NCBI GenBank assembly: GCA_003999685.1
Contig: CP021221.1
Location: 1,178,001 to 1,242,000, forward strand
Direction: 5' to 3'
DNA: 64,000 nucleotides
Source of the DNA: Taiwanofungus camphoratus
Taxonomy: Eukaryota > Basidiomycota > Agaricomycetes > Polyporales > Taiwanofungaceae
Part shown: piece after piece, positions 1 to 64,000 of the stretch
Position numbering within the stretch: position 1 is the first letter of the stretch
How the letters are laid out: each line of letters starts with the position of its first letter
Notes under the pieces: model-generated
The model's input: the letters and a program-made list of their open reading frames with translations, nothing else
Database searches by the model: none
What the model was told of the DNA's origin: nothing
Program-made: the position numbers and the translations under genes

Positions 1-2171
1 CACAGATGGTTCCCAACGACAGTCTGCCATGGAAGAAGGAAGCATTCGTGAGGAAGAAAGTGGGCTGACTCTGAAGAGGCTCGATGTCTGGATCGAGGAC
101 TGGAGACTAAGAATGCGTATGATGAGCGTCTGTGTAGAGGGAGCCAAAGGTAGTGGTCTTTCCAGCGTCACGGTTTGCGGCTACTCACAATACCACGTAG
201 GTGCGCATGGAGGAGCTCTTGTAAATCTCATCCACGGCTATACAGATAACGGGGATCCATTCGTACGCAAGTTCACAGACCAGCTGCTGGAGGAGGTCAG
301 TCCTTTGTTACATATATCTCCCGTTTGTCTGACGATGATCTCTGCAGGTGTCAAAACCGTTCTTCGCCATACTACACAAGTGGCTTTTCTCCGGTGAATT
401 AATCGATCCATTTTCAGAGTTCTTTGTGGCTGTAGACCCAGAGCTCGCACATTTACAATATGTGCAACCATCATCACATGATGGCGTAGGGCATCTCTCG
501 GCGGACGGAGGTTTCGGAGGATTGGGCGGAGATGTGGAAGACATGTCTCGCGAACGTGAAGCCGGCCTCAAGCTTTGGGAATCGAAGTACCAATTCCAGA
601 AGGATATGCTCCCCGCTTTTGTTGGAGAAACGTTCGGAAGAAAGGTTTGCTATAGACTATTGCGCAGAGAATAAGTTTATGCATCTAGGCACTCTTCGCA
701 GATTTTTTCCACAGGCAAAAGCTTAAACTTCATCCGGTACACATGTCAGGACAGCGACTGGGTAGCAACACGAGAGAAATTGAGCAATACTGGTGGCAGT
801 AAGTCGAGAATAAAGCATTCACTCTGCAAATACAATGCGCTAATAGCATCCAGCTCTTCAATACAGCGACATTGGGGGATTAGAACGATCAATCGACACT
901 GCCTACCAGATCGCTAGCCAACGTCTCTTCGAAGTCTTCTTCGAGAAGTATAGACTATTGGATCATCTGCAGGCTTTGAAGCATTACCTTTTGCTCGGCC
1001 ATGGTGATTTCGCTGATCAGCTCATGGAGACATTGACGTATGTACAAGCGGTCACGTATCTAGCAGATAATTTACTCATTTTACTATATGTGCAGGCCCA
1101 GCTTGGCTCGCCCGGCCAACGCGCTATTTCGCCACAATCTTACCGCCACTCTGGAAACAGCCATCCGTTCCTCAAATGCTCAGAATGATCCACCTGATGT
1201 ACTCCGGCGGCTTGATGCTCGTATGCTGGAGTATTCACATGGCGAGATCGGTTGGGATGTATTCACATTGGAGTACAAGGTCGATTCTCCTATCGATACT
1301 GTCCTTGACCCTGACAATATGATCAAATATCTCAAGCTCTTCAATCACTTGTGGAAGATCAAGCGCATTGAAAGTACCTTGAGTAAAGGGTGGATGAGGA
1401 TGGCGGGAGGTGCACGAACCTTCTTGCGAGTACCAGGTAATACCTTTCGTTCATATGGTCGGCTGTGGCTCATCTCATCACAGAATTGGATTATGATTGG
1501 CATCAAATCCGAATTGTCATAGCGGAAATGATCCACTTCATTCGCCAGGTGGAAGCCTACTGCCAGCTTGAGGTTATCGAGTGTTCTTGGAAGGTCCTTC
1601 TGGAATTTGTACAGAAGAAAGAGGGCGATTTGGATGCTCTCATTGAGGCGCACAGTGCATATCTTGATCGCATGGTGAAGAAGGTCCTTCTACTAAGTCC
1701 AAAGGCTGGAAGGGAAGAAAATCTTCTCAATCAAGTTCGCGATGTGTTTTCGATTATTCTCCAATTTCGCGAAGCGACGGTAAGTTTGACTTACTCGACA
1801 TGATACTAGTGCTCACATCCTGTAGGACGATTTCTATAATTATTGCCTGTCTGAATCTGCGCGAAGAGACACCGAAAGGGACGCGGATAGGGTGTGTGTC
1901 ATATACGTATCTGACTGCAAGATGCTCACTGAAGTGCCGCTCTCAGGGAGTTGTTACCATCGTGGGACAAGGAGTACGGAGACACGATCCTGCTGCAGTG
2001 CATGATATCCTCAACCGGGTCAGAGAATATGGAACCTCGTTTTCGGAACGGGTTCAATCAATTGTTCAAGGACTACAGATCCATCCTGATCTTGACTGTC
2101 GCTTCTTAGGCATTAGACTATCGTTTTCCGATTTCTATAAGACCAAAAAAGAGCAGCAACAAAAATCATGA
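1..2171 (+). CDS. GCP3: Gamma-tubulin complex component 3 (Spc98/Alp6), 5'-partial
   Basis: Subunit of the gamma-tubulin small complex that nucleates microtubules at the spindle pole body. The gene enters from the left edge, so the N-terminal part is missing. The visible exons carry the Spc97/Spc98 core in GCP3 order: a KPFFAILHKWLFSGEL segment near 350-410 (human GCP3 has LSFLYRWIYDGEL), LLLGHGDFADQLM near 990-1030, RPANALFRHNLTATLETAIR near 1105-1165, RRLDARMLEY and GWDVFTLEYKVD near 1205-1280, then the C-terminal GRIP2-type helices ending in LGIRLSFSDFYK. Introns are about 50-60 bp; the first clear one joins EE to VSKPFF around 297-348. The stop is at 2169-2171. It converges on the copper ATPase gene, with only 184 bp between the two stop codons. 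The spliced order matches animal GCP3 along its whole visible length, so GCP3 rather than GCP2 is likely. Confidence 0.9.
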
Positions 2172-2355
2172 TTCTATTCATCCTCCGTCATGAACGTCGT
2201 GATCGTATGCGGCATCTAGACATCATTGAACCGGGTATATCCTACGATCTGCGCAGCTGGTGGTGATATACGGACGGGATTATACAGTATGGTAATTAAT
2301 AAGAGGAAGACATGTAAAGCTACAATGTTGTGTTAGTGTTACAGAATAAGACACT

Positions 2356-5300
2356 TTATTGCTTGCCAATCGATGGTTGCTTGTATAGCTTCAGCAAGAG
2401 AGAACTACAGACAACAGACACCGATCTGTGTGCAGAAGGGACGACGAATTAGCCTACACCTTGAATGAAACTCATGGGCACTTACGATAATGCCATGGCT
2501 AATGAAGCCCAGACTGGCGGAAGCCTTGCATTGCCGGCTGGATAAATGACCCCAGCTGCTATAGGAACAGCGATGGCATTATAAATGATTGCCCAAAGCT
2601 GGGTAGTCAGACCTGTCTGTCAGTACTTGCGCGGGTCGGGAGGACCGCTGAGCTGCACTCACGAAGTTGAACTTGACGCGGCTAAAGACCTTCCGCGATA
2701 GGTCGGTCAAGGTTAACAGGGTTTGAAGATTTGAAGATACGAGAATGAATGCGGCGGTTGAAATGGCAACGTCGCCTGTGTAACTGGTGAGCGATCTCAT
2801 GCGTAAGAAGTAACGTTCAATACTCACTTCCTGACCCAATAGCAATTCCAACATCGGCAGCAGTCAGAGCCTGCAAAAGCATCGTTCAAGATGAATCCAT
2901 GATGACAACCAAAATTAACATACAGGAGCATCATTGATGCCATCACCAACCATAGCCACAACACATCGCTCATTCAACCGTGCCTTCCCAAAGAATCGAC
3001 GCCAACTTCTCTGTGTGCGTTTCATGCCAACCTGCTGCAACCACTGAATCTTCGCAGCCTAAAGAAGACTGTTAAAACGATGCCATCCATCGACTAACAA
3101 TCGGACTCACTTTCTCATGAGGAAGAACTCCAGCAATCACATTTGTTTCGGGTATACCGACCAATCGAGCGACTGCCTTGGCTGTTGTTTCATTATCTCC
3201 AGAGATCATCCAGGTCCCGATGCCCTGTGAATGCAGATGCGAGATCACAGCACTCGCCTCTGTTCTTAACGGATCCGCTACAGCGAACATAGCGGCGACG
3301 AAGAAGGACGGCGTTTCGGATTCATCACAGAAGGCCAGAAGGATGACACTCTTGCCCTCCGACTTCCATGTATCTAGCTTACTCGCAAGTCTGCCGTCAA
3401 TCGGGCAATTGTGAGCCACCATCCAAGCCTCATTGCCAATGATCGCAGTACAGTGAAGGTTTTCGAAAGTCGCCTTCAATCCTCTACCAGGAGTCTCCTC
3501 GAATGCAGTGCCAGTCTGAGGCGATGCAGAGTTATCTGCGCAATACTGGCGTATAGCAGTGGCCAATGGATGGGAGCTGGCAGACTCAATTTCATTAGCG
3601 ATACCAAGTACAACTTCGCGCGTCCACCGGGCATTCGCATCGGGTACGACAATCTCCGCGTCGGTCACGCGCGGCTCGCCACCTTCCGTCAGAGTGCCTG
3701 TCTTGTCAAACACGATGATGTCCAGTTGTGCGGTTTCCTGGAAGGCCTCTCCACCACCACGAGCTAGAATACCGTATTTCGCCGCAAGCCCTGATCCGAC
3801 GAGTAAGGCGGTGGGTGCCGCAAGGCCGATCCCACAAGGGCATGCGACAACAAAGACAGCTATGGCAAATTCTAGAGACCACACAGCTAGAACGCGAATC
3901 TAGATCAGTGTGCGGTCCCAAAGCGGAAAGTGACGTAGAAACGTACTCCATCCACCGACATCAATATCCAGATAGCTCTGCGGAAGCACACCACCCAATC
4001 CCAAGCCAAGCCAGATAACCCATGTAGTGACTGCAAGCAGTGTAACCACAGGAACAAAGTAGCCGGTGAGCAGGTCAGCCATGCGCTCAATGGGCGCGCG
4101 GCGCGTTTGGCCTTCGCGAACAACCTTGACGACGTGGTCCAGCATGGTCTCGCCGCCAATCGCATCGACTCTCACGTCGACCATACCTGCCTTATTGATT
4201 GTTCCGAGGAAGACCTGATCGCCCACCTGCTTCTTGACAAGCTTCGATTCGCCCGTGAGCGAGCTCTCGTCAAACGCGCCACCGTCGCCCGTGACCACGG
4301 TCCCGTCTGCGGGCGGGCTTGCTCCGTGCTGCACGCGGACAACGTCCCCTACCTCCAACAGCTCAGCATCTACTCTTTCGACCTTCATGCCCGGCTTCAC
4401 TGAAAGCGCGGGGTTCTCGCGGTTCAGATCACCTTTCTCGAGATCATGATCAAAATTGGTGGTTTGAGTCTCGATGGGGGATAGTGGAACGTCCATGCCA
4501 TTTGGCTCACAAACAGGGACGACCAGGAGGGCGGACGTTGGACGCAACTTTCCGAGTGCTGTGATAGCATCGGCGGTGCGGCCTTTGCTATATGCTTCCA
4601 GGAACCGACCTAAGAATTTGCGCTCGACACCTGTTTGACAAATTGGGCATAAATAATGGGCTCACCAACTAGAAGGAACATGGTAAGGAAAACGACAGAG
4701 TCGAAGTACGTCGTTGTATCTCCACGTCCGGAAGTTGCGGCCGGTTGCGACGCAGCCAGTGCCAACAAGGCTATAGAGGCAAAGTACGCCACAGAGACAC
4801 CGGTAGAGACCTACAATTGAAATATATCAGTAAAATCGCCAACATAGGGAAGATGCTCAGGATACCCACCAGTAAATTCATGCTCCCAAACCTGACGAAC
4901 CGCCGCAACACAGGAGTCCTGCTCCCCGGCCGCCACAGAGCCCATATCTCCTTGAGGCTCCTGCGGTGGAACGTGCCTGCGCTGTAGAACATCACGGGCG
5001 TCGCAAGGAAGAATAGGGCCCATTCCGCCCTCGACGCATTGCCTGACCACATCGGGCGTTCGAACCACATGCGCCGAGGGTTCGACGAGGGCAGGAGGTC
5101 CATGTACACGATGCCGATGATGAACGTTGGGATGGCGACGACAACGGAAAAGAGCAGGCGCTCGAGGAGGTGCCACTGTTCGCGCTGCTGCATGTGCCGC
5201 GCGCGGGCCTCGAGCGAGGGAGGGTGGTGCACGGAGACGGTGAACGGGGTAGATGGGGAAGGAGACTGAGCGATGACATCAATGATATGACGCAGAGTGA

Positions 5301-6739
5301 AGGAGGGTGGCGAAGGCAAATAGGAGAGGCTGAGTATGGGGTCGGTGTGGGTGATGGGTTTGACGATGGTGATAGCCGGTTGGAAAGACGAGAGAGCCGA
5401 CATGACTTTCTCCGGACAATGACTATCAGAAGATTATCAGTGGAATGTATCATTGTTGATGGTATCAAACTACGTACGGGCAGAACATCCCCTCGACTCG
5501 TAGCGAGACGGTGCGTGGACCGCCAGTCTCTTGCGCTTCGTCTTCCTCACAGGGCGTCTTGATAGGTTCTGTACTGATGACTTCAGCCTCATAACCCGCG
5601 TCCTGAATGGCCTCGACGACTTGTGCTGCGAGCTCTTTCCGATGGATAATTGCGGTTGCGGATCCGCCGAGTAAGTTGACCACCACGTCGGATACTCCAG
5701 ATATTCCCGAAGTCACATCTGTCACTGTGTTCGAGCATGACGCGCAAGTCATGCCCCCAACGGAGAGTGTGAGCCGTTGAGGCCCGTCGGACTCTGCACG
5801 AGATGCATGCCGGGGAGGACGGGGAGTCCGTATCGGCTCGACGGTAATGACCTCTGCCTCGTAGCCAATGTCTTCGATGGTGTCAACCACGGTCTTCACG
5901 AGGTCAGGGCTTTCCACCTTCAGTGTGGCGGAATGCCCGAGAAGATTCACGACAACATCCCGCACGCCCGGCAGCTCAGAGACGGCTTCGGTAACTGTGT
6001 TGGAACAGGACGCGCAGGTCATGCCTCCCACGGAAAGCGTGACGTGCTGAGGAACCCTGTCATGTGCAGGATCGATGCTGACATCAGGACGATGGGGAGG
6101 TGAGTCAGACAACTTCTCATCCCGATCTCCTTGTGCTGCATCGAGGTCAGGTAATTTCTGAGGGTCGAGGTCCGCAGTTAGAGTGTCTTCGCCGAATTTC
6201 TCCCGTTCATGGGCAGAGAAAGATCTGGGATCAAGCTCGGTCTTGGCGTGATGCTCGGCTTGGCACTGGGCACATTGTTCGAAATGTCGCCGTGACTTTC
6301 CAGTCAGCAGAGCCGGCAGGAGCGAGAAGCTGTGGGACAATGAGCTCGAAAGCGGCGGCCGCTCATCAGTGTCAATGGGGGTTGCGACGATGTCGAAGCC
6401 GGCCTCATCTATGGCGGTCTTGATGGAGACGGGAGAGAGGTCTACAGGATGGTTCACAGTAACCGTCTGTGTGACAACGGAGACGTCGGTGGAAATGGGC
6501 GCTGGAGACAGCAAGGAAAGCGCGTCCTGAATGGTAGAGACACAACTGTGGACGACAGAACGGGTTAGTGAGAGAAAGAGCCAAGCAATGGCAAGGGCGT
6601 ACCTGCTGCAGTGGAGATTGGAAACAAAGACAGTCGTGGTGACCGGGCTACCGTCGCGTTGAAAGTTGGAGATGCGATCCATCCTGAGATGGGGAGGGGG
6701 ACGGGCAGACGACCTGCGGGCATAAATAGAGGGCTTCAT
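2356..6739 (-). CDS. CCC2: Copper-transporting P1B-type ATPase (Ccc2/CtaA-like)
   Basis: Pumps Cu(I) into the late Golgi for loading of secreted copper enzymes such as multicopper oxidases. N-terminal metal sites come in order: CSSC (recreated by splicing out 6546-6602), CASC, CASC and CPHC (recreated by splicing out 5423-5477), i.e. four CxxC modules against two in yeast Ccc2. An extra FEQCAQCQAEH cysteine pair lies in the linker near 6270. Then come membrane helices (LLFSVVVAIPTFIIGIVY near 5150), the actuator TGES, the CPC copper site in VACPCGIG near 3840, the phosphorylation motif DKTGTLT near 3705, the SHPLA motif near 3560 and GDGINDAP|ALTAADVG split by an intron near 2930. The C-terminus SVSVVCSSLLLKLYKQP is typical. 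The first ATG could also be 6682. It shares a 438-bp divergent promoter with the Vip1 gene. Confidence 0.93.
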
Positions 6740-7177
6740 GACAGGCGAATACAAGACGTAATAACGTTGCAGAGAAAGTCTGATGTTTTCCCATATGTTG
6801 CGACGGTGATGTGATATAAGTCTATTTATCCCCAGGATTCCTCCACAAATTGCCTCGCACGCGCGTAAACTGCCCGCAAAATTGCCTCGCCTTTTCAGGA
6901 AGCTCACGTAATTCACCCGCAGAAATGTCTCACTGGGCCAATCTGCCGGATCAGCCACATTTCAAGGACCCAGAACACCTCGCATTGGTGAATAAGCATG
7001 GGACATGCCTGATACGGCAGGCGGGGTCCTGGCTGTGGCAGACTGGAGTCCTTGCAAGACTTTCTGCACGCTCAGGGAGCAGGCTGGCCCGTGTTCCTCT
7101 TGCTTTCTTGCGTTCACGTCTGCTCTTCTCAGGTCTCTCGTCTCGGCGACTTGGGAAGCAAATATCACGGCTTTCTC
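6740..7177. promoter_or_regulatory. Divergent intergenic region, copper ATPase / Vip1
   Basis: This 438-bp gap separates two start codons that face away from each other and must hold both promoters. An AT-rich TATAAG/CTATTTAT stretch lies near 6814-6828. I see no clear copper-response element, although none is well defined for this group. Part of the right side could be 5' UTR or an earlier start of the Vip1 gene, because the reading frame stays open upstream of 7178. Confidence 0.4.
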
Positions 7178-10100
7178 ATGACTGACAATTCAGTGATGCT
7201 CCAGGACCGAAAGTCTCGCATGCACTTCTTCTATTCGCCGGAGAGTTCCTCGCCTCGCTCCCATTCTATCGTTACTAGATCATCTACCCCGTCTCCAAAT
7301 GGCTCACATTCGGACATTTCGGCTGTCACAGACTCGAGCAAACCGCCCATCATCCTTGGCATATGTGCTATGGATGTCAAGGCTAGGTCCAAAGCAATGC
7401 GGGAGATTCTCACACGCCTGGTCGAGCGCGCTCGCGGAGCAATCGAAGTAAAGGTCTTTGGGGACAAGGTCATTCTTGACGAAGGTGCGCCGCATGTTGT
7501 CCACTTGTGCTGCAGAATTCTGTGCTCAGCCGCTTATGCTTTAACCTTTACCCACAGACGTCGAGAACTGGCCTCGGTGTGATGTTCTCATCTCTTTTTT
7601 CTCAACCGACTTTCCGCTTGACAAGGCTATCTCGTATGTCAAACTCCGAAACCCATTTTGTATCAACGATCTTCACCCGCAAGCTCTACTGTGGGACCGT
7701 CGCCTGGTTGGTTCGGTACTTGACCATCTTAACGTGCCTACCCCAAAGCGTTTAGAGGTATCACGGGATGGGGGTCCCAAAGTCGACGACGAATTGCGAG
7801 ACATCATGAAACAAAATATTGGTATCGAGCTTGGCGGTTTCCAAGTTACCCCCGAAGTTAGTATGCGTGAGGATGGGAACGCCATCATCATTGACGGACA
7901 GGCAATGGAAAAGCCGTTTGTGGAGAAGCCGGTCAGTGGTGAGGACCACAACGTGTACATCTACTACCGAGGTGGTGGAGGACGTCGCTTGTTCAGGAAG
8001 GTTGGAAACAAGTCGAGTGAACTGGATCCCAATCTGAACCTCCCACGGACAGATGGATCGTACATCTATGAGAAATTTGTGGACGTCGACAACTCAGAGG
8101 ACATCAAAGTGTACACGGTAGGCAAAGACTATACCCACGCGGAGACGCGCAAGTCACCCTTCGTAGACGGCGTAGTCAGACGGAACACAGAAGGGAAGGA
8201 GATTAGGTGAATTATTCAGCCTCCTCGTGACCTCCCATTCATTCAGCAAACCCTATCATCACTGACGATGCCTCGTTCACTTCGTACTAATATCGGCACA
8301 ATGCACAGGTTCATAACGCATTTGAGCGAAGAGGAGAAATTATGGGCTGCGCGTATAAGTGAGGGCTTTGGGCAGCTAGTATGCGGCTTCGACATGCTGC
8401 GCTGCGATAACGGCCGCATGAGCCAGGTGATTGACGTTAATGGCTGGAGCTTCGTTAAGGGTAATGAGTCGTACTATGGTATGACTTCCCCGGTCGCATG
8501 ACCTCCTTGATCATCTACTGATACCGCGCCTACAGACAAGGCCGCTGAGATACTCGCCTCCATCTGTGTGCAAGCGTCTGCCTCGGCCGAGCGTCCCCTC
8601 CCAGCGGCTGAGTCCACGGCGGAGGAATCACCCACCTGGCTGCTCAAGGCGAACGTCACCGTGTTCCGACACGCCGACCGCACACCAAAGCAGAAGCTCA
8701 AGTTCAACTTTCCCATCGGCGAAACGTGGACGCAGCCGTTCGTGCGCTTGCTCAATGGCGAGAAAGAGGAGATCATTTTGCGCGAGCGCGCGCAGCTCAG
8801 CCGTATCGCGACTGCTGTCGAGGAGGCCAAGGGTCTCGGCGCGGATGGTGAGGACCTGGCAAAGCTTACGCAGCTGAGCAACGCGCTATTCAGCAAGATT
8901 GAATTGCCTGGCACGAAGGCACAGTTGAAGCCGGTCTATTCGAAGAAGCAGGCAGGCCAGGTCAGGAAGCTGACGAAGCTGACACTTGTTTTCAAGTGGG
9001 GCGGAGAGGTGCTTAGTCGTCTTCTCATTTATTGCTTACGGTGCTTACCCTCGTACCTAGTTTACTCATTCAGCACGGTACCAGTCTCGCGATCTTGGCG
9101 AGAACATGAAGAAGGATATCTCCATCATGAGTGCGTGGTCTATTTTCCTCAGCTGGTGGAGATACTGATCCAATCCGAACCCCAATAGACAAGGACGTTC
9201 TCAAGAATGTCAAGGTAGGCTTATTATACTGTCTCCCTCAGTACAACACCGTTCCTGATTACCGCCTCCTGTCATAGATTTATACCTCGTCCGAGCGTCG
9301 CGTTGTCGCCACTGCCGAGATCTTCGCTATCGCCCTGTTTGACACGCATAACAACAACTATTTGCCTGCCCCGGCCGCCGCACCGAATAGCGCTGGGGGT
9401 TCTTCTCGCTCGTCACAAGACGGCAATCAAGGCACAAATGGCACGAATAACAATCCCAGCAGCGGCCCCCGTCCCGCGACGCCCTCTCGGCGTGAGCAGT
9501 CGCAGCCGTCCCAGCAGAGGGTGCCGAAGCTCATCGTGCGGAAGGATTTGCTGGATGACTCGAACGCAGCAAAAGACTTGATGGACGACGTGAAGAAGCG
9601 GCTCAAGATCTTGCTTCGGCCGGGCGAGCCTGAGAAGCGGCCAGAGCTGACATGGCCCAAGAGCATGAAGAAAGAGCCGGTCGAGGTAGTTAAGGTTGGT
9701 TTTACTGATTTGATGCTCGATGCTCGATGCCCGAACCCGACCCGATGCTCATTAGATTGGTCTTGCAGGAGGTCATTGAACTATTGAAGATGTTCAGGGA
9801 CATAATGCGCCGTAACTGGGAGACGCTCGACGTCGATAAGATTCAGGAGCGATGGTAAGCGCTACATGATATTTTACGCGCCTTATAATTAACGCGATCA
9901 AACGGATCTGATAGGTGTTGCGGAGACGAGCCTTGGCTGTTCCGTGAACGGTGGGAGAAGCTCTTCGAAGATTTCTGCGATGTGAAGCAGGAAAAATTTG
10001 ACCCATCGCGCGTGTCGGAGCTCTATGACACGATTAAGTATTGTGCATTACACCATCGCACGTTCCTCTTCTCCATTTTCAGTGAGAATGGACAGGTAGG

Positions 10101-10963
10101 GCCGCAGCCGCCCCAAGACCGGCGGTTGCATGAGTTATATGGGCGCGCGAAAGCATTGTTCGACCTCGTTGCGCCCCAGGAGTATGGTATTGAACCCGAA
10201 GAAAAGTATGTGCTGTATCTTGGCCTTCGTTACCATTTTGTCGCCGTTTCTGATTGCTCGGCCACTATTTAGAGAGGAAATTGGCGTGCTTACATCACTC
10301 CCCCTCCTGCGTAATGTTGTGGAGGACCTCGAGAATGCCCGGAACAACGAAGAGTGCTCACTAACCCTGTACTTCACGAAAGAGAGTCACATCCATACGC
10401 TTGTAAATCTTGTTCTCTTGTCAGGCGTTCCCATTGCAAACCGCCGGATACCTGAACTTGATTATTGTGTACGTTCCCTTTCTTCCGCATCTTTACGTAT
10501 GCTGACCGATTTTTGGGGACTTCTTAAGTCACATATCACGTATGTGTAACAGTCTGACAATTCAAGTTTATTGTGTTGATGATGTTATGTAGGTTCGAAC
10601 TCTACGAGCGCAACCATGGCCGCGGCAAGTCCGACAAGGAGTACTCTATCAAGCTTTCCCTGAGTGAGGGCGCGCACTCATCCAATGTGCTCGATTCGGC
10701 TCTCGATGCGCGCCACTCCCTCAACGTCCAACCTCGCAGGTGTGCCCCTTTTTCTCCTTCGCCCACTTGCGGCAGAGTCCTCATGGTATACTCCCGCCAG
10801 AAAATTAACACATCATCTCCCGTACAGCCTCGTGATCGAGAAGCTCTCAAAACACTTCGGACGCGTGACGGGCGACGACGACACGGGCCCGGACGAGCCG
10901 TTTGAGACGATCGAGGCGCTGAGCGCACCAATTGCGAACCAAAGTCCGCAGGATGACCCCTAG
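7178..10963 (+). CDS. VIP1: Inositol hexakisphosphate / diphosphoinositol pentakisphosphate kinase (PPIP5K)
   Basis: Makes and breaks inositol pyrophosphates (1-position), signals in phosphate sensing, polarity and microtubule control (S. pombe Asp1). The N-terminal half carries the conserved [16 protein letters not shown] start, the [13 protein letters not shown] and [13 protein letters not shown] segments and the ATP-grasp kinase core ([16 protein letters not shown] near 7930-7965, [14 protein letters not shown] near 7985). [11 protein letters not shown] near 8435-8465 closes the kinase domain. The C-terminal histidine-acid-phosphatase-like domain opens with [13 protein letters not shown] near 8670. 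Its second catalytic motif reads ESHIH (near 10383), where active acid phosphatases have HD; this substitution is normal in Vip1 proteins. A Ser/Pro/Asn-rich insert (near 9365-9530) interrupts the phosphatase domain. Many short introns; stop at 10961-10963. The ATG at 7178 is the first that reads directly into the conserved N-terminus, but an upstream start is possible. Confidence 0.93.
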
Positions 10964-11514
10964 CAATTACAGTCACCTCTCCCCACGCACCCTCTGCCCT
11001 CACCCAAGCCATCCTCCACATTTCTTACGTCGACCAGCTCGCCCTCTATATCATTGCCGGCTGACATACCGCCAGGGTGCTCACCCGGCAGCTGCTTCTC
11101 GCGCCTGCTGTGCACGCGTGCCGTCACTCACATCTAGACACCACACACACTAGACACTGGACTTTCATGATGCAATATTGTTATATCTCCGGACTTCTAG
11201 TGCATTGACACTGCCTCGGGCTTGTGACATAGATGAGGGTATCATAATAGTTATCTAGGAATAGCGTAAATCAGCACGTAGCGTAGCGTACAGTATCGCC
11301 ATCGATCGCGAACATCTGTCCATACCGTCGCCAGACATAATCTCATTACATACGCTCGTCGTAATGTTGCAGACGCGTGCACCACCACGGGTATGTTTTC
11401 ATAGAGGGACACCTTCGACACTGTGGGAAGTGCACTGGACATGTGCATCGCGAAAGTTCCTAAACGTACAGAGGTAGCAAGTACCCCAGACTCCCTTGGA
11501 ATAAGGGACATCAA
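10964..11514. other. Convergent 3' intergenic region
   Basis: Both neighbouring genes end here, so this 551-bp stretch should be 3' UTRs and terminators. I see no supported coding region, repeat or RNA gene. Confidence 0.5.
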
Positions 11515-12432
11515 TCACGACAAATCAACGTCATCCCACTCCTGCAAGCCGACCTTGGCGCGGAGCGCGCTGAGTTGGTCAGGCTTGAGCTCGCGGAAGT
11601 GCATACCATGCGGGCCCTTGCCGGCCATGGAAGGATGGTCGCGATCGAAGAGGGCCGAGGCAGACTGTGACAACATGGAAGACTGCGCGGCAAGCGCGGC
11701 GAAGGAGGACGTCGTGTCGTGGTATCTGCAAGTCACATCATGTCGAGTGAACGGCTAGCTCGGATATGTAAGAGAAATAGAAAATTCACAATCTGTATGC
11801 CTCCTTGTTGAGGCAATCAGTCTCCTTTATCTCGTCTAGCGCATGCTTCTTGAACGCCGCCTTGACCCAATGCAGCACATCAAATACATGATGTTCCTTT
11901 GGTCTTTCAAGAGACGTCAATTCACCCAAGTATTGAAGCAGAATCGTTTGATTACCAACCTCCATGGGCGGAAGCGCGGGGCAAGGTTAAAAGAACCATC
12001 CTGCTGGGAGATAAGGGGATGGAAGACGTCTGTGAGGAATTGCACGGCCGGCTGGCGCTCCGGGTATTTTGGGGGAAAAATAAGACGAAACTTGAGTATT
12101 GAATCCGCATAATAACCTTATGTGCCGCGGTGTTAGCACCTCTAGGCCACTCACTCTTTCTGTGAAGACACCCTACCTTGGTGCACGAAGAAGACCGCAT
12201 CCCAGATAAGCAAATTCTCGGTAGAGGGCGTCACGTACATGCCCAGCGGACAATGTCCGGCATGTCGGAGAGATGCGTACTCGAGGGAGATAGCGGTACG
12301 AGTGAGCGCTGAACTTGTTGCATCCGCATTGGCAGCAGCTGTGTTGGAAGCCGGAAGACGGGACGGCCGAGACTTGTTTTTTGTGGGAGTGGTAAGATCA
12401 ATGGTAGGCGACGGAACAAGACTCGCGAGCAT
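11515..12432 (-). CDS. FTS: FTS/AKTIP-like ubiquitin-conjugating enzyme variant
   Basis: Inactive E2-fold protein; in animals and Aspergillus FTS works with Hook and FHIP to link early endosomes to dynein. Four exons (12432-12177, 12116-11960, 11903-11790, 11725-11515) give 245 aa. The E2 fold is clear: HCPLGMYVTPSTENLLIWDA and VFFVHQG, then across the first intron YYADSILKFRLIFPPKYPE, VFHPLIS, and HVFDVLHWVKAAFKK. As in AKTIP, the region after VFHPL has no HPN-Cys catalytic motif, so no thioester chemistry is expected. The third intron restores NKEAYRLYHDTT in frame. The N-terminal 40 residues are Ser/Thr/Pro-rich and probably disordered; the C-terminus GLQEWDDVDLS is acidic. ATG at 12432 is the first in frame. 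Divergent from RCF2. Confidence 0.87.
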
Positions 12433-12798
12433 CGTTGCTTTTCGCTGCAATACACGGTGATGAACGGGAAAATCTCTGGACTTGTCTATTCGCAGTCAGG
12501 AGTGATCGCTACTTTGCAAATGGGGAAAAAGTCACGTGATATGAGGATGAGCGCGACCGGGGGACGACGCGCCGTCTCGCCCTCGTGCCTCCGATCCTGC
12601 CCGATATCCGTGCAGTGCCTCTCACTTTGCTCCGTGCTGCTCCCGTAAAATTCGGAATTCCTTCAACTAGAGTCGTATTTATAAGGCCGTTCTCCGTGAG
12701 TCCTGGGCCGTCATACAACTTGACTTTTGGTCTTGTTTACATCTGCAACCCAAACTCCCAAGGCTCCAGATAAATTGCCATCTTAGACTCGTATAGCT
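12433..12798. promoter_or_regulatory. Divergent intergenic region, FTS / RCF2
   Basis: This 366-bp gap holds two promoters. A TCACGTGAT palindromic E-box-type element lies near 12531-12540. A TATTTATAAGG box near 12675 sits about 120 bp before the RCF2 start. Both are motif matches by eye only. Confidence 0.4.
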
Positions 12799-13616
12799 AT
12801 GAAGGTCAGTGACGCCTTACCACCGGTCACCTACTATCTACTCACCCCGCCCACAGTTCGCCACTCAGGAGCAGCTCGAAGAGCACCGAGCCGCTACCTT
12901 CCGTGGCGCTGTTGAAGGTGTTCTCGGCGGTCTTGCGATCTCCCTCCCTGCGTCTTTCTATGCGCATCGTCGCTTTGCCAACTACCGCGCCCTCCCCATC
13001 CACCTTAAGGCTCTCGGCGTGATTATGGTCGTCGGGCCCTGCTACGCCATCCAAGCCGAGCGCCGTGGTGTTGAGTACGACAAGTCTACTTGGACTGGTG
13101 CCGGCAAAGCCGAGCTTGAGCGCGAGGAGCAAATGGAGCAGAAGCGGTGGAATTCGCTCGAGTACAAGGAGAAGCTCAAGGATTGGGCGATCAGGAACCA
13201 GTACAAGATCATTCTGGGCTCATGGGTGCTCAGTATGGGTGTTGCCGGTGCTATGGTGATGGGCAACAGGTTCGTCCAATCAGTCTATCAGTCGATATGC
13301 ACCAGTGTTAACTTGGTTACTTGTAGACATCAGACAGTACCACAGAAAGTCGTCCAAGCCCGTATGTGGGCTCAAGGTCTGACGATCGGTGTATTGATCG
13401 GTGCTGGTATCCTCACACACGCACAACGAAGAGAGGCGGTTCTACATCATGTGCGTACCGATCTTATCTGACCGAGACCCTTTTACTGACACACATTATC
13501 ATCTACAGGGCACTCCTGATCACTCATGGGCCAACATGGTGGAAGAGTTCCAGGAAGAGGAGAAGCTGCAACAAGCAAAGCTTGGTGTTCTCCCCGCCGC
13601 TACATCCTCATTATAG
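12799..13616 (+). CDS. RCF2: Respiratory supercomplex factor 2 homologue (HIG1 domain), copy 1
   Basis: Inner mitochondrial membrane protein that associates with cytochrome c oxidase and supercomplexes. Four exons (12799-12804, 12857-13269, 13327-13450, 13509-13616) encode 216 aa. The first exon holds only ATG AAG; splicing gives MKFATQEQLEEHR, which lines up with yeast Rcf2 MKILTQDEIEAHR. A membrane helix follows (GVLGGLAISLPASFYAHRR), then a second hydrophobic stretch around LGVIMVVGPCYA. The C-terminal HIG1 domain has NQYKIILGSWVLSMG and, after the intron, QKVVQARMWAQGLTIGVLI; yeast has QKIVQARMYAQFITVGLLL. It ends in an acidic helix (EEFQEEEKLQQ). A paralogue with the same unusual first intron lies at 29226-30454. 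Confidence 0.92.
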
Positions 13617-14107
13617 ACCAGCTGGTCCGCCGTCCGCTTGCCTAATCACGACGTTCACGCCGTATAACGCCATTGCTGGATATCGGTACAAAACACCTGT
13701 AATACTTGGGCCCTCTGAAAGGCTGTAGAATTGACTGGCGGGACTCACGCATGCCTAGACTACAGTATATCACAGATTGTGCATTCTATTTATCCTTGTC
13801 ATCTATACCGCTCATTCACCCATCGTATGCGATATTATATCCTTGATTGGTTTCGGATTGGCATTATGTTTGCCAATACAAAGGTGGCGCAACCTTTGTA
13901 GAAGCCTGTTGCAGCGGGATGCGTGTGTTCCATTTTGTTCATGGGAGGATGCAATTGTGCGCTAGAGGTCTTTTCCGCAAGACGTATGCTCGATAAGATT
14001 AGATGAATCGAGCGATCCAGTTGATCGTCAAATATCAAGTTTACTTCCTTTTCCGGAAATTTTCTGGTCTCAAGTGCCCCGTCAAGCTCCGTCCTTTACA
14101 AATTACA
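13617..14107. promoter_or_regulatory. Intergenic: RCF2 3' end and NOP13-like promoter
   Basis: Two genes on the same strand are separated by 491 bp. The left part should be the RCF2 3' UTR, the right part the promoter and 5' UTR of the next gene. No repeat or further gene is visible. Confidence 0.4.
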
Positions 14108-15689
14108 ATGGCCTCAAGTTCATCCACTAGCTCGTCCAGCGACGCATCCGACTCGGAGGGAATCTCTACTTCATCAGGACAGAAACCGAGGTTGAAGAAG
14201 CAGGAGGACGTCGACAGCAGTAACACCGACTCTGAATCCGACAAGGACAGCAGCGAAGACGAGACCAGCAGCGAGTCCAACAACGAGGATGCTTCCAACA
14301 CAGATGCTCCTGTTCTCTCGCACGCGGCTCAGCGCAGGCAGAAGAAAAAGGAACTAAAGGCCGCCTCAAACCCCTCGCCGTCGGAAGAGCCACCGAAGAA
14401 AAAACAGAAAGTCAAGAACACCGCCGAGCTCGCGCCTTCGAAGATCCCGAAACGGCAGAACTCCGTGTGGGTGGGCAATCTCGCGTTCAAGACGACTCCA
14501 GAAGCCCTGAGACAGTTCTTCGACGGCGTGGGGGAGATAACGCGCATTCATATGCCCATGAAGATGGTGAGCGGGCCACCGGGCGCTGGCGCGCGGAAGG
14601 AGAATCGTGGGTCAGTCTATATCATGCCAAAATTTGGGTCGTGCTTACTTCCCGTCTCATCTTTATGTATGAATGAACCAGGTTTGCATACGTCGACTTT
14701 GCGACACCTGACGCGAAAACCGTGGCGATCACGCTCTCTGAGAATCCGCTAGACGGGCGGCGGCTGTTGATAAAAGACGGCGAGTCTGGCCCCAACTATA
14801 TTGATGAATACGCACTCATGCGCTCCAGAGCAGGCGACAACTTTGATGGGCGCCCCACCACTGGCGCCTCAGCCGCTGCCGACGAGGGATCCTCCTCAAG
14901 CCCAAAGGCCAACCTCACTGGGCACACCAAGACCGCGCAGAAAATTCTGCGTGCGCAGAAGCAGCCTCCTGGGCCGACGCTCTTCCTGGGGAACCTCGGC
15001 TTCGAGACGACGGAGCAGTCTATCCGTGCGATGCTCGACTTCCACCGAGGGAAGGCTGGGGCACATGGCAACAGCGACGAGGCCGAGGCGGGACCCTGGA
15101 TACGCAAGGTGCGGCTGGGCACGTTCGAAGATAGTGGGAAGTGCAAGGGGTGCGTGGCGGTCATGCGCCGACGATCCGGCCCAGTCCGCTCCAGACGTTT
15201 TTATGTATCTGATTGCTGATATGCCTCTTGTCTGACAGATGGGCCTTCGTTGATTTCACCAGCACGGATCACGCCATGTCTGCGCTTGTGGACCCGAAAA
15301 CTCACTTTCTGGACGGCAGGAAGCTCGTCGTAGAATACGCTTCTCCGGATGCTGTGCGCCGAGGAGGCGGCATGGCGAATGCCAAGGGGAAGAGCGAGCG
15401 AAATGGTAGCACGCGACCAGAACGGCCCAGGGCCAAGGCCGCCTCTGACGCTGTCAAACCATCAAAACGCAAGGCAAGGACAGATGAGACCGATGCCGAC
15501 GCAGTCGAGCAGATACAAGATTCCCCCCCTAAGAAGCGGAGAGTCGAGATGAAGCAGCAGACGTTCAGCAAGGGGCGCAGGGACGGAAAGCCGCCCCGGG
15601 CTCGAGCCAAGCCCGGGGCAGCTCTAGCTCTAGCAAAACGAGAGGCTCCAGTAATTGTGCCGAGCCAAGGGCGAAAGATCGTCTTTTAA
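14108..15689 (+). CDS. NOP13: Nop13-like nucleolar RNA-binding protein with two RRMs
   Basis: Predicted nucleolar pre-ribosome-associated protein. The N-terminal 110 residues are Ser/Asp/Glu-rich and low complexity, followed by basic KKKQKVK patches that suit nuclear import. RRM1 starts at SVWVGNLAFKTT (near 14463) and its RNP1 is restored by splicing as FAYVDFATPDAK (near 14690). RRM2 starts at LFLGNLGFETTE (near 14980) with RNP1 WAFVDFTSTDHA near 15240 after a second intron. The C-terminus is a long basic tail rich in Lys/Arg (KPSKRKAR, PPKKRRVE, GRRDGKPPRARAK), typical of nucleolar proteins. Stop at 15687-15689. The two-RRM arrangement with an acidic N-terminus fits Nop13; Nop12 is the alternative. 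Confidence 0.82.
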
Positions 15690-15903
15690 TTTTTGGTGTA
15701 CTACTGAGGAGCCGACAGAGCAATCCTGGACATGTACAGAGGACTATAGGATTACTTACGCATACGTATGAGACGGTAGTAAGAGGGTACATATGTACAT
15801 GATATAGGCATATCTACAGTAAACGTGTGATGCGCGCACAAGGATGAGTAGTAGGCGGCTGTACTGCAGAAACAATGTAAGAAATAGCACGATATGGGCA
15901 CAT

Positions 15904-18017
15904 TCAGGCCTCCTCCTCCTGCTGAACCAGCCCGATCTCAAACTCCCCGCAGACGTCCCACCGTGAGCCCTCAGCGGCGGCGGAGACATACTTGACGAAG
16001 CGCATGACACCCTCGTCCCGTAGGACGAGCAGCAGCCGATTGAAGCCCGGCTGGACCGTGAGCAGCGTCCCATCGTCCTCGTCATCCGACATGTCATAGT
16101 CGGAGCCGTCGCTCGCATGCCCGTGCCCGTTCTGCGCATGCCCATTGGTCGCGCCGCCGTTTTCGTGTCCGTTCGCAGGTTGCCCAGCCTGGGTTTTTTG
16201 CGATCCGGACCTGTACACGGCCGGATCATCTTCCTCGTCGTGGGGGGCCATGTAGCACTGCAAAGCGACAGGCACAGGACGTCATTCGGACATGTTCGCA
16301 CAAAGGAGTCGTATATGAGCCTACCTCCCATCCTCCCCACTCGCCGGTCTGCCATCCTTGCAGCTGCACCTCCTCGGCAGCACCCCCCTCACTCTCGCGC
16401 TTGCCCACCTGCGGCGTCAGCCCAAGCACAACATCGAGCCGCGTCTCCTTCGCCTCGCTCGTCGCAAGCGTATAGTCCAGACCAGGCCGAAATCGCCGCG
16501 CCTCCACCGCGTACCGCAATGGGAGGAGCCGCGACACGGCCGCGAGCCACGCGCGGAACGGCGCGCTCGGGAACAGCGTGTCCTGCAGCGCGCGCACGGC
16601 CTCGTCCGGCGCCGCGTGCGCCCACGGCGGGTCCGCGCGGCTGCGCGCGCCCTGCTCCTGCGGCGCGCGGAGCGTGCAGTACCGCCACTTGTGCGGGGGG
16701 CCCTTCGGCCCCCACGCACCGTCCGCGCCCGCGGTGTGCGACGGGATGCGGGCCGGGCGCCCGGGGCCGAGGCCGTCGGCGGCGTCGGTGTCGCGCAGGC
16801 CGGCGTCGAGCGCCGCGGCGAGTGGGCCGCAGAGGAAGTCGTGCAGCTCGAGCGAGGACTCCTCGAGGAAGCGCGAGGCGAGCGCCTTCATCGTGCGCGG
16901 CTGGAGGTACACGGGGTTGAGGTACTCGGAGAGGAAGGCGACGTCGCTCTCGGAGAGCGCGTCGTCGGGCAGCGACGGGTCGACGGAGTCAGGGTAGGAA
17001 CTGAACTCGGTCGATGTCGATGTCTGTAACGGTGGTCAGTGGCGCCTATAGAGCATCGGGCGGCGACTTACGAGTTGCTCGCGTGAGCTCCTGAGCTCGG
17101 GCTCGGGCTCGGGCACGTAGCCCTCCTCGCCTGGCTGCGCAGCGTGGAACCACCCGCTGATGCTCAGCCTCTCCCTCCCGTCCTCTCCCTCACCCACAAC
17201 GACCTCTTCAACAGAATGGAAACTTCGCCCAGGCTGCACCTCAAAGAAGATAAATTGGTTCCAACTTGGCGATACGCTCTTGCTCGGAACGGGCTCTGGC
17301 TCTGGGACACCATCTGGGCCGTCGCGCGTGGGGTAGAGCTCGAGCGCGCCGCCCCACTCGCGCTGCCAGCCCATGTAGTGCGGGAGAGGCATGTAGAGAA
17401 TGTACGAGACGCGGCGCGAGCCGATGACGTCGTCGTGGTTGAGCAGGTGGCACGACTTGGAGTACGAGGTGACGGACATGTCCTGCTTGGTGCCCGAGAG
17501 CGGCCCGCAGCCGGTGACGGCGCGGAGGAACGCGCGGAAGCGCGCGCTGTAGAGCGCGTTGCGCAGCGTGAGGAGGTGCGGGAGGAGGGCGCGCTGTGCG
17601 TCGGTAAGGAACGAGAGCGAGGCGAGGTCGCCCGTCTGCTTGACCTACGTTCCGCGCCGGGATCGATATTCACGAGTCAGATCGCCTGCAATCGGACGGA
17701 GAACGGACGGGGCACACCTTGTAAATGTCCGTCTCCTTCTCGGAGAAGCTGAGCTCAGCGAGGGCCTCGTCCTTGACGGCATGGAGGAGCTCGTCCTGGA
17801 AGAGCTTGTCGACGAGGGCATGCTTGAAGGGGGCGCTCTGCTCGTACTCGGTGTGCAGGCGGTGGATGGTGGCGGGGGCGAGGACCTCGGGAGCAAAGTG
17901 CGCGTCGACGTCCTGCTCGTCCGTGTCTGCGGGGTGGGATAGCTTCATGCGCTTGAGGAGGGCGGGCTGCCCGTCGGCGGGGGCGGGGCTCGGGGAGCGT
18001 TCGTGGCTCCGGACCAT
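15904..18017 (-). CDS. TPA1: Prolyl 3,4-dihydroxylase Tpa1/Ofd1 (ribosomal protein uS12)
   Basis: Fe(II)/2-oxoglutarate dioxygenase that hydroxylates uS12 and affects translation termination; in S. pombe Ofd1 it also tunes SREBP-type hypoxia signalling. Exon 1 (from ATG 18017) has PALLKRMKLSHP then FAPEVLAP and ends ETDIYK. The first dioxygenase domain carries the iron site HDD in CHLLNHDDVIG near 17430, FHSVEEV near 17215 and the 2-oxoglutarate Arg in RLSISGWFH near 17160. The catalytically inactive second half follows (YLQPRTMKALASRFLEESS near 16890-16850) and an Asp/Gly-rich linker sits near 16080-16200 before the last strand block GFNRLLLVLRDEGVMRFVKY. About five exons, very GC-rich. Decayed pieces of its exon 1 and promoter recur at 23896-24330. 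Confidence 0.92.
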
Positions 18018-18481
18018 CGGACACGACGGCTGGGTGAGGGCGCAGGTGCTAGTAGGTCCAATCCGGCTGGGGCGGGTCGTGTCTGGCGCAGTCCAAAGTC
18101 AGTGGAGGCGGCGCCGGTGCGGCCAGGCCAAGAGGAGCTAGTGCAGTGCGGGAACAGAAGCAGGAGACAGAAGAAAATAATAAAAAACCGGTGGACAGAG
18201 AGAGAGTATAAATCTCGCGGGAAAGCCTCGACCAGACTAGAGGCGAGCCAGACTGGCCGCTCGGGGAGGAAAGGCAGGTAGGGAGGCCCGAGGGGGAGCA
18301 GCGCAGGCAGACGCCGGCATCAGTCGTTGCGCAGTGGCACATGCACACAGAACCCGTCTGGGCCTCCTTCGCCGTAAAATTTCTCACTCAAATTTGTATT
18401 GTGCGTTGTGTCGTGGACGGCCTAGTTTCTTTCCATGGCCAGCAATTGGTAGTCGGTGCGTGTTGGCGGCTGGACCTGCTC
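18018..18481. promoter_or_regulatory. Promoter region of the prolyl dihydroxylase gene
   Basis: This 464-bp stretch lies upstream of the minus-strand start at 18017 and ends at the left arm of the inverted repeat. A TATAAAT box-like run lies near 18207-18213. The proximal 130 bp are the part that recurs, diverged, at about 24190-24330. Confidence 0.4.
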
Positions 18482-18862
18482 GTGCCCGCCGACATCTTAT
18501 TTCACGTCGCATGCCCCGTTACCGCCGTCGGGCGCCAGTGCTCGTCCTGTGTACTCCAGAATATTCCCTGCCATTCGAGGCGCCAACGCACGCTGGGATG
18601 TCGTATTTTCCTTCCATGACAAGGGGCGGATGCTCTGCCAGTCCCACGCCATGCGACCTTCATTCTATCCGTCCACGCCGACACCCATCGCCTCTGCAAA
18701 GTCCTGGTTGATCTTTTATATAGTCAACTTGCACAGACTTGAGTGCATCTCTGCGAACCAAAAAGCGTGTGGAACGATACATATGTCATGCAAGTCAAGG
18801 GTAATCGTGAGTGTCAATACCCCTATGTAAGAGAATCCCACCGCCGCAGGAACGAACTTAGG

Positions 18863-19537
18863 TTACGCGATGCATCTCTGGGTCCCAGTGTTGTTACTGA
18901 CCTCGCTACACTCCGGTTTTGAGCGGTCGATAGATCTCCAGCCAGCCAAACACCGCTGAGCCCCTTTCTCCAGTGCTTCCATATCCTCACGAAATTGCGC
19001 ATCATCATCCTTCAGCGACAACCGTTGTATGTCGGGCACGTAGTCAACGCCAGCGTCAGCCAGCAGCTTCGCCACCGTCACCTCCCCCTTCCGACACCGC
19101 TCGAGGAACGACTTGAACGTCCAGTCTATCACAAATTGCGGCGTGTTCATCGTCTTGTACCGCGCTGGCTCCGGTCCGTCCGTCGACGCCATGATCATCG
19201 GCTCGTCGCCCAGGCCCATGATCTCCTTGAATTTCTCTAGCCGCTGGGCGTCTTCAGGGGTACGGTACGGCTTCATCATCTTTGTGGGAAAGGTAAAGCA
19301 CGGGCCCTTGCGCCCGTGCCCAACCCACGCGATCCCACCGCTCAACCCCGGAAGCGGTATTGTGCGCCGAAGCCACCGCACAGCGCCACTCAATAGTACG
19401 TCCGCCCACTTCTCAATCCCGTCCCGTTCAGCCCTTGCAAGTAAGGTCGGGTTATGGATCAGTGTAAGCTGCGTAGCGCGTTCGGCGTTGATAATATAAC
19501 CGTAGTGGACGGGATTAGGGTCCCAATACTTCGCCAT
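18863..19537 (-). CDS. ORFan family protein, intact copy A
   Basis: I do not recognise this family. The uninterrupted frame gives 224 aa starting MAKYWDPNPVHYGYIINAER. Conserved blocks shared by all copies are QLTLIHNPTLLAR, the basic GRKGPCFTFPTKMMKPYR, EDAQRLEKFKEIMGLG, STDGPEPARYKT, QFVIDW, FLERCRKGEVTVAKLL and DYVPDIQRLSLKDDDAQ. There is no signal peptide or membrane helix; Trp/Tyr/Pro-rich N-terminus and helical C-terminus. A GAG|GTCAGT donor near 18901 and a TTCGCAG acceptor at 18751 are kept in other copies; splicing (intron 18751-18901) would replace the last residues by RCTQVCAS and end at 18724. The start ATG has the same GCTCGTCATGGCG context in all intact copies, which supports it. 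Confidence 0.7.
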   Translation of the reverse strand: MAKYWDPNPVHYGYIINAERATQLTLIHNPTLLARAERDGIEKWADVLLSGAVRWLRRTIPLPGLSGGIAWVGHGRKGPCFTFPTKMMKPYRTPEDAQRLEKFKEIMGLGDEPMIMASTDGPEPARYKTMNTPQFVIDWTFKSFLERCRKGEVTVAKLLADAGVDYVPDIQRLSLKDDDAQFREDMEALEKGAQRCLAGWRSIDRSKPECSEVSNNTGTQRCIA

Positions 19538-20331
19538 GACGAGCCTGAGGTCAAAGGATCAGTTGACCGAAAGAGGATTGCAACAATTGAACAGCTCAAT
19601 ACAAGTACAACTTGAAAGAGAGAGGCTCTATCGGAAGTTACCTAATATTTAGAAAAAATTGGACGGGTGGGGTACTGGGGCTTACAAAAAGACAATTCTC
19701 AAGCGAGCGAAAGTTCAGCTTCTAAGCGAGCGCGAGCGCGGCCGTAGAATATAGTCTACGTACGGATTAGGCAGTGCGGCGCGCGCTCTCTTGTCTAGCG
19801 TCGCATACTGCCTAAAAACATTATTCCAAGTTGACAGTGTTGCCTTCACATTTTCACCCACTCACCTCTCCCCTTTTCAGCAACTTGCATCTTCGTTGAA
19901 TCCATACGTTCTCATTCCTCTGACTCGGCGCACCTCCCCGTGACCTACCTGGGGCCAGAGTTGCTGAGGCTCACCCGCCCTCACAGCTGATGTTAGACCT
20001 TCTCCCCTTGCTAGGTTCGGGCTCATGTTTTGGGTCAAAAAACCTCAGGTTTTTGCCCACATCGCCACAGTCACTAGTTCCTTATATTAGCGGCCCTGCT
20101 GCAATACTTAATCACAAACTATTGTAAGTACACTCTCTTTCGAATGCAAGTACTAGACGTACATAGACTCTTGCTTGGATATTTGGAAAAGAAGAGATGC
20201 CTACCGAGAACCATCATACGACACAAATCCTCGCAACTTCAGCTCAGCTTCCTTCATCTGCTTTTAAGCTCTAGTTGCTTCGATCATTCAAACTCGTTGC
20301 TCAACGTCGATCTTACGACAACAGATTCGTG
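19538..20331. promoter_or_regulatory. Shared upstream region of copy A and the truncated copy B
   Basis: The start codons of copy A (minus) and copy B (plus) point away from this 794-bp region, so it is a candidate bidirectional promoter. A short hairpin (AAAAACC, TCA, GGTTTTT) sits at 20038-20054 and CTTATATTAG near 20081. The same region, inverted, lies at 32415-33203. Another part of it (about 19538-19715) also recurs upstream of copy C. Confidence 0.45.
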
Positions 20332-20586
20332 ATGTCCAAATATTGGATCGGCAACCCCGCTTACTACGGCTATGTTATTAACATCGAACGCGCCGTGCAA
20401 CTCACGCTGATCCACTGCCTAGTCATACATACAAGGGCGGAACGGAATGGAATGGAGAGCTATACGGCCGCGCTGGTGAGTGCCGCGGCGCAGCGGCTAT
20501 CGTGGAAAGTACCGTTGCTCGAGCTAAGCGGTGCGGATGCGTGGATCGGGCGGGGCGCGAGAGCCCGCTGGACGTTGCAGCGGTGA
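20332..20586 (+). pseudogene. ORFan family, truncated copy B
   Basis: Starts MSKYWIGNPAYYGYVIN and follows the family consensus (ERAVQLTLIHCLVIH, LSWKVPLLELSG, AWIGRG) for 84 codons, then stops just before the MMKPYR block. DNA homology to the family continues to about 20690 in shifted frames (ATGATGAAGTCATACCGC at 20587 equals the MMKPYR codons), so the gene lost its frame and its last two thirds. The sequence type is closest to the copy at 24767-25150. It abuts an inverted fragment of another family member at 20690. Confidence 0.7.
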
Positions 20587-20689
20587 ATGATGAAGTCATA
20601 CCGCATGCCAGAGGCGGCGCAGAGGCTGGAGAATTCGAGGACATCATGGAGCTTGGTGGCGGGCCGCTGCTCAAGGCATCGACGACGGC

Positions 20690-20790
20690 CCTTTCACGTA
20701 GGTCCGGGTTGTGGATAAGCGCAAGCTGCACGGCGCATTCGATGTCGATGATGTGGCCATACATGACAGGGTTGGGGTCCAATGTTTAGA
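20690..20790 (-). pseudogene. ORFan family, inverted 5' fragment
   Basis: Only the first 30 or so codons of a second subtype remain (DPNPVMYGHIIDIECAVQLA, then HNPDLRER), read on the minus strand. The subtype matches the copy at 25373-25912. One base is missing after the TGG codon compared with that copy, so the ATG at about 20790 is out of frame. It is joined tail-to-middle with copy B at about 20690, making a head-to-head nested junction that is repeated in the right arm. Confidence 0.65.
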
Positions 20791-20881
20791 CATTGCTTCC
20801 TGTTCTCAAAAAAATCAAATTTGAGCAAGAAATCCAGTAACAGGAGCGTACAATTTCACAGGTTCCAGTATTATGATCTGT

Positions 20882-21950
20882 CACATTCTATCCGTCCACG
20901 CCGACACCCATCGCCTCTGCAGAGTCCTAGCTGATCTCTCACATAGAGTCAACTTGCACAGACTTCAGCGCATCTCTGCGAACCAAAAAGCGTGTGGAAC
21001 GATACATATGTCATGCAAGTCATAATGAAAGTGGAAGGTAATCGTGAGTACCCCTATGTGAAGGAATCCTGTCGCTGCAAGAACGATCTCAGGCTTCCGC
21101 AATGCTTTGGCTCTGGGGCTTAGTGTTGTTACTGACCTCGCTACACTCCGGTTTTGAGCGGTCGATAGATCTCCAGCCAGCCAAACACCGCTGGGCCCCT
21201 TTCTCCAGTGCTTCCATATCCTCACGAAATTGCGCATCATCATCCTTCAGCGACAACCGTTGTATGTCGGGCACGTAGTCAACGCCAGCGTCAGCCAGCA
21301 GCTTCGCCACCGTCACCTCCCCCTTCCGACACCGCTCGAGGAACGACTTGAACGTCCAGTCTATCACAAATTGCGGCGTGTTCATCGTCTTGTACCGCGC
21401 TGGCTCCGGTCCGTCCGTTGACGCCATGATCATCGGCTCGTCGCCCAGGCCCATGATCTCCTTGAATTTCTCTAGCCGCTGGGCGTCTTCAGGGGTACGG
21501 TACGGTTTCATCATCTTTGTGGGAAAGGTAAAGCACGGGCCCTTGCGCCCGTGCCCAACCCACGCGATCCCACCGCTCAACCCCGGAAGCGGTATTGTGC
21601 GCCGAAGCCACCGCACAGCGCCACTCAATAGTACGTCCGCCCACTTCTCAATCCCGTCCCGTTCAGCCCTTGCAAGTAAGGTCGGGTTATGGATCAGTGT
21701 AAGCTGCGTAGCGCGTTCGGCGTTGATAATATAACCGTAGTGGACGGGATTAGGGTCCCAATACCTCGCCATGACGAGCCTGAGGTCAAAGGATCAGTTG
21801 ACCGAAAGAGGATTGCAACAATTGAACAGCTCAATACAAGTACAACTTGAAAGAGAGAGGCTCTATCGGAAGTTACCTAATATTTAGAAAAAATTGGACG
21901 GGTGGGGTACTGGGGCTTACAAAAAGACAATTCTAAAGCGAGCGAAAGTC
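20882..21950. repeat. Direct repeat of the copy A unit (copy C unit)
   Basis: The unit runs from CATTCTATCCGTCC at 20884, through gene copy C, to about 21945 in its upstream region. It is a near-exact direct repeat of about 18660-19715. After AATTCTAAAGCGAGCGAAAGT the two diverge. The 3' flank here is closer to that of the right-arm copy at 33204 than to that of copy A. Confidence 0.75.
21089..21772 (-). CDS. ORFan family protein, intact copy C
   Basis: The frame gives 227 aa and is identical to copy A over almost the whole protein, with MARYW for MAKYW at the start. The C-terminus differs (NNTKPQSQSIAEA, shared with the copy at 33204). The conserved GAG|GTCAGT donor is present here too; splicing to the TTCGCAG acceptor upstream of the 3' flank would give a short Cys-containing tail. 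Such high identity suggests a recent duplication or ongoing gene conversion. Function unknown; no signal peptide, membrane helix or known motif seen. Confidence 0.7.
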   Translation of the reverse strand: MARYWDPNPVHYGYIINAERATQLTLIHNPTLLARAERDGIEKWADVLLSGAVRWLRRTIPLPGLSGGIAWVGHGRKGPCFTFPTKMMKPYRTPEDAQRLEKFKEIMGLGDEPMIMASTDGPEPARYKTMNTPQFVIDWTFKSFLERCRKGEVTVAKLLADAGVDYVPDIQRLSLKDDDAQFREDMEALEKGAQRCLAGWRSIDRSKPECSEVSNNTKPQSQSIAEA

Positions 21951-22137
21951 CAATGGTTGATGCACTCCAATCGGTTATTATACGCGCAGTTTGCGTCACG
22001 TGAGTATTGTAAAACCAGCGAGAGTCCATTGTTCTGCGAACGGACAATAGAACAATTGAAGATCTTCGAATTGAGTTGTTGTGCATTGTTGTGTGATTGC
22101 CCTCATGCATACATATATAGGGATTTGCCTATCCATC

Positions 22138-23028
22138 ATGGAAGCATGGCAACTTTTGGCTGCCTTTGCCAAAGACCCCGCTTTCAACTATGGTTGCCGT
22201 GAACTGCCTTGGTACGGTCTGTGGAACAACATTCTACGTCGGTTCGAGGAAGTTGAAGCCTGTCACATCTTCCCGCAATATCCCCTATGGCTGATCAAAC
22301 CGCAGTTACCTCCGTCTTCCCCCCCCAATCCGCAAGAGCTAAGTTCTGATGATGATATGTCCACAGGAGGGTTTGATCCTGTCCCTCTATTGCGAATGCG
22401 ACTTGATCAAGGGCAGTTAACTTCACCTTCCACGAAGTCATGGTCACCTCCATCATCTCCCCTTACCCGCAAATCATTGGCTGCCGGCCACTCCGAACTT
22501 CCCATGTTGCGAGGCCACAGCCCTGACTCGCCTATCATCCCTGCAGCTCCAAAGATCTCAACACAAGAAAGCGAGTCTCATAAAGTCACCGATTTCGCTG
22601 TCTTGCAGTTGCGCAGTGGCCCTCGAGTGATCTATGATTATGTCATCCCGATCATTGTTGAGATTAAAGGGGAAGCTGACGAAGATGGTGAAAAGCTGTT
22701 CAAAGCTCAGGTGCAAGTAGAAGAGCAGGTCAAGTACCTGTTCTCCTCACGACGTCAACCTGCTGTCATCGCTATTGCAGTCTCTGGATCAGTTTGGAGA
22801 TGGGCTCAAATTAACAAGAAGGATTTTCAATGGACATATGGTCGTTTTGATGATGAAGACTACATTCCGTCTGATGACATACTTGAGTCTGATTCTGAAT
22901 GGTCAGATGATTATGAGTTGGGGACGAACCGTTCAAACAGAATGCTGGCCAAAATGCATCGTTGGGTGAGAGGTGCCTTTCGAATTGGCCTGGATCCATC
23001 TCTGCCCATTCCTCGTCTGGAACCATGA
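22138..23028 (+). CDS. Putative PD-(D/E)XK-like protein of unknown function
   Basis: A single exon encodes 296 aa from ATG 22138; an in-frame ATG at 22105 would add 11 residues. Residues 1-50 are hydrophobic/aromatic (LPWYGLWNNILRRFEE). Residues 55-145 are Pro/Ser-rich and probably disordered. The core from about 148 to 225 reads KVTDFAVLQL, then PIIVEIKGEADED, then QVQVEEQVKYLF and VIAIAVSGSVWRWAQI. The spacing of Asp152 and Glu175-Ile-Lys177 followed by a Gln-containing helix fits the D...ExK layout of PD-(D/E)XK nuclease folds, as found in many fungal accessory proteins. The C-terminus is acidic (DDEDYIPSDDILESDSEWSDD) and ends in a basic helix. It lies just inside the left arm of the array. 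Fold assignment is inference; it may be an inactive homologue. Confidence 0.6.
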   Translation: MEAWQLLAAFAKDPAFNYGCRELPWYGLWNNILRRFEEVEACHIFPQYPLWLIKPQLPPSSPPNPQELSSDDDMSTGGFDPVPLLRMRLDQGQLTSPSTKSWSPPSSPLTRKSLAAGHSELPMLRGHSPDSPIIPAAPKISTQESESHKVTDFAVLQLRSGPRVIYDYVIPIIVEIKGEADEDGEKLFKAQVQVEEQVKYLFSSRRQPAVIAIAVSGSVWRWAQINKKDFQWTYGRFDDEDYIPSDDILESDSEWSDDYELGTNRSNRMLAKMHRWVRGAFRIGLDPSLPIPRLEP

Positions 23029-23589
23029 CTTGTACGTGAGTTGTTCTTCAAACCGATGGTGCGGTGTCACTGACAATGTTGGCAACAGATCATTCCTGAA
23101 TTGCCGAATTGCTCTTGAATATCCTCACCAATGGAGTTAGTTGTGCGTCCACCAGTCAATTTCTTTCTCAAATGTCTTCATTTTGTGGTTTTACTTTACA
23201 CCGTGATCATATACTGCTAGGATGCATCACAAGTCTAAATGTATGATCGGCTTAGCAGTAGCCCAGCAGTAGCCACATCTGTTATGACAAATGTAGTCCT
23301 ACATGTATTGTACCGTACCAACTTTATGAATTCATGTAGCCAGGGATGCAATCGAACACAATCTTGCACACCAGACGACTGGTTCTAAACATCACCAATT
23401 TGTAGGCCACCAACAAGACACCTAGTGGACACTATGTATCACAATCACAAACTTTTACCACCATACCCATCACACAATCTCCCTCCTCATAATCCACCTA
23501 TCACGTACTGGTGTTCATCCACCCCGTTTATCTTGCGCGCAATCTACTCACCCACTCTGCACAGCCGGAAGGGGAATCCAAAGTGAGAG
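23029..23589. other. Intergenic, no gene seen
   Basis: This 561-bp AT-richer stretch has no supported frame. A CAAGACACCTAGTGGACACTATGTA segment near 23412-23436 resembles one at 26785-26810. The right end runs into the nucleoporin-derived fragment. Confidence 0.4.
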
Positions 23590-23895
23590 GAGGTTCTGAT
23601 GTAACAGGAGTGGTCATAGACGGCGCAGGAATAGGTGCTTGAGTAACGTTCAATGCGCGAACAGTAACTGCAAAGTTTCCACTTGTGAAAAACACATCGA
23701 AGGACAGCAGGTTTGCAGTTTCTATCGCCTGCATGGGCTTATCTGTGGCTTCGACGGATGTGGTTGCCAGGGTACTTGAAGCTGGAATAGCCACTCGCTT
23801 TCCTTCCACACCTCTATGGCGGCGTTCTGTGACAATAGCTGTAGTTTGCTGGTCCTGCATTTCCTACTTAGACTATTTAGAACGCACCTCGATGT
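23590..23895 (-). pseudogene. Decayed fragment of the FG nucleoporin gene
   Basis: The DNA aligns, with divergence, to about 40500-40855 in exon 6 of the nucleoporin gene at 38953-42950, on the same strand. The reading frame is preserved for about 90 codons: AIPASSTLATTSVEATDKP here against AIPASTTPAPSITFATPTEKP there, then ALNVTQAPIPAPSMTTPVTS against LNVPKASTPAPFTTTPATS. At the upstream end the YYSKWEKQ region contains in-frame stops, which would lie inside an intron if the GTACGA donor near 23915 and ATGCAG acceptor near 23857 were used. It directly adjoins the dihydroxylase-derived piece. Confidence 0.65.
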
Positions 23896-24330
23896 ACAAA
23901 ATCTTCGTACCTTTGTAGTAGTATATCTCCTCCGAGAAACTAAACTTTGCAAGTGCCTCCTCGGCTGCACGGAGACGCTCATCTGGAAGGGCTTCCCGAC
24001 GGGAACATGCTTAAAGGAGCTGCTCGTGCTTGATATGTAGGCAGTGGATGGAGGAGGCGCGAACCTCGAGAGCAAAATAGCCCATCTGCTTGTCGTCGGC
24101 GGAGTCACGGTGGGTCATTTTGGTGCGCTTGAGGAGCGCAGGCTGCCCGTTGCTGCCCGTTGGGCCCGAGGAGCGCATCCCTGGTCACGGCCGGTTGGTA
24201 AGGAGACTAGTACTAGTCGGCCCCATCGGGTGGGATGTTTCTGGTACAAATCAAAGGTCAGTGTGGGTGCGCCGATGTCGCCGGACCAAGAGAAGCCATC
24301 ATTTGAGAGCGAGCACGCCGTGCTGCCCCC
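23896..24330 (-). pseudogene. Decayed fragment of the TPA1 5' region (promoter and exon 1)
   Basis: The DNA aligns to about 17715-18145 of the prolyl dihydroxylase gene, same strand. Recognisable pieces are GQPALLKR (near 24150), YFALEV where the parent has HFAPEV, and FSEEIYYYK where the parent has FSEKETDIYK. The first ATG is lost, and a deletion of a few bases in the QSAPFKHA region shifts the frame, so no product related to the parent is expected. The parent promoter is also represented (24190-24330). It abuts the nucleoporin fragment at about 23900-23925. Confidence 0.7.
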
Positions 24331-24615
24331 GGACCGCTGGTGAGAGTAGCTCGGACTCGTCAGGATGCAGGACAGCAACGAGACTGAAAAGTCGGCGAGC
24401 AGATTGTAGGCGTGGGAGTCTTGACCAGACACCCACCAAGTTGAAGACGCACCTTCATCCTACATACCGCGTTTCAAGTCAGCATACAAAGGCCCAAGCG
24501 GAAGATATTGGAGTGCAAGTGCTCAGTTGCGAGTGCTCGTTCAAAAGAGAATCTAGATTCGCTCTCCTTAGATATATACCCTCAATGGATTATTCTGAGC
24601 GACCATTGGCATTAG
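24331..24615. other. Intergenic, no gene seen
   Basis: Sequence between the dihydroxylase-derived fragment and the next family copy. I see no supported frame or repeat. Confidence 0.35.
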
Positions 24616-25150
24616 CACACACCTTCAATGACAACCCTCGCATGTCGGGCGCGCATTCCGCGTCAACGTCAGAAGAACCACTGGCGGACATCAGCAGCGG
24701 TTCCACCGTCACATCCCCCGCCCGACACCGCTCGATGAATACCGTGAGAGACCAGTCTATCACAAACTACGGCGTGTCCAGCGTCTTGTACGGCGCGGGC
24801 TCCGTTCCATCCGTCGATGCCTTGAGCAGCGCCTCATCATCCAGATCCATGATGTCCTTGAATTTCTCCAGTCGCTGCGCCGCCTCTGGTAAGCGGTATG
24901 GCTTCATCATCTGCCGGTGGAACGTCCAGTAGAGACTCTCACGCCCCCACCCGATCAGCTCGAGCAGCGGTACTTTCCACGACAGCCACTGCGCCGCGGC
25001 ACTCACCAGCGCGGCCGTATAGCTCTCCATTCCATTCCGTTCCGCCCTTGTATGTATGACTAGGCAGCGGATCAGCGTGAGTTGCACGGCGCGTTCGATG
25101 TTAGTGATATAGCCGTAATGAACGGGGTTGCGGATCCAATATTTGGACAT
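24616..25150 (-). pseudogene. ORFan family, copy D with an early stop
   Basis: Starts MSKYWIRNPVHYGYITN at 25150 and reads 127 codons in frame through MMKPYRLPEAAQRLEKFKDIMDL and STDGTEPAPYKTLDTP. There a TAG replaces the Gln of the family block TPQFVIDW. Beyond it the same frame continues to match (FVIDWSLT, IERCRAGDVTVEPLL, then PDMRGLSLK near 24630), so the copy is otherwise close to full length. The WIGRGRKGPCF block is shortened. Whether the 128-residue truncated product is made is unknown. Confidence 0.65.
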
Positions 25151-25372
25151 CACGAATCTGTTGTCGTAAGATTAACGTTGAGCGACGAGTTTGAACGATT
25201 GAAGCAACTAGAGCTTACCAGCAGATGAAGGAAGCTGAGCTGAAGGTGCGGAGATTCGTGTCACATGATGGTTTTCAGTAGGTATTTCTTCTTTGCCAAA
25301 TATCCAAGCAAAAGACACTGGAAAGAGATAAAGGAGTGAAGATCATTATGTTGTGAGGGTGTCATATCCCAA

Positions 25373-25912
25373 TTAACGGAATTCACACTCGCGATCCTCT
25401 GCATCAGATTCCTTCAGCGACAGCCGCTGCATATTGGATGCGCAGTCAGCATCAACGCAAGCAGACGCCAGCAGCTTCTCTACCGTCACCTCTCCCGTAC
25501 GATACCGTTTGAGGAACGACGTGAACGTCCAAACTGCGGCGTGTCCACCGTTTTGCATGACGCTGGCTCCGGCCCATCCGCTGACGCCAACAGCAGCGGT
25601 TCGCCGCCCGGGCCCACGATCTGCTTGACCTTCTCCGACAGCTGCGCTGCCTCGAGTGTGCGGTGTGGCTTCATCACCCGTCGGTGAAACGTCCAGCAAG
25701 CACTGCTGCGCCCGCGCCCGATCCACGCGCTCGCATCGCTCAGCTCGGGCATCGGCACCGTGCGCGAGAGCCGCCGCTATACACTCTTCGGACCCGTGGC
25801 GTTCGGCCCTTTCACGTAGGTCCGGGTTGTGGATAAGCGCGAGCTGCACGGCGCGTTCGATGTCGATGATGTAGCCGCACACGACGGGGTTGGGGTCCCA
25901 ATATAATGCCAT
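25373..25912 (-). pseudogene. ORFan family, shifted copy E
   Basis: Starts MALYWDPNPVVCGYIIDIER and matches the family for about 45 codons (QLALIHNPDLRERAERHG). The middle third reads correctly only in another frame (ELSDASAWIGRG, MKPHRTLEAAQLSEKVK, SADGPEPASCKT), and the frame of the start resumes at WTFTSFLKRYRTGEVTVEKLL to the end. Two compensating shifts give a 179-codon frame with a scrambled centre. It defines a second subtype, also present as short 5' fragments at 20690 and 31975. Confidence 0.65.
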
Positions 25913-27051
25913 CTGTCGTCGAAAGAGCGCTGAGCGACAGGAGCCTACAGACAGAGATGGGATGCGGGACGTGCAGGTGCGAATCTGCGCACTTGAAGGC
26001 GTTGGGTGGACGCTAGTCCGCCCTCGTCTGCGGCAGAGAGGAAGGTGGACGTACGGGAGGATGGCGTGAGCTGAAGGCTGCGCGGCGAATACCGCCCAGA
26101 TAAATTATTTTTTTGCTGTCTACGGAGCGTGTACTGGTGCGAGCCCAAGACGGTGCGGTGGGCGATGATGGAAACAGAGAGCGCGCGCGCGAACGCGGAT
26201 GTGGGCTGGCGGGAGATCTCTTCGCTCGGCCGCCCTGGCACAAAAGCATCTCTAGCTCATGCTACAGTAGCGAGAGTGCGCGCCGTTCGCACTCCGAGCG
26301 GGGGAGAAACGTCTGAGGCGAATCATCATTACATCAAAGACGCGAACGGCGTTTCGTCCTTGCAAGGGGTGGCGTTAAACCAAGATGGGGTGAAACAGGA
26401 TCCCCTTGGGTATCCAGCGACTGCGCGCCGTGATTGTCTGCTTCAACAGCTCAGTCGGCGAATAAGTGCGTCGCGCACGCTGCAGGATTGTCACGCAGCG
26501 GTGGCCACCGACCTCAACGAAATGGCAGCCAGGACGCACGAGCATCGCGCGCATCTATCCATCTATGCATTACAGCGAACGTAGTCGAATCATACATACC
26601 GTACCGTACCAAACCATACCATACCATAATTTCAAAGTTCAAACCGCAGGGTTCCAATTCTAAACAGCAAACGCAGCTGCACGACCGCGCACGGCCGTCG
26701 ACCGCCACAGAAGTGAAGAGCGGCTGCCATTGCCAAAGCCATAGCCGGCGCCGAGAACTACTGCACACCAAACATGGACGTACAAGAAGACACCTAGTAG
26801 ACACTATGTACCGCGCTCGCGCCGCAAGGGCGCGCGCGGGCATAAATACCACAGACGAGACCGGGGTAAGGGCGTGGGCGGCCAGCCAGGCCGAGCCGAG
26901 AGAGAACGCGAGTCAGACAAGGACGGAAAGAAAGGGGGGACAACAGGGGCGGCGGGGCGCGAGGGAGGGAGGGGTGGATTACTTTACAGTAGAGACAGTG
27001 ACAACAGACACGAACACGGACACGGACACAGACAGCGCACACGGACGCGCG
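25913..27051. other. Intergenic, no gene seen
   Basis: This 1.1-kb stretch has several long open frames on both strands but none with recognisable domains, intron logic or family matches; GC-rich composition explains them. It holds a short CATAC/TACCG tandem run near 26598-26632 and a GACACG-type hexamer run near 27008-27045, just past the stop of the membrane-protein gene. Confidence 0.4.
27008..27045. repeat. Hexamer-like simple repeat (GACACG)n
   Basis: About six imperfect units of ACACGG/GACACG lie immediately downstream of the stop codon of the minus-strand gene that ends at 27052, probably in its 3' UTR. Confidence 0.6.
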
Positions 27052-28156
27052 TCACAGCAACAAGCTGCTCGCGTCCTTCTCGCACCCGCTCTCCCTTCTC
27101 GACGGCGCCGGCCGCGAGCCCGGCCGCGCGCCGTGGTGGCGGTGCGAGTGCGAGTGCGCGTGCGAACTGTATGAGCGGCTGTGCCGGTGCGCGCGCGGGC
27201 TGCCCATCGCGCCCTTCCCGCCCATCGCGCCCATCTCGGTCCTGCCCTCCTCCACAGCCCGCGTCGAGATCCACGCCTCCGTCGCGTGCATCTTGCGTGC
27301 GTCCTGCTCGCTCAGCCCGCCGAGCGGCACGGGCGCGTACACGCACACGTCGTCTGCGGACAGCGTGCGCACGGCAGATCCAGGCCCGGACCCAGGCGAC
27401 GTCGGCGACGGCAGGAGATAGATGCGCCGGAGCGCGTCCGTGCTGAGGGGGCGGAGACCCGTGTGCGATTTTCCGGCGCTGAAGGCGTCACGGGCTAGGT
27501 AGCAGTAGTACTTGGAGAGCGCAACGACAATGTGCAGCTGTAGGAAGGGGATGTCAGCAGTGCACGGCGGTCAAAGAGGGGCAGCAAGGCAGGCACGTAC
27601 GCGGATGACGATGAGGATGAACATGACGCCGATGACGGCGACGATGGCGCGCTCGAACCAAAGCTCGCAGTTTTCGAGGTTGAGGCCCATTTCGACCATG
27701 TCGCGCATGAAGTCGCCGTGGCGGGAGAGCTCCTCGCAAACGGTGGCGCGTAAGAGGGGGCGGGTGAAGGCGGCGTAGCCGAGGAGGAGGGTGGAGGCGG
27801 AGACAAAGGCGAGGTCGGCGATGGAGTAGTCACGGTAGAAGCGCACGAAGGAGGGGACGGTCTAGGCGAGCGTGAGGGGTGAGAGATCGAGACTGGGAAG
27901 CGAAGAGACGCACCTTGGCGAGACCAACGGCGCCTGCGAGGCTAGCAAGGGCAGCGGAGGCAAAGTAGGCGGAGACGAGGCCCCAGATGAGCTTGAGGCT
28001 GTCTACACGCCAGACATCGCTGGATGCTTCCCACTCAGACTCGGACTCCCAGCCAAGGACACGCCAGGAGGCGAGGAGGCGGACAGCGACGATGGAGTTG
28101 AAGAGGGCGCTGGTGAGTGCTGCGGCGAGGGAGACAGACCTGAGGGGTTTGGACAT
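27052..28156 (-). CDS. Four-helix integral membrane protein, unknown function
   Basis: Three exons (28156-27914, 27861-27601, 27537-27052) give 329 aa. Hydrophobic segments lie at about residues 8-28 (SVSLAAALTSALFNSIVAVRL), 55-80 (LIWGLVSAYFASAALASLAGAV), 98-115 (LAFVSASTLLLGYAAF) and 152-172 (AIVAVIGVMFILIVIR). The loop between 2 and 4 is charged. The C-terminal 150 residues are cytosolic-looking: Pro/Gly-rich, then a His/Ser/Arg-rich tail (HRHSRSYSSHAHSHSHRHH). I know similar fungal hypothetical proteins only by layout; no transport or catalytic signature is seen. The His-rich tail could bind metal, but this is speculation. It lies in the spacer between the inverted repeat arms. Confidence 0.75.
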
Positions 28157-29225
28157 GTAAAGTGAGTTGTGAGCGGGCAAGGTGGGAAATGGGACAAGGA
28201 AAGCGGTGGCGGACAAGCACGGGATCTCTCGGTGGGGGGGGACGGTGATGGCTGCGGCACACTGACCTCTCGAAGCGACGCGTCATGCCGGGCTGGCTGG
28301 GAGAATGAAAATGGCTTGCAAGGTGAATGTGCGGGGCAGGGCAAGCAGTAAAGGGCGACGGAGCGAGGACAAGGAAGGAAGAGGAGACGGGCCTCTGAGC
28401 TGCAACGGAGCCGGAGAAGAAGCAAGCACACAAAAGGAGCTGCTCTTAGAAATGGCACAACACACACGGCGCCAATCGGGACCACGCCTAATCTCTCTCA
28501 GTAAGCACTCGGCACCCTCGGCACAGCCATATCGGGCACCTGTCTTTGCCCGCCCGCCCATCTCCCCGCCCCACCGCCTCATACATAGTCCACTCACTAC
28601 TCCTGCTGCGCGCGCGTCGATGCAAGATAAGGGCCGCAGCTCGGAGAACAACGCGCCAGCCATGATCACCGTCTGCCATCGTCGCACTCGGTAAGCATCG
28701 GCGTTTGACATCACCCCGATGACTAATCACACCCTGTCCGCGGCGCACGGCCCCGTCGTCCTCACGCGCACGCTCCTATGCAGTCGCGCGTATATACAGA
28801 TGTGCATGTCGAGGTCCAAGCTCCCGCACGCCGTGTACTCTGCTCTCAGCTGCGACCCCGCTGGCAGTATATCTGCTAAACGCGCGATGCTATTGATCAT
28901 CATGACACCTCCCTTCTGACCACTGCCCATAAGTATCCATTGTCCCTCACGCGCACCTGCCTGATGTGTCCGCAAAACGCGTCCCCCGCATGCATCCAGG
29001 CGAGGCTGACAAACAGCCATCACTGTGCCGGACAAGGTGCTTAGCAAGCCCACAACTGGAAGAGTGAATGGCAGCCTGGCAGGTGCGAATCGCACCACAA
29101 CTGTTCGTGAACGTTCAAGCGTCTAGAGCTGCCCAGATCGCCTGGTATCTCTCCTTGCCTCTATTGTACAAAGTCACGTGCACAGTCCCTTTGCGCCCCC
29201 ATCCAGCGCGTAACGCCAGAGAGGC
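28157..29225. other. Intergenic: promoter of the membrane protein and RCF2-2 terminator
   Basis: About 1.07 kb between two minus-strand genes. The left part holds the promoter of the gene starting at 28156. No supported frame, repeat or RNA gene in the rest. Confidence 0.4.
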
Positions 29226-30454
29226 TCACACCGCCTTCCCCGGCCGCGCACCGGGCGCGCCTTGCTTCCTCGCCTTCTCCTCGCGCACCTCCGCCTCGAC
29301 GATGTCGCGCCACGAGTGGTCCGACTCCTGCACCCGGACGCCGATTGAACAGAGCACAGACAACATCGAATAACGAGCCATGAACGAAGAATGAAGAGCA
29401 ACGAGTAATATACGTCACCGTCAGCGCACGCCCACCTTCAAGCGCGCCAGAGGAACTCACGATGTGCCGCACCCCGCGTTCGTCCACCTCCTTGTGCCGC
29501 TTTGCGTGCGTCAGCGCGCCCGCCGCGATCAAGATACCGATCGTCAGACCCTGCGCCCACATGCGCGCCTGCACGATCTGTGTGGTCCCGTGCCGCGTAT
29601 ATCAGCATCACCCGGCCTCCAGCCTCTACCGCTGCTCCTCAGGCACACGCACCTTCTGCGGGAAAGTCTGGTATCTGCGAGGAGTGTCAGCATCTGCTAT
29701 CCACGGACATCGTTGCGCCTCCGGGCAGCGGGGAGCCGGGGGAAAGCGCGAACGAGCACGAGGGATAGTGAATGAGGGGAGAGGCAAGGGGAACGCTGAG
29801 AGGCCAAACGAGGGCACTCACGGGTCGCGCATGATCCACCCGAACGCGCCGACCATGCTCGCAGCCCACGCGCCGCCGATAAGGCCGTACTCGTGGCGCG
29901 CGGCCGTGTCCTTCAGCTTTTGCATAGGCGTGAGCGCCTCCCAGCGCGCGCGCTCCCGTGCCTCTTGCGTGTCGAGCTCCTGCTTGCCCACACCGGTCCT
30001 GTATGAAGCCCGCCAGTCACTCAGTCAGTCAGACGTCAGCCGGTCAGTCCCGTGCACTAGTCACGAAGGGAACCTGCGGGCGCGAATGGGGACAGGAGAA
30101 ATAGGAGGCAGAACGACCGAAAGGGGCAAGGCGAAGCGGCACGCACCAGCGCAACTTCTCGAAGCGCATGCCGGCATGCTCGGCGGGGATGATGAAGCTG
30201 GGGACGGCGACGACGACGATGCCGAACGCCTTGAGGTTGCGCGGGAGCGCGCGGTAGTACGCCCAGCGCTGGTTGAGGAGGTACGCGCCGGGCAGCGCGA
30301 GCGCAAGACCGCCCGCGAGGCCCTTCAGCCCGCCCGCGACGGTCGCGCGCATCTGCGCGTCCTGCTCTTCCTTCGTCGTGAGCTGCGTGTGCGGTTCCGT
30401 CAGCGCTGCGTGGCTCGTCTCAGTGTGGGGAGGCGGGAGGCGGCGTACCTTCAT
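29226..30454 (-). CDS. RCF2: Respiratory supercomplex factor 2 homologue (HIG1 domain), copy 2
   Basis: A second Rcf2-like protein. Six exons (30454-30449, 30382-30147, 29998-29822, 29674-29653, 29577-29461, 29327-29226) give 219 aa. The first exon again holds only ATG AAG, and splicing yields MKLTTKEEQDAQMRATVAGG, matching copy 1 MKFATQEQ. Two hydrophobic segments follow (GLAGGLALALPGAYLL, FGIVVVAVPSFII). The HIG1 part is LIGGAWAASMVGAFGWIM, then PQKIVQARMWAQGLTIGILI. It ends DHSWRDIVEAEVREEKAR, where copy 1 has DHSWANMVEEFQEEEK. It has two more introns than copy 1, one of 148 bp, and a more GC-rich coding sequence. Probably an old duplicate, perhaps used under different oxygen or growth states; that is inference. 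Confidence 0.88.
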
Positions 30455-30829
30455 GATTGTCTAATTGCGAGTGTCTATCACGGTGCTGGGTGGGACGGGG
30501 ACGAGGGGTTAGGTTAGCGAGAGTGCAGGCCCTGGCTGAGCCTATAAACGCGGCCGGGCATGACATCAAGCCTGCGTGCAGCTCAGCCTGCAGGGCGCGC
30601 TGGGCGGCGCCGCCCGGCTGTCCTGGGACACGGCGTCGACGTCATAAGTGCATGGGACCTCGGTAACCCGGTGTATGGATTTGTCAGCAAGTGTTTCCGA
30701 GTCTGTCCGCCATGGCGCGTGACCGAGACGCGGTGCGCGTTGAGGACACGTCCCGGCAGGTAATTGTCCCCCCTCCAAGCCTGCTTTTCCTCTCCGAGCG
30801 GCGAGTCAGGCTCGCCTGCATGTCTAGTC
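30455..30829. other. Intergenic with a possible ORFan-family remnant
   Basis: Upstream of RCF2 copy 2. Near 30590-30640 the DNA reads GALGGAARLSWDT in the plus direction, which resembles the family block ALVSAAAQRLSWKVP of copies B and D. No start codon or further family block is attached to it. No other gene seen. Confidence 0.3.
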
Positions 30830-31438
30830 TGGTTGAGGCACCCCAACCCCGTCGTATACATCATCAACGTCGAACGTGCCGTGCAGCTCGCGCTCGTCCA
30901 CAACCCGGACCTGCGTGCAAGAGCCGTGAGCAGCGGAGGGTGGACAGCGGCGCTGCGCCGCCGTGTGGTGGCTCGCGCACACGATACCGCTGCCAGGGCT
31001 GAGCGTGGATCGGGCGCGGGCGCAGTGGCTCCGCGCTTTACCTTTCCCAGAAAGATGATGAAGCCGTACCGCATCCCTGAAGACGCGCAGCGGCTAGAGA
31101 AATTCAAGGAGATCATGCGCTTGGGTGGCGAGCCGCTGATCATGGCGTCGACGGACGGACCGGAGCCAGCGCGGTACAAGACGATGGACGCGCCGCAATT
31201 TGTGATAGACTGGACGCTCAAGTCGTTCCTCCAGCGGTGTCGGAAGGGGGAGGTGACGGTGGCGAAGTTGTTGGCTGATGCCGGCGTTGACTACGTGCCC
31301 GACATACAACGGTTGTTGCTGAAGGATGATGATGATGATGCACCATTTCGTGAGGATATGGAAGCACTGGAGAAAGGGGCCCAGCGATGTTTGGCTCGCT
31401 GGGGGTCTATCGACCGCTCAAAACCGGAGTGTAGCTAG
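30830..31438 (+). pseudogene. ORFan family, 5'-damaged copy F
   Basis: The family N-terminus begins abruptly at NPVVYIINVERAVQLALVHNPDLRAR (near 30848) without an ATG in frame; the KYWD codons are replaced by unrelated sequence. The next 40 codons run in a shifted frame, and from RFTFPRKMMKPYR (near 31038) to the stop the copy is good: EDAQRLEKFKEIMRLG, ARYKTMDAPQFVIDW, VAKLLADAGVDYVPDIQ. A Met in MMKPYR at about 31054 could start a 128-residue product. The end KPECS followed by TAG replaces the usual SEVSNN by one base change next to the conserved GTCAGT donor. The 3' flank is of the copy A type. Confidence 0.65.
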
Positions 31439-31864
31439 GTCAGTAACAACACTGGGGCCCAGAGATGCATCGCATAACCTAAGTTTATCCTTGCGGCGGT
31501 GGGATTCTCTTACATAGGGGTATTGACACTCACGATTACCTTCCACTTTCACAATGACTTGCATGGCATATTTTTGTTGCGCAGAGAGATGCGTCGTCTT
31601 ACATAGCAAGTTGACTTTACTATGGATTCCCGTGCAAAATGGACAGCGAGTGCGAAATCCTGTCTCGAGCACCACAAACATCACGAAACCTCATAAAGTT
31701 TGGTTGAGGTATAGATCTGATAGCATTCTAAAGGCTCATCAGAGTTTGGTATGATAATGTACAATGTAGCCAATTTACGAGATGCAAATGTGCCGTCGCG
31801 AGACCCAGACAGCGTCATTTCCTGATCATGTTGTCCTGATTTAGCTTTGGAAGGATTGTGTGAC
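31439..31864. other. 3' flank of copy F
   Basis: The first 120 bp match the 3' flank of copy A (AGATGCATCGC, TTACATAGGGGTATTGACACTC), then unrelated AT-rich sequence leads to the sharp inner edge of the right repeat arm. No gene seen. Confidence 0.4.
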
Positions 31865-31965
31865 ACAGATCATAATACTGGAACCTGTGAAATTGTACGC
31901 TCCTGTTACTGGATTTCTTGCTCAAATTTGATTTTTTTGAGAACAGGAAGCAATGTCTAAACATT

Positions 31966-32070
31966 GGACCCCAACCCTGTCATGTACGGCCACATCGTCG
32001 ACATCGAATGCGCCGTGCAGCTTGCGCTTATCCACAACCCGGACCTACGTGAAAGGGCCGTCGTCGATGC
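31966..32070 (+). pseudogene. ORFan family, inverted 5' fragment (right arm)
   Basis: Mirror of the fragment at 20690-20790: about 30 codons of the second subtype (DPNPVMYGHIVDIECAVQ, then HNPDLRER). The same base is missing after the TGG codon, so that change predates the duplication of the arms. Confidence 0.65.
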
Positions 32071-32159
32071 CTTGAGCAGCGGCCCGCCACCAAGCTCCAT
32101 GATGTCCTCGAATTCTCCAGCCTCTGCGCCGCCTCTGGCATGCGGTATGACTTCATCAT

Positions 32160-32414
32160 TCACCGCTGCAACGTCCAGCGGACTCTCGCGCCCCGCCCGA
32201 TCCACGCATCCGCACCGCTTAGCTCGAGCAACGGTACTTTCCACGATAGCCGCTGCGCCGCGGCACTCACCAGCGCGGCCGTATAGCTCTCCATTCCATT
32301 CCGTTCCGCCCTTGTATGTATGACTAGGCAGTGGATCAGCGTGAGTTGCACGGCGCGTTCGATGTTAATGACATAGCCGTAGTAAACGGGGTTGCCGATC
32401 CAATATTTGGACAT
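32160..32414 (-). pseudogene. ORFan family, truncated copy G (right arm)
   Basis: Mirror of copy B: 84 codons starting MSKYWIGNPVYYGYVIN, two or so residues different from copy B (Val for Ala in NPVYYG, Val for Ala in GARVRW). Same early end before the MMKPYR block, so the truncation predates the duplication of the arms. Confidence 0.7.
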
Positions 32415-33203
32415 CACGAATCTGTTGTCGTAAGATCGACGTTGAGCAACGAGTTTGAACAATCGAAGCAACTAGAGCTTAAAAGCAGATGAAGGAAGCT
32501 GAGCTGAAGTTGCGAGGATTTGTGTCGTATGATGGTTCTCGGTAGGCATCTCTTCTTTTCCAAATATCCAAGCAAGAGTCTATGTACGTCTAGTACTTGC
32601 ATTCGAAAGAGAGTGTACTTACAATAGTTTGTGATTAAGTATTGCAGCAGGGCCGCTAATATAAGGAACTAGTGACTGTGGCGATGTGGGCAAAAACCTG
32701 AGGTTTTTTGACCCAAAACATGAGCCCGAACCTAGCAAGGGGAGAAGGTCTAACATCAGCTGTGAGGGCGGGTGAGCCTCAGCAACTCTGGCCCCAGGTA
32801 GGTCGCGGGGAGGTGCGCCGAGTCAGAGGAATGAGAACGTATGGATTCAACGAAGATGCAAGTTGCTGAAAAGGGGAGAGGTGAGTGGGTGAAAATGAAG
32901 GCGACACTGTCAACTTGGAGCTGTGTCATCGAACAATGTTTTTAAGCAGTATGCGACGCTGGACAAGAGAGCGCGCACCGCACTGCCTAATCCGTACGTA
33001 GACTTTATTCTACGGCCGCGCTTGCGCTCGCTTAGAAGCCGAACGCTTGAGAATTGTCTTTTTGTAAGCCCCAGTACCCCAGCTGTCCAATTTTTTCTAA
33101 TTATTAGATAACTTCCGATAGAGCCTCTCTCTTTCAAGCTGTACTTGTATTGAGCTGTTCAATTGTTGCAATCCTCTTTCATGCAACTGACCTCAGGCTC
33201 GTC
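32415..33203. promoter_or_regulatory. Shared upstream region of truncated copy G and copy H
   Basis: Mirror of 19538-20331. The AAAAACC/GGTTTTT hairpin recurs at 32692-32708. The part near copy H (33100-33203) carries the conserved leader ending GCTCGTCATGGCG. Confidence 0.45.
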
Positions 33204-33890
33204 ATGGCGAAGTATTGGGACCCTAATCCCGTCCACTACGGTTATATTATCAACGCCGAACGCGCTACGCAGCTCACGCTGATTCACAATCCAACTTTAC
33301 TTGCAAGGGTTGAACGGGATGGGATTGAGAGGTGGGTGGCGTCACTATTGAATGGCGCCGTGAGGTGGCTTTCGCGCACGATACCGCTTCCGGGGCTGAG
33401 CGGCGGGGCCGCGTGGATTGGGCGCGGGCGCAAGGGCCCGTGCTTTACCTTTCCCACAAAGATGATGAAGCCGTACCGTACCCCTGAAGACGCCCAGCGG
33501 CTGGAGAAATTCAAGGAGATCATGGGCCTGGGTGGCGAGCCGCTGATCATGGCTTCGACGGACGGACCGGAGCCAGCGCGATACAAGACGGTGGACGCGC
33601 CGCAATTTGTGATAGACTGGACACTCAAGTCATTCCTCGAGCGGTGTCGGAAGGGGGAGGTGACGGTGGCGAAGTTGTTGGCTGACGCCGGCGTTGAATA
33701 CGTGCCCGACATACAACGGTTGTCGCTGAAGGATGATGATGATGCACAGTTTCGTGAGGATATGGAAGCACTGGAGAAAGGGGCCCAGCGGTGTTTGGCT
33801 GGCTGGAGATCTATCGACCGCTCAAAATCGGAGTGTAGCGAGGTCAGTAACAACACTAAGCCCCAGAGCCAAAGCATTGCGGAAGCCTGA
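33204..33890 (+). CDS. ORFan family protein, intact copy H
   Basis: 228 aa, MAKYWDPNPVHYGYIINAER, all family blocks intact. It differs from copies A and C mostly between residues 35 and 80 (ARVERDGIERWVASLLNG, LSGGAAWIGRG). An extra Asp extends the KDDDDAQ run (a GAT repeat). The C-terminus NNTKPQSQSIAEA and the 3' flank match copy C. The GAG|GTCAGT donor and GGTTCGCAG acceptor (near 34002) are present; splicing would give a RCAEVCAS end and stop near 34027. The two-part tail choice is shared with copy A, which supports a real 3' intron. Confidence 0.7.
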   Translation: MAKYWDPNPVHYGYIINAERATQLTLIHNPTLLARVERDGIERWVASLLNGAVRWLSRTIPLPGLSGGAAWIGRGRKGPCFTFPTKMMKPYRTPEDAQRLEKFKEIMGLGGEPLIMASTDGPEPARYKTVDAPQFVIDWTLKSFLERCRKGEVTVAKLLADAGVEYVPDIQRLSLKDDDDAQFREDMEALEKGAQRCLAGWRSIDRSKSECSEVSNNTKPQSQSIAEA

Positions 33891-34283
33891 GATCGTTCTT
33901 GCAGCGACAGGATTCCTTCACATAGGGGTACTCACGATTACCTTCCACTTTCATTATGACTTGTATGACATATGTATCGTTCCACACGCTTTTTGGTTCG
34001 CAGAGATGCGCTGAAGTCTGTGCAAGTTGACTCTATGTGAAAGATCAGCTAGGACTCTGCAGAGGCGATGGGTGTCGGCGTGGACGGATAGAATGAAGGT
34101 CGCATGGCGTAGGACTGGCAGAGAATCCGCTCCTTGTCATGGATATGGAGAAGGAAAATACGACATCCCAGCGTGCGTGGGCGCCTCGAATGGCAGGGAA
34201 TATTCTGGAGTACACAGGACGAGCACTGGCGCCCGACGGCGGTAACGGGGCATGCGACATGAAATGAGATGTCGGCGGGCACC

Positions 34284-34903
34284 TCGCGCTGCTTTCCTGC
34301 TGCATTCTTCACCAATAGTCTGATGTCGTGGAACGGTCACGTGATACGAGTCTGTGCGCGTTCCTGTACTCTTTGCCTGTGTCTCCCTCAACGTTAGAGA
34401 GGCTGTGGATATGCGCAGGTATGGGCGTCAACGAGGCCTACGTGCTGAGGTCTAAAGCGCGCACGCCAGCCACCCCGGAAAGGGGGCAGACGCGGGCCGC
34501 CACAGGAGACTACAAAAAGAGGACTAGCTGAGATGTAAGAAGTAGGTAGTAAGATAATTGTGCGAATGAATATTAGGATGAATGAGGGGATGGTGGGAGG
34601 GGTCATGAAAATACGCGCATGGCAGTCGCGCTGCGAGCAGAGCGTGAGACGACGGTGTCTCACTCTGCCCGTTGATCCTATATATGCCGGATTTTGTTGC
34701 TTTGACCGTTGGACTTTGAGGACAAAGCGGCATTCGTGAAGGGGGAGCAGAGCACGAAAGAACCCGAACTTTGTTCCGAAGTTCGATCCATTTTACTATT
34801 CACTTTTGCGCAGCAACTCAGCTAACAACGGCTGCCCACTGTTTGCACATTCCAGTTGCTCAATCCTATTTTGTACAACTGATCATTCGACCACAGGCTC
34901 GTC
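34284..34903. other. Intergenic between copies H and I
   Basis: 620 bp outside the repeat arm. TATATATGCC near 34680 and the last 20 bp before copy I (ACAGGCTCGTCATGGCG) resemble the leaders of the other copies; the rest is unrelated to them. No gene seen. Confidence 0.4.
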
Positions 34904-35596
34904 ATGGCGAGGTATTGGGTCTCTAATCCTGTCCACTACGGTTATATTATCAACGCCGAACGCACTACGCAGCTCACGCTGATTCACAATCCAACTTTAC
35001 TTGCAAGGGTTGAACGGGATGGGATTGAGAGGTGGACGGCGTCACTATTGAGTGGCGCCGTGCGGTGGCTTCGGCGCACAATACCGCTTCCGGGGTTGAG
35101 CGGTGGGATCGCGTGGATTGGGCGCGGGCGCAAGGGCCCCTGCTTTACCTTTCCTAGAAAGATGATGAAGCCGTACCGTACCCCTGAAGACGCCCAGCGG
35201 CTGGAGAAATTCAAGGAGATCATGGGCCTGGGCGACGAGCCGATGATCATGGCGTCAACGGACGGACCGGAGCCAGCGCGGTACAAGACGATGAACACGC
35301 CGCAATTTGTGATAGACTGGACGCTCAAGTCATTCCTCGAGCGGTGTCGGAAGGGGGAGGTGACGGTGGCGAAGCTGCTAACTGATGCTGGCGTTGACTA
35401 CGTGCCCGACATACAGCGGTTGTCGCTGAAGGATGATGATGCGCAATTTCGTGAGGATATGGAAGCACTGGAGAAAGGGGCCCAATGGTGTTTGGATCAA
35501 TGGGGATCTAACACCGCTCAACCGAAGGCTGAACCGGATTGTAGCGAGGTCAGTAACAACACTGGGGCCCAGAGGCGGCAGGATCCTTTGACGTGA
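34904..35596 (+). CDS. ORFan family protein, intact copy I
   Basis: 230 aa, MARYWVSNPVHYGYIINAER. It lies outside the inverted repeat and has its own upstream sequence. Family blocks are intact (GRKGPCFTFPRKMMKPYR, FLERCRKGEVTVAKLLTDAG). Its end carries a unique insertion, NTAQPKAEPDCSEVSNN, and finishes GAQRRQDPLT. The GTCAGT donor and a GGTGTGCAG acceptor near 35670 are conserved, so the optional 3' intron may exist here too. The codon changes between I and H are largely silent or conservative by eye, hinting at selection on the protein. Confidence 0.7.
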   Translation: MARYWVSNPVHYGYIINAERTTQLTLIHNPTLLARVERDGIERWTASLLSGAVRWLRRTIPLPGLSGGIAWIGRGRKGPCFTFPRKMMKPYRTPEDAQRLEKFKEIMGLGDEPMIMASTDGPEPARYKTMNTPQFVIDWTLKSFLERCRKGEVTVAKLLTDAGVDYVPDIQRLSLKDDDAQFREDMEALEKGAQWCLDQWGSNTAQPKAEPDCSEVSNNTGAQRRQDPLT

Positions 35597-35912
35597 CACT
35601 CATGATTATCCCTTTCGTCATGACTTGCATGACATATTGTATATCATTCGACACGCTTTTTGGTGTGCAGAGATGACTTTATATGAACGATCAGCCAGGG
35701 TTCTGCAGAGGCAATAAGTAGCCATGGATAGAACTTTGGTCACGTGACAGGCCAAACGGCTCTGTGCCTCTGCGTAACTACTAACGACTGATGCCGGCGC
35801 CTGCTACATGCCATGCACAAAGTTCCGATGTCAGTGCTACAAAAAAGCAATGGACAGCCATGTCTCCGGACACAGGTCAAGCCCAACGGCTGATGTATTG
35901 AGTGTGCAAAGA
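35597..35912. other. 3' flank of copy I and tail of the array
   Basis: The first 120 bp (CATGACTTGCATGACATATTG, then TTCGACACGCTTTTTGG) match the 3' flanks of the other copies. After about 35720 no homology is seen. The minus-strand gene ends at 35913. Confidence 0.45.
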
Positions 35913-38542
35913 TCAATGTCGCGCATTGCGCCCCGCCCGTCGCTGCTCCGCCTCCGCCAGCACGCTCTTGGGCCCGCGCTTCGCCATCGCGTACAGAAAC
36001 ACCAGTATCACGACCGCAAACTGCAGCCACAGCCACACCTCGAGCATGAACCCCACAAAGCCCTCCTTCCGCGCACCCATGGGGTCCACGACCGCCGACG
36101 TCTCCGCGCGAGCGGTGTGATGCAGCTCCACCGAGCGGCCCGCCTCTCCTTCCTTGCGCCCATCTGGCTCGGCGCCGATCGTCTCTGAAGCGGATGCAGG
36201 AGCGCTCCCGCGGCTGCTCTCGCGCGACACCTGGCGTACGACCTCGTGCAGCGTCTCGCCCATGATCCCGCCCGGCCCCGCACCAGACAGGCTGCTGCCC
36301 CCCGCCTGCGCGCCGTCCCGGCGCCGCCTAGACCGCATCTCAAGCTCCGGCTCGGGCGACCGCCCAAAGCGGCCCTCTACCCACCTGTGCGTGCGCGAGC
36401 GCATCGTCTGCGACAACCGCCGCGCCCGGAGCGACGCAGGCCGCTCCAGCCTCTCCGGCGTCGGGGTCGGGGGCTCGACGTTCAGCAGCAGGCCCGGCCT
36501 CCGCGGGGGCGTCGACGGGCCCGCATCCTCATCTGCGCCGGCATCCCACGACTCGTCCGTCCGCCGGGTCGACGTCGATGGCGCGAAGTCGGCCGAGTCG
36601 TCGAGCGGCGGGAAGACGAACACGGGCGCGGGCGGCGACGCGGACGCCTCGCGCGAGAGGTCCGGGCTGGCGAGGTCGCACAGGCTCGTTGTGCGCAGGT
36701 GGTGGTTCGGCGCGCGCGCCCCCCAGGCGTCCCCGCACTCGCTCCCGAGCTCGCTCCGCAGCGTGCGCGCGAGCGCGGGGCCCTCCGCGGGCGTCAGCAG
36801 CGGGCTCGTGATGGTGCGCGCGGGCGAGGCGGGGAGCCCGTCCGTCGCGGCGGTCGACCACATCGAGATGTCGGCATCCCCAAACTCGAACGCGGAGGGC
36901 AGTAGCCGGAAGGGGGTTGCAGTGGACAGGCTGGGCGGGCAGGAAGGCGAGGCGTCGGGGAACGCGGGCTCCGGGTCGAAGAGACCGACGACGGACTTGC
37001 GCGTCTTGTGACTGGCGACGCGCCTGCTGGGCACGATCGCACTGCGGGACGTGCTCTGCATCTCATTCGTGATGCCACTGGCGAACCCGTCCGGCTCGTC
37101 AGGCTCGTGTAGCCTGCTCAGGTCCTGGTGGATCGACCGACGCAAGCTGCTGAACTTGATCGTGCCGCCCGACGGCACCCTGTTCGCCTTGCTTGGGCTG
37201 GGGGCAGCGGAGTCGGGCTCATCCTCATGGACAACCTCCAGCTCAACCTCTGCGCCATCGCTCAGACAGTCATACATCCGCCGGATGCCCTCCACGTCCC
37301 ACTGAGCGGCACGCAGACGTTCTTCGGTCATTCTCTGCTCTTCCTTGATCTGAGCATTCGTCTCCTCGAGTTCCCTGATTTTGAGCAATAGCTGGGAGGT
37401 GATGGCGTATTCGGCGCCGGACTGAGAGAGAAACCGGTTTCGCGCGAAGTACGAAGGAGGAACGCCTTCTTCCGCATGTGAGATAGGTAGTACCGGTTTC
37501 GTAGATATGTTCAACGTGGAGGGACTGGATATTGTTCGCGAAATAACAGGAGGGGACGTCTTCAGTATATTCGACTTCTGCAGCGCAGCCAGTTCAGATG
37601 CAGGCGCAAAGTCCCTAACCTCGTCGCTCGCATCGTCCGAGCCCGACGCGCTCTTCTCCTTCAGCGCCTTCAGCCGCTCCTCCCGCTCCTCCCTCCGCCG
37701 CTGCGCCTCGCCCTTGCTCAGGTCCAGCGCCTGGCGCGCCTGTTCCTCGAGCTCCGCCTCCTTCGCCTGTGTGCGCTCGAGCTCCTCGCGCAGGCCCTGG
37801 ATCTCCTTCTCGAGCTTGCGCAGCTTCCGCTTCCCCGCCTGGTCAGCCTGCTGCGACTCCGTTTCGAGCCGCTCGAGCTTCTCGAGGAGCTCCGAGTTCT
37901 GGTCGGCAAGGCGCATGAGATCGGCGGGCGTGACGGAGATGCGGCGCGTGTGCCTCGTGCGCGCGCCTGGGGGGAGGGGCGCGTCGGTGTAGGATGGGGA
38001 AAGGGGAAGGCTGCTGCCCTCGTAGGCCGGCGACAGAGCGGCTGACGGTGGAGAGATCGCAGGAGACGCGATCGCGGGGGAGGATGAGCGTGTCGCAGGA
38101 AGGCGCGCGAGGAGGGTTTCATGCTTGTTCTTGAGGGAGACATTGTCGTGATACAAGCTCTTGCACAGCGCGGACGTCAGGCTCAGCTCTGCGCACGGTT
38201 GTTAACCCACGTAGTAGTCCCCTATTGCTGTCGGAGTGTCCCAACCTCACCTGATTCGCGCGACTTGATGAGCTCGTCCGCTTTCAGCAACAACCCAGAG
38301 AGCTCTTCCCTCGACTTCTCGTTCATCCACTCCTCAATATCTGGGGCTGGTAGGGGGAGATGCACGCCATCCAGGGCGGCACCTACTAGCTGGGTAGGTG
38401 CGGAGACAGCGGCATCCAGTACCATGTCCAGTGAGGGCGCATAAGGTGGTGGCGGGATCTTGGGGAACTGGAGGGACGGCAGCCTGCGCGCCTTGGCTGG
38501 TGGGCGCGGGCGAGGAGTCACCTGAGTGTTATCTGACAGCAT
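35913..38542 (-). CDS. Tail-anchored coiled-coil protein, unknown function
   Basis: Two exons (38542-38251, 38188-35913) give 855 aa. The splice restores KSRESELSLTSALCKSLYHDN. Residues 1-100 are Pro-rich with a short acidic helix (DIEEWMNEKSREELSGLLLKAD). A coiled coil of about 110 residues follows (MRLADQNSELLEKLERLETE to ERLKALKEK, near 37930-37640). The next 450 residues are low-complexity Ser/Pro/Asp-rich with a second short heptad region near 37400-37250. The last 40 residues form a membrane helix (FMLEVWLWLQFAVVILVFLYAMAKRG) and a short basic tail, so the protein is probably anchored in the ER, outer mitochondrial or nuclear envelope membrane facing the cytosol. I do not recognise an orthologue; a membrane tether or motor adaptor role would fit the layout but is inference. 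Confidence 0.75.
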
Positions 38543-38952
38543 TGGTAGAAGGTTGCGCTATGTTGAGACCAGGTTCATAGAGTTCGACCACAGTCAAAAT
38601 CAAAATCAACTCAGGCCGTGAAAGGTCAGCACTTATAAGTACAGATGAGATATGCCCAAGCCGCCTGGCAGTAGCGCTGGCACTTGGTAATGAGTGCCCA
38701 ACATTGAGGCTACAGCGTGGACCCGTCGAGGCCAGCCTCTTCCGACTTCACGCGGAGAATGTACGTTCCACAAACGTGAAATGTATTCGCCCTATGCATG
38801 GCTACGGACCGTGGCATGGAAATAACTTACAAAAAAGAGAAGTAAATCCGTGAAGTGGGTAAAGTACATTGCGATTGCTACATTATCTAGATTGTATGTG
38901 CGAATGAAGGGGCCAAAAGTCACACCTGAAAGAAGAAATTGTTCGCAACAGA
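38543..38952. other. Intergenic, minus-strand promoter and 3' UTR
   Basis: 410 bp between two minus-strand genes: promoter of the coiled-coil gene and 3' end of the nucleoporin gene. A CAAAATCAAAATCAAC run lies near 38596. No gene seen. Confidence 0.4.
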
Positions 38953-41900
38953 TCACTGTTTTTGATTTTGGTTTGTATTCGAGGATCCAAAAGAGAACGC
39001 CCCTGTGGACGAAGAGTTTGACGACGGATTGCCAAAGCCGAACGCGTTGGGAGTAGTCTGGGAAGGGTTGCCAAATGGAGAGGGCGTGTTCGAGTTGGTG
39101 TTCGACGGCGCACCGAATGGTGATGCGGATGTGTTCGTCGCGGTCGACGTATTGGTGCCCGATGACGAAGGTCCTCCAAAGTTGAATGAGAAGGCAGGCT
39201 TATTCTGCGTTTCGCCGCCTGCAATGCCGGCGGAGGATGTCGACGGTGCTACTGAGCTAGGAGCTCCAAAAGAGAATTTTGGGGCGCCGGCCTGGGCAGC
39301 TGGAGCTGACGCCGTGCCTGTATTTCCAAAGGCTGGTGGTGCACTCGAGGTTGTCGAGCCAAAACCAGTGTTACCGGACACGAAAACTGGCTTCGGGCCA
39401 TCCGCTGGTCTGGCAAAAGCATTGTTCGCCGCAGGCCCAAACCCGGCACTGGTATTCGGTGTACCAGCAGGAGTAGTCGAGAATGCACTAGCAGTCGATC
39501 CTCCCGTGCCAAAACCGAATGCCGGCTTTGCAGGCGTCGAAGTTGTAGCGCCTGCCCCAAACGGATTTGAATTCGAAGGAGCAGGTTGCGAAGAGGCCCC
39601 GAAGCCGAATACTGGTTGAGCAGTGGAAGTAGGTGCTGACGATGTCGGTGCATTCGGTGCTGCAAAGTTGAACGTGGAAGCAGCAGGCTTCGGCGCTTCT
39701 GACGATGTGGCTGCAGTTGATGCAGAACCTGACGCAGGCGCAGAAGAAGTCGATGGCTTAGCGGAAAACCCAAAGTTGAATTTGGGTACGGCTGGCGCGC
39801 TAGTCGAGGCACCGCCAGCGCTCATGGTCGCGTTCGAGAACGGTGCCGCCTTCTGCGCGTCACCAGTCTTGTTATCTGCAGCTGAAGTCGGTGCCGGAGT
39901 GCTAGGCTTGCCGAATCCGAAAGAAAATGGGGATGTTCCTGCGGATTGGGCTGAAGAGCCCGCCGCTGCCGAAGAAGGCTGAGAAGCTCCGGTGCTAGGT
40001 GCATTCATACCGAGACGAGGTAGTAGTGAACCTCCGGGTGCACCACTGCTAGATTGGGTCTGTTCTGGTTTCTTCTGTTCAGGCTGTGCCACACCGAAGG
40101 CCGATGTCGCAGGTGCACTAGGCTGTGCAGATGATGATGGAGCACTAAACGTGAACGTTGATTTCGGAGGCGCATTTGATTGAGGCGTTGACTGCAGGGA
40201 TGGTGTATTGCCAGCGGCACTGAAAATGCCAATACCTGGCGTACTGCTTGACGGGACAAGTGCTGCATTTGAATGACTAGGTTGAGGTCCAAAACTAGCT
40301 GGTGAGAAGAATGAGCCAGAGGGAGCCGTGCCAGCTCCCAGCGATTGAGCACTCTGTTGCATCCCAGGAGCTACCGAAGCACCGGGTACAGGCGCAGGTG
40401 AGAATGAGAATGCGTTACTGACGCCTGGCTTAGTCTGAGCCGAAAATGTGTTGGCAGCCGGTGCGGAAGGGAAACTGAACATGGGAGGAGGCTTAGGCGC
40501 CTCAGACGTCGCAGGTGTAGTTGTAAACGGCGCAGGAGTAGATGCTTTCGGAACATTCAATGTAGGAATAGTAGTCGCGGAGCTTCCAGTTGTAGAGGGC
40601 GCATCGAAGAAGAAGGTTCCTGCACTCTTTCCATCACTTGTCTGCGCAGGCTTCTCCGTGGGCGTGGCAAACGTGATTGATGGAGCCGGAGTGGTCGAGG
40701 CTGGGATAGCAGCTGGTGCTGGTGCCGGGGTAGCCACCGCCTTCTTCGCTTCCGCAGCCTTAGCGGCCTCTTGTTGCGCCTTCTCCCTTATCTTCGCCAT
40801 AGCTGTAGCCTCAAGATCCTGCTTTTCCCACTTAGAATAGTACCTCGAAGTACGAAGCGTCGGGCTGTCAGGTGGTGCCGGCAAGGTCGAATGATATATG
40901 GAGGAGATACGACGACCGGGCGCTGCTTGAGACTGCTGGAAGGGGTTGATCCGTAAACCGACATTGGTCGCAATTGACGTCCTGAATGGCCCCCTCGTAG
41001 GCGCTGGGCTGTCCTTTGGCGACATCGTCGACGACCATAACAGATTCTTCCCAACTTTCGACGGTATGTCCTGCAGATGCCAAACGTCGGGTTAGGAACG
41101 TGCATGGGTAAGTCTCATAACACTCACAGGAACATCGCCAGGTGTAGGTGGCTCGGGCGACTCTTGCGGACTGTCTTGCCATGCGAGCTCATGTCGCTCC
41201 CTAGCGGCCTTGTACTCTTCGTCTGATAGCCATGTCTCCACATAAACATCGATGTTCGCCCGACGGTCCGGGTGACGAGAATCGCTGGGCTACAGATCAT
41301 GCATATCAGGATGAATTCAATCTATATGTGAAGTGCCAGACTTACCATGGGGAACCTCGACCGAGACTTCTTGACCAACTCCTGGCGAAGGCGCTGGCCG
41401 TTAGGGCCGACCTTGTAATGCACACCATTTGCTTCCCATTCCTCGCCAATATGTCGTCCCTTGCATAGAGGATCCAACGACACTGATGGTTCGAGGAACA
41501 GATCACCTGCCTCAGAGCCCTTCTTTCCACGCTTCTTACGCGTGGACTCTCTCTTCGGCCTCTCAGAATCCTCACCGTCACTATCAACACTCTCGACCTC
41601 ACGTCCGCGTTTCTGACCGCGCGCAGTAGCATCTGGTTTCTTCTGCGACACAGTCCGTCGTTTCCTGCGACGGTGAGACTTGCCTTCATCCTCGATCTCG
41701 TCAAAATCAAGGATGGACTCATCACCGCCGAACGTCGAGCCTGCTTCAGCCCGGTCGCGCTTCTTTCCTCTGTGAACCGACTCATCCATTCCTGCTGACT
41801 CAACCGCATCCACGTCCTCATCGGCCACATCCACATCCAACTGCTCAGGAGCCTTATCGCGCAAGACTTTCCGAGCCCGCTTGTCTCTCGCTTTGACACG

Positions 41901-42950
41901 AGTCGATTCAATGCTCTCATCATCTTCGGGACTGGCCACTCTTTTCGAACCTCGTTTCGGTTGCACATCTTCATCCACATCCACATCCATGCCATCCTCG
42001 TATTCACGCCATACAGGCACGGCATCACCGTCCACTGCGGTGTCTGCGCCAACACGTGATTTTTTCAACTTCTTCTCCGACATGACTTGCAGTTCCTCAT
42101 CCCGTGCATGCTTGCCGTGGGTGGGCGGTGCACTTGATGAGGCAATGACCGCATCAGGGCGACTCGGCTGGGCTGGTGGAGAAGCAGGCTGATATGCGGG
42201 GGGAGTAGGAGCTACGATCATAGGCGGATTCATGAAGGCACCTGGAGCAGGACTGCAATGAGGCAGACACGACAGCATTGAAGGTTTACGCTGTCAGCGA
42301 TAAGATAACAAAGCCGTAACAAAATACGTACACAGGTGTGCCATCGTATTGATGACCATATCCATTACCTGCGCCCGTATTCCTAGCGGGAGAACCAATG
42401 CCAAAGGGATTGTATATGTTCCGGGTATCTGTAATCAAGCCTTGAGTAATGCGATGGTGATCGAGATGTTGATCTACGCACCTGTAGCATGATGCAGGCG
42501 GTGTCGAAGGGAGCTACTGTCAGGTTGAGGTGCGTATGGTCGACCCGTGGGAGGGGGCGGGGGTAGTTGCTGTACATCATTCTGTCCCTGGAGTTGCGCC
42601 TCCCGTTTTTCGGCGCGCTCTTGTCGCGCGCGGTTAGCAGCAGCGAATGCTACGTTGAACGGACGGTTGTCGTTGTCAGGTATGCCATGTCTCCTGCGTA
42701 GTGCTCTGAAAAAGGTTTGCATCTCGGCATTCAACGAGAACAAGACATGAAAAACTCACTTTCGATACGCGTTTTCCCTCCACCTCCGAATTCCCGGCCA
42801 GGCAAACAGCCGGAAAACCAACACCACCAAAATTGCTGAAAACACCCAAAGGATTTGACCACTAGACCCGATGTTGAACGATGTTGTAGAAGAGCGAGGA
42901 GGAGAAACAGAAAGACGACCACCTAGGATGTCGGACGAGTCGTCGTCCAT
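38953..42950 (-). CDS. Membrane-anchored FG nucleoporin, POM121-like layout
   Basis: Six exons (42950-42760, 42705-42482, 42428-42332, 42252-41346, 41289-41128, 41070-38953) join in phase to 1232 aa. Order: a Ser-rich lumenal-type start, one membrane helix near residues 32-52 (ILWVFSAILVVLVFRLFAW), a basic segment (RRWRENAYRKALRRRHG), then a Pro-rich linker, a long Asp/Glu and Lys/Arg-rich middle with basic runs (GKSHRRRKRRTVS, RKKRGKKG) likely to bind importins, the helix YVETWLSDEEYKAARERHELAW, and a C-terminal 500 residues rich in FGF, FSFG, GFG and SFG motifs. It ends SSNTNQNQKQ. The N-terminal helix, NLS-rich middle and FG tail mirror vertebrate POM121; the C-terminal half resembles fungal Nup1/Nup124. 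A piece of exon 6 recurs at 23590-23895. Confidence 0.82.
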
Positions 42951-43705
42951 GGCGAGTTGATGGGAGAAGTTGGCTGTCGCGGTCAGCGTAGAAGACAAGA
43001 TCACGAAGAAGGACCTCGCGGCCAAAGCCGTGGCAGGTCGGAGCTTGAAATGGCATGTGCCAGCAGCCACAGTTCTTGAGCAAGCTCACTTGTTGGTCAA
43101 AGTTTCACCTCCTGTTGCTTTCTCCATGACTGCATAGGGTCGAAGTCGTTCCTGCTGGTGTTTCCGTTCCCCGTTGGTGACTCGTGATTGCGATACGCAT
43201 AATTGGACTTTGAACGCGCTTACATCCGCACTTCCCCAAATCTCCCTGATCCTATCTATCGTGACGCTACGATATCGAGTTAGCGGACTGCAGTCTGTGG
43301 CCCCATCTTTGCGTCCCGATTACGGCATGGCTTGCGGAACTTTGACTCTCGACAATAAATGCAGATTTTGACCGGAAGGATGAATGAAGGCTTGCCTCCT
43401 TATTTGGTTGTTGATTGAAGGACCATACTATACTTCTGGCACACTATTTGACTGCGATGCCGTCGCAGAAATGGCCAACGTGCGGACTGATAGCACATAC
43501 GCATACAGTAGCACTGTTGCGATCAAGGGCTCGATGTTGTACTAGTGTCACGATCATGTCATTTTGTGTTACCACGTGTGAATACAGAAACGGTCTTGGC
43601 CGATACATAAACAGCCTATAATCGTGCGACGATTGCTCTGCGTCTGCCCCAAGCCGTTTGATCTGTCCTCCTCCGTTTCTTTCTCTTTTCTCTCTTCGTA
43701 ACGCT
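42951..43705. promoter_or_regulatory. Divergent region, nucleoporin / cytochrome b5
   Basis: 755 bp between start codons that face away from each other, holding both promoters. The nucleoporin frame stays open upstream to 43070 but lacks a good start. No further gene seen. Confidence 0.4.
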
Positions 43706-44418
43706 ATGGCGGACGCCAAGGTCATTACCTATGAGGAGCTGAAGGCTCATACCACCAAGGACAGCATTTATCTTCTTCTCCACCAAAAAGGTGCGTCGGG
43801 CTTCTCATACTTAATATATATCCACTTATCAGGCAGCTGACCTGCTCGACAGTGTACGATGTCACAAAATTCATCGACGAGGTAACTAGTCTTCAAGACA
43901 CATCTCATGAGCATCCAGTGTGTTGAACATGCGTGTTTCTTCGCGCAGCACCCCGGTGGAGACGAAGTAATCCTGGCCGAGACTGGTTAGTTGCGTATGC
44001 GCATGATACCACCCGCGCTGTCTCTGAACTTATTGTCCTACAGGCAAGGATGCCACGGAGGCGTTCGAGGATGTCGGTCACTCCGACGAGGCCCGGTCAA
44101 TATTGCAGGGGTTGCTCGTTGGTGAATTCGAGAAGGATGGTGTGCGTCAGCTTGTTCGGGACGTCTCACGCTGTCTCATCTCTTCTTCTGCACGTCCGTT
44201 TCCAGGAATTGAAAGTAAAGTCAACTTACGGCAGCTCGTCTTCCTCGAACAGCACCGTAAACGCTGCAGTCCAGCAAGGGTCAAAGTGCGTCTTTCCGTG
44301 TGACGTGTCATGCTTGGTCCCTGACGCGCTCAACCTCCGCAGCATGATGTACTTTGTACCTCTTGCGGTGCTCGGTGCATACTTTGCGTGGCGCTACTAC
44401 TCGAGCGGCACTGTATAG
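43706..44418 (+). CDS. CYB5: Cytochrome b5, tail-anchored
   Basis: ER electron carrier that donates to fatty acid desaturases, sterol enzymes and P450s. Five or six short exons give about 135 aa. The heme domain has [24 protein letters not shown] across two introns, with the first axial His in HPGG (near 43952) and the second in EDVGHSDEAR (near 44078). A Ser/Asn-rich linker follows, and the C-terminal anchor YFVPLAVLGAYFAWRYY is joined by splicing as SNMMYF near 44342. Full length for the family. Introns are numerous for such a short gene, as usual for basidiomycete CYB5. Confidence 0.94.
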
Positions 44419-44783
44419 ACATTTCCCACCTGTTTTTGTCGCTGTGTTGTGGTAGTTCTGCTCCATCTTATCTACATTCTTTTGAACATGCTTTTCACAA
44501 ACTACTTTGGTCAGACGCTGATCATAAACTCGGCCCACTCGTCCCTGTGTTCCTGGAGTTGTTTAGAGTTGTCGTATGATTTGGCTGCAGCTCAGTTGGC
44601 ATGAGTCCGTACTATTTCTCAGCGGCCCCTTCCATCGGACGTGAACACGATGAGCTAGATGTGGATATAGATAGTTCTTGAGTAGTGGATTTATGAGAAA
44701 GGCTGTCTGAAACAGTAAGGTTTGCAGTACTCGAGTTGGGTGTCCGCCAGTGTATTGAGACGTGTGACTTGCACGCTTTCAGC
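44419..44783. other. Intergenic, CYB5 3' end and TRAPPC2L promoter
   Basis: 365 bp between two plus-strand genes. No repeat or further gene seen. Confidence 0.35.
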
Positions 44784-45407
44784 ATGCCGCCACCACTTCG
44801 TCTCAACGCTGTCGCGTTCGTCTCTCCACAGAACCACCCAATCCTCATCCGCACATTCTCCCAGCCCAAAGAAGATGAGTTGAAATACCACTACATTGCC
44901 CACACCAGCCTCGATGTCGTTGAGGAACGGAGTGCGCCCGCTGCTCAGTCTGCGTCTGGAGTCTGTCTCTGACGTGCTGCTGTCCCTGCAGTCGCCGCCG
45001 CCAATGCGTCCAAGTCGACCGAGTGCTACCTGAACCTGCTCTACACGATGGAAGACGTCGCCGTCTACGGATACGTCACGCCCCTGAGGGTCAAGATCAT
45101 CATCGCGCTCGCGCTGCTAGACTCCGTCGTCCGCGATGCGGATGTGATCACGGTACGCCCTTCTCCAGGCCGCTTGCGCCCGGGTGTACAACGAGTGACG
45201 CCCTTGCGCCAGATTTTCAGGGCGCTGCACAACGCGTACCGCCTGTCTGTCGCAAACCCGTTCTTGAAGCTCAATGCGCCGATGGAAGGGCTGAACGACC
45301 ACGCCGCCATACTCCTCGCGGGCGGCGCGCAATGGAAGGGGTTCCGGAGGCGCGTAGACGACATAGGCAAAGCAGTAGGGGCTGCCGGGCCCGTTACCGG
45401 CGCCTAG
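44784..45407 (+). CDS. TRAPPC2L: TRAPP complex subunit TRAPPC2L / Tca17
   Basis: Sedlin-fold subunit of the TRAPP guanine-exchange complex for Rab/Ypt proteins in ER-Golgi and Golgi traffic. Three exons give about 150 aa. Exon 1 has RLNAVAFVSPQNHPILIRTF and KYHYIAHTSLDVVEER; exon 2 (from near 44990 after a phase-1 intron) has SKSTECYLNLLYTMEDVAVYGY and the helix KIIIALALLDSVVRDADV; exon 3 has IFRALHNAYRLSVANPF. These match the longin-like beta sheet and flanking helices of human TRAPPC2L. The end RRVDDIGKAVGAAG is a basic/Gly tail. Stop at 45405-45407. Confidence 0.88.
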
Positions 45408-45948
45408 TTCAATCCATGGGGGATTCCATCTGGCTTCGCAGCTCCGTGGAGAATATGTCTCCGTCCCGTACACGTTTTGGTTCTGTCCCGGTTTCAGACA
45501 CCAGGCTCTGCCTAACTCCCACTGTCTGGAATGAGGATGCTTTAGCTGTCTTCCGGGACTAGGCCAGAGCTGCGAACCTAGATTGAAGTATGCCTTCTTA
45601 TTGACTCAGTCGGCCAAAGATCACTTTGACTGGGACAGATACGGGGCACACACTCCGTTTGAATGCATCGTCTTACCGACAATCTGCCATAACAGCAAGC
45701 ATTCAACTTGAATGGCAGCATGTATCATGTAAAAAGTGTTGATGATAGTGTTTTGGCTTCTTTCATTGACGAGCAAGCTGGAGAGTGAGTCTTGTATGAC
45801 GTTCTTTTTTATGACACGTATAAGAAGGCCAAATTATGCAAATACAGAGCGTATTCCGAACTATGGCGTACATTAGTGGACTACATTCCGACGCGTAAAT
45901 AGCAAGGTCTACTGTATACAAACGGTGCGTCTAGGTCCGTCCGACCTA
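45408..45948. other. Convergent 3' intergenic region
   Basis: 541 bp between two convergent stop codons; 3' UTRs and terminators expected. No gene seen. Confidence 0.4.
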
Positions 45949-47941
45949 TCAGTATCCCCAGTACTTCTTCTCGATATACCGTAATGGGGGGAACACAACT
46001 GCGGTGAACGCGAAGCTCAGCTCGAAACCAATATCACCACCTGCGATTACAGGGGACAGAGTCGTAGTGAGAACGCCGGCCAGGGAGACGGCAATGGCGT
46101 GTACGCACCATATATAGGGTCGCCAATACGCCTTGCGATCTGGCCGACATACCACTGTTGTGCCATACCGAGGACCGCGCCGGCGACACCGCACCCCAGA
46201 GCGATGAACGAGGCGGCTCCAAGGGGGAGCTTCCGCCAGTTGTTATACTCGTCCGGCTCGTAGTTCGCCCACCGGCCCTTGCGGAAGATCAGGTGCTCCT
46301 CGATCAGGATGGTGCTGAAGATCGCGAGCCAGTACGACAGGATGGTGAGCAGCGTGTCGAGCCACTCCTCGAAGTGCGACGCGCCGACGATCGCGAGGAC
46401 GATGTACACCGCGCTGCCGACGACGACGATGAACACGCGCGGGATCGCCTGCGCGTACGGGTGGATGTTCTGGAACGTGAGCGCGAGCGAGTAGATGTTC
46501 GGGATGTTGTTCGCGATGATGGACAGCGAGAGGATGACGAGCAGGAAGCGCCCGAACCCGCCCATCGGCCCCACGAGCCCCGCGCCGAGCAGCCCGCCGA
46601 CGCTGTTGTCCGCGTACGCCTGCGCCCACGCCGGCTTGTTGCCGAACGTCGTCATCGCGGCCGCGCCGAGCACCTCGATGAGGATCAGGGGGATGTTGAG
46701 CCCGACATATGTCCAGAAGAAGACCTTCACGGTTGACATGTCCTCGGGCATCCGCACGGTGTAATCTGCAGCAAGCGATGTCCATCCCAGAGCAAACCCC
46801 GCTATTGGAACCAGTCCATGAGCTGTGTTAACATTTGAGAGGAGACTGCTGAGACTCACCAATGGCTGCTCCAAAAGACAAGACGTTAGCAGCCTCGACC
46901 GGTCCTGTTCCGCCCCATGGACCGCTGTCACAGAACCGAGCGATCTGCCCAAGGTAAATAATGAAAATGATAGCAACCTAGGTGCATAAATTAAAAATCA
47001 TCCAGTCAGCATCGAAACCAAGATGCGGCAGAAAGAGAGTACACACAGGTATCCAACAATATTTCTCATATAGATGGACGAAACGGTATCCCATGAAACT
47101 GACAATAATCGTACCGATCGCAATAATAATGATCGCGGCGGCAGTGGGAATCTGGTGGTGGTCGCTCACCGCACGCAGAGTTTGTGCACCGACGATGGAG
47201 TTGACAACAGACCATCCTACGCAAGCTATACAGTTCAGGACGATGGGAATGAGCGACTGTGAAAGACATCATCAGGGCCGGATATGGAAACCGGGCACCT
47301 CTCGTACGCACCGTAAGGTAACCAAACGAGAAACGGGACAATGTCAGCTGTCTGAGACCGAGTTTCGGGCCCCAAGTTGAGAAATAGGCGACCGGTAGTG
47401 TGGTGAGAAGGTTGAAGAAGATGATGGTGAGGGCGGCATCACGGAGTCCCAGATCGAAGAGCGAGTTTCCCAGAGTGCCCAAGGAGAACGTTGAAGTCTG
47501 AGTGGTTGTGTAAGCCAAGAACTGCTGTCGCAGAAGTTTGCATAGCGTACAGTCATATTTGCGGCGAGCCACATCCAGAAGGGCGCCATGGCCGCTGCAC
47601 GTCTGTGGTCAGCTCCTGCGGAAGCACATTTTTTTTGAGTCACAAGACTGACAGTTCTGATTGCGCTGGTCCGGAGGGATGCGCTCGATGCCGTTGGCCT
47701 CTACCCCATACTTGTCAAGCTTCTCGACAATGTTCCAAAGGGCCTTGAAGCGTCTCCGAGGAACATTGTCCTGCAGCTCCGCAATGGGAGCGGGCTGAAC
47801 GCTGGTAAGGCAGAGAATCCGGTCGCGTGAGCGGTTTCAAACGCAAAGTGGGAGAACAGAAACTGACTACTGCTCCCCGACGCCCTTGAAAGCCGCCGAG
47901 CTGATTGACTGCTTCTCGTCGGAGGAATGTGAGGCGGCCAT
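45949..47941 (-). CDS. FCY2: Purine-cytosine permease (NCS1 family, Fcy type)
   Basis: Plasma-membrane symporter for purines and cytosine. Seven or so exons. The first (from ATG 47941) gives MAASHSSDEKQSISSAAFKG; after splicing, the cytosolic NCS1 signature GVEANGIERIPPDQR (near 47665-47710). Helices follow in order: FWMWLAANMTTQTSTFSLG, AALTIIFFNLLTTLPVAYFS, SFSFGYL-type TM3, NCIACVGWSVVNSI, AAIIIIAIGTIIVSFMGY, AIIFIIYLGQ, AGFALGWTSLAADYTVRMP, LNIPLILIEVLGAAAM, RFLLVILSLSIIANNIPNI, the pair near 46440-46270 (FIVVVGSAVYIVLAIVG, LLTILSYWLAIFSTILI), AASFIALGCGVAGAVLG, and a last helix before KYWGY. The LADYTVRMP motif is diagnostic of the Fcy clade. Homologous to yeast Fcy2/Fcy21; substrate range cannot be read from sequence. 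Confidence 0.9.
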
Positions 47942-48582
47942 GGGGAATACGGAGTGCAGGCACTCGTGTGCCGTTGGAGGAAGGGAGGAACGGGGGACGG
48001 GAAAAAAGACATACTATGAAGAAGTTGCTTATCTACTGCATGTGCACCGGGAGCATATCTACGGTCCCTGGCAGTCGCATCTGTCAGACGCTGCCCACCC
48101 TTAGCTTGTCGAGGTGGGGCGATTCCTTGATAGGCGCTCATCTGGTGTGTATTGTGAGATGCGCCGCCCATCACTGTGTTCTCTCTGTTCCCCACATCCA
48201 CCGAGTTCACATTCCTGCACATCGTCTGCGGGCATCAGAGCGCACCATTTGTAGGAGCACACGTATCTCAGAGGACCTGCTGCAACCCCTGCTGCCAGGC
48301 GCCGCTTTCAAAATCTAGACATTGAAAACAATTTTCTCAAGAACGGTATACCGGCGGATGTCCAAAACATAGCCCAAGCCAATCGCAGGAAACACAGTCA
48401 GACGTCCTTGCTGCTCGCTTCTCATTGGTTGGCTGCTCACTCAGGCACATCATTTCCAAATATGGCATCGGCAACCCGAGTGTGGATCTCGATGATATTC
48501 CAATTGAGAGAAGGTCTCAGTCGACTCTGGCAACAACTACGTATTACAACAAGTGTCGTTACACAATTCTATGGCTCTTTTG
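47942..48582. promoter_or_regulatory. Permease promoter and RTP1 3' end
   Basis: 641 bp between two minus-strand genes. The left part is the permease promoter. I see no nitrogen-regulatory (GATA) cluster and no further gene. Confidence 0.35.
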
Positions 48583-51500
48583 TTACAACCCCAGCATGGC
48601 CTCCGCAAGCTCATCGAGCCCCTCCAGCGTCTCCCTGGCCATCACACGAACAACGGCGTCCTCGTCCGTGGCAGCGACATACCCCAGCGTAGTCTTCGCA
48701 CGATCGACCAACTGCGCTGGAAACGCAAGCTCACCCCCGTACCCTGCCTCGTACACCCGTGTCGTGCACGCCCGCACCACCAGCGACAGGAAGTGCAGCG
48801 CCGCCCTCCGCAGCGGCGGAAACTTCGAATTCGCCGACGTTGGCTGGGAGTCCACCGTCGCCTGACGCTCAGGCTCCTCTGCCTTATCATCCTCGTCTGG
48901 CGATTTCGTCGACGACCTTTTCGGTCGGGGAGCTGCGGGCACCGTTTCGACTTGAAGGAGGTCGATCATGGCCTCCGAGAGGTCCGCAGCATAAGATAGA
49001 ACGGACATCGCATTTGTCTTCGCGCATTGGGCTAGGAGGGAAATCGCAGACATCCGTAAGATCGTCGGGAAGTGGAAAGCCCGGACTACACCATAAAGCG
49101 GCGGGATGAGGATGTTCGCTAGGAGGGAGGAAACGCATCAGAAAGCTATGCACCAGACTCGAGCAGATCGGCGGTTCTAGCGACACTGACCGTAGGCAGG
49201 GAGAGTATCGCCACATCTCCTGATAACTTGCCCTAACGCCTCCCCCACCCGCGTCCTGGTATCGACATCCTGCTGCGTCATCGCGGACCCGCCCAAGCCG
49301 CCCAGACCCTCCGCGTACACGCCGACCAACCCCTTCAGCACGTCCTTGCCGAACCCGTCCACCATTGCCGAGAGGCCCTGGACAGCGTTCAGATACATAT
49401 ACGAGTCGTCGTCCTGCACTGACTGCAGGAATATCGACAGTATGCCTGGGACGAGCGCGCGGTCTACCAGCGGCTCCTCGAAGCTCCCAGACTTGCTCTT
49501 GCGGGCGGTGACGAGCTGCCGGAGCAGGAGGAGGCCGTGCGCGCGCACGGGGAGAAGGGGGTCCTGCAGCAGCTTGAGTGCTTTCTGGTAGGTCTCTTGT
49601 GGGCCCTCTTCGTTGTTCCTTTTCGCTCTCGTCTGCGATGAAGCGGACGTAGACGCTAGTCGTGCTGTCATAACCATCCTGGCCTCCCTCGCGAGAGGCC
49701 GTAGTGTGTCCGACGGGTCTTTCGCCAGAGGCTCGAGGAGCGAGAATATGTCGTTTAGAATCGGAGAAGTGCGCGCAGATAGATCAGCGTTGGCTGGTCG
49801 GGCGCGATGATTAGCAGAGACTTTCAGCTTAGCCTTCATACTCACCTTCAAGAATCGATAAGAGCAAATTGACAGCGGTGACGATCATTTCCTGATCGCT
49901 GGACCCGCTCGGCCCTGCATCAGGCGTCTCATCATCGCTGTCTCCTTCCTCCACTTCTTCTTCCTTCTCAGGAATTATGCGTAAGTCTTCCATCCGCAAA
50001 CTAGTCTTATCCTCGTGACGACGGCCCGCCTGCGCGGAAGGAGTAACAGGCTGCGCAGACTCCAGCGCATGCTTGATAAACACGAGTATATGGTCCGGTT
50101 TTCTGAGGATATTGGACGAGGAGCTATCCGCAGACAGTTGGTTCTGCATCTGTAAAATGAGCTGGAGGTACAGCAGGGTCCTGAGAAATCGTGCAGTCAG
50201 AAAACGACGGACCGATACGAGAATGCATACTGACCGTAAGGGATCCCCATCCGGATCGGCTTTGTTTTCACGGTAAGCCTCGAGGAGCCTGACGAAGAGC
50301 TCCGACGATATGTCAGCCCGCTCGATTGTCTTGAGGTATCTCACAAAGCGGACCGGATCTGGGCGAAGATCCAGCAGATTTGAGTCGACGTCGAACTCGC
50401 CGGACTGTTCCGCGCGTCTGAGGTCTTCCGGAGTGAAAAGCGACAGTGAGGGAGTGCGGTCCGCTCTGGCGTAGCGAGGCGTGATGGTGAGCTTGGCTCG
50501 TTGTGACATGAAGGCTCTTGACCACTTACTTCTCAACTTTCGTTATTTCTCCCGCCACATCCGTTTGCCACTCGCCTCCTTCGCCGTCCACGACTCGCCA
50601 AAGTACCTCAATGCCCTCGGGCGTACCTACGACCCTACCCCAAGTCGACAAAAAGCCCTTCACCGTTTCTCTGATAGCAGGATCTGACGTTTTGGTGCTT
50701 TCCAAGCTGGACAAAATCGCGAACAGGGCCGGTACGATCGGAGTGAGGAGGTCTGTGATGAATGTGGGGGAGGGGTCCGCGTTCGTCAACAGTGTCTGTA
50801 GAGTCGACAGTGACCCGGATGGCGTCATGCCTTGCTCTTCATCCGGCGACTGCGACGGGCTTCCGTCAGTGTCGTTTGCATACGCAGTGAGGAATGGGTA
50901 GTGCAGAATTGGGAGTAAAGTCTTCGAAACGAAGCCTGGAGAATTAAGGTTCTCGTCGGACGCTAACATGCGAGAAAGAGAGAACGCGACGGCGCGTCTG
51001 TGGGCAGGCGGCATGTCCGCAGCAAGCAGAGATACTAGCCTAGGAGTGATTATAGCATAATATCCCTAATAAACGATCGGCGAACTGGAAATTGTGGATG
51101 CAAGATGTGGGCCTACCTCAGGCTTCATACCCGCAGGCACAGCACTAAGCAATCGCCCGACGTGTTCCAGCTTTTCCAGCGGCGCGTCGTCTTCAGAGCC
51201 GTCTTCCTCTCCGAAGACAGCCGTCAATAGACCATGGACTCCGTCAGGACGGAGAAGCTGCCGGCTCAAAAGGAAGCTGCACGACCTGAGAACATAGGAC
51301 AGGGAAGAAGGCGCGTCTGAGAGGATGCTGCCCAAACTCGCGATGGTCTGAGATGCCGGTAGACTGATTTCAATGAATCAACATCGGTAGACCACTGACC
51401 TCGTGGGAGGTGACTGACATTGACAATAGGTGTACGACTAGCGGTCGCAGGTCGTCCAATGTGTGCACTGAGTCAGTGGCCATGCTCTTCGGGAGCCATC

Positions 51501-52134
51501 CTAGGACGATGCAAGGTCTCAGCAGGTCTGTGAGGTGCCGATTGAGCAAGGTCACTGTTATCACTGTCTGTGACAGGGGTCCTTGCGAACCGCCGGGTAG
51601 TATGAGGCACATCAGTCGAGTAAGAAACAAAGACAGCGTTTCATAGTCGCTGGGTACGCCAGTGAGATCGATTATCTTCGCGCCACCGTGACGTTTGGCA
51701 GTCGATTTAGTCGGAATTGCAGAACCCACGCAACTGAGCAAAGGCTCGACAGCCCATTTGAATATGATAGAGATGAGAGTCCGTATGTGCGCCAAATCTC
51801 GCGCACCGATGAAGTCCCCGTTCGAGCTCGGGTTGGATTCTGTTCTGCTTCGACTCACGGTCTGGTCTTGAGAGGATGTAGCATGCGAGGGAAGAGTCAG
51901 CTTAGAGGTCCAAACCTCCTGTAAACGCTCAATGGTATGCAACGCTTCCGAAGCAGTCTCGAGCTGTACATCTTCGAGAGAACTGTCCGAGTGACGGGGG
52001 ATTCCTTGCAGCCCGAGAAATGCACGATACTGAGTAAGCCTATACTGCAAGACCTCCTTGAGATTGGTTACAGCTTCCGATTGCGAGGAGCCAGTAAGAA
52101 ATGCACCAGCACGAAGAACATCCGCAACTTCCAT
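48583..52134 (-). CDS. RTP1: RNA polymerase II assembly factor Rtp1/TANGO6
   Basis: HEAT-repeat protein that in yeast binds RNA polymerase subunits and the R2TP co-chaperone for nuclear import of the enzyme. Starts MEVADVLRAGAFLTGSS at 52134. Helical repeats fill the length: IISIIFKWAVEPLLSCV, LSYVLRSCSFLLSRQLL, PAHRRAVAFSLSRMLAS. Acidic linkers separate them (EKEEEVEEGDSDDETPDAG near 49960). The C-terminal Rtp1 domains are well conserved: ETYQKALKLLQDPLLPVRAHGLLLLRQL near 49590-49510 and SYMYLNAVQGLSAMVDGFG near 49395, both hallmarks of the Rtp1 C1 domain, then THALPAYANILIPPLYGVV-type and AALHFLSLVVRACTTR near 48800 for the C2 domain. About seven exons; ends AEAMLGL. Overlaps nothing; its own promoter lies in the 52.1-53.3 kb gap. 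Confidence 0.87.
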
Positions 52135-52324
52135 AAACGCAGGAGTTGGCCAATAGAAAAGTATAGTATAGGGAAGGATTTTTGCAGACTCAGGTTCCGC
52201 GCCAGTGCTGAATATTGTTTACCCTAGAATAGGGTTATATGTGCGATCGCCATTACTCAGAAAGTGCATACTATTATTGGCTGGAGCTGCGAATACTCGT
52301 TTACCGAGGCTCTTACGAGCGTCG

Positions 52325-52590
52325 GAACCAGGTGAGCAACGACAATTTGGCGGTGTATTATTGGTCTCCATCACACAGACACGATTCACAGTGTGTAGGG
52401 GATTTCCTTCAACACAGATTGCGAATAAGGCTCTTGGGCATCCAAACACCAAGTTCCCAAGATAGTACCTACATACAGGCCCTTCACCCCCACCACCCTA
52501 TCAATGAGTCGCACGTGTACTATTCTAAAGCACATTCCAATTCAATTGTGAGGCGTGATTCTCGTAATCTCAACAAATACGTCTCGTAGA
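52325..52590 (+). repeat. Diverged direct repeat, unit 1
   Basis: Shares with unit 2 at 52935-53270 an ordered series of blocks: GGTGAGCAACGACAATTTGG, ATTGGTCTC, CACAGACACG, TTCACAGTGTGTAG, TTCCTTCAACACAG, and TGTACTATTC with GTGATTCTCGTA at the right end. Family unknown; could be a SINE-like or solo non-coding repeat. Confidence 0.6.
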
Positions 52591-52934
52591 CCAGCGTTAT
52601 TCGTCAGCCGCAACGAATGACTTTATCCGGCGAGCAGAACTCAGTCATAAGAGAGTGAAGGCTCAAAAGAAATTTCGGTGCTCTCTTGTGCTCTACTCGT
52701 CAGGGAAGTTTCCCCTCGAAGTGAGATCTTCGACGGCTGACCGGTGTGCTATACTTGTTAGCACGGCTTTTGCAGCTACCCTCCGTCCCACCCATGTACT
52801 AGATATATAGCAATTGTTAAAGAATAGAATTTACTTGGCCGGTGGGCAGTAGCCACCGGTTGCAGTTGAGCCTGGCTACATCACGCGCGCTCTAAGGAGC
52901 GCAGTTCCTCGTGAAGTCGATCGGCATGGCCAGC

Positions 52935-53270
52935 GCCGGAACCTGGTGAGCAATGATGATTTGGCCGCGTGCCATTGGTCTCAATCCCACAGACACGCTT
53001 CACGATCATCATGATGTGTAGATGGGAGATAGGAGACTTCCCTCAACACAGGTCGCATTTGCCATTCGTACGCAGAGTTATTCCATACCAACTCCTAGTT
53101 AAGGTCTAGAGATCACCAAGCTTTGAGGTAGTATGGCACATGTGGGTCCACTCAACTTTACCTTACCCCATTAGCGCTTCAAACATGTACTATCCGAAAA
53201 TACTCCTCCCTGATAGTGTCGTCGAACGTGATTCTCGTACTTCAAATATGCTCATTTCATACGTAGTTTC
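52935..53270 (+). repeat. Diverged direct repeat, unit 2
   Basis: Second unit of the pair (GGTGAGCAATGATGATTTGG, ATTGGTCTC, CACAGACACGC, GATGTGTAG, TTCCCTCAACACAGG, CATGTACTATCC, GTGATTCTCGTA). It is longer than unit 1 through small insertions. No target duplication or internal promoter could be assigned by eye. Confidence 0.6.
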
Positions 53271-53331
53271 ATGCACGCTCATCCTAAGTTTAGGCCTTAC
53301 ATACTAAGTGAAATGGAAAGAGTTTGCGCTC

Positions 53332-56300
53332 TCAAGCGTGCAAAAGCGACCCTCTTGGCTTCCTCAACGACTCCGCAATTCCTAGGAACGTCTCTGCAAG
53401 TCGCACCTGAAGATCAGTATTTAGAGATGCTGTTACTATTCAGTCATTTTGACAATATCATGACGCACGGAGTCAAGAGCCTCTGCGTATGAGGACATAG
53501 GGACTGGATGTAAGGGATCCGGGGGAGCACGATTCTGAACGTCGATGGCGATGTGGGCCATTCGCTGTAGAACAGCACTGCGGGGTCCAAACGAGACTGC
53601 ATGGAATGATAGGGGTTTCCTGCCAGACTTCTTGTCAGGGTTAAACCATTCATAAAAGTATCTATCAGACTCACCCTAGAGCAATTGACCTCAAGCAGAG
53701 ATTCTGCATGGTCTCATCAGCAATTGAGCATTCGCCATCTGATAGGAAAATGACGACGGGCGACCTGGCAAAACACAAGACGTGAGTGTAAGCAAGTTGG
53801 TTATAGTATGCGCACCTCTCATTACTCCAATACTGCTCCATGTGGGACTGCGCTGCTTGAATGGCTGCGGTAAAATTAGTACCACCACCAGAATTGAATT
53901 GGAGGACGGCATTCAATAGCTGATTAGGCGTGCTAGAGAAATCATGCACTACAGACGGCGAAATATTGTGATCAAAGAGAATCACTGTATATGCATCTCG
54001 ACGAATGGGGGCACCATGGCCGCCAACGTTCGTAACAATTTGACGGGCAAGCCAGAAGGCGTCCAATGACGAGTAGACCGCACCCAACCTATGATTATGA
54101 CGCCGAGTAATCAAGTTGGTCGATGGGGTGTTGCCAAGGGGGCGGCGGTCGGAACCACCCATGGATCCAGACCTACATGGAGCCAGTCAATGCCTGCTTG
54201 ATGACGCTGCTTCTAAGAACATGCTCACCTATCAATCACAAATATTCTAGAATGGTGACATGTACGCATTTGAGTGGCTCTCTGGTAAGACATCAATGTG
54301 TGAACGTACACATGAAATGCTTGCTGTATGACAGCAGGGTTACGACAGTGGAATGCATGTCCATCATTTGAGAGATAACCCATACCACCGCCAGGGGCAG
54401 GCTGGTCCAATGTTTGACGAGGATGCAAGATAGGAAGAGTGCAATATGATGGCCGAGCCGCGACACCTGCCGTCGCGCTATGCTCCGGCCCTTATTCATA
54501 CATGACATCAATTATTGACTCTGGTGGCAATCGGCTAGCTTAACACCAACCTGAGCACATAGCATCGCTATTGGTGCATAGAAGTGAGGAATGAGTGTTA
54601 TGCAAACCATCTCAGCAACGTACCAAAGAGCAAAATTAAGCTGATCTTCATGTGGATATGGATCTGGAAGCAGACACTGAGGATGCCAAGATCGGATGAA
54701 CACAGCGGCTAATATTATACCTTTGAAACCTGGTGGTGATGTGTGGGTATAGTCAATGGTAGCAAGAGGTGACAAGAGGCAAGTAGGACCTCATACCTGT
54801 TCTCCTCCAATGGAGACTGTGACTAACCAAGTCTTTGGGACGTTCTGGGTGGGGATGTATCTGCACCTTAATATGTTCGTGTTCAGGCCCGCCGCAAGCG
54901 TCCGTAGGATCCGTTCTACAGTAGTCGACATGAACATGCCTTCCCATGGAACTGCATACCATCGAGCAGAGCATTGGAGCTCCTTCGTCATTCGAGCCAA
55001 ATTTTCTTCCATCGAGTTCGAGTGCTGTGCCATCAGGTCCATCTATAGCCCACTGGGTCTTGGACATCGATCCATGGAGCGTATCGTGCTCTTGTTGCAC
55101 ATGCCCTACGGAAAGTCTCAACATGTGTAAAAGAGCGAATAATGGACCAACGAACCGCGTTCCAGAGTGCAAAAATATCCACAACTTTCACATCTGGTAT
55201 CAGGTTTCGATTAGCACAGCTCCAAAATCTTCATTTGCGCCTTCACCTGGTTTCACAATAATGAAAGGAATTCTGTTCTAGATCATGTCGATGAGGCCCA
55301 ATGTCAGCATGATCAAGTTGACCAGCACCGATAGGGATTATACATGGAAGACGCTTAGAGACTAACGAAGAAATCAAGCTATTATTTGAATTGGATACTC
55401 ATTGTGATCGGTATTTACCTTGTGTATACTAAACACATTCAATGAATGAGAAACGAAGTATCCACGTAAGGTGTAATGCTACTTTACCTTTGTATATTGG
55501 AATGTTTCGTGTCTCCCGGTAAATGTCGCTTCTACAGACTGAGGTGCATGTTCTATCTGGCAGATCCCTTCTGCTGCACAAAGGGCTGAGCATGAATGTT
55601 CCTGTCTGAAAATCAAACATATGCTCAGTTTTTCCTGTACCTGGGCTAAAAAGGACAGACCCGCAGAGATGCACTGCCCCAGCTTGTAAGGCATGAAGAT
55701 GATCGCGACTGATACATAGTCTTTTGCAAAGTTGACACTGAAGGGGACACTGGCGATTCTCGCAGACATGACAATCATGCGGCTCATGGCTGAATCATGA
55801 TTAGCAGGGCCGATCAATCCCTATTACACACACTTCACCTTGCTCTACGACACGCTTCTGGACATGAGTAGCGTTGTCCGCTTGGAAGCCGGATGCCAGA
55901 TAGACTACAGGGCTACAATATATTGATGCTTGGAATTTTTGTAATACGACTTAATGTCTCACCTCGCCGCACTCATGCACTGTGGCGGAACACATGTGTT
56001 CTGGATCTTGGTGACCGATAACCTGCAGGAAATGTCAGCAGCAAAACTGACAGAAAGGGTTACCGGTGATACCTTAGTGCATTCCTTCAAGCAGCCTCGT
56101 TTATCCTCGAGGGTGCATGGTTTTCCACAAAGATGTGCAGTTATGTCGCACCTAGTGTCAATGCAATCATTTGCATAATTTATATATCATCGTATCTCAG
56201 AACACGACCTACACATGTTTGCCTGTGTGTCCAGCTCTGGGGAGAAGTATGAGCCGGAAAGTCAACAAATAGTGAAGACCCACGTACGGTAATCCACATG

Positions 56301-59300
56301 GTTCGAGATTGTCATGGTCACTAAATTCACATGCATGAACACAATGATGTGTTGTTCGACAGTTGTGATGACCCTCATGATGGCGTACAAGGATACACGA
56401 CAGATGACATGATGCGCATTGCAAAGTACACAATTGCACGCATCCCTTCATGTCGATAATCATGTTGTTGGCCAACCGCCGCAGAGCTTGAATGTCAGCA
56501 TGAGTGGCGGGGAATCTAGCTGTGTTCAGCGAGAGCCACTCTTCAACGAGCTCAACCCGTTGCTGAACAAGACCGTTCAAAAAGGCTTCAAGCTCTTGAA
56601 TCCAGGCCTGCTCCGGCCCATCCAAACGAGATCTCGAATGCGGCCATGAGCTGATCAGGTCGGCGAGAGCTGCATCTCGGTCAACGAAATGCTCTGAAGG
56701 ACCCGACTGAGACAAATAGAAACGGGACTGTGTGTCTGGTTTGGCTACAATCATGTCAGAGTCAAAATCCTGGAAGAATTGGTCTTAGCCTACGAAGAAA
56801 CGAAAGTAGTATGGATTTCTGACCTTAAGAGGTTCAATTTCAGGATCAATTTCAGCAGCGCCGAATGCGAAAGCGTTTCGGAGCAGCCCCAGAAGCAGTT
56901 GGGCTCGGTGAGCAGCGAGATTTTCTGTGCAGTGAGATGATTCAACCCATCACAAACGTAGGTTGAGTCTACATACGAGAGAGAGCGCCCCAGTCATTTG
57001 CCTTGTTAAGGTGATTAGGTCAGTGTAAAAAATATCATCAGCGCGACACACTTTTAACTTTGCCATAAGGGTCTTTAGTGTTTGCAGAAAAATACTACCG
57101 CCTGAATGAGTTGTTTCTTGCTTGTCCAGACTCTTCTTCAGAGTATTGAATAAGGTGTAGAAGTGTCGTGTCTCGATTACTGGCCATGGAACAATCATCA
57201 AACGCCCACGATGCAGGCGACTAATGAAATTTGAGCCTTGCTCCATTTGGACCATTTGTTGGAACTTCAAGCTGAATCTGTGATCAAGGTCAAAAGAGAA
57301 CAAGAGCGGTGAAGACCTGAGATTCAGAGGGCCCTACTCTTTGACAATTTCACCTTTATCAGACTCAACGACGTCCTGAAATGGCTAATCTCAGTAAGGG
57401 GTCCTCGATGTGGACTTCTGTGACTTGCCTTGATAATGATTGCTAGAGTAGACTGAAATAGATCTGGGTTCGTAGTTGGGTCCAGAATTGAAGAGGAAGA
57501 TTGGAAGGACCTGAAAAGGCCAGTGATATCTCGGGAGAGAGCAAAATTGTTGCGGAATAACACCTATATATCAACTTAATTAACGCGTCGGCAAAAATTG
57601 GACCACTGAGACTAACAAGGTTCGAAATAGCAGTATTAAACAAGATCAACAGAGTGTCCTCCTGCGCCGAACGCTCAATACTGTGAACACCTGATCATGT
57701 TCAATCAATACATGTCCGTCACGTTTTGAAAGTTGACCATACCTTCAAAATCCAGTGCCACTATGATCATGTTATCCAATGGAGTAACAGACATCCAAAC
57801 ACCTTCCGTAGTTCGCATAGCAGAGCCCGCAAATGACGTATCGACGAGATGATTGAGGGCGAAACTCTTGCCAACGGATTGTTCTCCTACATAAATCAAC
57901 AAGCCTGAGGATATCATTGTCTTATAGGCATCTGTTTTCACGAACCCATTGAGGAAACAACCTTTACTGGCTATTCGCGTAGATCAGAAGTCATTTTGAG
58001 GAATACAAGCAGCAAACCATATCGTACCTTTTTAGCCATGTATGATGCAAATAAGGACTCGTACCAGCCGAAAGACAAATTATCGACAATTCTAGCAACG
58101 TCAGCGCCCAGGAGAGACCTTTCGAGATCAGCAGAATATACACCATCTTTGAGCGGTATGAATCTGTTATCACGTGTAATTGCTATATGCAAGGGTATCA
58201 AACAAAGCAGGTCGACAAGCCATTCGCCTGCGCAGAACGTCGATACGTCTTGAAGGGGATTAAGTACGAAGGCTTCGTATTTCCTAGCTTCAACAACTGT
58301 GCTGCTCAATTCAGAAGCTGTTGGTTTGCGGGCGGTCCTTTCGAAGGAGAGTATAAGATCAACGAAGTATGTCGGATACGCTGTATGATCGCGATCTGTG
58401 ACAAAAATAATAGAGCGTGGGGATCGATTTGCAGATGACGTGATCGTCTGTCGTCGGACAGCAGGTACGACAGGAAACTTTGTCCACACCTCCGCGTGGC
58501 AGTCAATGAAGCAATTGTGGGCAACTTTCTTATCTCCACCATTTTGCGGGGTATTTTTACCCTTCTCCTTGAAAGTAAATTCTGTGGCTTTGCGCTTAAT
58601 ATCAAGAGCAACGGAGTGGCAACGATGCGCGGAGATATCCAAGCCAATGAGATGAACATTCGTTCTCTTCACCAAGGACGTGATCGCGAAGTTATCGTCC
58701 TTCGCTCCGGTAAGAGGAATCAGGATACCCTGTGTAGAACCGAAAGTCGACCAGTGATAAGCCCGCATGCAGGGATCACCTTCTCCACAGTTGAATACTA
58801 GGAAACAAGATCCATCTGTTGTAGAGAACACCCTATCTGGAATCTGTTGTAATTGTAAAGAAGCCGGCCTACATCGGCAAATCAAATCCTGAGTCATTGC
58901 TGAGTGAAAGGGGTCTTACCTGAATTGCTGTGTGATAAATGAGAAGATCCGCGCTCGGGCATTGTCATCGATGAGAATGAGCTCTTCGCTACCACAGGCA
59001 AAGACCATGTGTAAGATCACAGGCATTTCATCGTACCAAAGGCCTAAATTGACAGGACTTCCCAGAGCTCGAAGGGAAACGAAAGTCTCATCGAATACAA
59101 AAATATTGAGTGCTAAACGCTGTTCCGTCTGTATGCAATGACAATCAACGAGTCCCAATGTGCCTATTACGAAGCAACCTACCTTCGATGTACCAAGTAC
59201 AGCGAGCATACGTTTTTCCTCGTCGAAAGCAAATAAGCAACTATTGCCGATCTTCTCGCGATGCAGAACTTTCTTCGCCGCGGAACTACTCCGGGATAAC

Positions 59301-62300
59301 GTATTGTTCAAGATGGTAGGACTCTCCAACATGATCTTGACGCTGCCACGTTTATCATCGACTATTAGTAGGCACTTGCCACTGGACAACAGTTGGATAT
59401 GTCTAGCAGGGAGTCAAGTTAGCTTGGTAGCGAGGGGTTCCATGGGACTTACAGAATCGCATGATCGACTGGAAGCCGGAAATATGATGCAGAATTCATA
59501 TGAATTCTAGGAGTTGGCACAAATGAGGCATCCAATTGCAATTGCTGCTTTTCATCTTCCGTTAAGTAAAAATGATGTATCGTATATTGCAAAGCAGGTT
59601 CTGAGCGTGTCTCAAATTCGCCGGTAATGCGGTAGCTCTCCGACCATCCTGCAGCAGCGGTAAGTGTGTATCATTACTCCACGAGCAGGTAACGCACCCG
59701 CGAGTTTCTCCAAGTGGTTCAGAAAGAATATATTCCTGACGTGATTTATGGCTTTAATTGTAGTCGCATAGAAAATGAGTGACTAACTTCGCTCCCGGAA
59801 TAACTAAGTTGTCTTCTAAGCCCTCCAAGAGGTCACGTAGGGCGGCACTGATATCTTTCGACTTCTGCGTGTCAGTTTCTTGCCGGATATGCTTTTTGCA
59901 TTCATCCTCTTGTATGCTACGAATGCGTGCTCCTAACATTTTGATCCTCCTTGTAATAAGCCGAAGGAAGTTCGAATAAGCCTGCTTCTTCGCGTCTTCT
60001 GCACAATTGGTTAAGAGCGGCTCCCTCTCCACGATGTCGGGAAGAGATGCAAAGAACGTAATGTCGTCTATGGAAGACGCCATTTTCTTTACGTCAGCGA
60101 ACCTTCGGTCAGGGGAATCGGACATGGAGAAAAACCCAGTGGCTGCTTTGAGCAATCGCTCGCCAAAACCCTTCCGCTGTGAAGCTGGATCCTTGGTATG
60201 TCCCGTTTCAAGGATAGCTTCAATTAGCTCTGCGCGTGTTTCAACGGAGACATCGCGATGCTGATCGAGTATGTGATGGATAATCAATATACGTTCTTTG
60301 ACGACTTTAAAGCTCTGGATTTTGAAGGCATACTGATCTGGTTTCTGGGCATCGCACAGAATGTCGCGTATTTGAGGATACATGAGGATACGAGTTTGGA
60401 GGAATTCTGTCGGTATAACGTAAGTGACGGGATATAATGAGATCCGATATCATAACTAGCCGTCATATTTGTCACCATCTTTGTCCGAGCCTGAGTGGCT
60501 GCTTTCGACGGGTTGTGCATGCTCCAGTATCCTAACAATAGGTTAATACATCGAAGATCACTTGAATACTGGAGTATATCCAAACGTACGGGTAAATTTG
60601 AATGAAACGGTTTGTAAGAAATCGACGCAGAGCATATTCCAGTGTCTGCTCATCTGCATCAAGTCTGGTGCGCATTAGGTCCTCTTGCTCTTGAATCGAC
60701 TCATCTGCGTGTTGCGTAGCAGCTTGTAGCTTTTGCCAGTAAATCTGACATGCCTGCGGCGCCCGTTTCTCTAGACCATATTTCATTAGAATTTCGATGG
60801 CATTGGTTGGCATGTCCTTGTTCAATAGAATAGATTCTGTCTCACTGATTTGACGTCTGAACATCAGTATCAACAACCACACATGAAAAATCACGCACAT
60901 AAAACTTCTCAGTCGCATCGGGAACCACTTATCGGTAATTGTTTGTCGCTGGGTCTTTGCTGCTATATAAGCGACCTCCAGAAGTCCTTGGTTCACTTCG
61001 CCAGCTATGAGTCTCGGCTTCAAAAGAGCGGCATCGACTCGAGGGTCCTCCGACAAGTGAATGGTTTGGGGCGAGGGAAGCTTGATCTGAAATGACCACA
61101 TAAGCATACAGTTGCTTCTGTCAGGTCTTGTCTCACCCACCGAAAATCCGGGACGCGCGACAACACTCTCTTCCTGCTCGAGTGTTTTTTCCACCTCGAA
61201 AGTAAACATACGATCCGAATCATCTTCATCGAGATCGATTGGATCATCTTCTGTCTCCTGTTTCCATACAATCTTCATAGCGTCCTCCTCAGAAATTAAT
61301 GCAACAATCTGATCAGCAATCTTCGTGAGATATCTGAATATCGATATAAGATACAAATTAGATCCAGTAGAAAAGATCTGGGGAACCTACCGCATGAAAG
61401 TGACTCTATTGCGGCGAACAGAAGATATCGTGTTGATATCCCAAGTAGTATCTTCAGGCCAGTATATAACATATATGACCTCGGCATTCTCGGCATTCCC
61501 TGGGAGCTGCAAAGCATATAGACCCGAGGATAAAGTAGGATCCGTCACGTCACCCTTCGTAGTGCGAAGTAACAGCGCACTACATAACATCAGACATGCA
61601 GCGATGCGCGTAAGTCAATGTACGTACGTCGCCTCATCCACTACGCCTTCCGATAGCAAGAAGCGCACGATTTCAGTTTTGCTCCCATATATACCGATAG
61701 GCTTCACAGACAACTGATCGAGAGCCGCGAAATCGACTCTGGTCATGGAGACATAAGCTCCTGGGAGTAGGTCGTTGATGAAACGGCCAAGTGATTCTTG
61801 AGAAATGATCACTTTGTCCACTGAGGAGACAGCAATCAATAGCAGTTACTCTATTATGTGGTCGAAGGCTTACCCAATCCGCCACTACCTTGTTCGCTGA
61901 TAAGGTCTAGTATACGATACATACCCTTGATTGAAGACACGATATCGAGGGACGGGACTTCAGCAGCAGAAGCCGGCGTTTGGGCAACTCGATGTTTGAG
62001 CGCATCGTTATTCAATGAACATTTGGCCGCTGCGTCATCTCTAGCTTCGGAAGAGTTGTTTACAGATGCCGCCCCTGCGTGCTGCCCCGTTTCAATATTC
62101 AGATTCGGAGATGCGATAGTGTTCGTATCATGTGCTCCTTCGGAGGCTTGTGCAATGGACTGCAAGGCATTGTCAGTCATGCAGGGAGACGGAGGCCATA
62201 ACGCATTAACCTCTCCGTCTACGGCTTGACCTGCTTCGTTCGCATGTGTAGACGTTTGCGAGGCGTCTGCTGCCATGTTGTTATTGACGAGTGGATTGTT

Positions 62301-62443
62301 GTCTGTAATATCGTCTTGGAGATAGTTTGCAACTAGAGTTAGTCAATGGTAGACGAGACGATCAATACATGCACTGTACCCATGACGGCATCAGGGTCTC
62401 GAGGATCTGGGAATACGTTGGGAGGAATGTAGGTATCCGACAT
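53332..62443 (-). CDS. Giant GTPase with Cys/His-rich region and C-terminal vWA domain
   Basis: One 9.1-kb gene with some 25 short introns, well over 2000 residues. It starts MSDTYIPPNVFPDPRDPD; splicing gives VMVANYLQDDITDNN and a disordered N-terminus. A helical region follows, then a beta-rich stretch (KCLLIVDDKRGSVKIML near 59350) and a conserved block near 58700-58000. The G domain starts at YVGEQSVGKSFALNHLVD (57870-57840; P-loop GEQSVGKS), then TEGVWMSV and the switch-II-type DFEGM. After an intron, SIERSAQEDTLLILF resembles VLIG/GBP-type dynamin-like GTPases. A Cys/His-rich region (56450-55450) has CTLQCASCHLSC, HHCVHAC, CHVCENRQCPLQC and HLCG motifs. The vWA domain carries MIDAS residues in FVIDRSGSMGGSD (spliced near 54225/54170), SGGGTNF (53890) and FLSDGE (53740). 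The last introns give ALGKPLSFHAVSFGP and a LLHA end. Exact function unknown; an immune-type or ubiquitin-linked role is inference. Confidence 0.72.
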
Positions 62444-63197
62444 AATTGCTGTGAGTCAGAATGATGCACAAGAACTTGTGTTCACTAGTAGTGCCACTGA
62501 ATGCTCGCTCAACTTGGGTGAACAGCCCGCGGCCGAAGAATACAAAGCAATCCATTCGAGTTTATAAGTGCTGGTCGATAAGATCGGCTGCGGAAATCTA
62601 GACTCTACACGCTCAGATCTACTCAATACGACGAGTCACCGGCATAGCGAACGAGACCTAATCCAGGTAAATGGATCACAACTGTGCGGATTATATGGAT
62701 TTCGAAGGCAGACCTTAGTCCTCGAGGACACTGCGGAGGACAGAAGAGCTGTCCATATGGCCCACAGACCTGGTGAACTCTCGTTCTGACGAGGCTCTGG
62801 GTCTCCCATTCCACGATCGGTCGCCTTGACTCATGGCGGATGGGCCTACAACGCCTGTTGTGCACCGCGTGCCGAATATCACCAGTCGAAGGTTGCTTTA
62901 TTCTTCATCGCGCCGCCGCGTGTTGAAAGGAAGCGAGAACTACATCAACGCCCAGGATGTCTTTTTGGGAGAAGCTGCATCTTCTCTTCCCAATTAGGCA
63001 ACTAGGACAGGCCAGACAACAATTGTTCTCCGAGGATATGTGTACTTATTCTCAATGTCGCCGAAATTTAGGTTCCCTTCTGTGGCGCACCACATGCGAG
63101 TCCCTGATTCAGATACACGGTGCTCAATTTACACGTCGAGCTCCCCCGCTCTCTTCATTCTACTCGCGTGCCAGGGACCCAGTCTATCTGCGCCGCC
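62444..63197. promoter_or_regulatory. Divergent region, giant GTPase-vWA gene / protease-like gene
   Basis: 754 bp between start codons that face away from each other. An open frame from 62957 (MSFWEKLHLLF) has no recognisable domain and is probably leader or chance. If real it might be a first exon of the plus-strand gene, but no in-phase splice was evident. Confidence 0.4.
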
Positions 63198-64000
63198 ATG
63201 TTGAGACACACCGACGCCGATATGGAGGTTGCGCGAAAGATAGCGTCCGGTCAAGTGGCCCGTCGCGTAGTCTCTCACCAAGGAAGAAGCCAGTACAGTC
63301 GCATAGGCGGTGGTGTCTCCGCGTGCGGTTTGGCTGCCTTGAACTGTGCTCGAATCGTGTTAGGCATGGAACGGAATGGTCTGAGGAATGAGCATCTTGT
63401 ACGAGAGATGATGAAACGAGAAACACTAGAAGTGAGCGGTTCTCTACTCGATTGCATTGCTCTTTCATTGTGTGAACAGGAAGTACTCCGACCGTGCTTA
63501 TCTTGGTCCAGCCCAGCACATTTAGACGTTGAAGACATTCATAAGGCACCCATATTCATGAAGTCTTTGAAATTGGATTCGTCGGACTATGGTCAATCTG
63601 GGCTGGAGCATTTCAGGAGAGTACTTGCGTATGTTGTTCGTCCACTCCTTTTCCTGCGATCATCATTGACGGTTGAGGTTTCCGCTGTCAAGACGCCTCG
63701 CAGATGCATCACGTAGCATGTGCTGCTCAATATGTGCAATCATTACCCGGCCTCCCGAAATTGTTACCTGTGTCAAGCTCGCCGCAAACTCATCAGATGT
63801 TTTTATTGTGTTCGACTCTCATCCTCGCCCCAATGATCATCCACATGGCGCTGCTTTCATTTTCCTCAATTCTCTAGACTCCACGGCGAGATATCTTGCT
63901 GACCTTCTTCGCTATGATGATCGTCTCCTGATGGATAGCACTCTACAGTGGCAAGCGCAGCTCTTGGCACATTTTTCTGCACATATCTTTTCGGTGCGGC
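63198..64000 (+). CDS. Putative cysteine protease / deubiquitinase-like protein, 3'-partial
   Basis: The gene leaves the window at the right edge. From ATG 63198 (GCCGCCATG context) exon 1 runs to 63431, the first intron is 63432-63479, exon 2 runs to about 63628, and the next joins at about 63716 (acceptor CACGTAG) to give VLAMCCSICAIITRPPEIV. Conserved elements: a candidate catalytic Cys in GGGVSACGLAALNCARIVL (near 63310-63350), KRETLEEVLRPCLSW, the HLDVEDIHKAPIF helix, and IVFDSHPRPNDHPHGAAF (near 63810-63865) with a DSH motif and His-Pro-x-Gly-Ala, then DSTLQWQAQLLAHFSAHIF. A buried Cys-Gly plus Asp-Ser-His arrangement is that of papain-fold ubiquitin proteases, including viral tegument-type ones; many fungal relatives carry ubiquitin-interacting or RING parts further on, not visible here. 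Function is inference. Confidence 0.62.

What the first reader, a model, noticed from the sequence alone, without database searches (positions are those of the whole stretch)
18482..35720. Inverted, mosaic array of an unrecognised ~225-residue gene family
At least nine copies or fragments of one protein family lie in 17 kb: four look whole, the rest are truncated, shifted or chimeric. Two 2.4-kb blocks containing them are near-identical inverted repeats around an 11-kb spacer. All intact copies keep the same start context and the same conserved blocks (MMKPYR, EDAQRLEKFKEIM, DGPEPARYKT, QFVIDW, RCRKGEVTVAKLL). Repeated duplication with several preserved frames suggests a fast-evolving accessory function such as conflict, recognition or effector-type roles, though no toxin, nuclease or membrane motif is seen.
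Basis: partly seen in the sequence, partly recalled or inferred. Interest (0 to 1): 0.78.

Follow-up and report, generated by a model that had tools for sequence, protein, structure and literature searches.

The report
Species-restricted mushroom gene family array
A medicinal mushroom carries, at one chromosomal spot, a cluster of whole and broken copies of a protein gene that the searches made here found in no other organism; the protein shows long-term constraint, the cluster is reshuffled by duplication and gene conversion, and the function is unknown.

Summary
In 17 kb lie four whole copies (A, C, H, I) and five broken or chimeric ones (B, D, E, F, G) of one ~25.5-kDa protein family. Two ~2.4-kb inverted blocks (93% overall, 99% over 1,050 bp) flank a 10.9-kb spacer; one more broken copy lies on another contig. 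Contig length identifies the window as chromosome II of Taiwanofungus camphoratus monokaryon W1. Word-filtered searches of 5.8 billion proteins returned only T. camphoratus proteins; Pfam, NCBIfam and PDB gave no credible relative; AlphaFold gave no usable model. The family is a constrained protein: omega 0.26 over the core of the intact copies (significantly below 1), 0.15-0.42 against older paralogues. Two pairs of broken copies give about 0.6-0.7, from few changes. Copies exchange tracts by gene conversion, apparently between strains too. A remnant of a probable tyrosine-recombinase retrotransposon sits exactly where two duplication units meet, so it may have helped build the array; nothing indicates that it encodes the family. 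Best reading: an orphan gene family under birth-and-death evolution beside Ofd1. The 'fast-evolving conflict gene' reading is not supported by rates, apart from a weak hint of a variable segment (residues 36-75). Molecular function is unknown.

The parts
18863..19537 (-). Copy A, whole ORF, 224 aa
21089..21772 (-). Copy C, whole ORF, 227 aa; 99% to A by protein, 3' flank shared with H
33204..33890 (+). Copy H, whole ORF, 228 aa
34904..35596 (+). Copy I, whole ORF, 230 aa; 5' region unlike that of A/C/H beyond about 70 bases
30842..31462 (+). Copy F, broken: start missing, N-half altered, one TAG near the C-terminus; C-half from 31055 close to intact copies; 5' end joined to a copy of an Ofd1-upstream segment (30772-30839)
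24623..25150 (-). Copy D, older paralogue (57-59% aa identity to C, H, I), stopped by TAG after about 128 residues
25388..25912 (-). Copy E, older paralogue (54-70% aa identity in three pieces), frame broken twice
20332..20634 (+). Copy B, D-like N-half with one TGA, truncated
20672..20782 (-). E-like N-terminal piece fused head-on to B
32112..32414 (-). Copy G, inverted twin of B
31967..32074 (+). Twin of the E-like piece, beside G
18482..20898 (.). Inverted block 1 (A, retroelement remnant, B)
   Evidence: 93% to 34282-31848
31848..34282 (.). Inverted block 2 (G, retroelement remnant, H)
19715..20167 (+). Remnant (A2-to-B2 end) of a probable tyrosine-recombinase retrotransposon with split direct repeats, at the junction of the A-type and B/D-type duplication units
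   Evidence: exact ends read from the sequence
32579..33042 (-). The same remnant in inverted block 2
   Evidence: exact ends read from the sequence
23927..24296 (-). Two stretches (23927-24150, 24228-24296) of a decayed duplicate of the 5' end of the neighbouring Ofd1 gene and its upstream side, near D
15907..17974 (-). Neighbouring Ofd1-type 2-oxoglutarate oxygenase gene (exons); anchor of the locus, not a family member
   Evidence: the 5' limit is approximate, from the duplicated stretch

Best explanation
This is a protein-coding gene family detected only in T. camphoratus, evolving by birth and death at one locus next to Ofd1. It encodes a ~225-residue protein with no evident signal peptide or membrane segment. 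Shown: both recent copies (A, H, I) and the separation of the older D/E type from the A type carry the mark of selection on the amino-acid sequence, while other copies were lost by stops, frame breaks and fusions. Shown: copies share tracts in a mosaic way that fits gene conversion. Inferred: the array grew by segmental duplication involving the Ofd1 side, followed by an inverted block duplication, and recombination at copies of a retrotransposon joined A-type and B/D-type units. Inferred, with about 35% confidence: the product is an intracellular, probably mostly helical, non-enzymatic binding or regulatory protein whose redundant copies supply dosage and a modestly variable surface (residues 36-75). 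The biochemical function itself is not established.
For: Whole ORFs in four copies. pN/pS in the 193-codon core is 0.20-0.32 in 9 of 10 pairs among A, C, H, I and F (Fisher p 1e-6 to 0.018); A-C has only 3 changes (p = 0.13). After masking CpG sites 7 of those 9 stay below p = 0.05 (A-F 0.086, H-I 0.097). Codon model on A, C, H, I: omega 0.259, lnL -1045.20, against omega fixed at 1, lnL -1057.68; 2 delta lnL = 25.0, p about 6e-7 worked out by hand; a second model form gave omega 0.220, lnL -1085.84 against -1101.99. The branches A, H, I separately: 0.25, 0.28, 0.31 (binomial p 0.002, 0.002, 0.03). Older paralogues D, E, B and the inverted E-like piece against C, H and I: dN/dS 0.15-0.42 in 18 of 18 comparisons, pS 0.43-0.71, all Fisher p < 0.02. 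Variable columns by codon position 17/13/30, p = 0.02. Mosaic: in the trio A, C, H, runs of shared variants C-H and A-C of 27 sites each, permutation p = 0.0002. V5's protein corresponding to copy I differs from W1's by 6 residues, all within 111-132, 5 of them equal to H. Junctions: A-C homology ends and B-D homology begins at the two ends of the retroelement remnant. No relative outside T. camphoratus among the candidates scored (408,997,607), in viral contigs or in prokaryote genomes.
Against: No expression data were available. AlphaFold mean pLDDT was 41.9 and 42.6, so the helical claim rests on low-confidence helices only. Some of the constraint may be ancestral. Flanks of A against H differ by 6% and 11% while silent sites differ by about 18%, so conversion or the mutation pattern distorts simple dating. 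The contrast with broken copies is weak: two pairs only, B-D dN/dS 0.68 and the inverted piece against E about 0.60 (pN/pS from the printed counts), 26 and 18 changes, not tested against 1 or against 0.3. Homologue searches need shared 5-residue words and a limited length range, and close relatives of Taiwanofungus may be missing from the set, so 'restricted to T. camphoratus' may be a sampling result.
Confidence: 0.72

Rival explanations
1. A dying array: the gene was functional in the past, but all copies are now unexpressed relics, and the four open frames are the ones not yet hit or freshly restored by conversion.
For: Five of nine local copies and the C8 copy are broken; no expression evidence; A-C differ too little to show current constraint.
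Against: Branch-specific constraint on A, H and I separately; four whole frames despite silent divergence near 0.2 between A/C, H and I. Strain V5 has two whole-length annotated members (P0001, P0002).
Confidence: 0.13
2. A conflict or selfish gene family (spore killer, allorecognition or defence), with copy turnover and conversion feeding diversity.
For: Lineage-restricted in the searches made, mixed intact and dead copies, tract exchange between copies and apparently strains; replacement-rich segment 36-75; association with a retroelement.
Against: Omega 0.26 overall; segment effect p = 0.05 after correction; no domain found by Pfam or NCBIfam and no hydrophobic segment.
Confidence: 0.08
3. 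A transposon-borne or recently domesticated transposon protein.
For: A retroelement remnant in both inverted blocks; one dispersed copy on C8 whose start is joined to a sequence that recurs on C5 and C3.
Against: Family copies were found at one locus plus one on C8, while 39 of the 56 matches are pieces of the retroelement, on 11 of 15 contigs. No Pfam domain in the intact copies. Homology around I and the C8 copy ends at different points from that around A/C/H.
Confidence: 0.05

Closest known systems
Lineage-restricted ('orphan') multigene families under birth-and-death evolution (general class, recalled)
   Same: No outside relatives found, clustered intact and dead copies, gene conversion, purifying selection on intact copies.
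   Different: This particular protein is in none of the libraries searched (Pfam, NCBIfam, PDB sequences); compact inverted array with a retroelement remnant at a junction.
wtf gene family of fission yeast (spore killers; recalled, not tested)
   Same: Species-restricted, multicopy, many dead copies, non-allelic gene conversion, retroelement remnants nearby (wtf features recalled).
   Different: wtf proteins are membrane proteins with several exons and fast protein evolution (recalled); here no hydrophobic segment and omega 0.26.
Ngaro/PAT-like tyrosine-recombinase retrotransposons (layout recalled)
   Same: The element on C1 has the A1-ORFs-B1.A2-B2 repeat layout and a weak integrase match (Pfam Phage_integrase E = 0.0084, below the curated cut-off); the window holds its A2-to-B2 end.
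   Different: It is a neighbour of the gene family, not shown to be its source; a reverse transcriptase was not identified here.

Membership tests
Lineage-restricted multigene family under birth-and-death evolution | No relatives detected outside the lineage | tested here: met
   7 of 7 distinct hits are T. camphoratus proteins or the window's own; 0 of 60: 0 of 26 pattern matches confirmed. Word-based search, so distant relatives could be missed
Lineage-restricted multigene family under birth-and-death evolution | Intact copies under purifying selection, others decayed | tested here: met
Lineage-restricted multigene family under birth-and-death evolution | Expression of intact copies | not testable with these tools
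Transposon-encoded protein | Transposase, reverse transcriptase, integrase or similar domain | tested here: not met
   0 families in 4 of 4 intact copies at E <= 1
Transposon-encoded protein | Many dispersed copies with common ends | tested here: not met
   one locus plus one C8 copy (the tool calls its counts lower bounds)
Meiotic driver or allorecognition family | Rapid or positively selected protein evolution | tested here: inconclusive
   overall omega 0.26; segment 36-75 elevated, corrected p = 0.05
Meiotic driver or allorecognition family | Transmission distortion or incompatibility in crosses | not testable with these tools
   needs crosses
Ngaro/PAT-like retrotransposon (for the remnant at 19715-20167) | Split direct repeats | tested here: met
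   159-bp and 191-bp repeats in A1...B1.A2...B2 order in the related element on C1, both 100%
Ngaro/PAT-like retrotransposon (for the remnant at 19715-20167) | Tyrosine recombinase plus reverse transcriptase | tested here: inconclusive
   weak integrase match only, in 1 of 2 ORFs of the C1 element scanned

The most novel reading that the evidence does not exclude
The array is a selfish or self/non-self locus of a new protein type: a conserved scaffold with a variable segment (residues 36-75), kept polymorphic between mating-compatible strains by conversion among copies, acting in spore survival or nuclear compatibility.
Probability: 0.06. Interest if true: 0.75.

Novelty: new member of a known kind. 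Interest (0 to 1): 0.36.

Why it matters
It documents a protein family, undescribed in the searches made, with old internal divergence and clear constraint but no detected relatives, in a sequenced mushroom with a crossing system. It also gives a compact example of a retroelement remnant lying exactly on duplication junctions, with tract exchange visible between strains. If the function were found it would add a new protein type; as an evolutionary pattern it is familiar.

Tried and rejected
Fold by AlphaFold2 with two alignments (mean pLDDT 41.9 and 42.6) was unusable. Weak single-sequence PDB hits (PdxS, pyrophosphatase, E 0.5-0.8) vanished with the profile. A weak NCBIfam hit (Btc22 chaperone, best E = 0.12, 2 of 10 members) was rejected as chance. 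PHROGs and PADLOC were not scanned.

The upstream frame of the C8 copy looked like a lost first exon. It is instead a stretch that recurs on C5 and C3, so I dropped the idea of a longer ancestral protein. Possible introns upstream of the ATG and after the SEVSNNT motif were considered by eye only and not relied on. A link with the mating-type loci was considered: the paper's section on them names flanking genes (b-fg, mip1, pho84, dim1) and puts the two loci on two different chromosomes without naming them. Of 23 window ORFs scanned with Pfam (5, 8, 10) none matched such a gene, which is not a full gene annotation. Literature: searches listed no paper that by title or abstract describes this family. 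Of PMC8865532 I saw the abstract and outline, passages and sections 6, 7, 9 and 11; of PMC11678574 passages and the start of its abstract in a listing; of the rest search listings only.
Full report
WHAT IS THERE. The window lies at C2:1178001-1242000 of a 33.2-Mb, 15-contig genome. Contig C2 is 3,401,759 bp long, exactly the length given for chromosome II of T. camphoratus monokaryon W1 in PMC8865532 (section 9), so the source is that brown-heart-rot mushroom. The genome total held here, 33,194,378 bases, is a little below the 33,373,109 given for W1; I take this as left-out small contigs or mitochondrial DNA, unchecked. The four whole copies are A, C (minus strand) and H, I (plus strand). The other five are B, D, E, F and G. 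D has one stop, E is broken into three frame segments, F lacks its start and has an altered N-half and one stop, and B and G are mirror-image chimeras of a D-like N-half and an inverted E-like N-terminal piece. A tenth copy on C8 has its frame broken by shifts and stops. Three single-protein searches of the whole genome at E <= 10 (16, 12 and 17 matches) found no other place; the tool calls such counts lower bounds.

HOW IT WAS BUILT. Self-comparison gives an inverted block pair 18482-20898 / 34282-31848 at 93%; a direct repeat 18661-19717 / 20884-21952 at 95% (units of A and C); and 20168-20684 against 25314-24812 at 86% (units of B and D). Between the A unit and the B unit sits a 453-bp remnant (19715-20167). 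It is 79% identical, over 469 columns, to the right end of an element on C1 whose repeats lie in the order A1, ORFs, B1 joined to A2, B2, as in retrotransposons with split direct repeats (the comparison with Ngaro/PAT elements is recalled). One of the two ORFs of that element scanned has a weak integrase match, below the curated cut-off. In one search, 39 of 56 matches are pieces of this element, on 11 of 15 contigs. A-C homology stops at the left end of the remnant and B-D homology starts at its right end. Recombination between two copies of the element is the simplest way to get both edges (inference). Part of the 5' end of the neighbouring Ofd1 gene is duplicated near D (23927-24150, 69%; 24228-24296, 71%), and a segment from upstream of Ofd1 (18225-18286) recurs directly upstream of F (30772-30839, 79%). 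So units were copied from, or recombined with, the Ofd1 side. Ofd1 was recognised by Pfam Ofd1_CTDD and 2OG-FeII_Oxy domains.

CONVERSION. Identity along the aligned units changes abruptly. Over alignment columns 300-899 (coding) A and C are 98-100% identical and H is 78-100% identical to them; over columns 950-1199 C and H are 95-100% identical while A and C are 71-100%. In the trio A, C, H, the longest runs of shared variants are beyond 5,000 column shuffles: C-H 27 sites and A-C 27 sites, both p = 0.0002; A-H is not (p = 0.38). I ran 24 pair tests in five sets; 14 had p < 0.01, but they overlap, and sets with copy I include a 5' stretch where I is not alignable, so the trio is the cleanest. 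Between strains, the annotated V5 protein AcV5_000767 (P0002) differs from W1's copy I at 6 residues, all within 111-132; 5 of the 6 match copy H.

SELECTION. In the 193-codon core, pN/pS is 0.20-0.32 in 9 of 10 pairs among A, C, H, I and F (Fisher p 1e-6 to 0.018); A-C has only 3 changes. With CpG sites masked, 7 of these 9 stay below p = 0.05, A-F is 0.086 and H-I 0.097. The codon model gives omega 0.259 against fixed 1.0 with 2 delta lnL = 25.0; a second form gives 0.220 with 2 delta lnL = 32.3. In the trio A, H, I each branch shows 0.25-0.31; in trios with F, limited to its C-half, 4 of 9 branches do not reach p = 0.05 (F against H, I 0.052; A with F and I 0.40; A and F with H 0.052 and 0.12). 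The older paralogue pieces D, E1, E2, E3, B and the inverted E-like piece against C, H and I give dN/dS 0.15-0.42 in 18 of 18 comparisons, pS 0.43-0.71, all Fisher p < 0.02. Two pairs of broken copies give higher values, B-D 0.68 and the inverted piece against E about 0.60, from 26 and 18 changes and without a test against 1. The gene was therefore constrained long before the recent duplications; relaxation in broken copies is suggested only. Against my reading: non-coding flanks of A and H differ less (6% upstream, 11% downstream) than silent sites (about 18%), which shows that conversion or a special mutation pattern disturbs the clock. Over the whole alignment including the tails the ratios are higher (0.22-0.56). 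Replacements concentrate in residues 36-75 (15 replacement: 6 silent, against 13: 25; p = 0.008, 0.05 after correction). That allows a variable surface or a loose segment and proves neither.

WHAT IT IS NOT. No Pfam family at E <= 1 in the four intact copies, nothing in NCBIfam beyond a chance hit, nothing in PDB by profile at E <= 10. No membrane segment or signal-like N-terminus by hydropathy; no dedicated predictor was run. Protein searches: 6 hits of 408 candidates with one copy, 7 of 7,997 scored with a profile (where further candidates were left unscored), 1 of 1,607 among longer proteins; these are seven distinct proteins, of T. camphoratus strains or of the window itself. Viral contigs: 60 pattern matches, none confirmed; prokaryote genomes: 26, none confirmed. 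The search method needs shared 5-residue words, so a very distant relative could be missed.

FUNCTION. The structure models are too poor to use. The committed guess, an intracellular helical binding or regulatory protein with dosage from several copies, is inference from composition (25-26 kDa, pI 7.6-8.3, no hydrophobic segment) and from selection. PMC8865532 reports 354 T. camphoratus-specific fruiting-related genes, mostly unannotated (passage); whether this family is among them could not be checked.

VERDICT. Observation confirmed. Interpretation half right: a constrained family with rapid copy turnover, not a demonstrably fast-evolving conflict protein. As a kind of thing it is ordinary; as a protein family it appears undescribed in the searches named.

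Noticed in passing
22081-23028 (+): A 315-aa ORF between copies C and D, with one match in the genome, itself, at E <= 0.001 and no Pfam match; by eye it carries a D...ExK-like stretch (TDFAVL...IVEIKGE) reminiscent of PD-(D/E)XK nucleases (recalled), which was not tested.
   Followed up: partly
19715-20167 and 32579-33042; L032 1281-6969: Remnant of a retrotransposon with split direct repeats, whose fuller copy on C1 has a 1148-aa ORF with a weak integrase match; related pieces recur on 11 of 15 contigs.
   Followed up: partly
30772-30839: The broken copy F begins directly after a copy of a segment from upstream of Ofd1, a possible promoter-capture fusion.
   Followed up: partly
L029 4431-4509 (C8), L030 about 2403-2480, L031 about 1916-2028: The broken C8 copy is joined, at its start-codon position, to a sequence that recurs on C5 and C3; a small dispersed repeat.
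   Followed up: partly
52000-62000: G+C falls from about 0.54-0.58 to 0.43-0.50 over some 10 kb at the right of the window; the three longer ORFs checked at 51.4-61.4 kb have no Pfam match.
   Followed up: no
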